Shown here: positions 1 through 53,259 of the stretch, one piece after another
How the letters are laid out: each line of letters starts with the position of its first letter
Numbering within the stretch: position 1 is the stretch's first letter
Assembly (NCBI GenBank): GCA_002712005.1
Contig: PASP01000006.1
Span: forward strand, 58,119-111,377
DNA from: Halobacteriovoraceae bacterium
Lineage (GTDB): Bacteria > Bdellovibrionota > Bacteriovoracia > Bacteriovoracales > Bacteriovoracaceae
DNA length: 53,259 bases
Reading direction: 5' to 3'
The notes under the pieces: model-generated
What the model was told of the DNA's origin: nothing
The model's input: the letters and a program-made list of their open reading frames with translations, nothing else
The model's database searches: none
Program-made: the position numbers and the translations under genes

Positions 1-36
1 AGGCTCTTTAATCCGCGATAACTCCACTTACAGGGG

Positions 37-933
37 TCAGTTTCTGAGGTTCCCACTTACGAGTTCGCCTTTTTGATAGAGCTTATACATTTCTCCATCC
101 ACAGAGGGAAAACTGAGAATGGGATAGAGGGCTTCGGTGTTAAGGTCAGCACCTTCTTTTACACGAGAGCAGATGATGAAGTAGTAGAAACTAACTCCCT
201 CACGATCATGGGCCTTAATATAAGTATAGATGGTATCCCCTTCTTCGTCTTGATGACGATAGATTTCATCGGGGTTCATCATGGTCTTTTCAAAATATTC
301 TTCGTAGAGAGTAAAGGCCTCGATGGGAATATCAGCGGGACTTCTTTCTTCGATGAGATGAGCGAGATATTGAGATTTTTTATTTTCAAGCATCATCAGT
401 ATATGTTCATCAATTTCAATACTTTCTACTGGAGCTTCCGTGGTAGAGATTTGATCGTAAAAGGGAGTGAGGTCTTCAATTTGTTCACCCCAGCGATAAT
501 TTTCGAGGAGTTTTGCATTCTTAGTTGCTGAGGCTGAAATGATGAATGAAGGTCCATAATCGTAGGTAAAGCAAAGACACATTAAATGGAATTTACCGTA
601 TTTCTTGTCTTCAAAGGAGCGGATGAAACTATAGACGGGGGAACCGCAGACGTCATCTTGGACCCAAATTTCGTGGGGCTTCTTGAGTAGCATATCCATG
701 AAAGAGGGTCTTCCTACCACTTCTAAAATTTCTTCATCGAGAAGTTCGTTTTGTGCGCGCCAGGCCTTTTCTTGTTCTTCGAAATAATCAACTAAGGGAG
801 AATAGAAATTCTCAATACAAGGTTCTGAGCAGAAGCCTGTTGTACTATCACTTTCTACGAAGAGAAGATCATCTGTACTTGAAACAAGCTTCTTACACTG
901 ACTACAAAATTGAACCGACTTAAAAAAAGACAA
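37..933 (-). CDS. Uncharacterised protein with N-terminal FCS/TRASH-like zinc knuckle
   Basis: This 298-residue protein is not recognised as a whole. Near the N-terminus it has C-x2-C (CSQC, about residues 10-13), then about 20 residues, then FCSEPC, which resembles the C-x2-C...C-x3-C pattern of FCS/TRASH metal-binding knuckles. The rest is acidic and rich in aromatics, with no signal peptide or membrane segment, so it is probably cytoplasmic. The start is TTG, preceded by GGAG five bases upstream. It lies 14 bases downstream of the outer-membrane protein gene on the same strand and is probably co-transcribed with it. The zinc role is inferred from cysteine spacing only. Confidence 0.75.
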   Translation of the reverse strand: MSFFKSVQFCSQCKKLVSSTDDLLFVESDSTTGFCSEPCIENFYSPLVDYFEEQEKAWRAQNELLDEEILEVVGRPSFMDMLLKKPHEIWVQDDVCGSPVYSFIRSFEDKKYGKFHLMCLCFTYDYGPSFIISASATKNAKLLENYRWGEQIEDLTPFYDQISTTEAPVESIEIDEHILMMLENKKSQYLAHLIEERSPADIPIEAFTLYEEYFEKTMMNPDEIYRHQDEEGDTIYTYIKAHDREGVSFYYFIICSRVKEGADLNTEALYPILSFPSVDGEMYKLYQKGELVSGNLRN

Positions 934-947
934 AGGATCTCCGATGG

Positions 948-1910
948 TTAAAGATTTATTCCCATATTAACATAGAGAGAGTTTCCATAAAGGCCATTAA
1001 TATTCCACAGTTTGGCCCCGAGCAGTTGCTCTTCTTGAAGACGACGAGAAGATAAGTGAGCGCCTAGAGTTAAATCCACTGTCGGAGATATACCTAAAAT
1101 GATCTGAGGTGAAATAACACTTACTTTTACTTTTTCATCGAGTTTATAGGAGGTATCTTCTGTTGAGCGACCAATTGAATAAGAGTTGGCCTCTACTAGA
1201 AAGCGAATATCGCTAGAGACGACCCATCCCAAAGAAGCTGTTAATTTAGAAATATTGCCAATGGAGAGCTCTGTCTCATCAGAGTCTCCAGTGAGAATCA
1301 TTTGATAACCAAGACCTAGTGCAAAGTTATAAAAACGTTTTGCAGTGGAAATCCCTACTATTTTATCGGTTCTTTGAGTTGCAAAGTCTGAGTCATTCTG
1401 ACCGAAACTAAGTCCCGCTAAAAAATCAATATGGGCCGCTTCCATAGGATTTCCAAACTCTAGCCAATTAAATCCCAGAAGAAGTTCTGGGTTACCTGTT
1501 TGAAAGTCTGAATCTTCTGAAAGCTCGTTGGATAGCTTAGCTTGAGAATAGCGGGCGTCTAAAAAAATATTATAAGGTGTTTCAAAATGAGTCTCGATTC
1601 CAACACGTGATGCATTTCCCGATGCTTCTCCTAATTTCACTTCGTCATTTTGGTAGCTCAAGCCTGCTTTAAAAAAGCCTGATCGACTTGATGATGAACG
1701 ACTCTCTTGAGAAACCGTTGTAGTAGAGCGATGCTGGGGAGGTGCTTCTTTGACTCGACGGGCACCACTATTTTTAGGCTTAAAAGATGATGATTCGGTA
1801 TAGTCCACCAAGGCCATAGAGAAAGGAGAAAGGGTCGCCAATATGAGGGTAAAGAGGGATTTCTTAGATTTAAGGGAGCAGAGAAAAGATGAGTTAACTT
1901 GAGAATTCAT
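948..1910 (-). CDS. Predicted outer-membrane beta-barrel protein
   Basis: The 320-residue product has a hydrophobic signal region (about residues 17-34, plausible cleavage after SMA) and a Ser/Arg/Pro-rich linker. Many alternating amphipathic stretches then run to a C-terminus ending in a hydrophobic, aromatic-containing strand (LYVNMGINL). This is the architecture of a small OmpA/porin-like barrel. Repeated short strands such as FKAGLSYQND and FNWLEFGNP, with Gly and aromatic residues, support a barrel. A purine-rich ribosome site (GGAAG) precedes the ATG. No specific family could be named. It is the first gene of a two-gene unit with the zinc-knuckle gene downstream. Confidence 0.7.
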   Translation of the reverse strand: MNSQVNSSFLCSLKSKKSLFTLILATLSPFSMALVDYTESSSFKPKNSGARRVKEAPPQHRSTTTVSQESRSSSSRSGFFKAGLSYQNDEVKLGEASGNASRVGIETHFETPYNIFLDARYSQAKLSNELSEDSDFQTGNPELLLGFNWLEFGNPMEAAHIDFLAGLSFGQNDSDFATQRTDKIVGISTAKRFYNFALGLGYQMILTGDSDETELSIGNISKLTASLGWVVSSDIRFLVEANSYSIGRSTEDTSYKLDEKVKVSVISPQIILGISPTVDLTLGAHLSSRRLQEEQLLGAKLWNINGLYGNSLYVNMGINL

Positions 1911-2245
1911 AGGATCTTCCTGATCATAAAATTTTAATATTTATAAAAAGTAAAAGGCTCCAATACTTCCGTACTAGAAAACTTGCTGAAGAGCTTCTCC
2001 TATTGAAGACTTCATAAGCTTCTATATTGTAGCTTTTTAGGCGATCAATTTCCAGCTTTCATGGCGTTAAATTTGATGCCTTCAATAACCGAACTTTTAA
2101 CTCGTGAATAAAATTCATAATAGATTTCTAAGTAATGGATAATACTTGATTTTTAAAAACGGAAAAACCTACCCTATACCCATGCACTCCTGAGACGTTT
2201 TAAGATTTAAGTAGGTAAGAAATCGCCATCAATCAGGAGGATAAG
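1911..2245. other. Divergent intergenic region, no gene seen
   Basis: This 335-bp AT-rich gap separates the divergent genes at 1910 (minus) and 2246 (plus) and so must hold promoters for both. TATACC at 2175-2180 could be a -10 for the plus gene, but I see no well-spaced -35, so I do not call it a promoter. I found no convincing small ORF with a ribosome site, no tRNA-like fold and no GC-rich terminator stem. Confidence 0.5.
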
Positions 2246-2248
2246 TTG
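2235..2248 (+). promoter_or_regulatory. Ribosome binding site fixing a TTG start
   Basis: AGGAGG at 2235-2240 is a perfect Shine-Dalgarno core placed five bases before TTG at 2246. This strong site is the reason for accepting the rare start codon of the 101-residue gene. Confidence 0.7.
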
Positions 2249-2551
2249 GAATTTTACCACCGCAATGATCGCTCGATTAAGTCACTCGTACAATTGGCCA
2301 AACATGGTTACTACCCTCTCTTTGACAATCTTATTGATGGTCTAGGAGGACTTCCCAATCATAAGAAGTTAACCGGAAATGAAAAGGCCAAGGCCAAAAC
2401 ACTTTTCAAAAGACTCTGTGAACACAGAACACTAGAAAGACAGAGAACTGTACTTTCCGCTATGAATATAGATGATCAAGAACTCTTTCTTCGCGCCTTT
2501 TTTAAAATGGTTGAAAATGAAATTCTTGATTCTGATCCGGTAATTCACTAA
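2246..2551 (+). CDS. Small uncharacterised cytoplasmic protein
   Basis: The product is 101 residues, charged, mostly helical in character, and has no signal peptide or cysteine motif. It is not recognised. It starts at TTG with a perfect AGGAGG five bases upstream. It heads a tight plus-strand run (gap of 7 bases to the next gene, then a 4-base overlap, then 31 bases) with the exported protein, the coiled-coil/alpha-crystallin protein and the App1-like protein, so all four may share one transcript. Confidence 0.7.
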   Translation: MEFYHRNDRSIKSLVQLAKHGYYPLFDNLIDGLGGLPNHKKLTGNEKAKAKTLFKRLCEHRTLERQRTVLSAMNIDDQELFLRAFFKMVENEILDSDPVIH

Positions 2552-2558
2552 GCACCTA

Positions 2559-2918
2559 TTGATGATGATAAAAATAAAATCAAAATTTCATCTGATTTTA
2601 GCTCTGGGACTCATGAGTATGAGTCTTCGAGCAGAATATCGTGTTTATCAATATGTGGTAAAAGCTCAAAATCCGTTCTCTATCAATCAAAAGGCCTATA
2701 TGGTTACCTCGACATTAGATCCTCAAAGTTACCTATCCTATCATGGTGGGCCCTCAACTTTGAAAATTGATCTGATTCGAACTTGGATGTGTAGAGGAAA
2801 TACAGCAAAAGCTGAGTACTGTGAGTCTCCCTACTCTAAACTAAACCGAGAAATGTCATCATCAAAGAAAGACCGCGCTATCTCTTCTGAACAAATCGAT
2901 CAAAGAGAGGGTGTGTGA
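2559..2918 (+). CDS. Small exported protein of unknown function
   Basis: The 119-residue product has a clear N-terminal signal: basic KIKSK, a hydrophobic run LILALGLMSMSL, and probable cleavage at LRA-EY. The mature part has a Cys pair (MCRG...EYCE) that could form a periplasmic disulfide, and a Ser/Lys-rich tail. The exact start is uncertain because TTG-ATG-ATG is crowded together with a weak ribosome site. Its TGA stop overlaps the GTG start of the next gene (GTGA), so the two are translationally coupled. Confidence 0.65.
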   Translation: MMMIKIKSKFHLILALGLMSMSLRAEYRVYQYVVKAQNPFSINQKAYMVTSTLDPQSYLSYHGGPSTLKIDLIRTWMCRGNTAKAEYCESPYSKLNREMSSSKKDRAISSEQIDQREGV

Positions 2919-4093
2919 AAGTTGATAAGTCGCAATTTAATGAAAATAAGAGATACCTCGAGAAGCTTGTAGATTCTCAAAGAAATGAAATTGCGTCCCG
3001 ACAAACTGAAATTGAAAATATCAAAGACTATTACAATAAGAAAATCGATCAATCCAAACTTGATAATGAAGTGGCCCTTTTAAATGTAAGAGATCGCAAT
3101 CAAGCCGAACTTATCGAAGCCAGCTCTCATCAAGAAGAACGTCTCAATGAATTGAAAAAAAACCTGGTTCAGACTCAAGAGAATTTAGAAAAGCAAAAGA
3201 GAAATTTATCCACTGAACATGATCATCAAATTGAAAATATGAATAGAGATCATGCACTTAAGACTAAAGATATCTTTGATCGCTCACGTACTCAAATGCA
3301 AGATATTAATTTTGAGGCCAATTCTCAAATTAAGAAAGTGAGATCTGACTCTGAGCAATCCATCCAGAAAATTGAGCACGATACAAAGATGGAGCTCAAT
3401 AAGGCGAGTTTCGATGCTGGCCTAAAGGTTTCTCAAGCACAGAACCATCAAGCTAAGTCGATGAAAGATAACGAAGCAAGATTTCGTCAACAGCTTAAGA
3501 AGAATGAAGCTGAACATAAGACTCGGGTGGCCGAAGAGACATTTAAAAATCAAATTGAATTTTCAAATCGCCAAAGAATCTTTCAAGATAAGAATGAAGC
3601 CCTCGATAAACATCATCAAGACCTCCTCCTAAGTGAAAAGAAGGCCTTTGAAACCAAATACGCTAAGGCCGTACAAGATCATCAATCCATTCTTAAAGAG
3701 CTTGAAAATAAGTTAAATAAAGAAATGATGTCGGCCATCAAATCCAATGCTGAGCAAAAAGATTTTATCGAGTTTAAGGCCCATGATCCTTTCTATTCCC
3801 TTAAGACTCTTGAAAGCAATTTGAGAGAAGATGATAATGCGTATTATCTCGATATTCCTACTCCTGAACATGAAAGAGATAATTATGTGGTCACGGCCCA
3901 TAAGAGAAAAATTAAGATAAGCTTTAGTCGTCGCTCTGAAGAAAGAATTGATGGAGAAAAAGGTTCTGTCCATGCTTCTCGTCGTTCTGAAAGCTTAACA
4001 AAAGAATTCAATGTCGATAAAATCCTAGATAGTAAAAAAGTAACAACCGCCTACAATGATGGTATACTTACTTTTAAAATTGTTAAGGCCTAG
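2915..4093 (+). CDS. Long coiled coil fused to an alpha-crystallin (Hsp20-like) domain
   Basis: Residues about 1-285 are a nearly uninterrupted, highly charged coiled coil (Lys/Glu/Gln/Asp-rich, almost no Gly or Pro). Residues about 290-392 look like an alpha-crystallin domain. There is an AYYLDIPTPEHE strand, then a VVTAHKRKIKISFSRR strand pair, a variable loop, a SLTKEFNVDKIL segment like the SFxRxFxLP strand of small heat-shock proteins, and a terminal TTAYNDGILTFKIVK matching the A-x-x-x-x-GvLxixxPK signature. The start is GTG, overlapping the previous stop, with GAGAGG just upstream. Small heat-shock proteins are usually 140-200 residues, so the coiled-coil fusion is unusual. A role as a cytoplasmic holdase or scaffold is inferred. 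Confidence 0.7.
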   Translation: MKVDKSQFNENKRYLEKLVDSQRNEIASRQTEIENIKDYYNKKIDQSKLDNEVALLNVRDRNQAELIEASSHQEERLNELKKNLVQTQENLEKQKRNLSTEHDHQIENMNRDHALKTKDIFDRSRTQMQDINFEANSQIKKVRSDSEQSIQKIEHDTKMELNKASFDAGLKVSQAQNHQAKSMKDNEARFRQQLKKNEAEHKTRVAEETFKNQIEFSNRQRIFQDKNEALDKHHQDLLLSEKKAFETKYAKAVQDHQSILKELENKLNKEMMSAIKSNAEQKDFIEFKAHDPFYSLKTLESNLREDDNAYYLDIPTPEHERDNYVVTAHKRKIKISFSRRSEERIDGEKGSVHASRRSESLTKEFNVDKILDSKKVTTAYNDGILTFKIVKA

Positions 4094-4124
4094 TCCCTTT
4101 TACCTTGAGCAGGATTTTTAGCCC

Positions 4125-5276
4125 ATGAAAAGACCTACCATTGTCCACTTTTTGGCCATTATGACTGAGGAAAACCTCAATATTAAGGCTTCCTTAACGG
4201 TAAAAGAAAATATTGTTACCAATCAAAGTCCAAAGAGTATGGCACGGGGGATTGCTAAAGAAATAGCAAAGGAGATTCCGACTCCTCGCTTTCCTATTCA
4301 AGCCTATAAACTTCTTACAGGAAATACCTTTAAGGTCAAAGTTATGGCCTATGATTCCCAACAGGAAATCGTATTTAAGAAAACATTTGATTCCGATAAA
4401 TTTGGAAATATTCACGCAAAGATATCTTTAGATAAAGATCAAAATGAGGTCAGTGCCCTTCAGGTTTATGAAGTTTCAAGTGAGGTAGGCCTTGATCTTC
4501 ATATGGGAACTTTCATTCCCCTCTCTATTTCAAATCCCAAGAAAATTATCATATGTGACTTCGACAAAACTCTAGTAGACACAAAATATAGCACTACCAC
4601 TGAAGTGTATCGTTCTCTAACAAAGCCTTTATCTTATTTCCCTACCATCACAAATAGTGTAGAGATTTTAAAATCCTATATTGAAAAGGGTTATCACCCC
4701 TTTATCTTATCGGCCTCCCCTCACTTCTATGAAGAAGCTATGAGAGATTGGCTCTATCAAAATCAAATTTATACTGCTGGTATTTTTCTCAAGGACTACC
4801 GGCGCTTATTTAGTTTGCTAGAGTTGGACCTCACACCTAAAGACTTAAAGATTCAGGGATTATATAAACTCAATCATCTCCTCGATATCCTTATGCTCAC
4901 GGGGATACCTGATGATCTCGTCTTGATGGGGCACAATTTTGAGTCAGACCCAGTGATCTATCTAAGCTTGGCCTCTCTCTTAAATGGCCATCAAGATCCA
5001 TGGCAATTATGGAATTACCTAAGAAAAGTTGATGCTTTTCAAATGAATAAGAAGCAGAATTCAATCTTATTAAATAAGGTCTATCAGATCCACAATCAAC
5101 TTACGCAAAAGAAGAAGGTTCTGAATAAAGATGTAAATATTAAGATTTATATCCGTAAGAAAGTGAATGAAACTAAATTAGATGTGCCCCAGGAAGTTGA
5201 TTCCTTTATTCCGCTTGTGGAGCTCTATAGTGGTCCCTCACAGATAAAGAAAATAGAAACTCCTGTGCCTTCCTAA
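4125..5276 (+). CDS. App1-like (DUF2183) HAD-superfamily protein
   Basis: The 383-residue protein has an N-terminal beta-rich region (about 1-135) followed by a HAD catalytic core. Motif I is ICDFDKTLVDT, with Asp145 as predicted nucleophile and Asp147 as acid/base, followed by FILSASPHFYEEA (motif II Ser) and a later MGHNFESDP motif that would carry the metal-binding acid. The order and spacing match App1/DUF2183 proteins, whose yeast namesake is a phosphatidate phosphatase. The canonical DIDDT is DFDKT here, so the substrate may differ. There is no signal peptide. It is the last gene of the 2246-5276 run. Fold confidence is high; substrate is unknown. Confidence 0.7.
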   Translation: MKRPTIVHFLAIMTEENLNIKASLTVKENIVTNQSPKSMARGIAKEIAKEIPTPRFPIQAYKLLTGNTFKVKVMAYDSQQEIVFKKTFDSDKFGNIHAKISLDKDQNEVSALQVYEVSSEVGLDLHMGTFIPLSISNPKKIIICDFDKTLVDTKYSTTTEVYRSLTKPLSYFPTITNSVEILKSYIEKGYHPFILSASPHFYEEAMRDWLYQNQIYTAGIFLKDYRRLFSLLELDLTPKDLKIQGLYKLNHLLDILMLTGIPDDLVLMGHNFESDPVIYLSLASLLNGHQDPWQLWNYLRKVDAFQMNKKQNSILLNKVYQIHNQLTQKKKVLNKDVNIKIYIRKKVNETKLDVPQEVDSFIPLVELYSGPSQIKKIETPVPS

Positions 5277-5283
5277 TCTCTAT

Positions 5284-5514
5284 CTATGACATTAATAATT
5301 GAGGTGCAAAGAGAAGGATATGTCCTATCGAAAAAAATAGACCCATCCGGTGAAAGCGCTCCACAGACTCTAGTGACGAGCGATTTGACATCATTTTAGA
5401 TAAGGGAAGTTGCGTTAGCTTAAATCCGACAATTTCTAGATAAATACGAAAAGCCGCCAGGAACATTAATCCTATCAAGACTTCTTGGGTGGGATTCATT
5501 AAAATATCTAACAT
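5284..5514 (-). CDS. Small membrane protein, two predicted helices
   Basis: This 76-residue hydrophobic protein has two likely membrane segments (about 9-28 and 57-74) flanking a basic/polar loop. Start ATG at 5514 has GAGG five bases upstream. It is convergent with the App1-like gene (7-bp gap) and divergent from the NTN-hydrolase gene (45-bp gap). It belongs to no family I recognise. Confidence 0.55.
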   Translation of the reverse strand: MLDILMNPTQEVLIGLMFLAAFRIYLEIVGFKLTQLPLSKMMSNRSSLESVERFHRMGLFFSIGHILLFAPQLLMS

Positions 5515-5559
5515 AACGACCTCACAAAATAGAAATGAACAAATAAGAATTGAGAGAAT

Positions 5560-7191
5560 ATGAGCCCAAATCCCCCATCCTTTATTAAACTTGTCGGAGA
5601 GAGCACAGAAAACTTCTATCAGCTAGGACTCAAAGACCGAGACCGGCATAAAAATCTTCTCCATCATGCCACCAATATCGTTGCTACCCCTTGGGGAGGA
5701 CTCAACCATGTTATAAATGAGTCTCTCAAGGCCCTAATCATGACCAATTTAGACAGACACCGTGAATATAAGAATAAGATCTCGGCCTATGCCGAAGGAC
5801 TCGGAGAATCTCCTCAAACCCTGGCCATGGCCTATGCTATTCCAGAACTTATGTGCTTTATGAACAAATGGATGCCGGGTGTACCCGTCGGACTGATGGG
5901 ATGTAGTTCCCTCTTTACTTGGGATAGTAAGAGAGATGCCCTTGTCCACGGACGAATACTAGACTTCCCTTTTCACGGCTCCTTTGATCAAGAAGAAAGA
6001 GCGGTACAAAGTCAATTGGACCGAGGCCCTAAGATGTTAAGCTTTCACTCGAGCGGCTTTGCCTTTCCCTCCATTACCACAATCACTCAAAATGGAATGA
6101 GCTTCGCTTTACATCAGAAATTTGGTTCGACCTTTTACGCTCAAGGAACTCCTATCTTTGAAATTATTTTTCAAATGCTGCAAAGATGTTCCACTCGTAA
6201 AGAAGTCATTCGTTTTTTAAAAAAGCAAAAATCCATTACGACTTGGGCATTTTATATGGGTTTTAAAAATGGAGATATTCTCTCTGCTGAACTTGATGGA
6301 GAGAACTTCTACTATAACGAATATACGGCTTCTCCTGATAAGATACAGTACTTTTGTAACGATAGAGAAAAGCCTAAACTGAATAAGGCCGATGTGATCC
6401 CCTATAGTTTCTTCACCCAAAATCAAATGAGACGAGCTTGTTTTGATAAGAAATTAAAGGTCTTCAAAATAAGTCATCAAAAGGGATATACAACGGAGCA
6501 TGTGCTAAGATTAATGGGTCGGGCTTGGGAGCAAGAAAAAGTACCTTCTTCTCAATGGCTGGCGGATCCCTTAACTCCTTCTTCACTCCAGACAGTTGCT
6601 ATGCTTCCCGGAAAAGAAGAAGCTTACTTCATTCCCGGTAAAGCTCCTAAGTTTCTCAATAATGAAGTGATTCGCTATCAAGATATATTTAACCAATGCT
6701 CCTTTGCGAGTCACAAGATTAAAGGCAAGAGTAATTCTCAATCCTATCAAAAAGGGCTCTATCACCTAATGCAGGCCCAAGTGGCCTTAGACTTAAAGGA
6801 TATTCATAACCCCTATCACAATATTCAATTGGCAATTGAATATCTTGAAGGCCTTCCCTTAGAGAAAATCGCTCTGTTCTACTTCTATGTTCTTCAGTAT
6901 ATGAATGAAACTCATAAGAAGTCTCTTTCTCAAATTTATCACCTCTTTAAAGGGCTTGAAGGGCAGCTTCCGGAGTATCTTGAAGACCAAAGGAAACTCT
7001 TTATTTTTAGAATTAATAAAGTCCTCGACCGTGCTCAAGAAATTAGAATGAGTGATATTCAATCTCGTTCACTCCAAAGAATTTTTCAATTTGAAAGTAA
7101 GCTTCCTCTATTTGTTCTGCATAAGATGACACGGACGTTGATGGTACCTCGAATCGATCTCTACGACATTCTTTACCCCTATGTAAAATAA
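5560..7191 (+). CDS. C45-family (acyl-CoA:6-APA acyltransferase-like) NTN hydrolase
   Basis: The 543-residue protein has the peptidase C45 core: LMGCSSLFTWDS with Cys115 as predicted autocatalytic nucleophile, then HGRILDFP (the usual R-N/D-x-D-x region) and ITTITQNGMSFALHQ. These enzymes self-cleave before the Cys and hydrolyse or transfer acyl groups on amide-linked substrates. Residues 1-114 would be the propeptide and smaller chain. The C-terminal about 150 residues are a helical extension not needed by the family. There is no clear signal peptide, so it is probably cytoplasmic. It stands alone between a divergent small membrane protein and a 232-bp gap. The true substrate is unknown. Confidence 0.75.
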   Translation: MSPNPPSFIKLVGESTENFYQLGLKDRDRHKNLLHHATNIVATPWGGLNHVINESLKALIMTNLDRHREYKNKISAYAEGLGESPQTLAMAYAIPELMCFMNKWMPGVPVGLMGCSSLFTWDSKRDALVHGRILDFPFHGSFDQEERAVQSQLDRGPKMLSFHSSGFAFPSITTITQNGMSFALHQKFGSTFYAQGTPIFEIIFQMLQRCSTRKEVIRFLKKQKSITTWAFYMGFKNGDILSAELDGENFYYNEYTASPDKIQYFCNDREKPKLNKADVIPYSFFTQNQMRRACFDKKLKVFKISHQKGYTTEHVLRLMGRAWEQEKVPSSQWLADPLTPSSLQTVAMLPGKEEAYFIPGKAPKFLNNEVIRYQDIFNQCSFASHKIKGKSNSQSYQKGLYHLMQAQVALDLKDIHNPYHNIQLAIEYLEGLPLEKIALFYFYVLQYMNETHKKSLSQIYHLFKGLEGQLPEYLEDQRKLFIFRINKVLDRAQEIRMSDIQSRSLQRIFQFESKLPLFVLHKMTRTLMVPRIDLYDILYPYVK

Positions 7192-7327
7192 TAAGTAAGA
7201 GGAAAACTAAAAGAAGAAGACTCAAATTTGAGGCACAAGACTCTGACTTTACAAGGGTTCCAAAAATAGTATTTAGAACCTAACCTATTGAAATCTAATA
7301 GCATAAGCCTCCTTAGATTCTTAGGCC

Positions 7328-7356
7328 TTGGTCACAGGAATATCCCCCCTTATAAT
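7328..7356 (+). promoter_or_regulatory. Putative sigma-70-type promoter
   Basis: TTGGTC (7328-7333) and TATAAT (7351-7356) are separated by exactly 17 bases, about 68 bases before the ATG of the exported Cys-containing protein. The -10 is a perfect consensus and the -35 matches 4 of 6. Confidence 0.5.
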
Positions 7357-7423
7357 CAATAAAAACACTCAAGTATTATCCTTTTCAGCCGATAAGAGCT
7401 TGAACCTAGTAATGGAATGAGAA

Positions 7424-8275
7424 ATGGACCCAAAGTGGAGTTTAAGAAATTTATTAGATCGTAAGTTTTTTAAAAACTCTTCTCTTGATTCTTCTTTCCT
7501 TAAAATTGGGCAACTCTCCTTACTCTCCCTATTTGTAACAAGTGTAACCCTCACAGATCTTCAGGCCACTGATGATTACGATGCGCTTTTAATGACTGAG
7601 AATACAATCGTTTCTCTTTGCGGAGAATTGAACTTTAAAAGACAAAGCCGAAATTGCATCGATGCTACCAACCTTAAACATTGTCTCGATCTCAACCATC
7701 GCGATCCTCTCTATGTTTATCAAGAGGATCCAAGTTACTCCTGTGTGAATACAAGTTATTCAGCAGGGGTTAATATTATTCGTGGTCAACTTGAAGAGTC
7801 TGAGAAAATGGGTGGTTGCTTTGCCAATAACTTTAGAAATTACTATAGCGAAGTTGTAGATAGCCACGAATTTCTAGAAATATCCCGACGCTTTGAAGAA
7901 GGCCTAGGCTCCCCGCTAAAGCTGAATTATGGGGTGGATACTAAAGATGGTCTTTTTAATCTTCAGTTAGATACTCAAGAGATAGAAGGTCCAGGATCAG
8001 AAATGGTGAATATTAGTATTGGAAGCTTTAGCGAAAAGGGTCACTGTCAAAAACTCTCTGCAAAAGAAGTCATGGCCAAAATTACAGATGAGTACAATCG
8101 CCTCACTTTAAAAGTAGCAAAGAAAGATTTCGACTATTATGGCGATGAGAATCCTATGAGCGTCAAAGTATTTGATGCAAGCCGATTTGAAGTCGATTCA
8201 ACTCAAGACGCGAATCAGAATAGTAATCAGCAACCATCAGATTCTCGAACGATTGCCAACGCTATTGACCAATAA
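7424..8275 (+). CDS. Predicted exported Cys-containing protein of unknown function
   Basis: The product is 283 residues. A hydrophobic segment (SLLSLFVTSVTLT, about residues 29-41) followed by DLQA suggests a late signal peptide. The mature part carries spaced cysteines (SLCGE, NCIDA, HCLDL, SCVN, GCFANN, GHCQ), suggesting disulfides outside the cytoplasm. The C-terminus is Asn/Gln/Ser-rich. A good promoter lies upstream at 7328-7356. It converges on the coiled-coil exported gene with an 8-bp gap. No family is recognised. Confidence 0.6.
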   Translation: MDPKWSLRNLLDRKFFKNSSLDSSFLKIGQLSLLSLFVTSVTLTDLQATDDYDALLMTENTIVSLCGELNFKRQSRNCIDATNLKHCLDLNHRDPLYVYQEDPSYSCVNTSYSAGVNIIRGQLEESEKMGGCFANNFRNYYSEVVDSHEFLEISRRFEEGLGSPLKLNYGVDTKDGLFNLQLDTQEIEGPGSEMVNISIGSFSEKGHCQKLSAKEVMAKITDEYNRLTLKVAKKDFDYYGDENPMSVKVFDASRFEVDSTQDANQNSNQQPSDSRTIANAIDQ

Positions 8276-8282
8276 ATCCCTC

Positions 8283-8819
8283 CTACTTTGCACTCTCTTG
8301 TAGAGATTCATTAATGGACTTTAATGAATTTTCAATGGAGCGATAACTCTCCTGCAGGATTCCTATTTTGGTAGCATTCTCTTCGATCGCATCGAGAAGT
8401 TTATCTTGATCAGACTTATTCATTTGAGAGCTCGTTGGATTCGCATTCGCTCCACTAGTCCCAGCACTTTCAAGAGTTTCTTGAGTTTGCGTTGAGCCCT
8501 CTGCCTTCTCTTTTTTTAATTCGGTCATCTGGGCCTTTAACATACTTACCGTGCGTTCAAGAGAGTCGATTTTTCGAAGTAAATTCTGATCCCCTGTTTT
8601 CATTTTACTTTCAATATTGGCCTTCATTTGACGAATATCTTTACTCATGGCCTTAAGATAGGATTCAATATGTCCAATTCTCTGATACTTACTCATTGAT
8701 TCATTTTGAGTCGAATTATAATTGAATTGATTTTGGGCAAAACCATTCATAGAAAAGAAGATCATCATAAATAAAGTCAATTGGCCCATAATCCTTACCA
8801 CCTTCACACTTAAGTTCAT
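8283..8819 (-). CDS. Exported coiled-coil protein
   Basis: This 178-residue protein has a signal peptide (hydrophobic LTLFMMIFFSMNGFA, cleavage likely before QNQF) and a predicted coiled coil from about 45 to 105 (KDIRQMKANIESK...LKAQMTELKKEK). A Gly/Ser/Thr/Asn-rich linker and a second short helical coil at the C-terminus follow. It is probably periplasmic. The start may instead be the internal ATG at 8789, which gives a more standard signal length with AAGGA just upstream. Confidence 0.6.
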   Translation of the reverse strand: MNLSVKVVRIMGQLTLFMMIFFSMNGFAQNQFNYNSTQNESMSKYQRIGHIESYLKAMSKDIRQMKANIESKMKTGDQNLLRKIDSLERTVSMLKAQMTELKKEKAEGSTQTQETLESAGTSGANANPTSSQMNKSDQDKLLDAIEENATKIGILQESYRSIENSLKSINESLQESAK

Positions 8820-8920
8820 TCTTTAAATACCTAGTTTATCACAAAATCTGAGCAGTAAAATGACTAGATATATGATGGTGAGATCTTTATACTCAACACA
8901 TAAGCACAAGGATATGCCCC

Positions 8921-10153
8921 ATGAATAACTTAATTATTTTCAGTATTCTGCTCTCTTTATACTCCCTCAATGTCTGGCCTCAAGAAAATCAGCCCAGTGA
9001 TCAAAGTACTAAATCCATTAGGGATAAAGAAATAGAAGAAAACAAAGAAAATGATCCCTTCCCCACCTGTAATGAGTGTAGCTCCTACTTTAAAACCCAA
9101 GAAGAGGCTGCTTTCAACCTAACGCCTTCATCAGCAGAGAAAGGAAAGGGCAATACTCGAGCCGTCTACATCCTGCAAAAAGGAAGAAAAGTTTATGAGC
9201 GTTATAATTCAGTTTCTTCAAATCAGAATGCCTTTCGCATTTGGTCTATGAGTAAGTCCATCGCCTCCCTTCTCATAGGTCGAAGAATTTTTGAAAATAA
9301 AATGGACCTAAACGATCCTCTTGAGAAGTACTATCCCCAGCTCAAAGAAAAGAAGTTCAAGGGCAAGATTACCATCGAAAATTTATTAACCATGAGTTCA
9401 GGCCTTGAATGGAATGAAACTTACGAAAATAATCCCCTTAAGAGCCATGTCATTCGAATGCTGTATTTGAAACCTTCTCAAGATATGGGACTCTATACTC
9501 TTAATCGCAACCAGCTCTATCCACCTGGTGCTATTTTTAATTATTCAAGTGGGGAAACAAATCTCCTTATGAGAGTTCTCAAAGAAAGTTTTAAAGAAAG
9601 TTTTAAAGAAGAAGAATCCCCCCTCAAAAGCTATCTCTCTTATCCTTGGAACAGTTTATTCACCCCACTAGATATCACAAGTGCCACTTGGGAGACAGAT
9701 AGGAGTCAAACCTTTGTAGGCTCTTCCTATCTCTATATGAGAACTTATGACCTCGCAAAGATCGGACAACTTATTCTCGATAAAGGTCTCCACAAAGGAG
9801 AAAGACTTTTATCAGAAGAATACCTGAAACGCTCTTTTCAAGCTCACCCCGCTTCCTGTAATACAAAACCTTCTCGCTATGAACCGAGTTATAGCTATGG
9901 GTATAGTTGGTGGCTGAATGCACCTTGCCCTGAAAGGAAAGAAAAAATAAAGGCCTTTGCTAATCTACCGGATGATTTGATTTTGGCCTTAGGCCATCAT
10001 GGTCAAACAATGGCGATCTTTCCTTCTCTTAAGGCAGTGGCCATTCGTTTTGGTGCAGATAAAGAGAGTGTCTTTAATCGTGAGGCCTGGTTGAATGCCG
10101 TATATCAAGGACTCCTCGCCAATTGGGAAAGTAACCTAGGAGAAGTCCAATGA
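8921..10153 (+). CDS. Serine hydrolase of the class C beta-lactamase fold
   Basis: The 410-residue protein has an N-terminal signal (IIFSILLSLYSLNVWPQ), a polar spacer, and then the penicillin-binding/beta-lactamase fold. The SxxK motif WSMSKSI gives Ser109 nucleophile and Lys112, the second motif is NYSSGETN (YxN equivalent) and the third is GHHGQTM (HxG-type replacing KTG). Family members include esterases, D-aminopeptidases and nylon hydrolases, so true beta-lactamase activity should not be assumed. A direct 12-base duplication makes KESFKESFKEEE near residue 225-235. ATG has AAGGA eight bases upstream. The stop overlaps the next gene by 4 bases (ATGA). Confidence 0.8.
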   Translation: MNNLIIFSILLSLYSLNVWPQENQPSDQSTKSIRDKEIEENKENDPFPTCNECSSYFKTQEEAAFNLTPSSAEKGKGNTRAVYILQKGRKVYERYNSVSSNQNAFRIWSMSKSIASLLIGRRIFENKMDLNDPLEKYYPQLKEKKFKGKITIENLLTMSSGLEWNETYENNPLKSHVIRMLYLKPSQDMGLYTLNRNQLYPPGAIFNYSSGETNLLMRVLKESFKESFKEEESPLKSYLSYPWNSLFTPLDITSATWETDRSQTFVGSSYLYMRTYDLAKIGQLILDKGLHKGERLLSEEYLKRSFQAHPASCNTKPSRYEPSYSYGYSWWLNAPCPERKEKIKAFANLPDDLILALGHHGQTMAIFPSLKAVAIRFGADKESVFNREAWLNAVYQGLLANWESNLGEVQ

Positions 10154-10440
10154 AACCGAGCAAGAGCTTAAGAATCATTCTATTTTTCTTCACCCTAGTA
10201 TCCCTGAATTCCTGTGACCAAAACTTCCTAAAAGTTATTCCCGCTTCTTTTGTGAAAGAGTATTGTTCTTGCCTCTATGTAGAAAAGCTTGATGATAAGA
10301 CCTGTCGCAATTATGCGGAACAGATCATTAAAGTGGATCGCTACTATCATAATCCAGAAAAGAAAATGATTGTGGCCACAGGACTTGGCCATACAGCGAC
10401 CGCATTCTACACAGAAAGTCGTTTAGGCTGCCATTTATAA
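10150..10440 (+). CDS. Small lipoprotein
   Basis: This 96-residue product has a lipoprotein signal: KSLRIILFFFTLVSLNSC with the lipobox cysteine at position 22. Four further cysteines in the mature part (CSCLY, TCRNY, GCHL) could pair in the periplasm. Its ATG overlaps the stop of the serine hydrolase gene (ATGA), so the two are translationally coupled and may act together at the envelope. No family is recognised. Confidence 0.65.
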   Translation: MKPSKSLRIILFFFTLVSLNSCDQNFLKVIPASFVKEYCSCLYVEKLDDKTCRNYAEQIIKVDRYYHNPEKKMIVATGLGHTATAFYTESRLGCHL

Positions 10441-10450
10441 GAATGAATTT

Positions 10451-10666
10451 TCAGAGCAAATCAAGCTTTTGTAGGTGGCTCAAATTTTCAAACTGACGTT
10501 GCACCCGCTCATCCATGGCCTTCTTATCTAGAGGGGATTGCTTATCTTTTGTATGATCCGAAGAACAATTGGCCTGGATATCCCCATCAGATTGGGGTAG
10601 CTTATACACTCGAGGGTGCTCATCTGGATAATAGGGAACTTCAAAGACTCTAAGGTTTAAGGCCAT
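10451..10666 (-). CDS. Possible small hypothetical protein
   Basis: A 71-codon reading frame encodes a polar product with PYYPDEHPRVYKLP and a charged C-terminus. No signal, membrane or metal motif is visible and no good ribosome site precedes the ATG. It fills the gap between the lipoprotein and the C25 protease. Codon use resembles real genes here (GGCC at Met-Ala), but the call is tentative. Confidence 0.35.
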   Translation of the reverse strand: MALNLRVFEVPYYPDEHPRVYKLPQSDGDIQANCSSDHTKDKQSPLDKKAMDERVQRQFENLSHLQKLDLL

Positions 10667-10725
10667 AAAGTTAATATAACTTCATGACCTTATACAACTA
10701 AAAATCAAGTAGTTAGAGTAGAATC

Positions 10726-12396
10726 CTATCTCATTTTTAAAGAAGGATCGCCAAGTAAATGGTACCATACATGATTTTCAACAATAGATTCTATTGTTGA
10801 ATAATTTTGAAGTAAGTGGTTTTGTCCTTGAAGGATATGACCAAATAAAGAATAAGAATTTCTATTCTTCCCCATACTCTCTCCTATTCCCACGGCCATA
10901 ATCGCCGGTGGATCCCAAGAGATGTCGACACTTCCCCCAAAGTAGGAAAGGGCCCCTACAGGTTCTCCAGATGCTTGGGCATTCATAAAGGTTTCACCTA
11001 GACGTCCTTCTTCGTTAAAGCGCCCGTTTTGGCAGGCCACATCGATGATAACCGGTTTAACGGCCCCCGGTTTAATTTGATAAATATCAGAGGATAGATA
11101 TTCACCTTGATGAATAGATGGCCAACTTCCGCCCGAGCCATGTCCAATATAATTGAGCCAATACGCTCCCCTATTTAGAGCTGTATTGATTTGAGAAACC
11201 TGGGCCTGTGGATCTTTTTGAAAGAAGTATTTTGGAGTAAGGTTGTGCCCATTCTTAAGAGGATCTAACATCTGTGCCACATACTCTTCATCAGTAGGAT
11301 TAATTCCCTCATTCGAAGCAATCCCAATACTTCTTGAAATCCCCTCTGCATTTCTCCATGAGCGATTTTCAAATTCTTTTAACTTCTTCACTTGATTGAC
11401 TATATCTTCGTTTGTCGCTCCAGTTACCCGGCCATAGAAAATCTCAGGAAAGAGATCCGCACGAGCTTCATCATTATCCATATAGAAATAAGGATAATCA
11501 GTGGGCGTATCCCATGCCATTGAAGTTTCACGGTAGAAAGTAGGAACGAGAAATTCATGGCCAATAATCACGGCATATTGATGGCCTTTCAACTTATACT
11601 GCTCACGAATAAACTTCTGAAGAGTTAGGGCATCCGTAGCAATATCTTCATAATAGAAGAGATCAACTTGATAGCCTTGAGATTGTTTAAAAAGACTCCA
11701 CTCAAGGGCTCCCTCTTCAAGTTCTTTAGAAGCAATAATAAGAAAATGACGATTAGACTCTTTGAAATCTTTCTTAAAATTAACAAGGGCCAAAGGACTC
11801 CTATCCTTTGTCATTAAGGATAATTTTAAGGAAGGGAAAACTTCTATTCCTGCACTTCTTTGTCGAGCTCCATAAACTTTAACTCGAGTTAAGGCCTGTC
11901 CTCTATAAGTTCCTAATGACTCTATTTCATAGAGCGGAGAAGATTCATTTTCATAGTCACCTTTGATCTCATAAGAGATTGGTGAATTCTTATCACAGCG
12001 GCATGGTTTCTTTGGCGCCACTTGAGAGTAAATATCTTTAAAAAACTTTCCTGGAAGATGCTTAAGACCTACGATTAGATTCTCTTTCTTCGCTTTGACG
12101 ATGAAGCTCTGATAAGGAAGGGATACTTTTCCCTCTTCATTAGTCATTTTAAAGGATTTGAATTTAAGGTCATGAAACTCTCCCCTGCTTCCCCCTAAAT
12201 CAGATGACTTTTGGGATTTCAGGGCATCAAAACTTCCAATATAGTATTCAAAGTAAAGGCGCTCAGTTGTAGGGTTAACAATTCGAAAGCTATTGCTTCT
12301 ACTTCTTCCTTCATTGAGAGAATAAGTCTTAGCTAAAATTTGCGAGGCCCACAGGCTAAAGAATAAGCCTATGAGAATTCTGGTTGCAGGGGCCAT
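10726..12396 (-). CDS. Secreted gingipain-like cysteine protease (peptidase family C25)
   Basis: The 556-residue protein has a signal peptide (ILIGLFFSLWASQILA, cleavage after residue about 22), an N-terminal beta-rich region with a CRC motif, and a C25 catalytic domain. The predicted dyad is His419 in NYIGHGSGG and Cys455 in IIDVACQNG, with typical nearby sequence AVIIGHEFLVP and a terminal HLLGDPSLKMR. C25 enzymes are secreted endopeptidases of the caspase-like clan CD. The gene appears complete and is transcribed alone. In a predatory bacterium a role in digesting prey protein is reasonable, but that is inference. Confidence 0.8.
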   Translation of the reverse strand: MAPATRILIGLFFSLWASQILAKTYSLNEGRSRSNSFRIVNPTTERLYFEYYIGSFDALKSQKSSDLGGSRGEFHDLKFKSFKMTNEEGKVSLPYQSFIVKAKKENLIVGLKHLPGKFFKDIYSQVAPKKPCRCDKNSPISYEIKGDYENESSPLYEIESLGTYRGQALTRVKVYGARQRSAGIEVFPSLKLSLMTKDRSPLALVNFKKDFKESNRHFLIIASKELEEGALEWSLFKQSQGYQVDLFYYEDIATDALTLQKFIREQYKLKGHQYAVIIGHEFLVPTFYRETSMAWDTPTDYPYFYMDNDEARADLFPEIFYGRVTGATNEDIVNQVKKLKEFENRSWRNAEGISRSIGIASNEGINPTDEEYVAQMLDPLKNGHNLTPKYFFQKDPQAQVSQINTALNRGAYWLNYIGHGSGGSWPSIHQGEYLSSDIYQIKPGAVKPVIIDVACQNGRFNEEGRLGETFMNAQASGEPVGALSYFGGSVDISWDPPAIMAVGIGESMGKNRNSYSLFGHILQGQNHLLQNYSTIESIVENHVWYHLLGDPSLKMR

Positions 12397-12629
12397 AAAT
12401 TCATCCTTTTATAAGTCGTAATAATTTCCTATCGACGAATCTATTAAGACTCCCTAATACTGCGTACCAAAATGCTGCAATACGGAAAAATACGCCGGCC
12501 AATCATAATCGATAAAATTTATAAGGCCTTAAAAAATAAGGAGAATCCTAAATCATAACTGACAAAAACAAACGGCCATGTTATTTCTTGGCCTCAAAGA
12601 AATTCACCACCCAAAGAGGCCATGACTTT

Positions 12630-13556
12630 ATGAAACAAGACCAAGCTTTCGCGCGTATATTTATTTATTCTCTATTTGCTCTCGTTGTTGGGCTCTTTCC
12701 TTCTTGTGAAAATAATGCACCTTTGGGAACGCGAGACAATCCTGTAAAACTCTATTTCACTCCTTCAGTAGACGCGGATACCATTGCTTCAAACTCTCAA
12801 GAATTTCTTCAATTCTTAGAAAAAGAAACGGGACTCTATTTTAAAACCGGGATTCCAACCAACTACGTGGCCGTAGTCGAAGCTTTTGGATCAAAGAGAG
12901 CGGATATTGGTGTTATGAATTCTTTTGGTTACCTTATGGCCAACGACAAGTATGGAGCATCGGCAAAATTAAGAGTACTTCGCTATGGGCATGACTACTA
13001 TCAGGGACAAATTATTGCGCGAACAGATAGTGGTATCGAAGAAGTGAAAGATCTCGACGAAAAGAAAATGGCCTTCGTTGATCCTTCCTCTACTTCGGGA
13101 TATATGTTTCCTTTAAAAATGATGAAAGAAGCCGGTGTAGCGGCCAGTAATATGACCTTCGCCAATAAGCATGACAATGTTGTGATCATGATCTATCAGG
13201 GTCAAGTGGATGCTGGGGCTACATACTATTCGGCTCCAGATGAGCAAGGAAAGATCCGTGATGCAAGGGCCAGAGTAAAGACTCAATTTCCTGATGTAGA
13301 AGATAAGATCAAAATTGTGGCCATTACGGATAAAATTCCAAATGATCCCTTTGTCTTTCGCAAGGATCTTCCTCAAGAAATCACTTCAAAATTTATCAAT
13401 GCAGTTAAGAAGTTCATCGCAACACCTAAGGGTAAGGATATCTTTCAAAGAATCTACTCTGTTGAAGGTGTTGTGAATACAAGTGATAAAGATTATGACT
13501 CTCTAAGAGAAATGGTTAAGGCCATCAATTTAGATACTTCAAAGCTTGTAAGATAA
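12630..13556 (+). CDS. phnD: PhnD-type phosphonate/phosphite ABC transporter binding lipoprotein
   Basis: This is the substrate-binding component of a phosphate/phosphite/phosphonate importer. The start at ATG 12630 is preferred over the upstream in-frame TTG (12588) because it gives a standard lipoprotein signal: KQDQAFARIFIYSLFALVVG, then the lipobox FPSC (Cys26). The mature protein has the PhnD signature features NPVKLYFTPSVD near the start, FGSKRADIGVMNSFGYL, FVDPSSTSGYMFP and the QGQVDAGATYY segment. The permease and ATPase genes are on the same strand but lie beyond an inverted protease gene. The gene ends at a strong stem-loop. Confidence 0.85.
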   Translation: MKQDQAFARIFIYSLFALVVGLFPSCENNAPLGTRDNPVKLYFTPSVDADTIASNSQEFLQFLEKETGLYFKTGIPTNYVAVVEAFGSKRADIGVMNSFGYLMANDKYGASAKLRVLRYGHDYYQGQIIARTDSGIEEVKDLDEKKMAFVDPSSTSGYMFPLKMMKEAGVAASNMTFANKHDNVVIMIYQGQVDAGATYYSAPDEQGKIRDARARVKTQFPDVEDKIKIVAITDKIPNDPFVFRKDLPQEITSKFINAVKKFIATPKGKDIFQRIYSVEGVVNTSDKDYDSLREMVKAINLDTSKLVR

Positions 13557-13589
13557 AGAGGATAAAAGACAATTAAAAGAAGAAACAAA

Positions 13590-13634
13590 AACGCCCACGC
13601 TGTAAACCCAATATATGTTTAGAGCGTGGGCGTT
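13590..13634. terminator. Strong bidirectional rho-independent terminator
   Basis: A 12-base perfect inverted repeat (AACGCCCACGCT at 13590-13601 and AGCGTGGGCGTT at 13623-13634) is extended inward by a 5-base stem (TAAAC/GTTTA) after one mismatch. T-rich tracts flank it on both strands (CTATTTTTAG on plus, TTTTTGTTTCTTCTTTT on minus). It lies between the convergent phnD and trypsin-like protease genes and can stop transcription from both. Confidence 0.9.
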
Positions 13635-13657
13635 GCTATTTTTAGAATAGTCTAAAA

Positions 13658-14413
13658 CTATTGAATTTGATTTTCTTCAATGAGACAAGCTTCGATGGCC
13701 TCTCTCAATTCTTCATTTTCAGAGATCACAGTAGCTGAATTTGAACCACCTCTAGAGTAACATCCTCCGTTCGTATGGATTCCTACAATTCTGCCATCTG
13801 ACTCACGAATAATGGAAGATCCACTATTTCCCCCCATAGTATCGGCAACATGATAAAGAGCAGAACCACGTATACGAGTAATCTCACCCGTGTGAGTTTG
13901 CTGAGCTAAGTTTCTCTCAGGATCACTACGATCAAGCCCATAACCTGTAATGCGGATAATATCTCCACTATCAGGCTTCTGAAAACTTACTTCATAAGAA
14001 CCTTGAACATCCCCTGCGTATTTACCTGTGATTTGGTTGGGAAGAATACGTAAAACGGCCCAGTCATTACCAATTCCGGAGTACTCATATACGGTCTTAG
14101 CGCGATCTACTGGATAGATATCTTCGTCAGCTGGATGCTGGATATTTCCATCTATACTTGGAGGTGTATTGAATTCGGCATAACCAAAAGTTCCCGAACA
14201 GTGACCTGCAGAAATGGCGCAAGTTTTACCAATCATAGTAACCGTACATCCCCCTGTATCCGACATAGAACCGAGTAATCTACCAATTTTTGGCATATCC
14301 GAAGGTACTCTATCGTCTTCTCCACAGATAGACTTCTCAAAAGAAGCATAGCTTGCAGATGTAAGAATTAAGGCCAATACCGCTACTGATACCTTTCTAA
14401 GGTTTTTAAACAT
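13658..14413 (-). CDS. Secreted trypsin-like serine protease (S1/V8-like)
   Basis: The 251-residue protein has a signal peptide (VAVLALILTSASYA) and the full catalytic triad: His71 in CAISAGHCSG, Asp117 in GNDWAVLRI and Ser197 in DTMGGNSGSSI. GIHTNGGC near the C-terminus forms the usual substrate-pocket strand. Cysteines at 56, 65, 72 and 218 could form disulfides. Length fits the S1/glutamyl-endopeptidase-like group. It is a single gene on the minus strand sitting between phnD and phnC, ending at the shared terminator. A role in extracellular proteolysis is inferred from the signal peptide. Confidence 0.85.
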   Translation of the reverse strand: MFKNLRKVSVAVLALILTSASYASFEKSICGEDDRVPSDMPKIGRLLGSMSDTGGCTVTMIGKTCAISAGHCSGTFGYAEFNTPPSIDGNIQHPADEDIYPVDRAKTVYEYSGIGNDWAVLRILPNQITGKYAGDVQGSYEVSFQKPDSGDIIRITGYGLDRSDPERNLAQQTHTGEITRIRGSALYHVADTMGGNSGSSIIRESDGRIVGIHTNGGCYSRGGSNSATVISENEELREAIEACLIEENQIQ

Positions 14414-14757
14414 ACTTCCTCCCTGAAGGTTAGTTTTTCTACCGTGAATAACTATTGTCAGAAATAGAATAAGAACTTTAGGAACTCATTGGCGACTGAC
14501 ATTATCTTACTGTTACATTAAGTTTAGTTATTCAAAAAATTGACTTTATATTTAACGCACTTCCAAAGTCCCTTTATCCCTGATATTTCGACTTTTATTG
14601 GCCATATTTATAGACAAATAAAGGGCAGTCTTTTAGGATGACGGCCACATCAAATGTAAGACTTCTTAACAAAATAAGAATAAAAAATAAGACAACAGGC
14701 CCATGGTTTTAGGGCATGTTTCTTAAACCGTTATCATTAAGAATAGGAACTCTCATT
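14414..14757. other. Divergent intergenic region upstream of the protease and phnC
   Basis: This AT-rich gap of about 340 bp lies between the minus-strand protease and plus-strand phnC and should hold both promoters. TTGACT occurs at about 14540, but no -10 sits at the right distance. I see no terminator stem, repeat or credible small ORF, and no sequence I could confidently call a Pho box. Confidence 0.45.
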
Positions 14758-15528
14758 ATGGGCCAAAACATCCTTGAAGTGGATAAATTAAACAAGGTTT
14801 ACCCCAATGGCACTCATGCTCTAAAACGCGTAAGCTTCAATGTAAAAAAAGGCGAATTTCTCGTTGTCATCGGTCTTTCAGGATCGGGTAAGTCAACTCT
14901 CCTACGCTGTATCAATCGCCTACACGAACCCACTACGGGAACTATTTCATTTGAAGGAAATAATATTACCAATATTAAAGGTAAACCTCTGAGAAGTTTA
15001 CGTTCTCGTATTGGAATGATCTTCCAGCACTTTAATCTCATTCCTCGTAAGACTGTTCTCACCAATGTTCTTACGGGAACTCTTTCTAAGACAGGAGTTT
15101 TTAACTCTATTTTTGGAATATTCTCAGAAGCTGATAAGAAGAAGGCCCTTGAGCTCATTGAACTCGTAGGGCTTACGGGTAAAGAAAATAGAAGAGCAGA
15201 TAATCTCTCAGGGGGTCAGCAACAGCGTGTGGCCATTGCTCGTGCCCTCATGCAAAATCCTTCTATCCTACTAGCAGATGAGCCCGTGGCTTCACTCGAC
15301 CCGGCCACCAGTCACTCTGTGATGCAATATCTTAAGAAAGTAAATGAGGAATTAGGGGTGACTATTGTTTGTAACCTTCACTTCCTCTCCCTTGTTCGTG
15401 AATACGCTACTCATGTGATTGCTCTTAAAGATGGAAATCTCATCTATGAGGGAAGTCCAAGTGAAATTGATGAAAATTGGTTTCAAACGATTTACGGCGA
15501 AGATGCTGTTGAAGTAACTATCGATTAA
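14758..15528 (+). CDS. phnC: Phosphonate ABC transporter ATP-binding protein
   Basis: This is a 256-residue ABC ATPase with Walker A GLSGSGKST (residues 39-47), a Q-loop MIFQHFNL, signature LSGGQQQR and Walker B ILLADEPVASLD, followed by the PhnC-like VTIVCNLHFLSLVREYATHVIALKDG switch region. It energises import through PhnE with PhnD as receptor. The start at ATG 14758 has AGGAA eight bases upstream. An in-frame ATG at 14716 would add 14 residues, but its purine stretch is too close. It is 17 bases from phnE. No C-P lyase genes are seen here, so uptake of phosphite or simple phosphonates is as likely as C-P compounds. Confidence 0.9.
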   Translation: MGQNILEVDKLNKVYPNGTHALKRVSFNVKKGEFLVVIGLSGSGKSTLLRCINRLHEPTTGTISFEGNNITNIKGKPLRSLRSRIGMIFQHFNLIPRKTVLTNVLTGTLSKTGVFNSIFGIFSEADKKKALELIELVGLTGKENRRADNLSGGQQQRVAIARALMQNPSILLADEPVASLDPATSHSVMQYLKKVNEELGVTIVCNLHFLSLVREYATHVIALKDGNLIYEGSPSEIDENWFQTIYGEDAVEVTID

Positions 15529-15545
15529 GGATTATTGGGGAAACT

Positions 15546-16619
15546 ATGAGTAATTCAGAAGCTATAACATTGAATCAAGAAAAAGCAGGCCTAAAACATA
15601 TGAAGCGCGTGGTTGCGGCCATGGCCATTGATATTTTCCTTTGGGCCTATACTCTCCTAGTGAGTTATAAAGTTATTTACCAAAAAATGATTGCTGACAT
15701 CAGATATGCTGAATTCTCTTGGAATCAGCCTGTTTATGCCCTGGCCATCGGAGCTCTCGTGGCGCTTGGACTCTTTCTCTTTGGTCGCCTCTCTATCGGT
15801 AGAGCTACTCAAGGCCTCTATGAGAGTGATGATTCTAAATCTGTAACGACTGAGCCATTTATGCTTCTTGGTTACTTCATTATCTTTATTACTTTTGTAG
15901 CGGGACTCAATATCTCTCAAGTAAGTATGAGAGAATTCTTTTCTGAGGCCGGATTATTAGGGGCCAAGAGAATTTTCACGGCCCTCTTTCATCCCAACTT
16001 TGGGATTTTAGAGCAAGCGATTTTTGCTGCGATTGAAACCATTTATATGGCGTTCATTGCCACAGTTATCGCCCTCCCCTTTGCTTTTCTCTTTGGTTTC
16101 TTTGCGGCGAGAAATCTTATGAACTCTTCCCCTCTCCTTTTCGCCCTATATAATCTGACAAGATTCTTTCTGAATATTACAAGATCCATTGAGCCTCTTG
16201 TATGGGCCATTATCTTCTCTGTTTGGGTTGGAATTGGACCTTTTGCAGGTATGTTGGCGCTTTGCTTACACTCAGTTTCATCTCTAGCTAAACTCTATTC
16301 TGAGCAAATTGAAAATATTAGTGAAGGACCTATTGAGGCCATGACCGCTACGGGAGCTCACCACATTCAGATTATCTGGTTTGGTGTTGTTCCTCAGATT
16401 GTCCTTCCCTACCTTTCTTTTACCATCTACCGTTGGGATATCAATGTAAGAATGGCAACCGTAATTGGTCTTGTTGGAGGTGGGGGTATTGGTACTATGC
16501 TAATGCAGTATCAAGGTCTCGCAAAATGGAATGAAGTTGGTCTACTGGCCATCACCATTGCCGCCATTGTTTGGATCATGGACTGGTCATCTTCACGAAT
16601 CAGAGAGTCGATTAAGTAG
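15546..16619 (+). CDS. phnE: Phosphonate ABC transporter permease
   Basis: The 357-residue integral membrane protein has about seven hydrophobic segments and the BPD-type coupling motif EAMTATGAHHIQIIWFGVVPQI about 100 residues from the end. The closing region RWDINVRMATVIGLVGGGGIG is highly typical of PhnE. It is longer than many PhnE proteins (about 270) because of an N-terminal extra pair of membrane segments separated by a polar loop. GGGGA precedes the ATG. It directly follows phnC and is followed after 8 bases by a tiny membrane-protein ORF. Confidence 0.88.
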   Translation: MSNSEAITLNQEKAGLKHMKRVVAAMAIDIFLWAYTLLVSYKVIYQKMIADIRYAEFSWNQPVYALAIGALVALGLFLFGRLSIGRATQGLYESDDSKSVTTEPFMLLGYFIIFITFVAGLNISQVSMREFFSEAGLLGAKRIFTALFHPNFGILEQAIFAAIETIYMAFIATVIALPFAFLFGFFAARNLMNSSPLLFALYNLTRFFLNITRSIEPLVWAIIFSVWVGIGPFAGMLALCLHSVSSLAKLYSEQIENISEGPIEAMTATGAHHIQIIWFGVVPQIVLPYLSFTIYRWDINVRMATVIGLVGGGGIGTMLMQYQGLAKWNEVGLLAITIAAIVWIMDWSSSRIRESIK

Positions 16620-16627
16620 GAACTTCG

Positions 16628-16714
16628 ATGGAGTTTTCCTATCTGGCCATTGGAATTTTTGTACTCTTTACCGTGCAAATTATTCTCCGATGGTCAGTCA
16701 ATAAAAAGAAGTAG
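16628..16714 (+). CDS. 28-residue single-pass membrane microprotein downstream of phnE
   Basis: An ORF of 28 codons plus stop encodes MEFSYLAIGIFVL, continuing into FTVQIILRW and ending SVNKKK. This is one hydrophobic helix of about 19 residues followed by a basic tail, predicted N-out/C-in. AGGAA overlaps the phnE stop codon and lies five bases before the ATG, so translation coupled to phnE is plausible. The composition and ribosome site argue for a real gene, perhaps a small accessory subunit of the transporter, although length alone gives weak support. Confidence 0.5.
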   Translation: MEFSYLAIGIFVLFTVQIILRWSVNKKK

Positions 16715-16727
16715 TCGGGATACGACT

Positions 16728-17768
16728 CTACCCCTTAGGGGCTAGTTTTATAAAATCATGAGAACTATGCCCCACCACTTTTTCAGAACATCTCTTTTGA
16801 CAAAATTTTGGAGCGCTATCCATCTGATCCCAGCTCGCGGCCAATTCCTTCATGGCAGGACCTTCAATGATACTTTTTAAGTCGTGATGATAGAGAGAGA
16901 ATTCCTTTTTCTTTTGAATATTGAAACCATTATCCTTTGAAAAAATAGAGATCCAACAACAAGGTGTGTAGAACCCCTCTGAGGAGATATAGTGCCTTTG
17001 TGTAGTGATGCATTTGGGATGGATTTGAAATTGATTCTCTTTTTCTAAAGTGTGATTTGCCTCATCCTGATTGGATTTAGCCTTTAGGGGGACAGGATTT
17101 CGTATCCCCTCTATTTTCTTCGCTAAAGAGCCTTGAACATATTCTAAATCGGGCATTAAAGGATCATCCTCTTCCCCGTATCCATAGTAAAACAGAGAAC
17201 TCTTCACCAACTTGAACTTATTGATCGCCCATTTTTGTGCCAAGGCCTGAGCTTCTTCAATCTGATGTTGATTATATTTGAAAACAATAAATTTCCAAAA
17301 CGTTCTTACCTTTCCCGCACATGCGGCAACTGCATTTTCAATATCACCCCAAAGAGCATTTTCGCGATAGATATGATTAGTATCCTCAAGGCCATCAATA
17401 GAAAAAGAAATAATATCTTTAGGACCTAAATGGGAGACCACTTCGTCCCACCATTGCCGACTTCTGCCAGAGCCATTTGTTTCAATATAAAGAGAAGTCT
17501 CAAAAGATTTAAAATACTTTATCACTTCAATGAAGTCCCGATGATAAATGGGATCGCCGTAATTCCCACTTAAATCGATGAGTAAGTGCGAATTAAAAAT
17601 GGAAGTTGGTATTCTCTTTTTAATTAAATCCAGCGGTAAATCAACTTGCACAAAAGAGCCCGGATCAGTAACACGAGCACAGCGAGAACACTTAAGTGCA
17701 CACTTTGAAGTTAACTCAAAGTTGAGCATACGAATATCTTCATAATTATAATAATTCACAAGAGTCAT
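16728..17768 (-). CDS. Radical SAM/SPASM-type enzyme, GNYGDP sub-family
   Basis: The 346-residue protein has the radical-SAM cluster motif C-x3-C-x2-C (Cys23, Cys27, Cys30 in TSKCALKCSRC). In place of the usual GGEP strand it has LSGNYGDPIYH, with SIDGLEDTNHIYR later in the barrel. The C-terminus carries a SPASM-like set of cysteines: CITTQRHYISSEGFYTPCCW and FCQKRCSEK, likely to bind auxiliary Fe-S clusters. It would reductively cleave SAM to start radical chemistry on a peptide or sugar-like substrate. It is closely similar in layout to the enzyme at 29439-30521. It lies 27 bases downstream of the HTTM gene on the same strand, so the two are probably co-transcribed. Confidence 0.85.
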   Translation of the reverse strand: MTLVNYYNYEDIRMLNFELTSKCALKCSRCARVTDPGSFVQVDLPLDLIKKRIPTSIFNSHLLIDLSGNYGDPIYHRDFIEVIKYFKSFETSLYIETNGSGRSRQWWDEVVSHLGPKDIISFSIDGLEDTNHIYRENALWGDIENAVAACAGKVRTFWKFIVFKYNQHQIEEAQALAQKWAINKFKLVKSSLFYYGYGEEDDPLMPDLEYVQGSLAKKIEGIRNPVPLKAKSNQDEANHTLEKENQFQIHPKCITTQRHYISSEGFYTPCCWISIFSKDNGFNIQKKKEFSLYHHDLKSIIEGPAMKELAASWDQMDSAPKFCQKRCSEKVVGHSSHDFIKLAPKG

Positions 17769-17795
17769 TATAACTTAAAAAGTAGTATTTTTCTT

Positions 17796-19235
17796 TTAGT
17801 GATTCTCAATTTTCTGGAGAAGCTTACAATCCTCAGAATAGGGATAATTCTCTTTTAGAGCGCCAATATTTGGATAGTAGCATTGACGGATCTCTAAACG
17901 CTTAAAAGGTTTCTTTTTGGCCTTCGTTAACATTTGCGTAACAGCAAAACCTAAAGAAAAGAGTGAGACTTGATCTTTAAAATAAAGCTTTCTAACGGCC
18001 AATTGGGTTCTCACCCGATCCAGGGGAAAGAAGTCTGGATCTTGCACGAGGGTCATCTGTTGCGCATGATCACCAATATAGAAATTAATTTCATTATAAG
18101 GGAAGGTCTCTGGATGGGCATACATAGTGGCCGTCGAAAATGGCCAGAAGTGTTTATAGGTGTAAACAGAAGCTAGACTTCCCCCTAATACAAAAATCAA
18201 TAGAGAAAGGTGAAGAATTTGGGAGGACCTTCTCAGAGGCCATGAGCTTTCTGCCCAAGGATTGGGGGGATCCATCAAAAGTGACTTACCACGAGTAAAG
18301 ATAGGAATAAACGGAACCGACTTTTTTAAATCCCTTAGAAATTGAGTCCACGGAAAAATAAAGAAGTAGATAATTTTAAATGTACTGAAGTGAACCCCCA
18401 TAAGAGAATCAACTCCAAGATGAAACCCAAGTAATAAAAAGGTATAAAAGACTCTATACTTCTTCCAAAAAAGAGGCACAAAAGCACAGAATTGAAGCAC
18501 AAGAGTCATCACCTTTAAGATAAAGTGAAGTTCAAACTCTTGAGAAAGAGCTTTGCCCAATTCAACTTGGTTATAAATAAGCGCCATTGCGAAATCTTGA
18601 GACATAGGCCATCTCAGACCACCTAGACGCATTTTCTGTATGGCCGAACAAAGAAAGTACAGAAATACAAGAGAAGCAATCAAATTGAGTCCCCACACGG
18701 AAGACAAATGGTCCTGTTCTACTGAATGGTCTCTCTCCAAGATAGACCTATTGAGTAAACGATTGAATTTAAACTTTATCCCAAAATGGCGATCAAGACT
18801 AAGTGAATGGGAGGCATGGGTAAAAGGCAGAATACCTAAGACGACACAGACTAGTGTCGTCGAATCATAAACAGTTCCAATATTATTGGGCATACCTATG
18901 ATAAAGAGACCGCTTAAAAAGGCCAAAAAAGACATAAGGGGAAAGAGGAGCCCAAGAGCACTAAAAAGAAGGGAAACTCCAAAGAGAGTGACCATTAAAG
19001 GGCTACATAATTGCATTAGCCCATCATGGGAGATCCCCTGAAAAAAGCTAATAGGTCGCCAAAGAGTTGTGGGAATCTCAGGTAGGTAGAGATAGCGAAT
19101 AAGATAGTCATCACTAAAGTAGAGATAAATCAGAGAGCTATAGAAGAAGATACGAGCAAAGGCGATATCACGGGAATCAGGGCCATCATAAAAGAAGCTT
19201 CTATACTTGTTCTCTATGGCCTTCCCTAGCGTCAT
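17796..19235 (-). CDS. HTTM-domain (gamma-carboxylase-like) membrane protein
   Basis: From ATG 19235 the product is 479 residues. The reading frame is open further upstream but that part overlaps the divergent gene. The N-terminal part begins DIAFARIFFYSSLIYLYF and has multiple membrane helices. FQGISHDGL and GTVYDSTTLVCVVLGILPF match the HTTM fold shared with vitamin-K-dependent gamma-carboxylase. A soluble C-terminal domain of about 110 residues follows the last helix (WPFSTATMYAHPETFPYNEINFYIG onward). HTTM proteins are often encoded next to radical-SAM enzymes, as here. The reaction is not predictable. Confidence 0.75.
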   Translation of the reverse strand: MTLGKAIENKYRSFFYDGPDSRDIAFARIFFYSSLIYLYFSDDYLIRYLYLPEIPTTLWRPISFFQGISHDGLMQLCSPLMVTLFGVSLLFSALGLLFPLMSFLAFLSGLFIIGMPNNIGTVYDSTTLVCVVLGILPFTHASHSLSLDRHFGIKFKFNRLLNRSILERDHSVEQDHLSSVWGLNLIASLVFLYFLCSAIQKMRLGGLRWPMSQDFAMALIYNQVELGKALSQEFELHFILKVMTLVLQFCAFVPLFWKKYRVFYTFLLLGFHLGVDSLMGVHFSTFKIIYFFIFPWTQFLRDLKKSVPFIPIFTRGKSLLMDPPNPWAESSWPLRRSSQILHLSLLIFVLGGSLASVYTYKHFWPFSTATMYAHPETFPYNEINFYIGDHAQQMTLVQDPDFFPLDRVRTQLAVRKLYFKDQVSLFSLGFAVTQMLTKAKKKPFKRLEIRQCYYPNIGALKENYPYSEDCKLLQKIENH

Positions 19236-19289
19236 TAGCCTACCTTGTTTCTTTGGAGGTATTTGTAAATCGCAGGGTTCGTGCCTATA

Positions 19290-20540
19290 ATGAAGCCTAT
19301 GGAAAAAAAATCTAATGACACGTTTTGCATCGTGCCATTTATCCATTTATCAACGGCCCCTCTGGGCACCTTGCGACCTTGTTGTTTCTCCTCTCAGTAT
19401 AAAGTGAGTGATGAAAATAACCAACCCTTCAATCTAGGTCATCATAAACTTGCCCAAATCTGGGAGTCACCTCACTATGAGGATTTAAGAAAAGAGTTTC
19501 TTTCAGGTAAGGCCCCGAAGGCATGTGAATTTTGTTTTAAAGAAGAGTCCTTTGGAAAACGCTCCAAACGCCAGAAAGAAAATGATAAATACTCTCACTA
19601 TATTGACTCTGTTCTTGAGAACAATAAAAAGAGATTGGCTCCGAAGACCCTCGACTTAAGATTAGGCAACCTCTGCAATTTAAAGTGCCTCTCTTGCAAT
19701 CCCCTTTTTAGTTCTCCCATCGAAGCTGAAATGAAGAATCAATGGCCAGATCATTACTTTGAAAAAAGGGACTATGAAAATATCACTTATGACAACGAAT
19801 GGTTCTCTACAAAACAATTCAAAGAAAATATCAACTTATTGCTCGAAGAATTAGAATTTGTCTATGTCTCTGGTGGAGAGCCAACCATTAATCCTTCCCT
19901 CTTACATTTTCTAAAAGAGGCCGTGGATAAAAGAAAGGCCAGTAAGATCGATCTTCGCTTTAATACTAATCTCTCTCACTATAATGATGAATTCTATCAA
20001 ATCTTACCCCATTTTAAGTCCGTAGATATATCCATAAGCTTAGATGCCATCGAAAAAGATCTCTATCTTATTCGCTACCCCCTACAATTCAAAAAAGTAG
20101 AAGAAAACTTAGAGAAACTTCTTCTTCTAAGCGGCGAGATTGAAATTACATTTAACTGCACCACTTCTCTCTTAAACTTATTTTCCTTAAAAGACTTTTA
20201 TCAATGGGTAGATGGTAAGTCACAACAACATAGGCGCTATTTTCATATATCAGTTGATCTCGTTCATGAGCCCACCTATCTCAATCTTATCTACCTCCAT
20301 CCTTCACTAAGAAATCAGGCACGAGCAGAAATACAAGATATCCTCTCTCAAGTACGATTAAAGAGTGCGGCCAAGAAGGATTTAGAATCCCTATTACCTC
20401 TTATAGAGCCTAGCGAAAATAGAGAACTTCCGGAAGATTATATTCATCAATGGGGCAAACGGGCCCAATTCATGAAAACCATGAAGGATTTACGAAATAT
20501 TGACCTAGAACAGTTGGAGGCCATGAAGATATATGAGTGA
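19290..20540 (+). CDS. Twitch-domain radical SAM enzyme (first of three in tandem)
   Basis: The N-terminal region has the Cys-rich twitch arrangement (FCIVPFIHLSTAPLGTLRPCC, then ACEFCFKEE) that would bind an auxiliary Fe-S cluster. The radical-SAM motif LCNLKCLSC and YVSGGEPTINP follow. Length is about 416 residues from ATG 19290. GTG 19281 and ATG 19299 are alternative starts. It overlaps the next gene by 8 bases. Codon use matches the chromosome. The substrate is unknown; related proteins modify peptides or join sugar pathways. Confidence 0.82.
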   Translation: MKPMEKKSNDTFCIVPFIHLSTAPLGTLRPCCFSSQYKVSDENNQPFNLGHHKLAQIWESPHYEDLRKEFLSGKAPKACEFCFKEESFGKRSKRQKENDKYSHYIDSVLENNKKRLAPKTLDLRLGNLCNLKCLSCNPLFSSPIEAEMKNQWPDHYFEKRDYENITYDNEWFSTKQFKENINLLLEELEFVYVSGGEPTINPSLLHFLKEAVDKRKASKIDLRFNTNLSHYNDEFYQILPHFKSVDISISLDAIEKDLYLIRYPLQFKKVEENLEKLLLLSGEIEITFNCTTSLLNLFSLKDFYQWVDGKSQQHRRYFHISVDLVHEPTYLNLIYLHPSLRNQARAEIQDILSQVRLKSAAKKDLESLLPLIEPSENRELPEDYIHQWGKRAQFMKTMKDLRNIDLEQLEAMKIYE

Positions 20541-21804
20541 CTATCCTAGCCCCACATTCTGTGTCATGCCCTTTCTTCATCTCTCCGCAAAGACTTCTGG
20601 TGCTCTAAGATTATGTTGTGAATCGCCAAATTCCGATCTATCCCCACGAACGATGCTAGGAAAAGATAGAGTAGAAGAAATTTGGAATGGTCCCTATTAT
20701 CAGGAAGTAAGAAGAAAGATGCTCAATGGTGAGAAAATAGCCTCTTGCCAAATTTGTTATAAGAAAGAAGAAAAGGGTGTCACCTCCAGAAGAATGGAAT
20801 ATAACGAAGCTTGGAAGAACAAACTTTCCCCCTCCACTTGGGAAGAGATTACGGCGCTCAAGAATCAAGGCATTCAACCCACCCCCCCACAGTATATAGA
20901 TTTACGTCAGGGAAATATTTGTAATCTAAAATGTCGAATGTGTAATAGCATGACCAGTTCAACCTTTGCTAAAGAATGGCAGGAACTTCAGGACTCCCAT
21001 CAAACTGTCGGTTTTGATGAGGAGAATGACAATCTTAAATTCTCAAAAAGAATGCAGCCTTGGTATGAATCGGAACTTTTTTGGAAAGACCTAGAATTCT
21101 TAGCCCCTCATTTGAAAAAGATTTATCTCACCGGAGGAGAGCCCCTCTTAATCAAGAATAATTTAAAGCTACTTAAAAGAATATTGGAGCTTGGCAATAG
21201 AGATATTGAAATTTCAATTAACACCAATTTAACTGTCATAAGTGAAGAATTTCTAGAAGTCTTCTCTCAATTTAAAAAGGCCACTTTCTCCTTGAGTATA
21301 GATGGTGTGGGAAAGACAAATGACTATATTCGATACCCTTCTCAATGGAATGAGCTTGAAAGGAATATTTTCCTTGTAACGAAAACACCTATTCGCTTAG
21401 ATATCACTTATACACTCCAGGCCTATAATTTCTTTGATATTATCTCCTTCATCAAATGGGTCAATCGTCATCTTGTAGAGAGAATCGACTATATTGATTG
21501 GAATATACTCGATACCCCTTCCTTTTTGGCCCACACGATTTGGGACCGACCTAGAAGAATGAGTTACATTCAAGAGCTTGATGCCTATTTAAAGAATACG
21601 GAAAATGAACAGAATCAAAAATTCTATTATAAATTAAGAGAGAAATTTCCCCTCCTTAAGGCCCCTCAGGCCAGTCCCGATGAATGTGAACATTTTGAAC
21701 GTTACACGCAAATCTTAGATCAACACAGAGGCCATAAATTGAAAGAAGAAATCCCATCATCTCCATCATCCCTATCATCTAAGTCAAAAGAGAAAGCAGT
21801 ATGA
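20533..21804 (+). CDS. Twitch-domain radical SAM enzyme (second of three in tandem)
   Basis: This 423-residue protein shows the same order as its neighbours: FCVMPFLHLSAKTSGALRLCC (Cys10, Cys28, Cys29), SCQICYKKE (Cys72, Cys75), then IDLRQGNICNLKCRMC with Cys130, Cys134 and Cys137 as the SAM-cluster ligands, YLTGGEPLLI and SIDGVGKTNDYIRYPSQW. The C-terminus is a Ser/Pro-rich low-complexity tail. The start overlaps the preceding gene by 8 bases and its stop overlaps the next by 4 bases (ATGA). The trio is therefore translationally coupled. It is not a simple recent duplicate: the three proteins differ clearly outside the motifs. Confidence 0.82.
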   Translation: MSDYPSPTFCVMPFLHLSAKTSGALRLCCESPNSDLSPRTMLGKDRVEEIWNGPYYQEVRRKMLNGEKIASCQICYKKEEKGVTSRRMEYNEAWKNKLSPSTWEEITALKNQGIQPTPPQYIDLRQGNICNLKCRMCNSMTSSTFAKEWQELQDSHQTVGFDEENDNLKFSKRMQPWYESELFWKDLEFLAPHLKKIYLTGGEPLLIKNNLKLLKRILELGNRDIEISINTNLTVISEEFLEVFSQFKKATFSLSIDGVGKTNDYIRYPSQWNELERNIFLVTKTPIRLDITYTLQAYNFFDIISFIKWVNRHLVERIDYIDWNILDTPSFLAHTIWDRPRRMSYIQELDAYLKNTENEQNQKFYYKLREKFPLLKAPQASPDECEHFERYTQILDQHRGHKLKEEIPSSPSSLSSKSKEKAV

Positions 21805-23249
21805 GTTGGCTAAGTCGCTTCTTTCCCAAAACTCACCCCAGTCACTCCCAAAGTCCTGCTCAAGCACAGACAAAGGAAGAAACAAATCAGCAATACTTCT
21901 GTCCCCTACCGTGGATTATGATGGCCGTGAGAAATAATGGCGATATGAGAATTTGTTGTCAGGCCAATACAGCTGAATCGAGAGGACTCTATCGCAAAGA
22001 AAATGATGTGCCCTACAATGTTGAAAGAGAGCCCATGGCCCAGGCCAGAAATTCTCAGTTAGCAAAGGAATTAAGAAAGTCGATGCTTGAAGGAGAGGCC
22101 CACGAAGCCTGTATCCGCTGTGATCGCGAAGAGAAAAATGGAATACGCTCGCGTAGAATATTTGAGGTCAATAAGAGTAAGGACTACTTTAATTTTCAAA
22201 TCGCCAAGAAAATGACCAAAGAAGATGGAAGTATCGATCCCAAAGATATCCCCCTGCAATATTTAGATCTCAGGTTTGGAAATAAATGTAATATTCGCTG
22301 CCGTATGTGTGGCCCCACCGATAGCAATGCTTGGTATAACGACTTTGTTCAATTATGGAATACTCCCTATTATGAGGAAGCCATTGGTGTCGTAAAACTA
22401 GTTGAAGATGATAAAGGAAATTGGAGCCCTGAAAATGACCTCTACGATTGGGTTGATAGGGATCATTTCTGGAGTGATGTAGAAGAAAATATGGATCATC
22501 TTACCTATATTCATACTGTTGGTGGAGAGCCCATGCTCATCGAAAGGCAGTTTGACTTACTTGAAAAATGTATAGAAAAGGATATTGCGAAGAATATTGA
22601 ATTAGAATACAACTCAAATGGACCCGTTATCCCTCCGAAAGCTTGGGAATACTGGAAACACTTTAAAACAGTTAAAATTGGATTGAGTTTAGATGGTACG
22701 GGTAAATTAAATGATTATATTCGTTATCCTTCTAAATGGCATACCATCGAAAGAAATATCAAGAAACTAGAGAGCTACGAAGGAAATCTTCATTTATGGT
22801 TTACCTATACCGTTCAAGTTCTCAATGTTTTCTACCTTGATGATATTTTAAAATGGAAGATTTCTAATGAGTTTGAAAACTTTGGAGCTTCCCACAAGCA
22901 ACCCTTTATATCTGCTCACCCGCTTCACAACCCTTTACACTTCAATATTAAAATTCTTCCTCCTCCAGTGAAAAAAATCATTGAGGAGAAACTTCGTAAA
23001 GTTTATGGATGGCTCGAAGATTACTTTGAAGAGAATCAATACTCTGAAAAGAAGCAAGAGATCTATCGAATGTCTGCTAAAAATATTATTGAAGGCTATA
23101 TTAACTATATGAATGAAGAAGATCTTAGTCATGTCTTTCCAAAGTTTTGGAAAGTGACAAAGGATCTCGATAAAATTAGATCCCAATCTTTTGAAGAAAT
23201 ATTCCCTGACTACTATGAAATCTTAAGGCCCTATGTCGAATCTAAGTGA
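21801..23249 (+). CDS. Twitch-domain radical SAM enzyme (third of three in tandem)
   Basis: The 482-residue protein has an N-terminal polar lead of about 30 residues, then YFCPLPWIMMAVRNNGDMRICC (Cys34, Cys52, Cys53), ACIRCDREE (Cys104, Cys107), the radical-SAM motif Cys163/Cys167/Cys170 in NKCNIRCRMC, HTVGGEPMLIE, and SLDGTGKLNDYIRYPSKW. It is closest in layout to the twitch enzyme at 27901-29439. It overlaps the preceding gene by 4 bases and the following PLP-fold gene by 17 bases, so the four genes form one unit. Confidence 0.82.
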   Translation: MSWLSRFFPKTHPSHSQSPAQAQTKEETNQQYFCPLPWIMMAVRNNGDMRICCQANTAESRGLYRKENDVPYNVEREPMAQARNSQLAKELRKSMLEGEAHEACIRCDREEKNGIRSRRIFEVNKSKDYFNFQIAKKMTKEDGSIDPKDIPLQYLDLRFGNKCNIRCRMCGPTDSNAWYNDFVQLWNTPYYEEAIGVVKLVEDDKGNWSPENDLYDWVDRDHFWSDVEENMDHLTYIHTVGGEPMLIERQFDLLEKCIEKDIAKNIELEYNSNGPVIPPKAWEYWKHFKTVKIGLSLDGTGKLNDYIRYPSKWHTIERNIKKLESYEGNLHLWFTYTVQVLNVFYLDDILKWKISNEFENFGASHKQPFISAHPLHNPLHFNIKILPPPVKKIIEEKLRKVYGWLEDYFEENQYSEKKQEIYRMSAKNIIEGYINYMNEEDLSHVFPKFWKVTKDLDKIRSQSFEEIFPDYYEILRPYVESK

Positions 23250-24117
23250 TTATATCAACCATAAGACATTCTCTGTCTACGACTATCAGTTTCTCTTACA
23301 TTTAAAAGAGGCTCCCCTAAGTGAATGGCTCAATCACTCTCCACCCTTTGATTGCCAAGATGAATATTTAGAGAGAATTCACCATCTCATTCACCAGTGT
23401 CGATCCAATCAAGTTGAGGGCCTAGAGCGTTTTTCTCAGCGCCATCTTATCAATGGAACCACTCAAAGCTTTGACGAATGCTATTTAAGAAATTCTTCAA
23501 AACGTTTACGGATTTTCAAAGGCGAATACGCCTATCATAAGAGAGTGAATCCCGACTTCTGTTTCCTAGAAGATGCTCCCCTAGATGAGAATGACTATAT
23601 TATCATCTCTCTTCCTTTTTGCTCTACTGGAGATATCCATCCCCAGATGCATGAGATTATCACTCAAGCTGAGCAAAAGAATATTCCAGTAGAAATCGAT
23701 TGTGCTTACTTTGGAACCTGCCATTCTATAGACTTTGATCTCAGCTCTGCGGCCATCGTGGCCGTCTCCTTTTCTTTATCTAAGGGAATGGGAATGGGCG
23801 ATATTAGATCAGGAATACGCTATAGTGACTTTGATGATGACTTTCCCATAGCCCAACAAAATAATTATCGTCATACCGTAAAATTCGCTGCAAAAATGGG
23901 AATCCACATGATGAAGCGCTTTGATTTTGACTATATTCCAAAACTCTACAGAGAACACCAAGAATCTGTCTGTCATGATTTAGAAATCACTCCAACCAAA
24001 TGCATGCACTTGGCCTTAAGTACAAAAGAGAAACATCCTGAATTTATTGTAGATGATCTCTACTATCGAGTAGGTATCAGAGAAGCAGTCAAAAAGAGAA
24101 AGCAAGGTCGAATTTAG
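23233..24117 (+). CDS. Divergent, short PLP-dependent aminotransferase-fold protein
   Basis: The 294-residue protein is shorter than fold-type I aminotransferases (about 350-420) but keeps their landmarks in order. NGTTQSFDE (74-82) resembles the cofactor phosphate loop. IPVEIDCAYFGTC (151-163) carries the Asp and Tyr that contact pyridoxal, and SFSLSKGMGMGDIRSG (179-194) has Lys184 as predicted Schiff-base residue and Arg192. The small C-terminal domain appears reduced. It is embedded in the radical-SAM operon, overlapping the upstream gene by 17 bases and the downstream GT2 gene by 1 base. It could make an amino sugar or amino-acid building block. Assignment by motif reading only. Confidence 0.6.
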   Translation: MSNLSDYINHKTFSVYDYQFLLHLKEAPLSEWLNHSPPFDCQDEYLERIHHLIHQCRSNQVEGLERFSQRHLINGTTQSFDECYLRNSSKRLRIFKGEYAYHKRVNPDFCFLEDAPLDENDYIIISLPFCSTGDIHPQMHEIITQAEQKNIPVEIDCAYFGTCHSIDFDLSSAAIVAVSFSLSKGMGMGDIRSGIRYSDFDDDFPIAQQNNYRHTVKFAAKMGIHMMKRFDFDYIPKLYREHQESVCHDLEITPTKCMHLALSTKEKHPEFIVDDLYYRVGIREAVKKRKQGRI

Positions 24118-25166
24118 TGAGTCGATCCCTCTCTTTCATTACTCCCCATTTTAATCAATTTCGCCATCTCAAAGAGCTAGGAGAACTTTTTCTACACTGG
24201 GACCAGAACCGATCAGTATCTTCTGATATTTCAAGTCAGCTGGAATGGGAATGGATCATTATCGATGACTTCAGCGAAAATCAAAATGAACTCCAATCAT
24301 TAGTTAAATCTTGGAATCATCCTCAAATCCAGCTTGTGCTCTTATCTCAAAATAGTGGGCCCTCTCATGCAAGAAATAAAGGCATCACTTGTGCTCGAGG
24401 AAGAGAACTTATATTTGTAGATGCCGATATAGAAGTCAATCTGGATAAGGTCATTGAAAAAGAAATTCAATCGCCCTTCTGTGCAGGACTTCATTCTCCC
24501 TCGCAGGGAAGCTTCTTTACTCGCTATAAGAATGATTATATGAACGCCATCTTTCATCCCTTCACAGATGAAGGTGGCGCCTTAGAGTGCTCCTTTATTT
24601 ATGGAGCTTTATGTGGATGGCCAAAAGATCTGGCCTATAAATGGCCTCAAGACTTAAGAATTGGTGAGGACACATTCTTAGCTGGCGAGATCTTAAGAAG
24701 TGGGCAAACCATCCAATTTAGAGACGACCTCTTACTTACCCACAAGAAGTCTTATCGCTTTCTCGGACTCCTTAGAAATGACTTCAGAGTTCCTTTCTAC
24801 TTTGCCAAGGCCTATAAATTCCGATTAAAAAATAAAGGGCAAATGAAGGCCTCCTTCTCCCATACGAATAAATATCAGCTCTACTATATTTTATTCAGTG
24901 GTGTTTTTCTTATTGGACTCATCTATTCTTTAGTTTCTCTATTAATCAGAAGTCATATTCAAGAGCAATACTTGAGCTCACTTTTGGCGGCAAGTATTCT
25001 TCTATGGTTTAAGTTTAATATTCCCCTCTTTAAGAGATTATTGATCAATCAAAGACCTTTAGGGGCTTTGGGACGTGTAGGCCTTACATTAATTGACCAA
25101 TGGATCATGGGCTTTTGTATTCTATTTGGACTCACCTATTTCTTTCTTTTTGAAAAAGCAAAATAA
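24117..25166 (+). CDS. GT2-family glycosyltransferase with C-terminal membrane helices
   Basis: This 349-residue GT-A fold protein starts at GTG 24117, overlapping the previous stop by one base. Motifs are WIIIDDFSENQ (nucleotide-binding Asp pair), NSGPSHARNKGITCARG and LIFVDADIE (DxD metal site). The C-terminal about 100 residues hold two to three membrane segments (YILFSGVFLIGLIYSLVSLL and MGFCILFGLTYFFLF), anchoring the enzyme at the inner membrane, where it would add a sugar to a lipid-linked or membrane acceptor. Its last 45 bases overlap the convergent gene. Confidence 0.8.
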   Translation: MSRSLSFITPHFNQFRHLKELGELFLHWDQNRSVSSDISSQLEWEWIIIDDFSENQNELQSLVKSWNHPQIQLVLLSQNSGPSHARNKGITCARGRELIFVDADIEVNLDKVIEKEIQSPFCAGLHSPSQGSFFTRYKNDYMNAIFHPFTDEGGALECSFIYGALCGWPKDLAYKWPQDLRIGEDTFLAGEILRSGQTIQFRDDLLLTHKKSYRFLGLLRNDFRVPFYFAKAYKFRLKNKGQMKASFSHTNKYQLYYILFSGVFLIGLIYSLVSLLIRSHIQEQYLSSLLAASILLWFKFNIPLFKRLLINQRPLGALGRVGLTLIDQWIMGFCILFGLTYFFLFEKAK

Positions 25167-26753
25167 GTAAAACAGCCATTGCTTCAGAGAATAGAAAGGA
25201 AAAATAAAGTCTCCTAGCTCATAATAGATAGAGAGATCAAGGAAGGTAAAATAGAAGACAGGTGCTGTTTTAGAGAGGACCTGACTTCTCTTATATCGAA
25301 GATTTCCAAATTCGGAGCGCTCTTTGGGGTGAACTTGATGATAGCCAACAACGGAGGACAGTCTAAACCTCTTTCCCCTCTTAAAAAGTCTAAAGCCTAG
25401 GTCTGTATCTTCAAAGCCATAGAAAATATAGTGAGGGGCCACAGATCCCATCTCTTCAAGATCTTGTTTCTTTATAGAGAGCCCATAAGTACAAATATAT
25501 TTCCATGGACAGTTAAATCCATTCCAATCCTCTTTCTCGGCCAATCTAAAGAAATCATACCAATAGCTATTATCCAAAACTTTTGGTCTGCTCGAATGCA
25601 GCTTAGTCCATAGAGATTCGGAAGGGGTTACATTTCCGAAGAGATCCTCATCAAGAGATTCAGCTAAATCATAACGTTTCAATTGAATAATTTCATTCTC
25701 TTGCCATTGTTGATGTGTCTTACTCAGAAAATCTGGAGGCAAGAGAATATCAGAGTCGATAAAGTGAATGAACTCCCCTTGGGCAAATCGAAGGCCAAGA
25801 TTACGACTAATACCTGCTCTAAAGCGCCCATCTCCCATGGAGCGAGGATAGACACGAGGATTTCTAATATAGAAGTAATCAAAACGATCAGGAAGTGTGG
25901 CGAGTATTTCTCGAATATCTGAAAGAAGTCCATCTGTACTCCCATCATCTACAATGATGATTTGAACTCCAAAATCAGTATTCATCTGGGCCATGGCCAA
26001 GAGAGTAAGACGTAACTCCTTCTTCTGATTAAAACAAGGGATTATAAAAGTATCACGAATCGGAGCAAGAGAGCGACTTCTCTTGTATAGAGGTTTAAGC
26101 ACCGGAAAGAAATCGAGATCTTCAGGAGTACGGGGATCCCTTTGAAGAAGGCCTGGTAGAGGATCAAATTTTAGATTCTGACTTAGCCACTTTAAAGAAA
26201 GATTCTTAACTTCACGGGTACTTAAATAAGGATCTCGAAGATCTTCTTTAATCGGAGTAAAGAAGTAATAGGAAGAATGACTTAGAAAGCTTTCTTCGAT
26301 CTCTCTATCAGAAATATCTTTGGGATGAGGTCTAAATTTATTGTGTACGAGAAAGAGGAAGTCTCGCTTTGAAAAATCATCACCACTGTTCTTATCTCTT
26401 TCTCTGTAGAGAGAAAAACACGCGGCTAAACTCTCATAAGAAGAGATAACCCTGACTTCCCTATAGTCAGGTAAGTCTATCGTTATCTCCGCACTGCCGA
26501 CGATTAGAAAATGAAGCTTAAACTCTAAAGAGAGTTCTCTAAGAAGCTCTAGTTTCTCTTTTCTTGGAGAAGAATTGAGGGGAATTAAGAGATTTTGAAA
26601 TTGATAGAAGCGCGCTCTTTTTATTTCTTTTAAGAAATCTTCTCTTTGAGAGGTTTTCTTAAAGCCTAAAATCTTTGCTTCTCTAGTGAGCTCATTTTGG
26701 AGGTTATCCGATTCATAAAAAGAAAGAGGAAAGAGTGTTCTATGATTTTTCAT
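25122..26753 (-). CDS. GT2-family glycosyltransferase with N-terminal extension
   Basis: The 543-residue protein has about 230 residues of unassigned N-terminal region followed by a GT2 domain: DTFIIPCFNQKKELRLTLLA, VQIIIVDDGSTDGL, GRFRAGISRNLGLRFAQG and FIHFIDSDILLP (DxD). CPWKYICTYGLSIKKQDLEEMG and FYGFEDTDLGFRLFKRG are the usual acceptor-side ED motif. No signal or clear membrane segment is seen except a hydrophobic C-terminal patch. It starts directly at the base before the radical-SAM gene's stop codon. The 3' end overlaps the plus-strand GT2 gene by 45 bases. Confidence 0.8.
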   Translation of the reverse strand: MKNHRTLFPLSFYESDNLQNELTREAKILGFKKTSQREDFLKEIKRARFYQFQNLLIPLNSSPRKEKLELLRELSLEFKLHFLIVGSAEITIDLPDYREVRVISSYESLAACFSLYRERDKNSGDDFSKRDFLFLVHNKFRPHPKDISDREIEESFLSHSSYYFFTPIKEDLRDPYLSTREVKNLSLKWLSQNLKFDPLPGLLQRDPRTPEDLDFFPVLKPLYKRSRSLAPIRDTFIIPCFNQKKELRLTLLAMAQMNTDFGVQIIIVDDGSTDGLLSDIREILATLPDRFDYFYIRNPRVYPRSMGDGRFRAGISRNLGLRFAQGEFIHFIDSDILLPPDFLSKTHQQWQENEIIQLKRYDLAESLDEDLFGNVTPSESLWTKLHSSRPKVLDNSYWYDFFRLAEKEDWNGFNCPWKYICTYGLSIKKQDLEEMGSVAPHYIFYGFEDTDLGFRLFKRGKRFRLSSVVGYHQVHPKERSEFGNLRYKRSQVLSKTAPVFYFTFLDLSIYYELGDFIFPFYSLKQWLFYLFCFFKKKEIGESK

Positions 26754-27908
26754 CTACTTCTTATTTTCTCTCTCAGAGGCATACTTTGCCTTCGTTTTTG
26801 GAATTTTACTATCCACACTAGAAACACAACTAGGGGTTACACAGGGCATGGGTTCTGAGAAGATATTGAATCCCTTATCAATTGTACCGAGTGGAGAATC
26901 GTGACAAGAATAGCTTCTCTTCACTTCTCCTCCTGGTTCACGAATGACAATCCCTTGAAATCCAGCTCGACAATGCCATCCCTTAAATTGATTAAAATTA
27001 AAGGCATTAAAACGCTCGGCCTGATCCATATACCAAATCTTTCCATTGGAATCGACAAGCTCAACCTGCATATTTTGAGCAATAGGCCCATCGCCTTCTA
27101 TTTCAATCTTGGGTAATTTAAAATGATCTGGCATCTTCGGTCTATTTGAGCGACGTTTGTTTTGCTCCATTTTATGTTGAGTAAAATTTCTTTGGGGCAT
27201 ACCGTTGTGCAACTTTGCCAATTGTTCACGAGTATAGCCATCCACGACTCTTGAGGCACTGGGATCAGACTGTGGTTTTAAGGTCACGTTAATTCCAGAG
27301 TCATGAAAGAATAGAGCTTCTTCGTAGTAATCCTCAAACATCTCGGGCACCATCACCATATTGATCGTCACATGAATATCATTTTCTAAGAGAAAGAGAA
27401 TCTTATCCCTAAAGTCTACTTTATTGGCCATCTCTCTATGCCAGGAAGCCGTGATACTCACACGATGGAGCTTCTTCGTCGCCTCCACATATTTTTCAAA
27501 CCAGCCAAGATGTCGTGATAAATTTGTCGTCATATGAGTGGATTGATAGGAAGGCGAGATGGGATCTTGCGAATAATATTCGAGGAGATCTAAAAAGCCG
27601 GGATGAACCGTAGGCTCTCCTCCTGAAAAGGAAAAATGGAAGCTATTAAAGCCATTATTTCTGGCCTGAAACTTAATCTTATCCATGGTGGCCATCAAAA
27701 CGTCTAAAGGGCGATGATCTCTTTCGTCAGATCGAGCATATGGCCAACAGTAACTACATTTATAATTACAATAGCGACCTAAAAGCCATGAAACATTGAA
27801 AAGGTCACGATAGAGAAGGGTCCTCTGGCCTAAAGAAACAATATCTTCAAAAGGTATTTTGGAAAAGTCGTATCGTGACCACAATAGATCATCTGAAGAA
27901 TCAGACAT
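26754..27908 (-). CDS. Radical SAM enzyme with C-terminal cysteine cluster
   Basis: From ATG 27908 (GGAG just upstream) the protein is 384 residues. The radical-SAM motif is GRYCNYKCSYCW, followed by HFSFSGGEPTVHPG. A distal set of cysteines (GWHCRAGFQG, SYSCHDSP, PCVTPSCVSS) is consistent with a SPASM-like auxiliary cluster, although sequence similarity to other members of the island is low. It lacks the N-terminal twitch cysteines. It overlaps the preceding radical-SAM gene by 8 bases and abuts the next GT2 gene, so the minus-strand order is GNYGDP enzyme, twitch enzyme, this enzyme, GT2. Confidence 0.82.
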   Translation of the reverse strand: MSDSSDDLLWSRYDFSKIPFEDIVSLGQRTLLYRDLFNVSWLLGRYCNYKCSYCWPYARSDERDHRPLDVLMATMDKIKFQARNNGFNSFHFSFSGGEPTVHPGFLDLLEYYSQDPISPSYQSTHMTTNLSRHLGWFEKYVEATKKLHRVSITASWHREMANKVDFRDKILFLLENDIHVTINMVMVPEMFEDYYEEALFFHDSGINVTLKPQSDPSASRVVDGYTREQLAKLHNGMPQRNFTQHKMEQNKRRSNRPKMPDHFKLPKIEIEGDGPIAQNMQVELVDSNGKIWYMDQAERFNAFNFNQFKGWHCRAGFQGIVIREPGGEVKRSYSCHDSPLGTIDKGFNIFSEPMPCVTPSCVSSVDSKIPKTKAKYASERENKK

Positions 27909-29439
27909 GATCTCCACCTGCTAGCGATGGAGTCGAAACCTGGGCATAATCCAATAATTCCCTCATTTCCGGAAATGTTTTAGAAAAGTCAGTTCCTCTG
28001 ATTTCATCCATCAGTTGAATATATTCAATAAATTCAGGCATTCGATTCGACCAGTCTTCAGATTTCATAAACTGGATCATCCCTTTTAAACGTTTAATAC
28101 CGTAGGGAGCCTCAAGGAATTTTTCTTTATCTACCTTTAAATTGAATTCATCAAAATGATCTTCAAGCCACTGGTAGAACTCTTCATATTTCTTTTCCAC
28201 TTTTTCTTTAAATTCCGGTGGGAGAACTTTTACATTTAAATGGGCAGGATGATAGACAAAATGAAAATTGATCAGCCCTGCTCCCAACGGCCAAGGATTG
28301 ATCTTTTTAAAGTCTTGCTTAAGCTTCCATTTAATAAAGTCAGGAATATAGTAAATATTAAGGATTTGAACAGCGCAGGCAATCGTCACTTCCACATGAT
28401 CGCCTGTAGCTTCGAGCAAGCGAAAAGTATTCATAACATTATCCCACTTAGCTGGATAACGAATATAAGAATTCATCTCTTCAAATGAATCAATCGAATA
28501 GTGAAAACGAACGCTCTTAAATTCCTTCCACAGATCAAGAAGACGTTGGGGCATCTCCATTCCATTTGAATTATAGCGCAGCTGAATCGCTGGAGCGTAG
28601 CCTTGAGCTACACATTGTTCTAATAATTTATAGTGCTCTTCAATTATGGTGGCCTCTCCCCCGGCAAAGTAGAGTTGCTTCATATGGGGAATTTGAGCAT
28701 AGAGTTGATCCCAAAATTTTGGATTATTGAGATGCCAATTATAAGTAGCACCATCAACTCGCCCTTTATTATTCCACTGCATAATCTCTTTGAGACTATC
28801 ATTTTTAATGTGGGGATAGAGTTTATTCCAATCCTCCACCCACAATGAAGAATCATGGGGTGAACACATGATGCACTTCAGATTACACTTTGTTCCCAAT
28901 CTTAAATCTATATAATAAACTTTAGGATCAATCGTTCCATCATTTGAAGTTTCTTGTAAGAGTTCATCGAGATCAATCTGATCATCCCAATAACGGGTTT
29001 CCCAATTTCTCTTAGAGAGATGACCGGCAGCTTCTTCTTTAAAACATTTTGTACAAGAGGGAGGAACCTCACCTTTCATCATCATCCGACGAATATTTTT
29101 CATATACTCGTTATTCCATGCCTCTAAGAGATCAGTATGATTAAAGTTTGCCGGTCTTCCATCATCATTTTTCAAGATTCCGACCTCTCCTCCATGAACC
29201 TTGTCGTTTGTAGCTCCCACAGAACTGGCGTTAGCGGTACAACAAACTCTCATATGTCCATTGGGTCGAGTTGAAAGATGAATCCAAGGAAGCGCACAAT
29301 AAGTGGCGCTTCTTTTTCTTTCTCCCTTAGGATCGATTTTGGCGGCGACATTCGGTTCTTTAGAATTGAGATGGGCAGAAGACTTTTCAGATGTCCTTTC
29401 TTTTGATTTAAATGGATTTAATTTTTTAAGAAATGACAT
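27901..29439 (-). CDS. Twitch-domain radical SAM enzyme
   Basis: The 512-residue protein has a basic N-terminal lead, YCALPWIHLSTRPNGHMRVCC, CTKCFKEEAAGH, then the radical-SAM motif with Cys185, Cys189 and Cys192 (TKCNLKCIMC), YFAGGEATIIEE, and SIDSFEEMNSYIRYPAKW. The last positions before the GGEP equivalent read GGEA, a small change from the family. It is most like the twitch enzyme at 21801-23249 in length and C-terminal layout (both have PLHFNIKILPP / PAHLNVKVLPP). It starts at the base where the upstream GNYGDP enzyme stops. Confidence 0.83.
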   Translation of the reverse strand: MSFLKKLNPFKSKERTSEKSSAHLNSKEPNVAAKIDPKGERKRSATYCALPWIHLSTRPNGHMRVCCTANASSVGATNDKVHGGEVGILKNDDGRPANFNHTDLLEAWNNEYMKNIRRMMMKGEVPPSCTKCFKEEAAGHLSKRNWETRYWDDQIDLDELLQETSNDGTIDPKVYYIDLRLGTKCNLKCIMCSPHDSSLWVEDWNKLYPHIKNDSLKEIMQWNNKGRVDGATYNWHLNNPKFWDQLYAQIPHMKQLYFAGGEATIIEEHYKLLEQCVAQGYAPAIQLRYNSNGMEMPQRLLDLWKEFKSVRFHYSIDSFEEMNSYIRYPAKWDNVMNTFRLLEATGDHVEVTIACAVQILNIYYIPDFIKWKLKQDFKKINPWPLGAGLINFHFVYHPAHLNVKVLPPEFKEKVEKKYEEFYQWLEDHFDEFNLKVDKEKFLEAPYGIKRLKGMIQFMKSEDWSNRMPEFIEYIQLMDEIRGTDFSKTFPEMRELLDYAQVSTPSLAGGDHV

Positions 29440-30521
29440 TACTTATATTGATCCTTAAATTGATTAAAAGATTGTCCACACGTTTTAGAGCAAACTTTTA
29501 ATTTACCTGCTTCTAAAGATGAGCAACTCCAACTCTTTTGAACTTGAGAAAAGAACTCTCCTTCCAAAATATCACCAAGTTTATGAATTTTGGCATCAAT
29601 GAGCTCAACTCCACCACTTCTCTCTAAGAGCTTCCATATTTCTGAGCTGCGAGGACGATTATACCATAGATAGAGTTGATTTCCCGTCCAGCAACAGGGA
29701 AAGACAAACCCTTGAGAGGAAATATAAATACTCCCCTCCTTACTCGTTTTGCAGGCCACCTCTGTTTGGTTGAGATAATTTTCCAAAGAACCAAATTCTC
29801 TAACGAGAGATTGCTCCTTTTGCAAAGAGGAGTTTTGAAAGTCTGGATTTTGTGGTTTTTCAAGATAGTACTCAACCTCACCTTGAAGATTGTGAACCTC
29901 TTGGCGCTCTTTTCCTTTAAGTTTGGTATTTGAAAAAAATCGACCCGTCTTCTTTACCGTGAATTTCTCAAAACCCATTTTTTGGGAAAGTTCACGGGCC
30001 TTCTCCACAAGGTGTTCGTTGTGAGCGAAAACGATATATTCCCACACGGCCCGTCCACCGTTATCGATGAAACTTTGAATATTGGCCATCACCCTATCGA
30101 AACTAACATTACGCCGGTAGAGGTGATTCGTATCTTGAAGCCCATCAATCCCAAACTTGATATCTCCACGGCCATCAATGACCTTGGCCAATTCTCCCCA
30201 CCAAGCAGGAGTTCTCATTCCCCCATTGGTATTCATCCCTAGATTCATATCTGGATTCGTTTCTCGTAAATATTGGAAGACCTCTAGGGTATCTCGCGCA
30301 ACCCCAGGATCACCGTAATTCCCACACATGAAAACACGTCGAATATGACGGACTATATCTGGGGGCATGATTTTCTTAATATCTTCTAGGCTGAGTTCTG
30401 TTTGGGAAAGATGCGGATTCTCTTTACCGCCCAGAATATTACGCGCACATTGGGGACAACTCGCATTACAGCGATCAGTAATTTCCAAGTGAATTTGCTT
30501 AATATTTTCGAGTTTAAACAT
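29439..30521 (-). CDS. Radical SAM/SPASM-type enzyme, GNYGDP sub-family
   Basis: The 360-residue protein has Cys18, Cys22 and Cys25 in DRCNASCPQCAR. FMCGNYGDPGVARD replaces the GGEP strand, and KFGIDGLQDTNHLYRRN and WEYIVFAHNEH match the twin enzyme at 16728-17768 motif by motif. SPASM-like cysteines follow (ACKTSKEGSIYISSQGFVFPCCW, SCSS, VCSKTC). It heads a four-gene minus-strand operon. A promoter candidate lies in the 194-bp divergent gap. Confidence 0.85.
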   Translation of the reverse strand: MFKLENIKQIHLEITDRCNASCPQCARNILGGKENPHLSQTELSLEDIKKIMPPDIVRHIRRVFMCGNYGDPGVARDTLEVFQYLRETNPDMNLGMNTNGGMRTPAWWGELAKVIDGRGDIKFGIDGLQDTNHLYRRNVSFDRVMANIQSFIDNGGRAVWEYIVFAHNEHLVEKARELSQKMGFEKFTVKKTGRFFSNTKLKGKERQEVHNLQGEVEYYLEKPQNPDFQNSSLQKEQSLVREFGSLENYLNQTEVACKTSKEGSIYISSQGFVFPCCWTGNQLYLWYNRPRSSEIWKLLERSGGVELIDAKIHKLGDILEGEFFSQVQKSWSCSSLEAGKLKVCSKTCGQSFNQFKDQYK

Positions 30522-30536
30522 ATGAAATCTTGCTCT

Positions 30537-30565
30537 TTTATCCCCTAAAACAAGAACTTAACCAA
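30537..30565 (-). promoter_or_regulatory. Putative promoter for the minus-strand radical-SAM operon
   Basis: Read on the minus strand, TTGGTT (30560-30565) and GATAAA (30537-30542) are spaced by 17 bases, 16 bases before the ATG at 30521. The match to consensus is moderate. Confidence 0.35.
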
Positions 30566-30641
30566 GGATAAAACTCCATTATTAAGTTCAGGAAATGATA
30601 AAAATTTATTGAATTCATTTAAGATTTTAATGCTTTAAGGC

Positions 30642-30647
30642 TATAAT
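30642..30647 (+). promoter_or_regulatory. Putative -10 element for the small exported protein and hydroxylase genes
   Basis: A perfect TATAAT at 30642-30647 lies about 70 bases before the ATG at 30716. The -35 at 17 bases upstream (TTAAGA) is weak, so an activator may be needed. Confidence 0.4.
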
Positions 30648-30715
30648 GGAAAGTAATTGTCACAATTTGTGAACGAGCTCTACTAACCCCAAGAGAGATA
30701 TCAAAGAAGGATTCC

Positions 30716-31189
30716 ATGGATAGAAGAAAATTGATGAAATCGGCCCTTGTCCTATTACCAGTGTTGAAAGCTCCTTTGCTCTTCGCAAAGAAGGCCAATC
30801 CAAACTATCTCAACCCCGGTAGTTCAAGTGGTGCAAGTAAGGCCCATAATCTATCCCAAGAAATTCTCTCTCCCTCGCAAAATTCTCAACAATATTTTAG
30901 AGTCCACATTGAAGTGAATCGCTTTGCCAATAACGGACAAGATAGAGAAAAAGTTAAATCTCATTATATGAAAGGCAGTATAAAAGAGCTCAATGATAAA
31001 TATCTTCGTCAAAACCAACTGGCCTTCACAACCGTTGAGAAGTCTTCGAAGAAGATCAATTGGGAATATGCTTTTCACTCTGAAGCTGATTACAAAGCGT
31101 GGAAAAGAGAGCTTGAAAGTCATTATATTGATTATTCGAAAGCTCATGCCTTGGGACTTCAAGAAAAGATTAGCTTTTCCCAATGTTAA
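30716..31189 (+). CDS. Small exported protein with Tat-like signal and C-terminal cysteine
   Basis: The 157-residue product begins MDRRKLMKSALVLLPVL, a twin-arginine-like signal (RRxLMK) followed by a short hydrophobic region and a possible cleavage near LFA-KK. The mature part is Ser/Asn/Lys-rich. It has no cysteine until the very last residue (...FSQC). It is transcribed divergently from the radical-SAM operon and followed 15 bases later by the hydroxylase-like gene. The function is unknown. It is the only small, exported, non-enzyme protein inside the island, which makes it a candidate substrate, but there is no direct evidence of modification. Confidence 0.6.
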   Translation: MDRRKLMKSALVLLPVLKAPLLFAKKANPNYLNPGSSSGASKAHNLSQEILSPSQNSQQYFRVHIEVNRFANNGQDREKVKSHYMKGSIKELNDKYLRQNQLAFTTVEKSSKKINWEYAFHSEADYKAWKRELESHYIDYSKAHALGLQEKISFSQC

Positions 31190-31204
31190 GCTCCTTAGGA
31201 TACT

Positions 31205-32113
31205 ATGCCTATACGAATTTCTGACATACCAGATGAATGCTTAATCCATGATCATCTCCAAGAGAGCTTCTCTTTAACGGAACACTGGGAAGCTCTTCAA
31301 AAACATGATCCTGACGAATTGCGACCTCTCTATAGTTCCTATAATCTCTCTTCTTTCCAAATCAATTTTGAAGAAATTAATCGTGAAGTTGAAGAGATCT
31401 ATTCACGTTTTGAATTTCAAGGTTGGGCCAAGCCAGGTACTCAAAAGTATGATCGATCCTATGGTGGTATAGCGTTGACCCAGAATCACAATCAACAACT
31501 TGATTGGAAGAGAGGCCTTCTCGGTCACGAAGAGGCCATGAAAAAGAAATTTAATTTTTCTAAATGGAAGAATTTGGTTAACTCTAAAGGGCATTTTCAA
31601 TTTCTTAAAAATACTCTTCAAGAAAAGAGAAGAGGAACCTACTACGATTCCTATAGCTTTCATATTCCCACAAAAATCTGTGATGAGTTTAGAGAAATCC
31701 ATAAAATTACGACTTTATTTAAAAGGCCTTTTTTTCGCTCAAGAATTGCGACTATCCCTAAAGGCCATAAAATTGAACCTCAAGAAGGGTGGCATAGAGA
31801 TGAGAGACTCTTTCTCTTTTATCGCGCCATTATCCCTTTGCAAACGAATGAAAACTGCAAAATCCAAGTGGAGACCCATGAGGGAAAGAAAGATTTCTCA
31901 CCCCAAGTAGGAATGGCCTATACCTTTAACACTCGCTTGCCTCACGCAGCTTTTACCACAGAAGCTTGTAACTTTGATCGCCACTACTTGGTATTTTGTT
32001 TTAGTCCTTGGATGGATTTTTCAAGAGAAGATCAGAGTTTTCAACTGAATGAGCATGCTGGAAAAACTCATCCCTTTGACCTCTTTAACTTTCATACATT
32101 TAACGCCGCTTAA
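31205..32113 (+). CDS. Aspartyl/asparaginyl beta-hydroxylase-like Fe(II)/2-oxoglutarate protein
   Basis: The 302-residue protein carries a candidate facial triad, His197 and Asp199 in GWHRDERLF with His247 in NTRLPHAAF. Arg259 in DRHYLVF is placed to bind 2-oxoglutarate. The 50-residue spacing and the terminal RHYLVFCFSPW strand are typical of the AspH-type cupin. Residues 1-170 are unassigned. Such enzymes hydroxylate peptide Asp/Asn side chains or small molecules. It follows the small Cys-ending protein after 15 bases. The stop overlaps the convergent PP-loop gene by 14 bases. Confidence 0.65.
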   Translation: MPIRISDIPDECLIHDHLQESFSLTEHWEALQKHDPDELRPLYSSYNLSSFQINFEEINREVEEIYSRFEFQGWAKPGTQKYDRSYGGIALTQNHNQQLDWKRGLLGHEEAMKKKFNFSKWKNLVNSKGHFQFLKNTLQEKRRGTYYDSYSFHIPTKICDEFREIHKITTLFKRPFFRSRIATIPKGHKIEPQEGWHRDERLFLFYRAIIPLQTNENCKIQVETHEGKKDFSPQVGMAYTFNTRLPHAAFTTEACNFDRHYLVFCFSPWMDFSREDQSFQLNEHAGKTHPFDLFNFHTFNAA

Positions 32114-33209
32114 ATTTACTCAAACCTGGAATCATATCCCAAAAATAGGAACTCTTACTGTGAGCCGATGAACTTGGTCCTTGTTTTTCAATATGGGCGT
32201 AAAAATGTCTAGGTCGCAAAGAAAGAGGAGCTTTTAAAAGTTCACCATTGGTCCATTCCCTCGCAAAGTAAGTTGCACGTTCTATAGAAGTTTCAAAATC
32301 AGAAAACTCTTTGAGGTGATGATGGGCCGTCATTTTAGGTCTTTCCTCCAACTCAGGAAAGTTCTGATAGAGTAATTCTTTCTGTCTCTTTAAGCTTCTT
32401 CCCTCTTCATCTCCACGTATAAAGAGGCATTCCTTTCCTGCAATTTCAGAGCGAAATTTTAAAGAGAAGAGATCACGGCCCCCTAGGGCAAGATGATTGG
32501 CCAATGTATACCAAAGCCTTCCAAACTGATAGGGAAAGGCCACTTCAATACCTAAGGAATGGGCATAGACTTGACGCTCGACCCTATCGGTTTCTCTAGA
32601 GAGGTGATAGAAAGACTGATCACTTTCACACCAGAGAACCTGAGGCATGTGAGAGCCAAAGAGAGCATACTCAGAAAGCGGATTGACACTCTTTAGTCCA
32701 TAAGAGGAGAAAGAACCTGGCGAAATATTATGAAGCAAATGAAGCTCTGTAAGAAGCCATGAGTGGATATAATCCTCAAAGCTTAGAGTGACGATCTCCA
32801 CAGGAATTTTCCACTTTTCACAAAATTTCTTCGCCCAATAGTACTCATCCCTATTTCTTCCCATCACATCTACAAAAACGGCCCTAGGGTTAAGACCTAA
32901 TTGATGAGCAGTGAAGAGTATGACTTCACTATCGATTCCGCCACTATAGAGAATGACTGGAGACTTTTGTTCAAAAACCCTATCTATATCTAATAAGATT
33001 TCTTCTAATAACTTTCTGAATTCTTTCGGGCGATAGTAGTCGGGCTCCATTTGGGGAAAATTACAATGAAAAGAGAAGTCCGTGCCTCCATGACGCCAAG
33101 CACTCTTAAAGGCCTCTTTCTTATTTTCAAAAGTCATAGACTCAAAGGGATTTGCAAAATGAAAGGAATTAGCATAATCCGAAAAATGAAGCTCTAATGG
33201 GTCGTTCAT
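32100..33209 (-). CDS. PP-loop ATPase (asparagine synthetase/QueC-like)
   Basis: The 369-residue protein has the adenylating PP-loop VILYSGGIDSEVIL (SGGxDS at residues 89-94) followed by RAVFVDVMGRNRDEYYWAKKFCEKW, as in ATP pyrophosphatases that adenylate a carbonyl or carboxyl for attack by ammonia or sulfur. The N-terminal about 80 residues do not show a glutaminase Cys nucleophile, so it is not a full AsnB. It may amidate or thiolate an intermediate of the pathway. ATG 33209 has no overlapping partner upstream. It is monocistronic and convergent with the hydroxylase-like gene. Confidence 0.7.
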   Translation of the reverse strand: MNDPLELHFSDYANSFHFANPFESMTFENKKEAFKSAWRHGGTDFSFHCNFPQMEPDYYRPKEFRKLLEEILLDIDRVFEQKSPVILYSGGIDSEVILFTAHQLGLNPRAVFVDVMGRNRDEYYWAKKFCEKWKIPVEIVTLSFEDYIHSWLLTELHLLHNISPGSFSSYGLKSVNPLSEYALFGSHMPQVLWCESDQSFYHLSRETDRVERQVYAHSLGIEVAFPYQFGRLWYTLANHLALGGRDLFSLKFRSEIAGKECLFIRGDEEGRSLKRQKELLYQNFPELEERPKMTAHHHLKEFSDFETSIERATYFAREWTNGELLKAPLSLRPRHFYAHIEKQGPSSSAHSKSSYFWDMIPGLSKFKRR

Positions 33210-33298
33210 GAGCTACAGATTACCACAAGTTTAACTAATGAGTTATAATAATTGCCACAATAAATATGAATAGAATTTTTAAGAAATAGAAGTCAATT

Positions 33299-34246
33299 AT
33301 GGAATTTGAAATAGCCTATATCTCCTATGATGAACCAAATGCTAGTGAAAATCTGGCCGATTTAAAATCGAAGCTCCCCCCAGGAACAAAGCTCCATCAC
33401 ATTCACGGGGTCAAAGGATTAGATGAATCTCATAGAGCCGCAGCCCAGTCAGTGAAAAGTGACCGAGTACTTATAGTAGATGGGGACAATAAAGTGACAA
33501 GAGACTTCTTTCAAGTAGACTTTAATTCCCTTTTAAAAGATATCCCCGCTGATCGAGTACTCTCTTGGGCATCAAAGAATATTATCAATGGTCTCATCTA
33601 TGGAAATGGTGGATTAAAACTATGGCCAACTCATTTACTCAAACAGGTTAATTGCCATAGTGCTAAAAGCGGACAAACAGACTGGTGCCAACAATTTCCC
33701 TACCAACAATTGAATAATTGGTATAGCTACTGCATGTGTAATGGCAGTCCTTTTCAAGCCTTTAGAGCAGGATTCAGAGAAGGAGTTAAACTTTGCTTAG
33801 ACTCAGAAGGAAAAAGAAATCCCCTCCTCAAACAATCTCCTCACCTTCTCTATGAGGGAAATCGTTCTCGACTTCTCCAATGGATGAGCGTGGGTGCCGA
33901 TGTAACGAACGGTGAATATGCCATGTTTGGAGCACGACTTGGATGTATAAGAGTCATTTGTGAAGATGACTTTAATCTCGAACAAATTAACGATTATGAC
34001 TGGTTCCATGACTATTGGAATGGTGAATTCTCCTATGTTAGAGATGGGAATTACCAAGAGCATTTTGATCGCTTGGTCTATGAACTTGAAGAGCATACCG
34101 GTTTATTTATCTCTAACTTCAACCACGAGCAAAGTCGTGCCATTAAGAAAATGATCCCACGACCCAAACGATCCGGAGTTCTCATGCCTAGCCCAAGTGA
34201 TAGAGACTCCTTAATTGAACAGGGTAATCTGGAGAAGCAGCTGTGA
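33299..34246 (+). CDS. GT-A-like protein with DGDN motif
   Basis: The 315-residue protein opens with IAYISYDEPNASENLADL and VHGVKG-like IHGVKGLDESHRAAA. DRVLIVDGDNKV (DGDN at 61-64) looks like the DxD metal site of a GT-A glycosyltransferase. NGLIYGNGGLKLWP and later conserved aromatics follow. This pattern is familiar to me from uncharacterised proteins of marine bacteria and large phages, but no function is established. It overlaps the next gene by 4 bases (GTGA), so the pair is coupled. Confidence 0.55.
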   Translation: MEFEIAYISYDEPNASENLADLKSKLPPGTKLHHIHGVKGLDESHRAAAQSVKSDRVLIVDGDNKVTRDFFQVDFNSLLKDIPADRVLSWASKNIINGLIYGNGGLKLWPTHLLKQVNCHSAKSGQTDWCQQFPYQQLNNWYSYCMCNGSPFQAFRAGFREGVKLCLDSEGKRNPLLKQSPHLLYEGNRSRLLQWMSVGADVTNGEYAMFGARLGCIRVICEDDFNLEQINDYDWFHDYWNGEFSYVRDGNYQEHFDRLVYELEEHTGLFISNFNHEQSRAIKKMIPRPKRSGVLMPSPSDRDSLIEQGNLEKQL

Positions 34247-35058
34247 TCGACATCGACACAGAATATCTCCTTAGACGCTATAATAAAATCATACTCATGT
34301 GGATTAATGAGCAGGATAAAGACAAGAGCCTAGACCTCAAGACTCTTCAAGATCAATTAACCCAATTCATTTTGAGATACGAGCAATATGTCACCACGGA
34401 AAGGGTATCCGTTGAAAAATACTTTAACTTTCTCGAACAAACTCCCTACCCCATTTTAAAAGATGCTTTGAGTGCTGGACAATTTGAAAGTAAGGCATGG
34501 CTCAGAGAAGAGCTACTCGCCAACCTTGGCCCCAAGAAGCTTGGACAAACGCTTATTCTTGGAGGATGGGTTGGGCTTTTGGGTCCTATTCTCTTTCAAA
34601 GAGAGTCTGAATTGGGCATAGAGCGAATCTTTAGTATGGATAAAGATCCCAACTGCACTCGCTATGCTGACTTATTGAATACACCGTGGCTTATCCAAGA
34701 CTGGAAGTATAAGGCCTTTTGTGCAGATGCAACTCAAATCGATTATTCTCATCTCATTGCAACCACAACACAGCTCATCGACAATGAAAGAAAAGAAATA
34801 GATTTTGAAATTGATCCCCTCGATACCATTATCAATACAAGCTGCGAGCATTTCCCTCTAGAGAGCTGGCTTTCTTCAGTAAAAAAGGGAACGCTTTTAA
34901 TTCTTCAATCAAATAATTTTCATGAACATCCAGAGCATACTTCGACCCATAAGGACCTTGAATCCTTTCAAAAAGATGCCAATCTCTCAAAAGTGATCTA
35001 TGCCGCCGAAAAAGCCCTGCCTAAATACAAGAGATTCCTTCTTATAGGGCAAAAGTAA
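34243..35058 (+). CDS. Probable class I SAM-dependent methyltransferase-like protein
   Basis: The 271-residue protein starts at GTG 34243 overlapping the previous stop. KLGQTLILGGWVGLLGP (about 99-114) resembles the glycine-rich SAM loop, IFSMDKDPNCTRYADLLN an acidic motif II, and FCADATQIDY a motif III. IINTSCEHFPLESWL would form the strand 4 region. The N-terminal about 90 residues are helical and unassigned. It is paired with the DGDN protein. Assignment to the Rossmann fold is fair; the methyl acceptor is unknown. Confidence 0.55.
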   Translation: MIDIDTEYLLRRYNKIILMWINEQDKDKSLDLKTLQDQLTQFILRYEQYVTTERVSVEKYFNFLEQTPYPILKDALSAGQFESKAWLREELLANLGPKKLGQTLILGGWVGLLGPILFQRESELGIERIFSMDKDPNCTRYADLLNTPWLIQDWKYKAFCADATQIDYSHLIATTTQLIDNERKEIDFEIDPLDTIINTSCEHFPLESWLSSVKKGTLLILQSNNFHEHPEHTSTHKDLESFQKDANLSKVIYAAEKALPKYKRFLLIGQK

Positions 35059-35134
35059 CCGAAGCTTAGATTTTAATTTTCAATAAGATAAGGTAAAATA
35101 TCCATTCTCATCCTCTTTTATTTTTTGGATCGTT

Positions 35135-36571
35135 ATGAACAAAAGAATTCTTATTATCGGGGCAGGTCCCGCTGGTCTTGCAGCAGCTTATAAGTTGTGT
35201 AAAAGAGGAATGGAAGTTCATATCTATGAGTCCCACCCACAGCAAGTAGGCGGACTCTCAAAAACAATTGCTCATAAAGAATTTAGCTTTGATATTGGTG
35301 GCCATCGCTTTTATACAAAATCTGAAGAAGTTAGAGAATTTTGGCATAAAATTATGGGAGATCAGTTTTTAAAGCGAAAGAGACTCTCTCGTATTTTCTT
35401 TGAAAATAAGTTCTTTAATTACCCCCTCGAGCTAAGTGATGTCCTTCTTAAAATTAGTCCCTTGCGATCCCTAGGTTTTCTCCTTTCCTATCTCAAGGCC
35501 CAAATTGAAAATAAGCTCCTATCCCATAGAGAAAGTCATTCTTTAGAAGATTGGTTGACCCATCATTTTGGCAAGAGCCTCTATAAAACCTTTTTCAAAA
35601 GTTATAGTGAGAAAGTATGGGGACGTCCCTGTAGTCAGATATCTTCTGACTGGGCAGCACAACGAATTAATGATTTCAATGTTAAAGAAATCGTCTTTCA
35701 ACTGGTTAAAAAGGGATTATTCTTAAATAGACCCCTCTCTCCAAAGAAACTCAAAACACTTATTGGTGAATTTGATTATCCGGAAAAAGGTCCCGGCATG
35801 CTATGGGATAAAGTGGCCAAGGAAATAGAGAGTATGGGGGGGAAGATATATCTGCACCATAGAGTTAAAGAAATCAGTAAGCCCAAAGATAATCAATGGC
35901 AGCTCTCGTTTGAAAACGGTGAAGAATCACTCATTGGAGATCACCTCATATCCACTTATCCTATGAAAGAACTCTTAGGTCATATGAAATCACTTATTGA
36001 TCGGCCAGAATAGAATAAGTGGCTAAGTGAAATACAATATCGAGACTTCTTAACGATTGTTCTCATGTTTAAAAAGAAAGTGACCTTTCCCGATAATTGG
36101 ATTTATATCCACGACAAGAATGTTAATGTTGCCCGTATTCAAAATTATAAGAATTGGTCACCTTTTATGGTTCCCTCGGAAGAGTATACGAGTTACGGAT
36201 TAGAGTATTTTTGTCAAAAAGGAGATGGGCTATGGGAGAAGAGTGATGATGAACTCTTTTCGATGGCAATTGATGAAATTAAGAAAATAGATCTCCCTTT
36301 TTCAGAAATAGAATTGGAATATAAGGTGCTTCGTATTCCAAAGGCCTATCCTGTCTATGATCATAATCATCGCAATAGACTGGAAGAAATCAAAAATTAT
36401 TTGGAGAAATTTCCAACTCTCCATTTGGCCGGAAGAAATGGAATGCATCGCTATAATAATCAAGATCATTCAATCAAAACCGGATTTCTCTGTGCAGAAA
36501 ATATTGCAGCCGATAAGAAGCTTTTTGATCCTTGGCAGGTCAATCAAGATGCTATTTATTTAGAGAAGTAG
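35135..36571 (+). pseudogene. FAD/NAD(P)-dependent oxidoreductase interrupted by an in-frame TAG
   Basis: The N-terminal part (residues 1-292) has the Rossmann dinucleotide motif ILIIGAGPAGLAAAYKL and GGHRFYTKSEEV, as in the protoporphyrinogen-oxidase/UDP-galactopyranose-mutase-like group. It stops at TAG 36011-36013. The same frame then continues without a shift (NKWLSEIQYRDFLTIVLMFKKK) into the conserved C-terminal part: FPDNWIYIHD, SYGLEYFCQKGDGLW, IPKAYPVYD and AGRNGMHRYNNQDHS. The whole is one 477-residue protein with a single nonsense codon. The TAG may be a mutation, a sequencing error or a read-through site. Its last 16 bases overlap the convergent membrane gene. Confidence 0.8.
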
Positions 36572-37995
36572 AGATTTCTAGATTCATAGAGAGATCTTGT
36601 CCCTTCTTTGATCAAATCAGAACAGAAGTTCATATTATCTTTAAAAATAAGAAAGTAAGGCTCCCTAACTTTACCTAGAACTTCCCTATTCAAAGAAAAA
36701 TCCCATCCCCCTAAACAATGCAATCTCCCTCCACTTTCTAGCAAAACTGACTCATAGAAGCGAGGACAGTTACCACAGGCGACAACCATCTTATCCTCTT
36801 TTGAAGAAGAGGAAAGCTCTTGAGTAAGCTTGACCATCACTTCAGGAATATTGGGATAATTATCAATATAGAAATAAATCTTAAGGCAATTAGGAAGAAA
36901 AAGGAGGATCATACATATGAAAAAGAGAGTGGGAGAAAGTAAGAGAGAAGAACCCTTATCCCTTCCCGAAACTTTTTTTCTCCAAATCACAGGAAGAAAA
37001 GCGATAAATATAAAGGAGAAAGCAGCTCCCCCAATGAAGAATCGATATTCAAAACTCGGCAATCCCAAGAAATTGAGAATTAATGAAATCACAAGGAGAA
37101 GACATAAGGGAGAAAAAAAGAGTAAAAGAACTCTCTTATTAAATTTAAGCATTCTTAAGAATACGAAAATCAAAAGAAAGAGAAAAATAAAATTATCGTT
37201 ATATAAGTACAGAAAGAGGCCGTAAAACTTAGTTAAGCTCACTGCCCGTCTCTGCTCTAAAACAAGAGGATCACTATTTATCTGGTAAAAGATCAATGAG
37301 GTTATCGCGAGGGCAAAGAGTGCACCTACAAAAGAGATGAATGCCTTCGATACACCTTTTTTCAAATACCAAAAAAGTATAAATAAGTAGAGAGCAAGAA
37401 CGAGACCAAAGAGATGACTTAATCCTAGAAAGAACAGAGAAAGAATGAAAAGACAAAAGAAACGCCTCTCTTCTGTGTTTTCCCATTTCAACCCCAAATA
37501 AAAGCTTAAAAGAGAGAAGAAAAGCATCAAACTATAAGGCCTAGCATTAAATCCATATTCAATAGAAAAGAAGCTAAGAGAAAAAATCAAAGTTCCAAGC
37601 CAACGCTGGTTTTGAGACACTGGATAAGAGGGAACTAAATTTCTAATTCCCATAATTCTATAAAAGAGGAAAAAACCAGGAATAACAAGAAAGAAAGAAA
37701 TAAAGCGAAAAGCGAATAGATTCTCAGGAAAATACTTAACCAGAGGATAAGATAGAATGTAGCCTAGAGGAAATTGGAAATCATGGGTGTAATTATACTC
37801 AATCACTCCCAAGAGAGAGTGAACCTGAGAAAGAAGATCATACTGAATATTCTCATCAAAGCTAAGTGGACTCTCTAATAAAAGATATAATCGAAAGAGA
37901 ACACCAAGAACGAGGAGAATAGGAATATAAAATGAAAAGGAGGCCGCTCTCTTTTTCCCTAATTCTCTTTTATGTGAAGATGAAGAATCATTCAT
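36556..37995 (-). CDS. GT-C-type polytopic glycosyltransferase-like membrane protein
   Basis: From ATG 37995 the protein is 479 residues. GAGGAAG lies just upstream, and the start overlaps the previous stop by 4 bases. It has about ten hydrophobic helices. The first periplasmic loop has LLESPLSFDENIQYDLL, with an acidic DE pair like the catalytic residue of GT39/GT83/ArnT enzymes, followed by HDFQFPLGYILSYPLV. Such enzymes use polyprenyl-linked sugars on the periplasmic face. The soluble C-terminus includes GNCPRFYESVLL. Convergent with the interrupted oxidoreductase. Confidence 0.65.
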   Translation of the reverse strand: MNDSSSSHKRELGKKRAASFSFYIPILLVLGVLFRLYLLLESPLSFDENIQYDLLSQVHSLLGVIEYNYTHDFQFPLGYILSYPLVKYFPENLFAFRFISFFLVIPGFFLFYRIMGIRNLVPSYPVSQNQRWLGTLIFSLSFFSIEYGFNARPYSLMLFFSLLSFYLGLKWENTEERRFFCLFILSLFFLGLSHLFGLVLALYLFILFWYLKKGVSKAFISFVGALFALAITSLIFYQINSDPLVLEQRRAVSLTKFYGLFLYLYNDNFIFLFLLIFVFLRMLKFNKRVLLLFFSPLCLLLVISLILNFLGLPSFEYRFFIGGAAFSFIFIAFLPVIWRKKVSGRDKGSSLLLSPTLFFICMILLFLPNCLKIYFYIDNYPNIPEVMVKLTQELSSSSKEDKMVVACGNCPRFYESVLLESGGRLHCLGGWDFSLNREVLGKVREPYFLIFKDNMNFCSDLIKEGTRSLYESRNLYFSK

Positions 37996-39089
37996 TTCTT
38001 CTTCCTCCCCAATAGGAAATTCCCCATAGGTCTTAAATAGCCCCGCCAATGATATTCACTCATATAATATATTTTACAGAAAATACGATGAATTATTTTA
38101 TAATAGATAAAAATACCACTCATATATAAGAAGTGCCGGACTTTATGGTAGATCTTTTTAACTAAAGGCGGAGCAAAAATAAGCTCCATCTTCATAAGCC
38201 CCCTTTTCCATAAGGGAATTTTGTGTTTCTGGGTCTTAGAATTTAAGCCCAATTGAAAGAAGTAGTCATAAAGTTTAAAGTAGAAGAGATTCTCTTCTCT
38301 CATTTGCCTATCACTTGATATCTTTTTCTTAGAAATTGAAGATTTTAAAGTCAAATTATTTTGTAAATTATGGGCCTTCCCCCCACCTTGACGATAGGCC
38401 TTTTTAATAAATTCAAAGAAAGAAAGATTAAAATGATGATAGACCTTAAATTCCGAGCGATAAATGAGGATCTTTCCATGTTGATAGAGTTGAACATTAA
38501 GAGAAGTTTCAGTACCTCCGTAACTCATTTGGGGGTCAAAATTAAATCCTTCGTCAAACACTTCTCGACGATATAAGGTATTCCCCCCAATTAAATAACA
38601 TGTTTCTCCCCTCTCATTTTCTACAGCATTTTCAAGCCACTTGCTAGCAAGGTAGGCATATACATGATTTCTTCTCTTCTTACTTTGCTCATTGCTCTCC
38701 GTATAACCACCACCAAGAGCAGAAATATCTGCATTTTCTTTCATAAATTGCAAAAGAGATTCTAAATAATTGGATTTAATCAGGGCACAATCATCGTCTA
38801 TAAAGTAAAGGTAATTTGCCCTTGCTTTCATTGCTCCAAAATTTCGAGCAATATTTGCACTTTCCTTATTCGTTGCAAATATTCTTAAATCATAGAAATA
38901 CTCTCTCATCTCTCTCAAAAGATTTTCAAGAAAAGCTAAATCACGAGAAAAATTGGCGACTAAGATAATATCTAATCCGCGCGAAAGATTATCTTCTTTT
39001 AAAGACGTGAAAAGCTTTAAGAGCGAGTCTCGATTCTTTTTGGGCAGATGAGTGGGGATAACGACAGAGATGTGAGGGGTCACTACCAT
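37992..39089 (-). CDS. GT2-family glycosyltransferase
   Basis: From ATG 39089 (GGAG five bases upstream) the protein is about 365 residues. Motifs are HISVVIPTHLPKKNRDSLL, IILVANFSRD, ATNKESANIARNFGAMKA and YLYFIDDDCALI, with GGNTLYRREVFDEGFNFDP and YGGTETSLNVQLYQHG on the acceptor side. The C-terminus holds a hydrophobic basic segment likely to attach to the membrane. It overlaps the upstream GT2 gene by 7 bases and the downstream GT-C-type gene by 4 bases. The three minus genes form one operon that presumably builds or exports one glycan. Confidence 0.8.
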   Translation of the reverse strand: MVVTPHISVVIPTHLPKKNRDSLLKLFTSLKEDNLSRGLDIILVANFSRDLAFLENLLREMREYFYDLRIFATNKESANIARNFGAMKARANYLYFIDDDCALIKSNYLESLLQFMKENADISALGGGYTESNEQSKKRRNHVYAYLASKWLENAVENERGETCYLIGGNTLYRREVFDEGFNFDPQMSYGGTETSLNVQLYQHGKILIYRSEFKVYHHFNLSFFEFIKKAYRQGGGKAHNLQNNLTLKSSISKKKISSDRQMREENLFYFKLYDYFFQLGLNSKTQKHKIPLWKRGLMKMELIFAPPLVKKIYHKVRHFLYMSGIFIYYKIIHRIFCKIYYMSEYHWRGYLRPMGNFLLGRKKK

Positions 39090-40258
39090 AGAAACTCCTG
39101 ATGCACTTGTCCCCTGTCTTCCAACTCTCTGTGATGAAGAACACTCTTCCATTCAATACTTCGATCATCGAAGTAGAGCATTCCTGTACGAGAAGTCGCA
39201 CTTGAAAAATTCTTCCTCTCATTATCCAAGATGGGAGAAGGATAGCGACAAAAGATAAGTCCCCACACTTTACCTAAGTGACTTACTACAAATAAGATAA
39301 GGAGAAATAAATGTATTTGATTAGGGTATTTAAATAATTGAATGAGTGAAGAAAAGAGATCTCTAAGAGCAAGAGTCATTTTTACTTTGAGACCCTTACC
39401 ATTCGAGGAACTTTGAGGCTCATTAAATAGACCCTCCCATTTATGAAAATAGATTATTTTGGTTTTACCTTCCTCAAAGGAGCGCTTTAAATAATCCCAA
39501 AAATTCTCTCCATTGAAATAAACATAGGCGCGAGATTTTTTAGTAGCTCCTAGGTCTCCTCCGGCCAAGAAGAACCTCTTGGAAAGATCAATATCTTCAT
39601 GTCGTGGTAAATAGGGATCAAAGCCTTTGATTTCATAAAATCGCTTTCGATCGTAAATACAAGCCGCAGAGTTGATCATAGGTGATTCAAAACAAGAGCG
39701 ACCTAAGAGATGAAAGGTTCCTCGCGTGGCCTTTTTAATGGCGTAAGTTCGAAGTTTTAATAAGAAGGGCTCTTTATGATCAGGACTAAAGTCTGCTGTG
39801 GGAATAATGGGTCCACAACCCCCTGTTGCGCCTTTTTCTTCGAGAAAGGAGATCAATCGCTCTGCCCAATTCTCTTCAATCCATACATCGGCATCTATGA
39901 AGGCCAACCACTTTCCACAGGCCTTAAGAGCCCCGTGATTTCGAGCATAGGAGCGTCCCCTTTGGTCTTCGTTTAAAAGGTATATCTGGGTTGAATGATG
40001 AATTCTTTGAATCTCTGAAACGACTTGGGCCGTCTCATCAGTACAGGCGTTATCGACGACAATGATTTCATAAGGAAGTGATGAGTCTCCGTTTTTGTGG
40101 GACTCTATAATGGACTCTAGACACTTTCTGATAGTGGCAGCTGCATTATAACACGGAACAACATAACTTATCAGCCTAGCTTGCACATCGTTCGTGTCCT
40201 GTGTCTCATTTGCATTTTTGGCAAAGTCCCAGCGTTGGCCGGAGTCCTCAAATACCAT
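39083..40258 (-). CDS. GT2-family glycosyltransferase with a C-terminal membrane helix
   Basis: The 391-residue protein has LISYVVPCYNAAATIRKCLE, IIVVDNACTDETA, GRSYARNHGALKACG, WLAFIDADVWIEENWAERLI, and PYLPRHEDIDLSKRFFLAGG, the classical GT2 set in order. A membrane segment (HLFLLILFVVSHLGKVWGLIF) lies near residue 330. AAGGA precedes the ATG by about six bases. It is the first gene of the minus-strand glycosyltransferase operon and diverges from the twitch radical-SAM gene across a 92-bp gap. Confidence 0.8.
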   Translation of the reverse strand: MVFEDSGQRWDFAKNANETQDTNDVQARLISYVVPCYNAAATIRKCLESIIESHKNGDSSLPYEIIVVDNACTDETAQVVSEIQRIHHSTQIYLLNEDQRGRSYARNHGALKACGKWLAFIDADVWIEENWAERLISFLEEKGATGGCGPIIPTADFSPDHKEPFLLKLRTYAIKKATRGTFHLLGRSCFESPMINSAACIYDRKRFYEIKGFDPYLPRHEDIDLSKRFFLAGGDLGATKKSRAYVYFNGENFWDYLKRSFEEGKTKIIYFHKWEGLFNEPQSSSNGKGLKVKMTLALRDLFSSLIQLFKYPNQIHLFLLILFVVSHLGKVWGLIFCRYPSPILDNERKNFSSATSRTGMLYFDDRSIEWKSVLHHRELEDRGQVHQEFLW

Positions 40259-40286
40259 ATTATCCTTTTCTCAAGCTCGCATCCCT

Positions 40287-40314
40287 TTGAATCTGTGGAA
40301 CAATCAAGTATGCT
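40287..40314 (+). promoter_or_regulatory. Putative promoter of the last radical-SAM operon
   Basis: TTGAAT (40287-40292) and TATGCT (40309-40314) are 16 bases apart and 37 bases before the ATG at 40351. The fit to the consensus is moderate. Confidence 0.4.
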
Positions 40315-40350
40315 ATTTAATTATGAATCTATAACCGACCAAGGTCTTTC

Positions 40351-41715
40351 ATGTACGGTGATCGTAAAAGTATAGCTAACGCTAAAGAAAAGCTCAACGC
40401 TGTATCGCCAAGTTTCTGCGTGGCCAAGTGGCTAAATGCCACTATCCACCTCCACTTGGGAAGAACCCATTCGTGTCATCTCCCCCCCCATCATCCAATA
40501 AGTCCTAAAGATATCAAGAAAGACCCTTCAGGCATTCATAATACTGCTGAAAAGAAATCTCAACGAAAGCTCATGTTAAAAGGTAAAAGGCCCGCGGGTT
40601 GTCAGTCCTGTTGGAATATAGAAGATCTCCCCGGAGAGCACTATAGCGACCGCCATTTTATGGCCCATTACTTTTGGGCAGAACCTCATTTTGATGAAGT
40701 CATTGAACATGGCCATAAGAAGTCAATTAACCCTCGTTACTTAGAAGTAAGCTTTAGTAGTAGCTGTAATTTTAAATGCAGTTACTGCTCTCCCACTTAC
40801 TCTTCAAGTTGGGAAAAGGAAGTAAAGAAGTTTGGAGCCTATAAATTAGACTCCACTTCTCTTTATCTGGAACCCAATATTTTGAAGCTTCGTAAAGAAA
40901 TGCCATTACCTGAAGAAGATAATCCCTATATAGAAGCCTTTTGGAAATGGTGGCCAAATCTTTCCCCTGATTTAAAAGTCTTTCGCATTACCGGAGGAGA
41001 GCCCCTCCTTAGTAAGGATACTTTTAAAATCTTTGACGAAATCAAGAAAAAGCCATTACCCCAATTAGAGTTTTCTATAAATACCAATCTAGGCATACCA
41101 CAGCCTACTTTCAATAAGTATATAGAACACATCAAAGAACTCTTGGAAAAGAAATATATTGCTCGATATATGATGTATACGAGCGTTGATAGCTATGGCC
41201 CACAAGCGGAATATATCCGCAACGGTTTAGACTTTAATCTTTTTAAAACAAGAGTTGAAAGTTACCTTCAATCTCATCCCAAGGCCCATCTCTCCTTTAT
41301 GTGTACATTCAACGCCCTCAGTATCTTTAATTTTAAAGAATTTCTAAAATGGATATTGGAATTGAGAAAGCTCTATGGAAAAGGTCGAAATCTATTCATT
41401 GATACTCCCTATCTTCGTTACCCTCAATTTATGACAGTCCAAATACTTCCACAAAAGTATCATCACTACTTAGAAAATATCATTCGCTTTATGAGAGAAT
41501 ATGAAGGAAAAGAAGCTGGCTTTCGCTCCGGAGAGGTCATTAAAATGGAGCGTATTTTTAGTTGGATGAAAGAAGCAAAACCAGAAGAACAAATTAAACA
41601 TCAAAAAGACTTTAAACGCTTCTTTCTTGAGCACGATAAGAGACGAGACACAAACTTTTTAGAAACCTTTCCTGAACTGGAAGAATTTTGGAACTCCATT
41701 GAAACAGATTACTAA
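40351..41715 (+). CDS. Twitch-domain radical SAM enzyme (divergent member)
   Basis: The 454-residue protein has FCVAKWLNATIHLHLGRTHSCH and GCQSCWNIE as reduced twitch-like cysteines. The usual CC pair is CH here. The SAM motif is SSSCNFKCSYCSPTYSSSW (Cys139, Cys143, Cys146), followed by RITGGEPLLSKDTF. A DSYGPQAEYIRNG segment replaces the DG-x-x-x-x-N found in siblings. It has more histidines near the N-terminus than the others, so the auxiliary cluster may be liganded differently. It overlaps the following gene by 17 bases. AAGGT lies about seven bases before the ATG. Confidence 0.8.
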   Translation: MYGDRKSIANAKEKLNAVSPSFCVAKWLNATIHLHLGRTHSCHLPPHHPISPKDIKKDPSGIHNTAEKKSQRKLMLKGKRPAGCQSCWNIEDLPGEHYSDRHFMAHYFWAEPHFDEVIEHGHKKSINPRYLEVSFSSSCNFKCSYCSPTYSSSWEKEVKKFGAYKLDSTSLYLEPNILKLRKEMPLPEEDNPYIEAFWKWWPNLSPDLKVFRITGGEPLLSKDTFKIFDEIKKKPLPQLEFSINTNLGIPQPTFNKYIEHIKELLEKKYIARYMMYTSVDSYGPQAEYIRNGLDFNLFKTRVESYLQSHPKAHLSFMCTFNALSIFNFKEFLKWILELRKLYGKGRNLFIDTPYLRYPQFMTVQILPQKYHHYLENIIRFMREYEGKEAGFRSGEVIKMERIFSWMKEAKPEEQIKHQKDFKRFFLEHDKRRDTNFLETFPELEEFWNSIETDY

Positions 41716-42217
41716 AACTCTCAAACATTTGAAAATGAGATTGAGTTTAGCTCCTGTGCTTTTTTCCCTAATTATATTTGGGCTATATGCAACTCAAATC
41801 ATCTTTAAAAGAGAAGATTGGCCCTTAACTCACCTCTCTCTTTTTTCCGCTGGTCGATATGATACAACCCATACAATAAAAATATCGATCGAAAATATCA
41901 TTCAAGAAAATGGCCAAAAAACGAGGGTTGAACCTCTACTGTGGGGAAGCGACAAATTCTTTATCATCGAATCATTAGAAAAAATAATCCTAGATCGCCA
42001 TCCCAATATTCACGATGGCCCTTCCTTCGCCAAAGACCCTGACACCATCCATCTTATCGATCAATTTGTTGAAGAAAATATTCTTCCCCTCTATAGCTGG
42101 CATCAGAAAGAGAGAAGAGGTGAACTTATCATCCGCCTTCGCTATTGGGATCAATTAAACTTTCAAAATTACCACACTCCAGAAAAAGAAGAAATTTACT
42201 GGAGAAAGTCTTTATGA
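41699..42217 (+). CDS. Membrane-anchored protein resembling the C-terminal domain of the island's HTTM protein
   Basis: The 172-residue product has one N-terminal membrane helix (APVLFSLIIFGLYATQIIF) and then a soluble domain beginning WPLTHLSLFSAGRYDTTHTIKISIE. The corresponding place in the HTTM gene at 17796-19235 reads WPFSTATMYAHPETFPYNEINFYI after its last helix. This suggests the soluble domain is encoded separately here. The start is uncertain: TTG at 41699 overlaps the radical-SAM gene, and ATG 41735 has no ribosome site. It overlaps the next gene by 4 bases (ATGA). Confidence 0.55.
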   Translation: MKQITKTLKHLKMRLSLAPVLFSLIIFGLYATQIIFKREDWPLTHLSLFSAGRYDTTHTIKISIENIIQENGQKTRVEPLLWGSDKFFIIESLEKIILDRHPNIHDGPSFAKDPDTIHLIDQFVEENILPLYSWHQKERRGELIIRLRYWDQLNFQNYHTPEKEEIYWRKSL

Positions 42218-43026
42218 ATCTTAGAAAGCTACAACTCCAAATTTATCGCGCCCTCATTTTTGGTCCCGCCACATGGTATATCTTCTTTAAAGGACACTAT
42301 TATCCCGATAATTTCTATGAAACTTGGCAACCTATTAGTTTCTACCACTTACTTTCAGGGCCTTGGAGTCAAAACTTCTTAGATGGCCTTCGTTATCTTT
42401 GGTTTATCTTTTGCCAATTTACTTTTATTTCTCTATATCCAAGATTTTACAAAGAACGAAATTATCGCCTCTTGAGTGTCCCGGCCACCCTCTTGGCGAT
42501 TCTCTTTTTAGGCCATGATTATAATTTTGGAACCATCTATCATGGAACTCATCTTTATGTAGCCGTTTGCTTACTTCTAAGCTTGGCCCCTAAGAATCGA
42601 AAAAATAGGGATTCCCCTTACGATTGGCACATACCTTTAATCAAGAGTTTTATTTCTTTCATGCTCTTTAGTGCAGGCCTACAAAAAATATTCAAAGGTG
42701 GAGTAGATTGGTTCACGACAGATGCCCTCTTTATAAAAATGGTACTCCTTCCTGCCCATCCCCCCCTAGCTTCACTCCTTCTTGAAGCTCCGCTGTGGGT
42801 TCATCAGTTATTAGGATTTATCATTCTGATAGTAGTTCAGCTCAGTGCACCCCTCGCTCTCATAAGTCCCGTTACAGGCCTCTTCTATTTCATACTTTGG
42901 AGTCTCTTTCACATTGGAGCGAGTCTAATCTTTAGTGTGGGAACAAGTTTCTATTCTCAAATCTTTTGTTATGCCATTTTCTTAAGCCCTAGCTTAATCA
43001 AGCATAATCCCTTAAAACGAAATTAA
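42214..43026 (+). CDS. HTTM-like polytopic membrane protein
   Basis: From ATG 42214 (overlapping the previous stop by 4 bases, GGAGA upstream) the protein is about 270 residues with six or more hydrophobic helices. PISFYHLLSGPW, GHDYNFGTIYHGTHLYVAVCLLLSLAP and FMLFSAGLQKIFKGGVDWF parallel the HTTM protein at 17796-19235 (PISFFQGI; GTVYDSTTLVCVVLGILPF; LCSAIQKMRLGGLRW). It therefore looks like the membrane half of a split HTTM system whose soluble half is the preceding gene. The upstream radical-SAM gene completes the same gene pairing as at 16.7-19.2 kb. Confidence 0.65.
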   Translation: MNLRKLQLQIYRALIFGPATWYIFFKGHYYPDNFYETWQPISFYHLLSGPWSQNFLDGLRYLWFIFCQFTFISLYPRFYKERNYRLLSVPATLLAILFLGHDYNFGTIYHGTHLYVAVCLLLSLAPKNRKNRDSPYDWHIPLIKSFISFMLFSAGLQKIFKGGVDWFTTDALFIKMVLLPAHPPLASLLLEAPLWVHQLLGFIILIVVQLSAPLALISPVTGLFYFILWSLFHIGASLIFSVGTSFYSQIFCYAIFLSPSLIKHNPLKRN

Positions 43027-44031
43027 TTACTGAGAAATACTCTCCCTATTCCCCTGTGAGTTTCTTTCAACTTCTTCTGAGTAATGAAAGTCTGCAGCTC
43101 CACGATTTAAATTATGCTTAGTGGAGCCCTTAGAGATCTGTTGACCAATGGGACTTGTGTTCTTTAAGGTATAACGAGTACCAAAACAATTGACCTCAAT
43201 ACTTCCTGCAGGAATTTCACATTTTCCATGATTATTGGCATCTGAAATAACTTTTAAATAATCACCCATGGTCTTTTTATAGGTTTCAAAATTCTTCTTA
43301 ACAAAGGCAATTCCCTTTAACGAAATCTCGTCAACTAAACCCTTTTCAAGTAAGTCTTCAAGATGCTTTCTTTTTTCTTTAAAACCATCTCTCATAGAAA
43401 TAATAACGAGATTTCTCTTTGGCCTAGAATTATCTGGTTTAACCCCAATCGGTCTCCTATCTTCGTTTTCTGAAACAATTCCCTGGACTTCAGCCTGTAT
43501 ATTTTCCATTTGTGCAACCTCTGGACTCACAGGACGTATAAAAGATTGCTCATCTTCGGCTTGATAAACTTGTCCCCTACAGCTTGCAGAGAGTTCACCT
43601 TCGACAATATAGCAATGAGATGAAGCTTCTTGAGATTCAGAATGGTTCTCAGGGGTAGTGGGAGTTGCTCCCTTTTCAATTGAACTCTCCATATATCTAT
43701 GGGAAAGAGAATCTACAAGGGAGGCATACTGACTGAATTCATCAACCATCTCTTGCAAATCGTCTTTAGTTGTAACAAAGGAATCAGTATTGGCCTCTTC
43801 TATGCGCTTCTTTAAAACAGCTGTCCCAATCTGACTTTGAACTGCTATAAGTGCTAATTCTTGATGAATAGGATCTTCAGTCGGATTGACCAATTTGCGA
43901 TCAGAGTCTTCTTCTTTAACTTCGGGTACAAGATCTCCAGCTTCTTCTACACCAACTGTTTCGAGTTGAGCGTGGGAAGAATAAGAAAGAAAAAGAAAAA
44001 TAAAGAATAAATGACTAATAAATCGCAACAT
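43027..44031 (-). CDS. Exported protein of unknown function
   Basis: The 334-residue product has a signal peptide (LFFIFLFLSYSSHA, cleavage before QLET) and a long polar, acidic region with few hydrophobic stretches. Mature cysteines occur in HCYIVEGELSASCRG and KCEIPAGSIEVNCFGTRY, a repeated C-x-I/x-x-G-S/L-x-x-x-C-x-G pattern suggesting two related small motifs of about 13 residues. AAGGGG precedes the ATG. It directly abuts the HTTM gene tail to tail, closing the island. No family is recognised. Confidence 0.6.
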   Translation of the reverse strand: MLRFISHLFFIFLFLSYSSHAQLETVGVEEAGDLVPEVKEEDSDRKLVNPTEDPIHQELALIAVQSQIGTAVLKKRIEEANTDSFVTTKDDLQEMVDEFSQYASLVDSLSHRYMESSIEKGATPTTPENHSESQEASSHCYIVEGELSASCRGQVYQAEDEQSFIRPVSPEVAQMENIQAEVQGIVSENEDRRPIGVKPDNSRPKRNLVIISMRDGFKEKRKHLEDLLEKGLVDEISLKGIAFVKKNFETYKKTMGDYLKVISDANNHGKCEIPAGSIEVNCFGTRYTLKNTSPIGQQISKGSTKHNLNRGAADFHYSEEVERNSQGNRESISQ

Positions 44032-44200
44032 CTATAAACCCCTTTTCTTTATTATAAAGGCAAGTTGACTTAAAGTGCTGATAATTTTCTATTCGTCTTA
44101 AAAGGAAGAGATAAATTACTAAAATAAGAACAAAGTTATTTCACAGTTACGGGAAGAAAATGCCCATTTTAAGCGTTATGGAGATAATGAGTAAGAACTT

Positions 44201-45364
44201 CTATTTATGACCCTTTTCCTTTATCTGCTTAACGGTAGCAGTAAAGAGTTCTTCTCGCTCTAGAATTTCAAAACTCTCTTCAAGTGCATTTCGAACTTCT
44301 CTAAACTCAGCGCCATCTCTCATGGTTCCTAAAAAAGCTAAGTCAAAGAGTTCTTTAATAGAGATAGGCTTAAAATAGATATTTCTTTTCAAAGTCACCT
44401 TCTTATTGGCAATTTTAAAAAGAATTCTAGTTATACTATGAACAGAGAAAATAGCAGAGCCAGGATCATTAATCCCCGGAGATAAGGCCTTTGAAGAGAT
44501 CTCAGAAATCGAAGTGATAGCATAGCGAGGGTCTTCTTCAAAAGTTCTAAATTTTCCAATATAGAAACAAGATAATATCTTACTTCTTTGACCTTCACTG
44601 GGAAGTTTTGCTGCATAAGCAAAGATAGAACCCTTACCGATATAATCGCCTACATTAACATTGAGAACGACTTGTATCTGAGTTTCATCACAAAGAGTTT
44701 CTAATTTATCCAAGTCTATCGACTGGATATATCCATATCTTTCGCGATCAAAAATAATTTCAGAAGAGAATCTCTTATCAAATTTCTCCTGTGAAAAAAG
44801 AGTATTTGATAACTCTAGAGAAGTTTCTATTTTCTTTTCAATTTCAAAGACTAAATTCTCAAGATGTCCAAATCGGCTTAACCGACCAATCCAATTGATA
44901 ATTGTAACAATGACGATGATAAGAACGACGATGGTCACAAAGAAGAGGATAACCTTTTGCTTAGGCCCGTAGAAGTCTGTTGATAATGAAATCAAAGAAA
45001 GAATACTAAAAATAAAAGCACCTAGAAAAGTCGAGAGTGCATTATGGGCAGAAGAGTCTTCCATAATGATTTTAACGGCCCGTGGAGTAGCACTTGATGA
45101 AATCATCGAATAAGTGGCCACTAAGGTAGACATAGAAAAGGTAACGACCACCAGCATACTATTGGCCAAAATCTCAATAATATTCTTAACAGCTCCTCCT
45201 CCTAATATATCAGACAATTCCTGAGGAATAAGAGGAGACAGAGTAATGGCCAAAAAGGTTGAAAAAAGAGCAAGTAGAGCAAAAGCAGCCGCTCGAATAG
45301 ATAAATTCTTAGAAAGCGCCCTTAATTTGACGAATAGCTTTAGGGAGAAAATATCTTTAATCAT
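44201..45364 (-). CDS. DUF2254 membrane protein
   Basis: The 387-residue protein has four N-terminal membrane helices (about 25-50, 68-90, 112-130, 140-160) and then a soluble domain. The match to DUF2254 is clear from SMLVVVTFSMSTLVATYSMISSSATPRAVKIIM and from EDPRYAITSISEISSKALSPGINDPGSAI, the most conserved stretch of the family. It is an inner-membrane protein of unknown role. Monocistronic, 169 bp from its downstream neighbour. Confidence 0.75.
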   Translation of the reverse strand: MIKDIFSLKLFVKLRALSKNLSIRAAAFALLALFSTFLAITLSPLIPQELSDILGGGAVKNIIEILANSMLVVVTFSMSTLVATYSMISSSATPRAVKIIMEDSSAHNALSTFLGAFIFSILSLISLSTDFYGPKQKVILFFVTIVVLIIVIVTIINWIGRLSRFGHLENLVFEIEKKIETSLELSNTLFSQEKFDKRFSSEIIFDRERYGYIQSIDLDKLETLCDETQIQVVLNVNVGDYIGKGSIFAYAAKLPSEGQRSKILSCFYIGKFRTFEEDPRYAITSISEISSKALSPGINDPGSAIFSVHSITRILFKIANKKVTLKRNIYFKPISIKELFDLAFLGTMRDGAEFREVRNALEESFEILEREELFTATVKQIKEKGHK

Positions 45365-45415
45365 TTATCACAAGACGCTCAACTGATTGAGATTTACGAA
45401 GGTTAAGGGTTACTT

Positions 45416-45757
45416 CTATTTACATCTCTCAAGATTGAAACGATTTGAATAGAAGCTCTGAGCATCAACACCCGTGTATTCAATGAGGTCTTGATTTATA
45501 ACCTGCGCGTCTTCAACTCTTAGAGAATGTCCCCAACGATAGTATCCTGAGTTAATCAATGATGCCAACTCAGAAATATCACCTGTAAAGCAAACATTCT
45601 CAAATCCCCATACAAAGTCGGCCGTACATGAATTAATTTTCATCTCTGGAGTTATTTCTAGAACTTCATCGGTGAAATGGTAATAGCACTCGACAGCACC
45701 CATTGCAGGCATAGTCAGAGAAAGAAAAGTAGAGATTAAGACAAGTATTTTGTTCAT
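45416..45757 (-). CDS. Small exported Cys-containing protein
   Basis: From ATG 45757 (AAGGA about nine bases upstream; an ATG three codons earlier is too close to it) the product is 113 residues. It has a signal peptide (ILVLISTFLSLTMPAMG, cleavage near GA-VECYY) and four mature cysteines (ECYY, SCTAD, VCFTG, ERCK) likely to form two disulfides. It is probably periplasmic or secreted, and not recognised. Confidence 0.6.
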   Translation of the reverse strand: MNKILVLISTFLSLTMPAMGAVECYYHFTDEVLEITPEMKINSCTADFVWGFENVCFTGDISELASLINSGYYRWGHSLRVEDAQVINQDLIEYTGVDAQSFYSNRFNLERCK

Positions 45758-45787
45758 AATAGTCATTCCTTATTTTTTGCTCTTTAC

Positions 45788-46981
45788 TTAGTACTGATCA
45801 AAGAAGTTCTCAAGTCTTGTCATAGCATCATTTCTATAGCGATCATCTTCTAAGAGAAGCTCATGAAAACCACCAACAGGCTGAATATAACGACAAGAAA
45901 CAGCGTGCTTATTTACTTTGGCACAAAACTTCTTATGGGCCTTAAGAACGGCGCGTACATCTTGAGAACCAGTCATCATGAGATAAGGAATCGCAATCTT
46001 CTTTACTTCCTTCTTTTTTCTCATATTCATATTGGCCTTAATCGCTTGCCACATCCATTGCGTCGTTGGTCCACCTAGAGCAAGTCCATTCCAGTTTTCA
46101 TAAGACTCGTACTCATTATTAATTGGAGCATTAGCATTCATAGGAGCAAACTCATTCCAAAGGAAATCACGAAACATGAACCTTTGAACACTTCTTGTCA
46201 TATTATAAGGATTTGGATCACGAGGATCGATTGAGCGAGAGTTAGCATCGTAATCGAGCCACTGCTTTTGAACATAACCAAGGCATTCTAGATTCATAAA
46301 TCCTTCAAGTCCGTTACATACTTTATAAGTCACTAAACGGGCGGCCCATTCAAAATAGGGAGCATTTCCATCAAGATTAATTTTGATCATTCCACCAAAG
46401 AGACCTGCGGCCTTAAAAGGATTACTCTTTCCTACTCTTTGATTATAAATATTTGAGATGGCCACTCCCATAGAGTGACCGACCAAGTAGAGTTTCTCTC
46501 TATTTGTTTTCTTATCCGTGAGAACAACCTGATTGACGAAGTCTTCAAAGTCATCAACGAAGTGGCTAAACTCTGCAACAAAACCTTTATTCGTATTCTC
46601 TAGAGCGCGAGGAGAGAGACCTTGTCCTCTATGATCAATAATGAAAATAGGAGAATAGCCTTTTTGAATAAAGTCATAAGCAAATTCAGCATATTTGAGA
46701 GAAGATTCTGTTCTACCAGGAGAGAGAACAATACTTCCCTTCTTTCCCTTAGACTGGCCATATTTTGTATAGCGGATATAGAGAGGATTTTCACTCATTG
46801 GATTTCGACTTTCAAATTTACCAATTCTATAGAAAGTACAACTTCCTTCTTCACAATCATAACTATTGTTGAGAAGAAGATTCTTCGTAAACTCTAGAGA
46901 TTGAGATTCTTCTACAGCAAAAGAGCCCATAGAAGTTAGAACTAAAAGTGAAAGAAACCAACTTTTAAAGTTAATAGACAT
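45788..46981 (-). CDS. Exported alpha/beta hydrolase, lysophospholipase-like
   Basis: The 397-residue protein has a signal peptide (FLSLLVLTSMGSFA) and an alpha/beta-hydrolase core. It shows SIVLSPGRTES (oxyanion region), FIIDHRGQGLS (116-123), the nucleophile elbow LVGHSMGVA with Ser170, PYLMMTGSQDVRA for the acid, and GGFHELLLE for the catalytic His. The HRGxGxS motif is typical of monoacylglycerol lipase/PldB-type enzymes. With a signal peptide it would act in the periplasm or outside, probably on lysolipids. The substrate is inferred. Confidence 0.75.
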   Translation of the reverse strand: MSINFKSWFLSLLVLTSMGSFAVEESQSLEFTKNLLLNNSYDCEEGSCTFYRIGKFESRNPMSENPLYIRYTKYGQSKGKKGSIVLSPGRTESSLKYAEFAYDFIQKGYSPIFIIDHRGQGLSPRALENTNKGFVAEFSHFVDDFEDFVNQVVLTDKKTNREKLYLVGHSMGVAISNIYNQRVGKSNPFKAAGLFGGMIKINLDGNAPYFEWAARLVTYKVCNGLEGFMNLECLGYVQKQWLDYDANSRSIDPRDPNPYNMTRSVQRFMFRDFLWNEFAPMNANAPINNEYESYENWNGLALGGPTTQWMWQAIKANMNMRKKKEVKKIAIPYLMMTGSQDVRAVLKAHKKFCAKVNKHAVSCRYIQPVGGFHELLLEDDRYRNDAMTRLENFFDQY

Positions 46982-47105
46982 TTTTCCCCCTCAATGAAAT
47001 TTTAAGGAAGATACAATAGAAAATACTTAGGAAGCAATCAAGGATTACAAAGTGTGAAAGGATTTCCTCATTTTTGTGAAGAAATCCCCTAACACTATGA
47101 CTTTA

Positions 47106-47906
47106 TTAGAATTTTGAGTAGTAATCATCCCAAAATTTAGCTGCATTCTCTTCAGCAATACAACGACAACTAAAATCGAGTCCACAACCCCATTCTTTCT
47201 TGAGACGCTTTTCCAAGGTCTTCAATGAGTATTCGGGAATTAGTGATCTCTCCTCATAGGCAGAAATAATTGTCTCTCTTAGACTTTCTGACATAAAGAA
47301 AAGTCCGCGCTCATTTAAAAATTCTCTTTCAGAAAAGAAGTAACGAACCCCACTTAAACGACGAACAGGAAGGTCTGTGCTCCAAAAAGTAGCATCAGTT
47401 TCAACATCTCTGATGTAGATGAAGTGATTGCTAAATCCCCCTTCTTCTACAAGTTCTTTGTAAACAATGGCATCTTTTGAAGCATTATCCCCAAAGAGAT
47501 AAATCGTATCATAGGGATCTGCGGCCTTGAGAATATTTCCAATGACTCTCTTTTTATAGGGATAAGTATCTCCTGAACCAAAGTCTCTCAATGTGGCTTC
47601 CCCGGCAGGAAAATTATGTTTCTCAATCCACTCATCTTGATCGAAGAGAATATCTGGAGCTGCTGAAACATAGAAGAACTCTACTTCTTCACCGCGAGCT
47701 TCATAAGTTTCTTCAAGCTCAATGAACATATCTCTCATTTCTGGATAAATCTTCTTTCTCAGGAAGTGATACACCTGCCCAATGCTACGGTTGGCACTAT
47801 TGGCCTTTTTAATGGTGTCATCTATATCGCTGATAACAAAGACTTTGGCCTGAAGGCCAATGAGGGTAAGAAACGAAAATAGCACTAAACAAAATGTTTT
47901 TCTCAT
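47106..47906 (-). CDS. Exported App1-like (DUF2183) HAD phosphatase
   Basis: From ATG 47906 (AAGGAG ten bases upstream) the protein is 266 residues. It has a signal peptide (FCLVLFSFLTLIGLQA) followed immediately by the HAD motif I, VFVISDIDDTIKKAN, with Asp27 and Asp29. FYVSAAPDILFDQDEW carries the motif II Ser, and KKRVIGNIL and YLFGDNASKDAIVY the Lys and metal-binding motif. This is the canonical DIDDT version of DUF2183, in contrast to the App1-like protein at 4125. The namesake is a phosphatidate phosphatase, but periplasmic bacterial copies are uncharacterised. Confidence 0.78.
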   Translation of the reverse strand: MRKTFCLVLFSFLTLIGLQAKVFVISDIDDTIKKANSANRSIGQVYHFLRKKIYPEMRDMFIELEETYEARGEEVEFFYVSAAPDILFDQDEWIEKHNFPAGEATLRDFGSGDTYPYKKRVIGNILKAADPYDTIYLFGDNASKDAIVYKELVEEGGFSNHFIYIRDVETDATFWSTDLPVRRLSGVRYFFSEREFLNERGLFFMSESLRETIISAYEERSLIPEYSLKTLEKRLKKEWGCGLDFSCRCIAEENAAKFWDDYYSKF

Positions 47907-48032
47907 AGTGGAGTTACTCCTTAAATTCTGCAGATTTGGGGTCTGTTTCTCTAGTGGAGCTATAATCTCGTTAGGATGAGCAAATGTAAAGATACACTCG
48001 TTCTGACACAGAGCACTTTTTCTTGCCACTTG

Positions 48033-48064
48033 AGAGCTTTGAGACTATTTTCAAAGCTCTTTTG
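48033..48064 (+). terminator. Intrinsic-terminator-like hairpin in a divergent region
   Basis: AGAGCTTTGA (48033-48042) and TCAAAGCTCT (48051-48060) form a perfect 10-bp stem with an 8-base loop, directly followed by TTT on the plus strand. No gene ends here: it sits in the 5' region between two divergent genes. It could therefore end a short leader or small RNA, or act as an attenuator for the gene at 48105. Confidence 0.5.
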
Positions 48065-48104
48065 CACCATACAGATAGTTTAATTAAATAGTTAGGAATA
48101 AAAA

Positions 48105-48680
48105 ATGGGCCTTCTCTTTCAAATGCCTGTCGAAGAAAATGAGTTAGACGACAGAATCATTAACAGTGAAAACTCTATTAAAATCAGAAGCTATGGTCTT
48201 CCCATGATCTTCTGGGGTTACCTCTTGGCCATATTCGCAGTTCTCTTTTTTATGGTCCTTGCTATTAAAGATCCTCTTCTTCGTGCCTATCAAGGCCCAG
48301 ATGAGATCAATCGTATTATAGCTCTAGTGGTTGGGCTAATTATGCTCTTAGCTCCCATTCTCTTATTAGGAGCCTATTTCTATGAAAAGGAAATCGAACT
48401 TAAGAAAGAGTCTCTCTATCTTCGCCACAAGGTTTTCTTCCTGCCTTTAAGAACCTATAAAGTCTCTCTTAATAAGGAATCATTCTATTTAGAGCACTAT
48501 CTCGAATCCCTCAATGTTGCTGCCCAAGAAAAGCGAGAAGGTATGGCCGGCTTCGAAAACAGAGGTTACTACAAGCTTATGGTTCGTGATGCCTTAAACC
48601 AAAGAACCTACCTCGTCGATAGAAACTCACGACGTGGAGAAATGAGAAAATTAAAAAATCTCCTTGAGACTTTTCTATAG
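48105..48680 (+). CDS. Membrane protein with two helices and a cytoplasmic C-terminal domain
   Basis: The 191-residue protein has two membrane helices (about 34-56 and 73-95) and then a soluble region of about 90 residues (LYLRHKVFFLPLRTYKVSLNKE...YYKLMVRDALNQRTYLVDRNSRR) that resembles bacterial PH-like domains. No specific family was recognised. TTAGGAA lies six bases before the ATG. The upstream hairpin at 48033-48064 may control it. Its stop overlaps the SRAP gene's stop region by 6 bases, tail to tail. Confidence 0.6.
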   Translation: MGLLFQMPVEENELDDRIINSENSIKIRSYGLPMIFWGYLLAIFAVLFFMVLAIKDPLLRAYQGPDEINRIIALVVGLIMLLAPILLLGAYFYEKEIELKKESLYLRHKVFFLPLRTYKVSLNKESFYLEHYLESLNVAAQEKREGMAGFENRGYYKLMVRDALNQRTYLVDRNSRRGEMRKLKNLLETFL

Positions 48681-49358
48681 GTATTGATTCTCAAAAACGA
48701 CTTCACCATAGTGAGACGGATCTTCTAAGAAAGATACAGGATCCTCGTCTGCTTTGATTTCCAACCACTGATCCCAAGCTCCACGATTCAATACAATCGG
48801 GCAGCGATCATGGCCCATCTCTTCGACTTCCTTAGGTGGGTCCTTAGTAATCACAGCAAAGCTATGAAGCGTAATCTCTTCTCCGAATTGATCCTTCCCC
48901 TGCCAAATATCATAGAGTCCTGCAACAGCAAGCAAGTCGTGCTCGGGAGGAAAGAATTCAATTTGCTTCTTTCCCATATCCGTAGCGACCCATTCATAAA
49001 AACCTCTGATGGGAATTAAGCAGTGCTTTGTTCCCAATAACGGTTTCCAAGTTTTTCTAAGCTCTAAAGAATCGAGTCGAGCGTTAAAGATATTGAACTT
49101 ATTCGGGACCTCCTCAGCACTTGCGTGAGGCCTTAAACGATAGCGCATGGGTTTGATAATTCGATGTCCCTTTTCTCGCACTATGACCGGTGACCAGTAA
49201 TAGGGATATATTCTTCCCTCCTCATCGGGAGAGGGATAATCCTCGGGAGCCTTTTCCTTTAATTGACTGAAATAAGCAAAATCACTTTTAGAGCTAAGAG
49301 CTTCAAAGTTTTCTGATAATTTATTTAAACGCTTTTCCACATGTAGGCTAAAACACAT
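48675..49358 (-). CDS. SRAP-family (YedK/HMCES-like) abasic-site protein
   Basis: The 227-residue protein has all SRAP landmarks: MCFS with Cys2 as the residue that links to abasic DNA, YYWSPVIVREKG, RYRLRPHA, FNARLDSLELRKTWKP, CLIPIRGFYEWV (Glu), and VITKDPPKEVEEMGHDRCPIVL (His). It forms a thiazolidine crosslink with abasic sites in single-stranded DNA and shields them. It is divergent from umuD-umuC across 147 bp, and the two transcription units probably share control by DNA damage, which is inferred from gene content. Confidence 0.85.
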   Translation of the reverse strand: MCFSLHVEKRLNKLSENFEALSSKSDFAYFSQLKEKAPEDYPSPDEEGRIYPYYWSPVIVREKGHRIIKPMRYRLRPHASAEEVPNKFNIFNARLDSLELRKTWKPLLGTKHCLIPIRGFYEWVATDMGKKQIEFFPPEHDLLAVAGLYDIWQGKDQFGEEITLHSFAVITKDPPKEVEEMGHDRCPIVLNRGAWDQWLEIKADEDPVSFLEDPSHYGEVVFENQYL

Positions 49359-49398
49359 ATTTAAACTCGACCTTTTAAGTATTTATCTCAATGTTTTT

Positions 49399-49427
49399 AT
49401 TATGGCAGTTAATTTATCTAGGATAAA
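49399..49427 (-). promoter_or_regulatory. Putative promoter of the SRAP gene
   Basis: On the minus strand TTTATC (49422-49427) and CATAAT (49399-49404) are spaced by 17 bases, 40 bases from the ATG at 49358. Confidence 0.4.
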
Positions 49428-49440
49428 CCCCTAAAAGACA

Positions 49441-49469
49441 TTGCGTAAGTTATGCGTAAGTGATAAAAT
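49441..49469 (+). promoter_or_regulatory. umuDC promoter with an 11-bp-spaced direct repeat (candidate SOS operator)
   Basis: TTGCGT (49441-49446) and TAAAAT (49464-49469) are spaced by 17 bases. The spacer is filled by two exact copies of TGCGTAAGT (49442-49450 and 49453-49461), offset by 11 bp, about one helical turn. A dimeric repressor bound there would block RNA polymerase. The published Bdellovibrio LexA box, as I recall it, is TTAC-N3-GTAA; this site has GTAA half-sites in direct rather than inverted order. Confidence 0.5.
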
Positions 49470-49505
49470 GGAATCCTCGCTCATGGGATTACTAAGGAGA
49501 GACAA

Positions 49506-50003
49506 GTGGGAATATCCACTCTTTACCAAATCAATCATTTCTTAAAAGGACCTTTAAGCGAAGAGGAAATTAAAGAACAGATTTCAAAAATAATAGGCCA
49601 TCAAAAGTCGTATCAAGCTGAAAGTCGTCCTCAACTTGGTGATGCAAGCTGTGGCCTCTTTGGAATTGCTGATGACTTTACCGAGGACCGTCTATCCCTC
49701 GATGAACTTCTCATCCAAGACCGAGAGGCCACTTTTTATTTCAAGGCCCAAGGCGATAGTATGGCCCCGTTTATTGAAGAGGGCGACATCCTCATTGTCG
49801 ATGGTTCTCTTAAACCCCGCAGTGGTCAAATTATTATTGCTTTCTACGAGGGTCAACGCCTATGCAAGAGGCTTCTCTTTCGAGGAACAATGGCCAGCCT
49901 CCATTCAGAGAATCCACGCTATCGTCCCCTTCCTATCGAAGAAGAAAGTGAGTTCCAAGTTTTTGGAGTCGTTACGGGCGTTATAAGAAGGTGTGGCTCC
50001 TAA
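49506..50003 (+). CDS. umuD: UmuD-like S24 peptidase, DNA polymerase V accessory protein
   Basis: The 165-residue protein starts at GTG (AAGGAG seven bases upstream). It has a helical N-terminal part of about 48 residues, a cleavage site DASCGLFG in which Cys49-Gly50 matches the UmuD Cys-Gly bond, and the S24 dyad Ser85 in AQGDSMAPF with Lys121 in LCKRLLF. RecA-stimulated self-cleavage would yield UmuD', which partners UmuC in translesion synthesis. It is somewhat longer than E. coli UmuD (139) because of the N-terminus. It precedes umuC by three bases. Confidence 0.85.
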   Translation: MGISTLYQINHFLKGPLSEEEIKEQISKIIGHQKSYQAESRPQLGDASCGLFGIADDFTEDRLSLDELLIQDREATFYFKAQGDSMAPFIEEGDILIVDGSLKPRSGQIIIAFYEGQRLCKRLLFRGTMASLHSENPRYRPLPIEEESEFQVFGVVTGVIRRCGS

Positions 50004-50006
50004 ACG

Positions 50007-51371
50007 ATGAAAGGCCTAAGTCTTCTTGCCCTTATTGATTGTAATTCCTTTTATTGCAATTGCGAGCGTATTTTCAGGCCCGAATTAAAAGATAAGCCTG
50101 TGGTTGTCCTTTCCAATAATGATGGATGTGCCGTTTCACGCACTCCCGAGGCTAAGGCCTTAGGCATTGGAATGGGAGCTCCCTACTTTCAAATAAAGAG
50201 CCTCTGCGATAAACATGAGGTTCATATTTTCTCTTCCAACTTTTCTTTGTACACCGACATCTCTCGTCGAGTCATGAATATCCTTAAAAGCTTCTCCCCT
50301 TTTGTGGAGGTCTATTCGGTAGATGAGGCGTTTATCGACCTCAGTGGAATAGATAATCCCTTGGCCTATGCTCAGAAAATCAAAGAGGAAATTGCCCGCA
50401 GAGCAAAGATCCCGGTGGCCATCGGTATAGCCCCCACAAAGGTTCTCGCCAAAGTTGCCTGCCGAATAGCAAAAAAAGATCCCCAACATAAGGGCGTCTT
50501 TGGTTTTCAGGAGGCAAGAGACTTTGATCCCTATCTTTCTCAAATAAAAGTCTCCAACCTATGGGGGGTCGCCAAAGGCCGTTCCCTAAGTCTAAAGCTC
50601 CACGGTATTCATCACGCTAAGGACTTTCGTGACTTCTCTAATCATCATCTGATTCAAAAGATTCTCACTAAAGTCGGACGCCAAATTCAAGATGAATTGC
50701 GAGGGATCTCCTGCTTTCCTTTGACATTGGAACATGAAAAGAAGAAAGAAATGATGAGTTCTCGAACATTCGGCCGTGGTGTCTTTGAAAAAAGGGCCCT
50801 ACAAGAATCAATCGCTTCCCATGCAAGCAGTGTGGCAGCTCAATTGCGACTCCAGAACTCCCTTTGTTATGAAGTACTCGTCTATGTGCGGACTAACCCC
50901 TATAAAGAAGGGATTATTCAATATGCCGCCTCTCATGTCCTTCGCTTTCAACGTCCCCAAAATAATACCTTTGCCCTTATCAAGCTGGCCCTTAAGGCCC
51001 TTGAAAAGATATGGACTCCAGGACTTGAATATAAGAAGTCAGGAGTTAGGGTTAGACAGCTTCAAGATGAACATGAATATCAGCTCAGTCTTTTTGAACA
51101 AGAAAACTCTCATTCAGAAGTTTCTAAAGAAGCGAAACAATATAAAGAAGAAATGCTCATGAAAGTAATGGATCACATCAATCATCGCGAAGGAAAAAGG
51201 ACCCTCTTCTCCCTCGCCTGTGGCACCGACCACCATACCTGGAAAATGAGAAGGGATTTTAACTCTCCACGTTATACCACTTCTTGGTATGAACTCCCCT
51301 CTTGCAACTCTAAATCCCTAAGAAAAGAAAGCAAATACAGTAAAAAGTACGGCCGGCCTTATAAGACTTGA
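50007..51371 (+). CDS. umuC: UmuC, Y-family translesion DNA polymerase
   Basis: The 454-residue protein has palm motif LIDCNSFYCNCERIFRPEL (Asp metal ligand), VVVLSNNDGCAVSRTPEAKALGI, and YSVDEAFIDLSG with the second catalytic acids. VAIGIAPTKVLAKVACRIAKK follows, then the little-finger region. The C-terminal part TLFSLACGTDHHTWKMRRDFNSPRYTTSWYELP is the DUF4113 tail found in UmuC. It is about 30 residues longer than E. coli UmuC, mostly a Lys/Ser-rich end. It is the catalytic subunit of polymerase V, copying past DNA lesions with umuD directly upstream. Confidence 0.92.
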   Translation: MKGLSLLALIDCNSFYCNCERIFRPELKDKPVVVLSNNDGCAVSRTPEAKALGIGMGAPYFQIKSLCDKHEVHIFSSNFSLYTDISRRVMNILKSFSPFVEVYSVDEAFIDLSGIDNPLAYAQKIKEEIARRAKIPVAIGIAPTKVLAKVACRIAKKDPQHKGVFGFQEARDFDPYLSQIKVSNLWGVAKGRSLSLKLHGIHHAKDFRDFSNHHLIQKILTKVGRQIQDELRGISCFPLTLEHEKKKEMMSSRTFGRGVFEKRALQESIASHASSVAAQLRLQNSLCYEVLVYVRTNPYKEGIIQYAASHVLRFQRPQNNTFALIKLALKALEKIWTPGLEYKKSGVRVRQLQDEHEYQLSLFEQENSHSEVSKEAKQYKEEMLMKVMDHINHREGKRTLFSLACGTDHHTWKMRRDFNSPRYTTSWYELPSCNSKSLRKESKYSKKYGRPYKT

Positions 51372-51425
51372 AAATCCATGAAAACTATTAGAGAAAGCCC
51401 CTAGAATTATAATTTAGAGGTCTCT

Positions 51426-52001
51426 ATGAAAGTGTCTATAATCGCCTTAATCTCCACTCTATCCCTTAGTCTTATGGGGGCAGAGAGTGAAGTCGCTCAA
51501 AAAGTAAGTTCTTCTTTTCTTGGAACCTATAGGTTACTCACCAACCTAGAGGGAGAATGTCCAGAATATGCAACTTTTAAAGAAGGAGCAGGAAGCAATT
51601 ATTCGGCGTGGATTACTTTCAACGACAGTAACAGGGCCTTTATCACCAATGTTAAATTTGATGATATCAACGCACCTACAAAGATCTCCAATGATACATG
51701 CATGAGTGCAGGACCAGTTAATCCTTTCTGTATGGAAACAAGAAAAGAGCTAACCACTTATGATCAAGAAAATGAAGTTCTTCAAGATTACTATGGAAAG
51801 AAGACCACCTATAGTAATGCTCAATTTAGATATGTAAGAATTCAAAAAAACTCAGATGCTCTTGAGGTTCATTTTAAGAAAATGGAAAAGCCCCTTAATC
51901 ACGCAGTCTTTTCTTTTACACCCATTGAAAATGGTGCGACAGATATGAGCTACTACTTCTTTCCTATGATCACTCAAGAATTTAAATGTACTTACAAATA
52001 A
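51426..52001 (+). CDS. Exported protein of unknown function
   Basis: The 191-residue protein has a signal peptide (IIALISTLSLSLMGA, cleavage before ESE). The mature domain has four cysteines (GECPE, DTCMS, PFCME, FKCTYK) and beta-rich composition, possibly a lipocalin-like or beta-sandwich fold (GTYRLL near the start). GAGG lies five bases before the ATG. Its TAA stop at 51999-52001 lies inside the first copy of the repeat that flanks the transposase, so the 3' end of the gene touches the inserted element. Confidence 0.6.
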   Translation: MKVSIIALISTLSLSLMGAESEVAQKVSSSFLGTYRLLTNLEGECPEYATFKEGAGSNYSAWITFNDSNRAFITNVKFDDINAPTKISNDTCMSAGPVNPFCMETRKELTTYDQENEVLQDYYGKKTTYSNAQFRYVRIQKNSDALEVHFKKMEKPLNHAVFSFTPIENGATDMSYYFFPMITQEFKCTYK

Positions 52002-52055
52002 AGGTGCCATGCACTTTTGGTTTCGAAATAAAGGTGCCATGCACTTTTGGTTTCG
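51996..52055. repeat. Two exact tandem copies of a 30-bp REP-like unit
   Basis: Two identical 30-bp units at 51996-52025 and 52026-52055 contain the core GGTGCCATGCACTTTTGG. Each can fold a small hairpin (GTGC/GCAC), and a longer GGTGC/GCACC stem closes at 52033-52059. A related inverted copy lies at 52789-52814 on the other side of the transposase gene. Similar GGTGCC-x-GGCAC-type units are known near RAYT transposases. Confidence 0.75.
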
Positions 52056-52125
52056 CACCTGCTAAGTAGATTAAACTTCAGATCAGGAAATCATTTTAAA
52101 TATGAGATAAAGAAATCTTGTCATT

Positions 52126-52731
52126 TTATCCTTTTCTACGAGAGCTACGTTGATTGGGAATTTTGAAGATTGGCCTTTGCAAAGCTTTTTTTATATTAAC
52201 AGAATTTTCCTCTGTTTTATTCATCCATTCAATAAACTCTTCCCTATCTTCAAGAAGCGGACAAAACCAATCGATATCTAAATCAAAATCTCTGATAACA
52301 TAGAAAACTGAAGAATATACATATTCTTCGCACCTAAGAACGATATTGGCCTTTACTGGGTTTTGATAAATATACCGTAAGCAGGTACGAAAGTAATTTA
52401 CATCTTCAATCACAGACCACTTATAACGATCTCCAAAGATTCGATTAATTCTCCCTGTTTTCTTTCGAATCGACTTACTTATTTTTGAATTAAAAACATA
52501 CATAAATTTATCGAGATCACAATTTGGAGTCCATAACATCAAATGATAATGATTTGACATTAAAACAAACGCCTGAAGCTTAACGGGATATTGACGGTTA
52601 GCAAATTTCAAGGCCTCTATGCAAATATCCCATACCTCACGAAGAGGAAGTTCAAACCATTCGCGATTATTCGAACGTATAGTTACATGATAGGGATGAA
52701 GATTTGTTCTGATTAAATTCTTTCTTGGCAT
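52126..52731 (-). CDS. REP-associated tyrosine transposase (Y1_Tnp/IS200-like)
   Basis: The 201-residue protein has the HUH metal motif LMSNHYHLMLW (His61, His63). The catalytic tyrosine lies in FRTCLRYIYQNPVKANIV (most likely Tyr120), and FGDRYKWSVIED sits between them. NLHPYHVTIRSNNREWF at the N-terminus is the usual first strand. Length fits RAYTs, which nick single-stranded REP hairpins. The gene looks intact. Its copy number in the genome cannot be judged from here. Confidence 0.88.
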   Translation of the reverse strand: MPRKNLIRTNLHPYHVTIRSNNREWFELPLREVWDICIEALKFANRQYPVKLQAFVLMSNHYHLMLWTPNCDLDKFMYVFNSKISKSIRKKTGRINRIFGDRYKWSVIEDVNYFRTCLRYIYQNPVKANIVLRCEEYVYSSVFYVIRDFDLDIDWFCPLLEDREEFIEWMNKTEENSVNIKKALQRPIFKIPNQRSSRRKG

Positions 52732-52788
52732 GAACTTAAGATAAAATAATTTCCAATTAAGGAAATCTTATTAATCTATATTTGCACT

Positions 52789-52814
52789 TGCGAAACCAAA
52801 AGTGCATGGAACCT
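52789..52814 (-). repeat. Inverted copy of the REP-like unit
   Basis: This 26-bp segment is the reverse complement of 52032-52057 with one mismatch (T for G beside the CCATGCAC core). It lies at the 5' side of the transposase gene and includes the first bases of the neighbouring gene's stop codon. Confidence 0.75.
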
Positions 52815-53259
52815 AATTAAGGAACTTTTTATAATAGAACATGACTTCTTCAGGTATAACGGTGTCTATATTTTCATAAATCTCTTTTATTCTTTCTTCT
52901 ATTTCAGCATCTGTTCTATTTCTCCTCAAAGCTGTATAAAATGAATTAATAGATTCAACGACGTTTGCCTCTCTTTTTTGACTAGTTCGACTTGGGTTAT
53001 CACGAACACTTAAAAGCTGTAGATTACTTACAGCAACTTCAAGGATTCGATCACGAACATCCCGAAAAACTTTTTTGTATGAGCCGTAGACTACAAGACA
53101 CATATTGTAGTTTTTCTTACGGTAACAACGATCAAATGAGTAGTTTAAAATATACCTACTCACCAAAGTGGAATTAGAAAAGTACGAAGCCTTTGAAGCG
53201 ACACCAACAATTGACTCATGAGCGTATTCCGTCTGCTTCTGCTCCAATTGTTTTAACAA
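52813..53259 (-). CDS. Uncharacterised protein, cut by the window end
   Basis: At least 148 residues remain open to the edge, so the N-terminus probably lies outside the window. The visible part is Lys/Arg/Asn/Tyr-rich with YILNYSFDRCYRKKNYNMCLVVYG and a charged helical C-terminus (RTDAEIEERIKEIYENID). There is no membrane segment. The stop codon touches the inverted repeat of the RAYT module. No function can be assigned. Confidence 0.5.
   Translation of the reverse strand: MLKQLEQKQTEYAHESIVGVASKASYFSNSTLVSRYILNYSFDRCYRKKNYNMCLVVYGSYKKVFRDVRDRILEVAVSNLQLLSVRDNPSRTSQKREANVVESINSFYTALRRNRTDAEIEERIKEIYENIDTVIPEEVMFYYKKFLN

Follow-up and report, generated by a model that had tools for sequence, protein, structure and literature searches.

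A radical SAM gene island in a Halobacteriovoraceae chromosome with a core trio that recurs on T4-like phage contigs

The window analysed here is a stretch of 53,259 nucleotides from the chromosome of a Halobacteriovoraceae bacterium (GCA_002712005.1, contig PASP01000006.1, 58,119 to 111,377 of the forward strand), and all coordinates refer to it. Between positions 16728 and 43026 lies an island in which eight intact radical SAM (rSAM) genes are packed into 25 kb, together with four GT2 glycosyltransferase genes and GT-A-like, GT-C-like, PLP, PP-loop, methyltransferase, FAD and HTTM-type genes. The whole genome (3.96 Mb) has 25 matches to the N-twitch rSAM family NF033640, which gives an expectation of 0.17 per 26-kb stretch. 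The probability of at least eight rSAM genes in 26 kb is about 1e-11 with 25 matches per genome and about 1e-8 even if 60 rSAMs per genome are assumed. The GC content of the island equals that of its flanks and thus gives no sign that it entered this genome recently. The neighbors in the window are ordinary chromosomal genes, and the island is not located between phage structural modules near gp14.

The original prediction of eight rSAM genes in one compact island was confirmed. All eight ORFs are present, retain the CxxxCxxC motif and auxiliary-cluster cysteines, and match PF04055; R1 (24 bits) falls short of the Pfam cut-off, which the other seven exceed. Five belong to NF033640 ("N_Twi_rSAM"), a family of twitch domain-containing radical SAM proteins whose name carries no assigned reaction, with scores of 311–437 bits, far over the curated cut-off of 170 bits. 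These are T2 (19281–20540, plus strand, 311 bits, start more likely at 19290), T3 (20533–21804, plus, 350 bits), T4 (21801–23249, plus, 372 bits), which is paired with the PLP gene, T6 (27901–29439, minus, 437 bits) and T8 (40351–41715, plus, 345 bits), which is found beside the HTTM genes. The N-terminal twitch cysteines C..CC..CxxC occur in four of the five; in T8 the second cysteine of the CC pair is missing. The other three, R1 (16728–17768, minus), R5 (26754–27917, minus) and R7 (29439–30521, minus), are distant matches at 30–37 bits, below the cut-off of 170, and on profile scores they fit no curated family. R1 falls in the same cluster as R7. The C-terminal cysteines of R5 are conserved (alignment A2), and those of R7 are SPASM-like (alignment A3, 78–44% identity). 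Among solved structures no close relative of T6, R5, R7 or the PLP protein was found.

The assignments of the accompanying genes differ in firmness. All four predicted GT2 enzymes exceed the PF00535 cut-off: a membrane-anchored protein with two hydrophobic segments (24117–25166, plus, 48 bits), one that shares the strand of R5 and follows it immediately, with no gap (25122–26753, minus, 64 bits), and two further proteins (37992–39152, minus, 63 bits; 39083–40258, minus, 98 bits). The PP-loop ATPase (QueC/Asn-synthase-like; 32100–33209, minus) and the methyltransferase-like protein (MT; 34243–35058, plus) were also upheld, the former by 27 bits with PF06508 against a cut-off of 22, the latter by a predicted class-I methyltransferase fold (AlphaFold pLDDT 87). 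With QueC (TIGR00364) the PP-loop protein scores 23 bits, under the NCBIfam equivalog cut-off of 150, and has the PP-loop domain alone in common. Several other calls were retained on weak matches. The GT-A-fold glycosyltransferase-like protein with a DxD motif (33299–34246, plus; alignment A4; AlphaFold pLDDT 85) resembles GT-A and nucleotidyltransferase structures at TM of about 0.3–0.4 in Foldseek, the GT-C-like membrane glycosyltransferase (GTC; 36556–38049, minus) has nine hydrophobic segments and a TMEM260-like match (E=0.0037), and the aminotransferase-like PLP enzyme with an SLSKG motif (23233–24117, plus; alignment A6) gives a class-I aminotransferase match (AvtA-like, E=7.6e-4). The hydroxylase call is weak as well, since the possible Asp/Asn-hydroxylase-like 2OG oxygenase (HYD; 31205–32113, plus) matches PF05118 below the Pfam cut-off (E=9.5e-4). 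The FAD oxidoreductase gene (PRK07208 type; 35135–36571, plus) is present as predicted, but an in-frame TAG (36011–36013) splits its reading frame. As for the two proposed HTTM loci, HTTM2 (42145–43026, plus) lies just under the PF05090 cut-off (25.5 bits, E=1.2e-5; cut-off 27.7), and HTTM1 (17796–19346, minus; start probably further in) has no Pfam match, PF05090 included, and is homologous to HTTM2 (BLASTP E=2e-5). Two small proteins complete the island: one with a Tat-like signal (TAT; 30716–31189, plus; motif RRKLMKS) and a membrane-anchored protein with one hydrophobic segment between T8 and HTTM2 (41699–42217, plus), a homolog of which adjoins HTTM in genome G002.

Three of the rSAM genes, R7, T6 and R5 (core genes 1, 2 and 3; 26754–30521), recur together, with T6 the most conserved. 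Among 291 Bdellovibrionota genomes T6 was found in 15, R5 in 17 and R7 in 16 (the latter counted at E<1e-150). R5 is present in all 15 genomes with T6 (hypergeometric 3e-23) and R7 in 14 of the 15 (7e-21). The trio is contiguous in 12 genomes, in some of which it stands alone amid housekeeping genes, and orientation varies from genome to genome. In some bacteria (L122) no recognizable glycosyltransferase directly adjoins the trio, so the core may be able to do without glycan chemistry.

Homologs of GT-A, MT and T4 often accompany the trio, with GT-A nearby in eight other genomes and MT in seven. PLP homologs adjoin an N-twitch rSAM in 11 of 18 cases, and in a phage a T4-like rSAM and a PLP domain are joined in one gene (L184:12894–15356), a Rosetta-stone fusion. 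Homologs of the GT2 gene at 25122–26753 occur near the trio in five other genomes and those of the GT2 gene at 37992–39152, some of them weak, near seven other trio loci; a 72% homolog of the PP-loop protein adjoins R7 in G002. In the 15 other genomes compared, no homolog of TAT, HYD, HTTM1, GTC or FAD was detected closer than about 20 kb to the core genes. The proposal of one co-conserved pathway, with gene order as a check, is partly supported: T6, R5 and R7 are strongly co-conserved, often with GT-A, MT and T4 homologs beside them, but all 26 genes together do not form a single conserved pathway. These comparisons divide the island into a conserved core and a lineage-specific shell around it.

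The trio, along with GT-A, methyltransferase and T4/PLP homologs, also occurs on T4-like phage contigs with capsid and neck genes. The T6 of the island is 60–71% identical to proteins on many viral contigs, and T6 identity between bacteria of this predator-rich phylum and marine phages is 50–70%. Of 19 viral contigs with T6, 18 carry one R5 and 13 a GT-A homolog. On the ten contigs that bear hallmark genes (gp23 and/or gp14), T6, R7 and MT are found in all ten, R5 in nine and PLP in five. Each phage contig has 7–17 N-twitch rSAM matches, which shows that this family has diversified into many paralogs per contig. The neck gene gp14 was found on four contigs, in all of which T6-bearing rSAM clusters lie about 2–30 kb away, and in another case a phage rSAM cluster comes directly after a 2692-aa virion structural gene and the genes next to it. 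The viral trio neighborhood further includes genes for QueC-like PP-loop proteins, which differ from the island PP-loop gene, and for 2OG-oxygenase, cytidylyltransferase, cupin and NodU-type carbamoyltransferase proteins, a combination that would be appropriate for the tailoring of sugars. On one phage contig IscU and an A-type carrier share the region with rSAM genes. A comparable case is TARA_ERS488813_N000010, for which 12 rSAM genes and an A-type Fe-S carrier are reported (PMC5332604). The location of the viral homologs is consistent with the host recognition cluster of T4-like phages, a region in which rSAM cassettes and glycosyltransferases are reported (PMC7029224). In cultured phages (INPHARED) T6 has no close match, the best being 21% in Vibrio phages K566/K567, and R5 and GT-A have no match. 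Phages K566/K567 carry three rSAM genes close together.

Some matches were set aside. Contig L032, with homologs of eight island genes, resembles a virus at first sight, but its T6 and R7 cluster with those of Bacteriovoracaceae; it is probably bacterial and was therefore left out of the viral evidence. Those MAG-labeled matches from beyond Bdellovibrionota that the T6 tree included (L127, L131, L132 and L135) belong to its viral clade and probably represent misbinned phage contigs. In bacterium G197 a block consisting of a tail-region gene, a small gene, two GT-like genes and GT-A is collinear with phage (31–47% identity) and is followed by N-twitch rSAM genes. A tail-region protein as general bacterial substrate was rejected, since the tail-region gene occurs in only 1 of 291 genomes.

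In terms of gene content and order, R7-T6-R5 forms a unit, both in bacteria and on the T4-like phage contigs, and its description as a mobile radical-tailoring module is well supported. The reading that we prefer, at a probability of roughly 45%, is a surface-tailoring locus built on this mobile, co-inherited core, which would modify a surface glycoconjugate with a role in recognition. The product and chemistry would be as follows. The core, often joined by the GT-A-like transferase, the methyltransferase-like protein and the N-twitch rSAM/PLP pair, would act on a glycoconjugate, either a sugar or a glycosylated surface or fiber protein. The rSAMs could act in turn on this one acceptor with differing C–H changes, such as oxidation, epimerization or cross-linking, and the PLP, PP-loop and methyltransferase proteins would add amino, amide and methyl groups. 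In bacteria the acceptor would be at the outer cell surface, in phages on the host-recognition apparatus or the surface of the infected host. The four GT2, GT-C and HTTM genes may constitute a lineage-specific portion responsible for building or exporting the carrier. The several successive C–H activations of the original prediction are plausible in view of the three-rSAM core and the phage rSAM-PLP fusion, and a decorated surface molecule, which it also suggested, would be the best class of product.

Direct modification of a protein, RiPP-like or post-translational and with the glycosyltransferases acting on that same protein, is a less probable reading to which we give appreciable weight. 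Its targets would above all be fiber-type recognition proteins, meaning tail fibers in phages and fiber adhesins in bacteria. SPASM/twitch rSAMs frequently act on peptides, and both the phage rSAM cluster directly after virion structural genes and the G197 block agree with such a role. Prey recognition in Bdellovibrio also proceeds via tail-fiber-like MAT adhesins (PMC10769870). The rarity of the tail-region gene argues against it, as do the lack of an identified fiber gene in the window island and a search of 274 small ORFs at 16 trio-type loci for a RiPP precursor, which gave one weak pair (5.5e-4) and no conserved family. That predatory Bdellovibrionota and T4-like phages share and exchange one system of three rSAMs plus transferases that modifies recognition or entry fibers or surface molecules is a bolder, rather unlikely proposal.

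A soluble secondary metabolite, such as an antibiotic or signaling compound, could account for so many tailoring enzymes together, PLP and PP-loop enzymes among them. We consider it unlikely, because profile and small-ORF searches of the island revealed no NRPS, PKS or other scaffold-forming enzyme and no precursor peptide, because the island has membrane glycosyltransferases and HTTM genes, and because the trio is kept in phages, for which a diffusible product is harder to rationalize. Hypermodification of DNA or tRNA, of the kind seen in phages that have rSAM- and QueC-type enzymes, would fit the phage-encoded copies and the QueC-like genes near the viral trio. It is the most doubtful reading: the number of N-twitch matches per phage contig exceeds that of any base-modification pathway known to us, the clusters lie near neck genes, where these were found, and not with replication genes, and bacterial copies are often beside membrane glycosyltransferases. 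Finally, the genes might have piled up by chance in a variable region with no common pathway. The five shell genes that are not co-conserved, the interrupted FAD gene and the changing orientation agree with this, but co-inheritance of the core and the rSAM-PLP fusion already contradict it for the core. Chance may explain parts of the shell, and for the island as a whole we regard it as quite improbable.

A fixed rSAM trio found both in bacteria of a predator-rich phylum and in marine phages would represent a radical-tailoring pathway not described before. Such a pathway would partly account for the rSAM cassettes of T4-like phages, and the trio offers a concrete, testable link between phage recognition and predator recognition. 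As originally stated, no characterized pathway is known to have this combination of genes; profile searches place none of the enzymes in a known pathway. Proteusin/SPASM RiPP pathways resemble the island in that methyltransferase and hydroxylase-like genes accompany several rSAMs, whereas glycosyltransferases dominate the island and its trio-type loci have no conserved precursor peptide. O-antigen and capsule loci of the WbpG/PseA type combine PP-loop amidotransferases with GT2 enzymes, and GT2, PP-loop and aminotransferase-type functions occur together in the island too. To our knowledge such loci are not built around several rSAMs, and in the island no gene was assigned to a nucleotide-sugar pathway. 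In the literature as far as accessible, phage rSAM cassettes are already known, and no earlier report of the trio or of its link to predatory bacteria was found. The cassettes of pelagimyophages and other T4-like marine phages (PMC7029224; PMC5332604) likewise combine several rSAMs with glycosyltransferases; the available parts of these reports describe no fixed trio or Bdellovibrionota link, and the locus analyzed here is part of a bacterial chromosome.

Translation of the window (G000:C9:58119-111377, within a 3.96-Mb assembly whose closest named relatives are Bacteriovoracaceae and Bdellovibrionales MAGs) and scans against Pfam and NCBIfam bear out the original prediction of an island of eight radical-SAM (rSAM) genes, located at 16728-41715. 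All eight enzymes keep the CxxxCxxC motif and carry extra cysteines, which lie towards the N-terminus in five of them and towards the C-terminus in the other three. The cut-off of the N-twitch rSAM family NF033640 is exceeded by five, and R1, R5 and R7 reach no curated family at cut-off in these scans. Given 25 NF033640 matches genome-wide, the probability of eight rSAMs in 26 kb is about 1e-11; further N-twitch matches lie outside the window on contigs C17, C11, C7, C3 and C16. The four GT2 enzymes are certain, and the methyltransferase-like protein (MT, 34243-35058; model pLDDT 87) matches many class-I methyltransferases. The GT-A-like protein (33299-34246; model pLDDT 85) matched GT-A and nucleotidyltransferase structures weakly (TM about 0.3-0.4), and profile matches for the PLP, PP-loop, GT-C and hydroxylase proteins were weak to moderate. 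One HTTM protein scores slightly under the Pfam cut-off; BLAST shows the second to be homologous to it. The FAD oxidoreductase (35135-36571) is of the PRK07208 type, but its reading frame is interrupted by an in-frame TAG at 36011-36013, due to either gene decay or sequence error.

Searching GTDB species genomes with an alignment of the N-twitch enzyme T6 gave 27 loci, mostly in Bdellovibrionota. Of 291 genomes of this phylum, 15 carry T6, 17 carry R5 and 16 carry R7; R5 accompanies T6 in every T6 genome and R7 does so except in the Bdellovibrionales genome G197, which establishes a co-inherited module. The trio R7-T6-R5 (26754-30521 in the window) is contiguous in 12 of the 15, with gene order and orientation differing between genomes, and at two loci (L122, L124) it lies amid unrelated genes with at most a GT-A gene adjoining. 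Neighbourhood clustering ranks R7, T6 or other N-twitch rSAMs, and R5 on top, followed by GT-A, PLP, GT2 and MT. Co-conservation holds for the trio but not for TAT (30716-31189), the hydroxylase-like gene (31205-32113), HTTM1 (17796-19346), the GT-C-like gene (36556-38049) and the FAD gene, of which no homologues were found near core genes in any other genome examined. Because of this absence the island is a core plus a shell. In several genomes an HTTM-type gene and a small gene are found together again, with an N-twitch rSAM next to the pair or close by (L114:403-2823, L119:1-2473, window 40351-43026), possibly as a second sub-module.

The core is also present in T4-like phages. In IMG/VR contigs more than 100 stretches match T6, and identity reaches 60-71% in the best of them. 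The capsid gene gp23 was found in 8 of 25 records tested. The neck gene gp14 was found in 4 of 22 and added two contigs to the gp23 set, so that ten contigs are supported as T4-like viruses. All ten carry T6, R7 and MT, nine R5 and five PLP; the contig without R5 (G053) is shorter, and its capsid, T6 and other match scores nearly equal those of G054, which has R5. R5 is single-copy in 18 of 19 viral contigs, and each of the 25 records holds 7-17 N-twitch matches. GT-A homologues occur in 13 of 19 viral contigs, some within arrays of 920-1522 aa. Array length varies among closely related phages (L180:2126-4903, 925 aa; L181:2785-7353, 1522 aa; L182:2798-5560, 920 aa). PP-loop, 2OG-oxygenase, cytidylyltransferase, cupin, carbamoyltransferase, IscU and A-type carrier genes lie near the viral homologues. 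A NodU/Nol-type carbamoyltransferase gene (L180:4941-6467) directly adjoins the GT-A array of L180, and in L182 IscU and A-type Fe-S carrier genes (L182:7999-8706) share a region with rSAM genes, some 2-3 kb past the GT-A array of that contig. In the cultured jumbo Vibrio phages K566/K567 (L112), a run of four genes includes three that are annotated as rSAMs; a PagP gene lies at a distance of several kb. One IMG/VR 'viral' contig (L032) is probably misclassified; it groups with Bacteriovoracaceae in two trees.

The phage module lies near structural genes. On gp14-bearing contigs the rSAM cluster with T6 is within about 30 kb of gp14; in G059 the cluster is followed by neck, sheath-stabiliser and terminase genes. 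Phage G043 (342 kb) has a second rSAM cluster, which comes directly after a virion structural gene of 2692 aa and the three small genes next to it. In pelagimyophages this zone is named the host recognition cluster, and radical-SAM cassettes and glycosyltransferases are mentioned as lying within it (PMC7029224). Another paper describes 12 rSAM genes, together with a gene for an A-type carrier, in one T4-like genome (PMC5332604).

A phage ORF of 820 aa (L184:12894-15356) fuses a T4-like N-twitch rSAM (residues 3-482; T4 here being the island gene at 21801-23249) to a PLP enzyme (504-820). An N-twitch rSAM adjoins a PLP homologue in 11 of 18 distinct cases, and in the window T4 and PLP (23233-24117) overlap by 17 bases. 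Fusion, adjacency and overlap link T4 and PLP to one step or pathway. The ORF adjoining the fusion (L184:8669-12907, 1412 aa) contains two N-twitch rSAM units.

The trees and one locus bear on a possible exchange between phages and bacteria. Viral T6 sequences form one clade, sister to Bdellovibrionales locus L136 of G197, and R7 shows a single split between viral and bacterial sequences; the outgroups are distant, and the trees give no direction of transfer. L136 shares with phage G043 five collinear genes, encoding a tail-region protein (31% identity), a small protein (31%), two GT-like proteins (35%) and GT-A (47%), which in L136 are followed by N-twitch rSAMs. This tail-region protein was not found in the other 290 phylum genomes searched. 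The phage tail-region gene and glycosyltransferase block (L136:14320-18731) lies on the Bdellovibrionales contig shortly past a pheT-like gene.

We infer that the core enzymes share one acceptor. In view of the tailoring genes around the phage module and the glycosyltransferase-rich bacterial shell, this is tentatively a surface glycoconjugate (probability about 0.45). The enzymes could instead modify a protein directly, and both the virion-gene neighbourhood in phages and the G197 block favour a fibre protein, but the search found no conserved precursor peptide and this option appears less likely than the glycoconjugate. Earlier work had described the N-twitch family as well as rSAM cassettes in phages. 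In open-licence literature our search found neither a fixed trio of rSAMs nor its co-inheritance in Bdellovibrionota described, and no mention of a phage-predator link.
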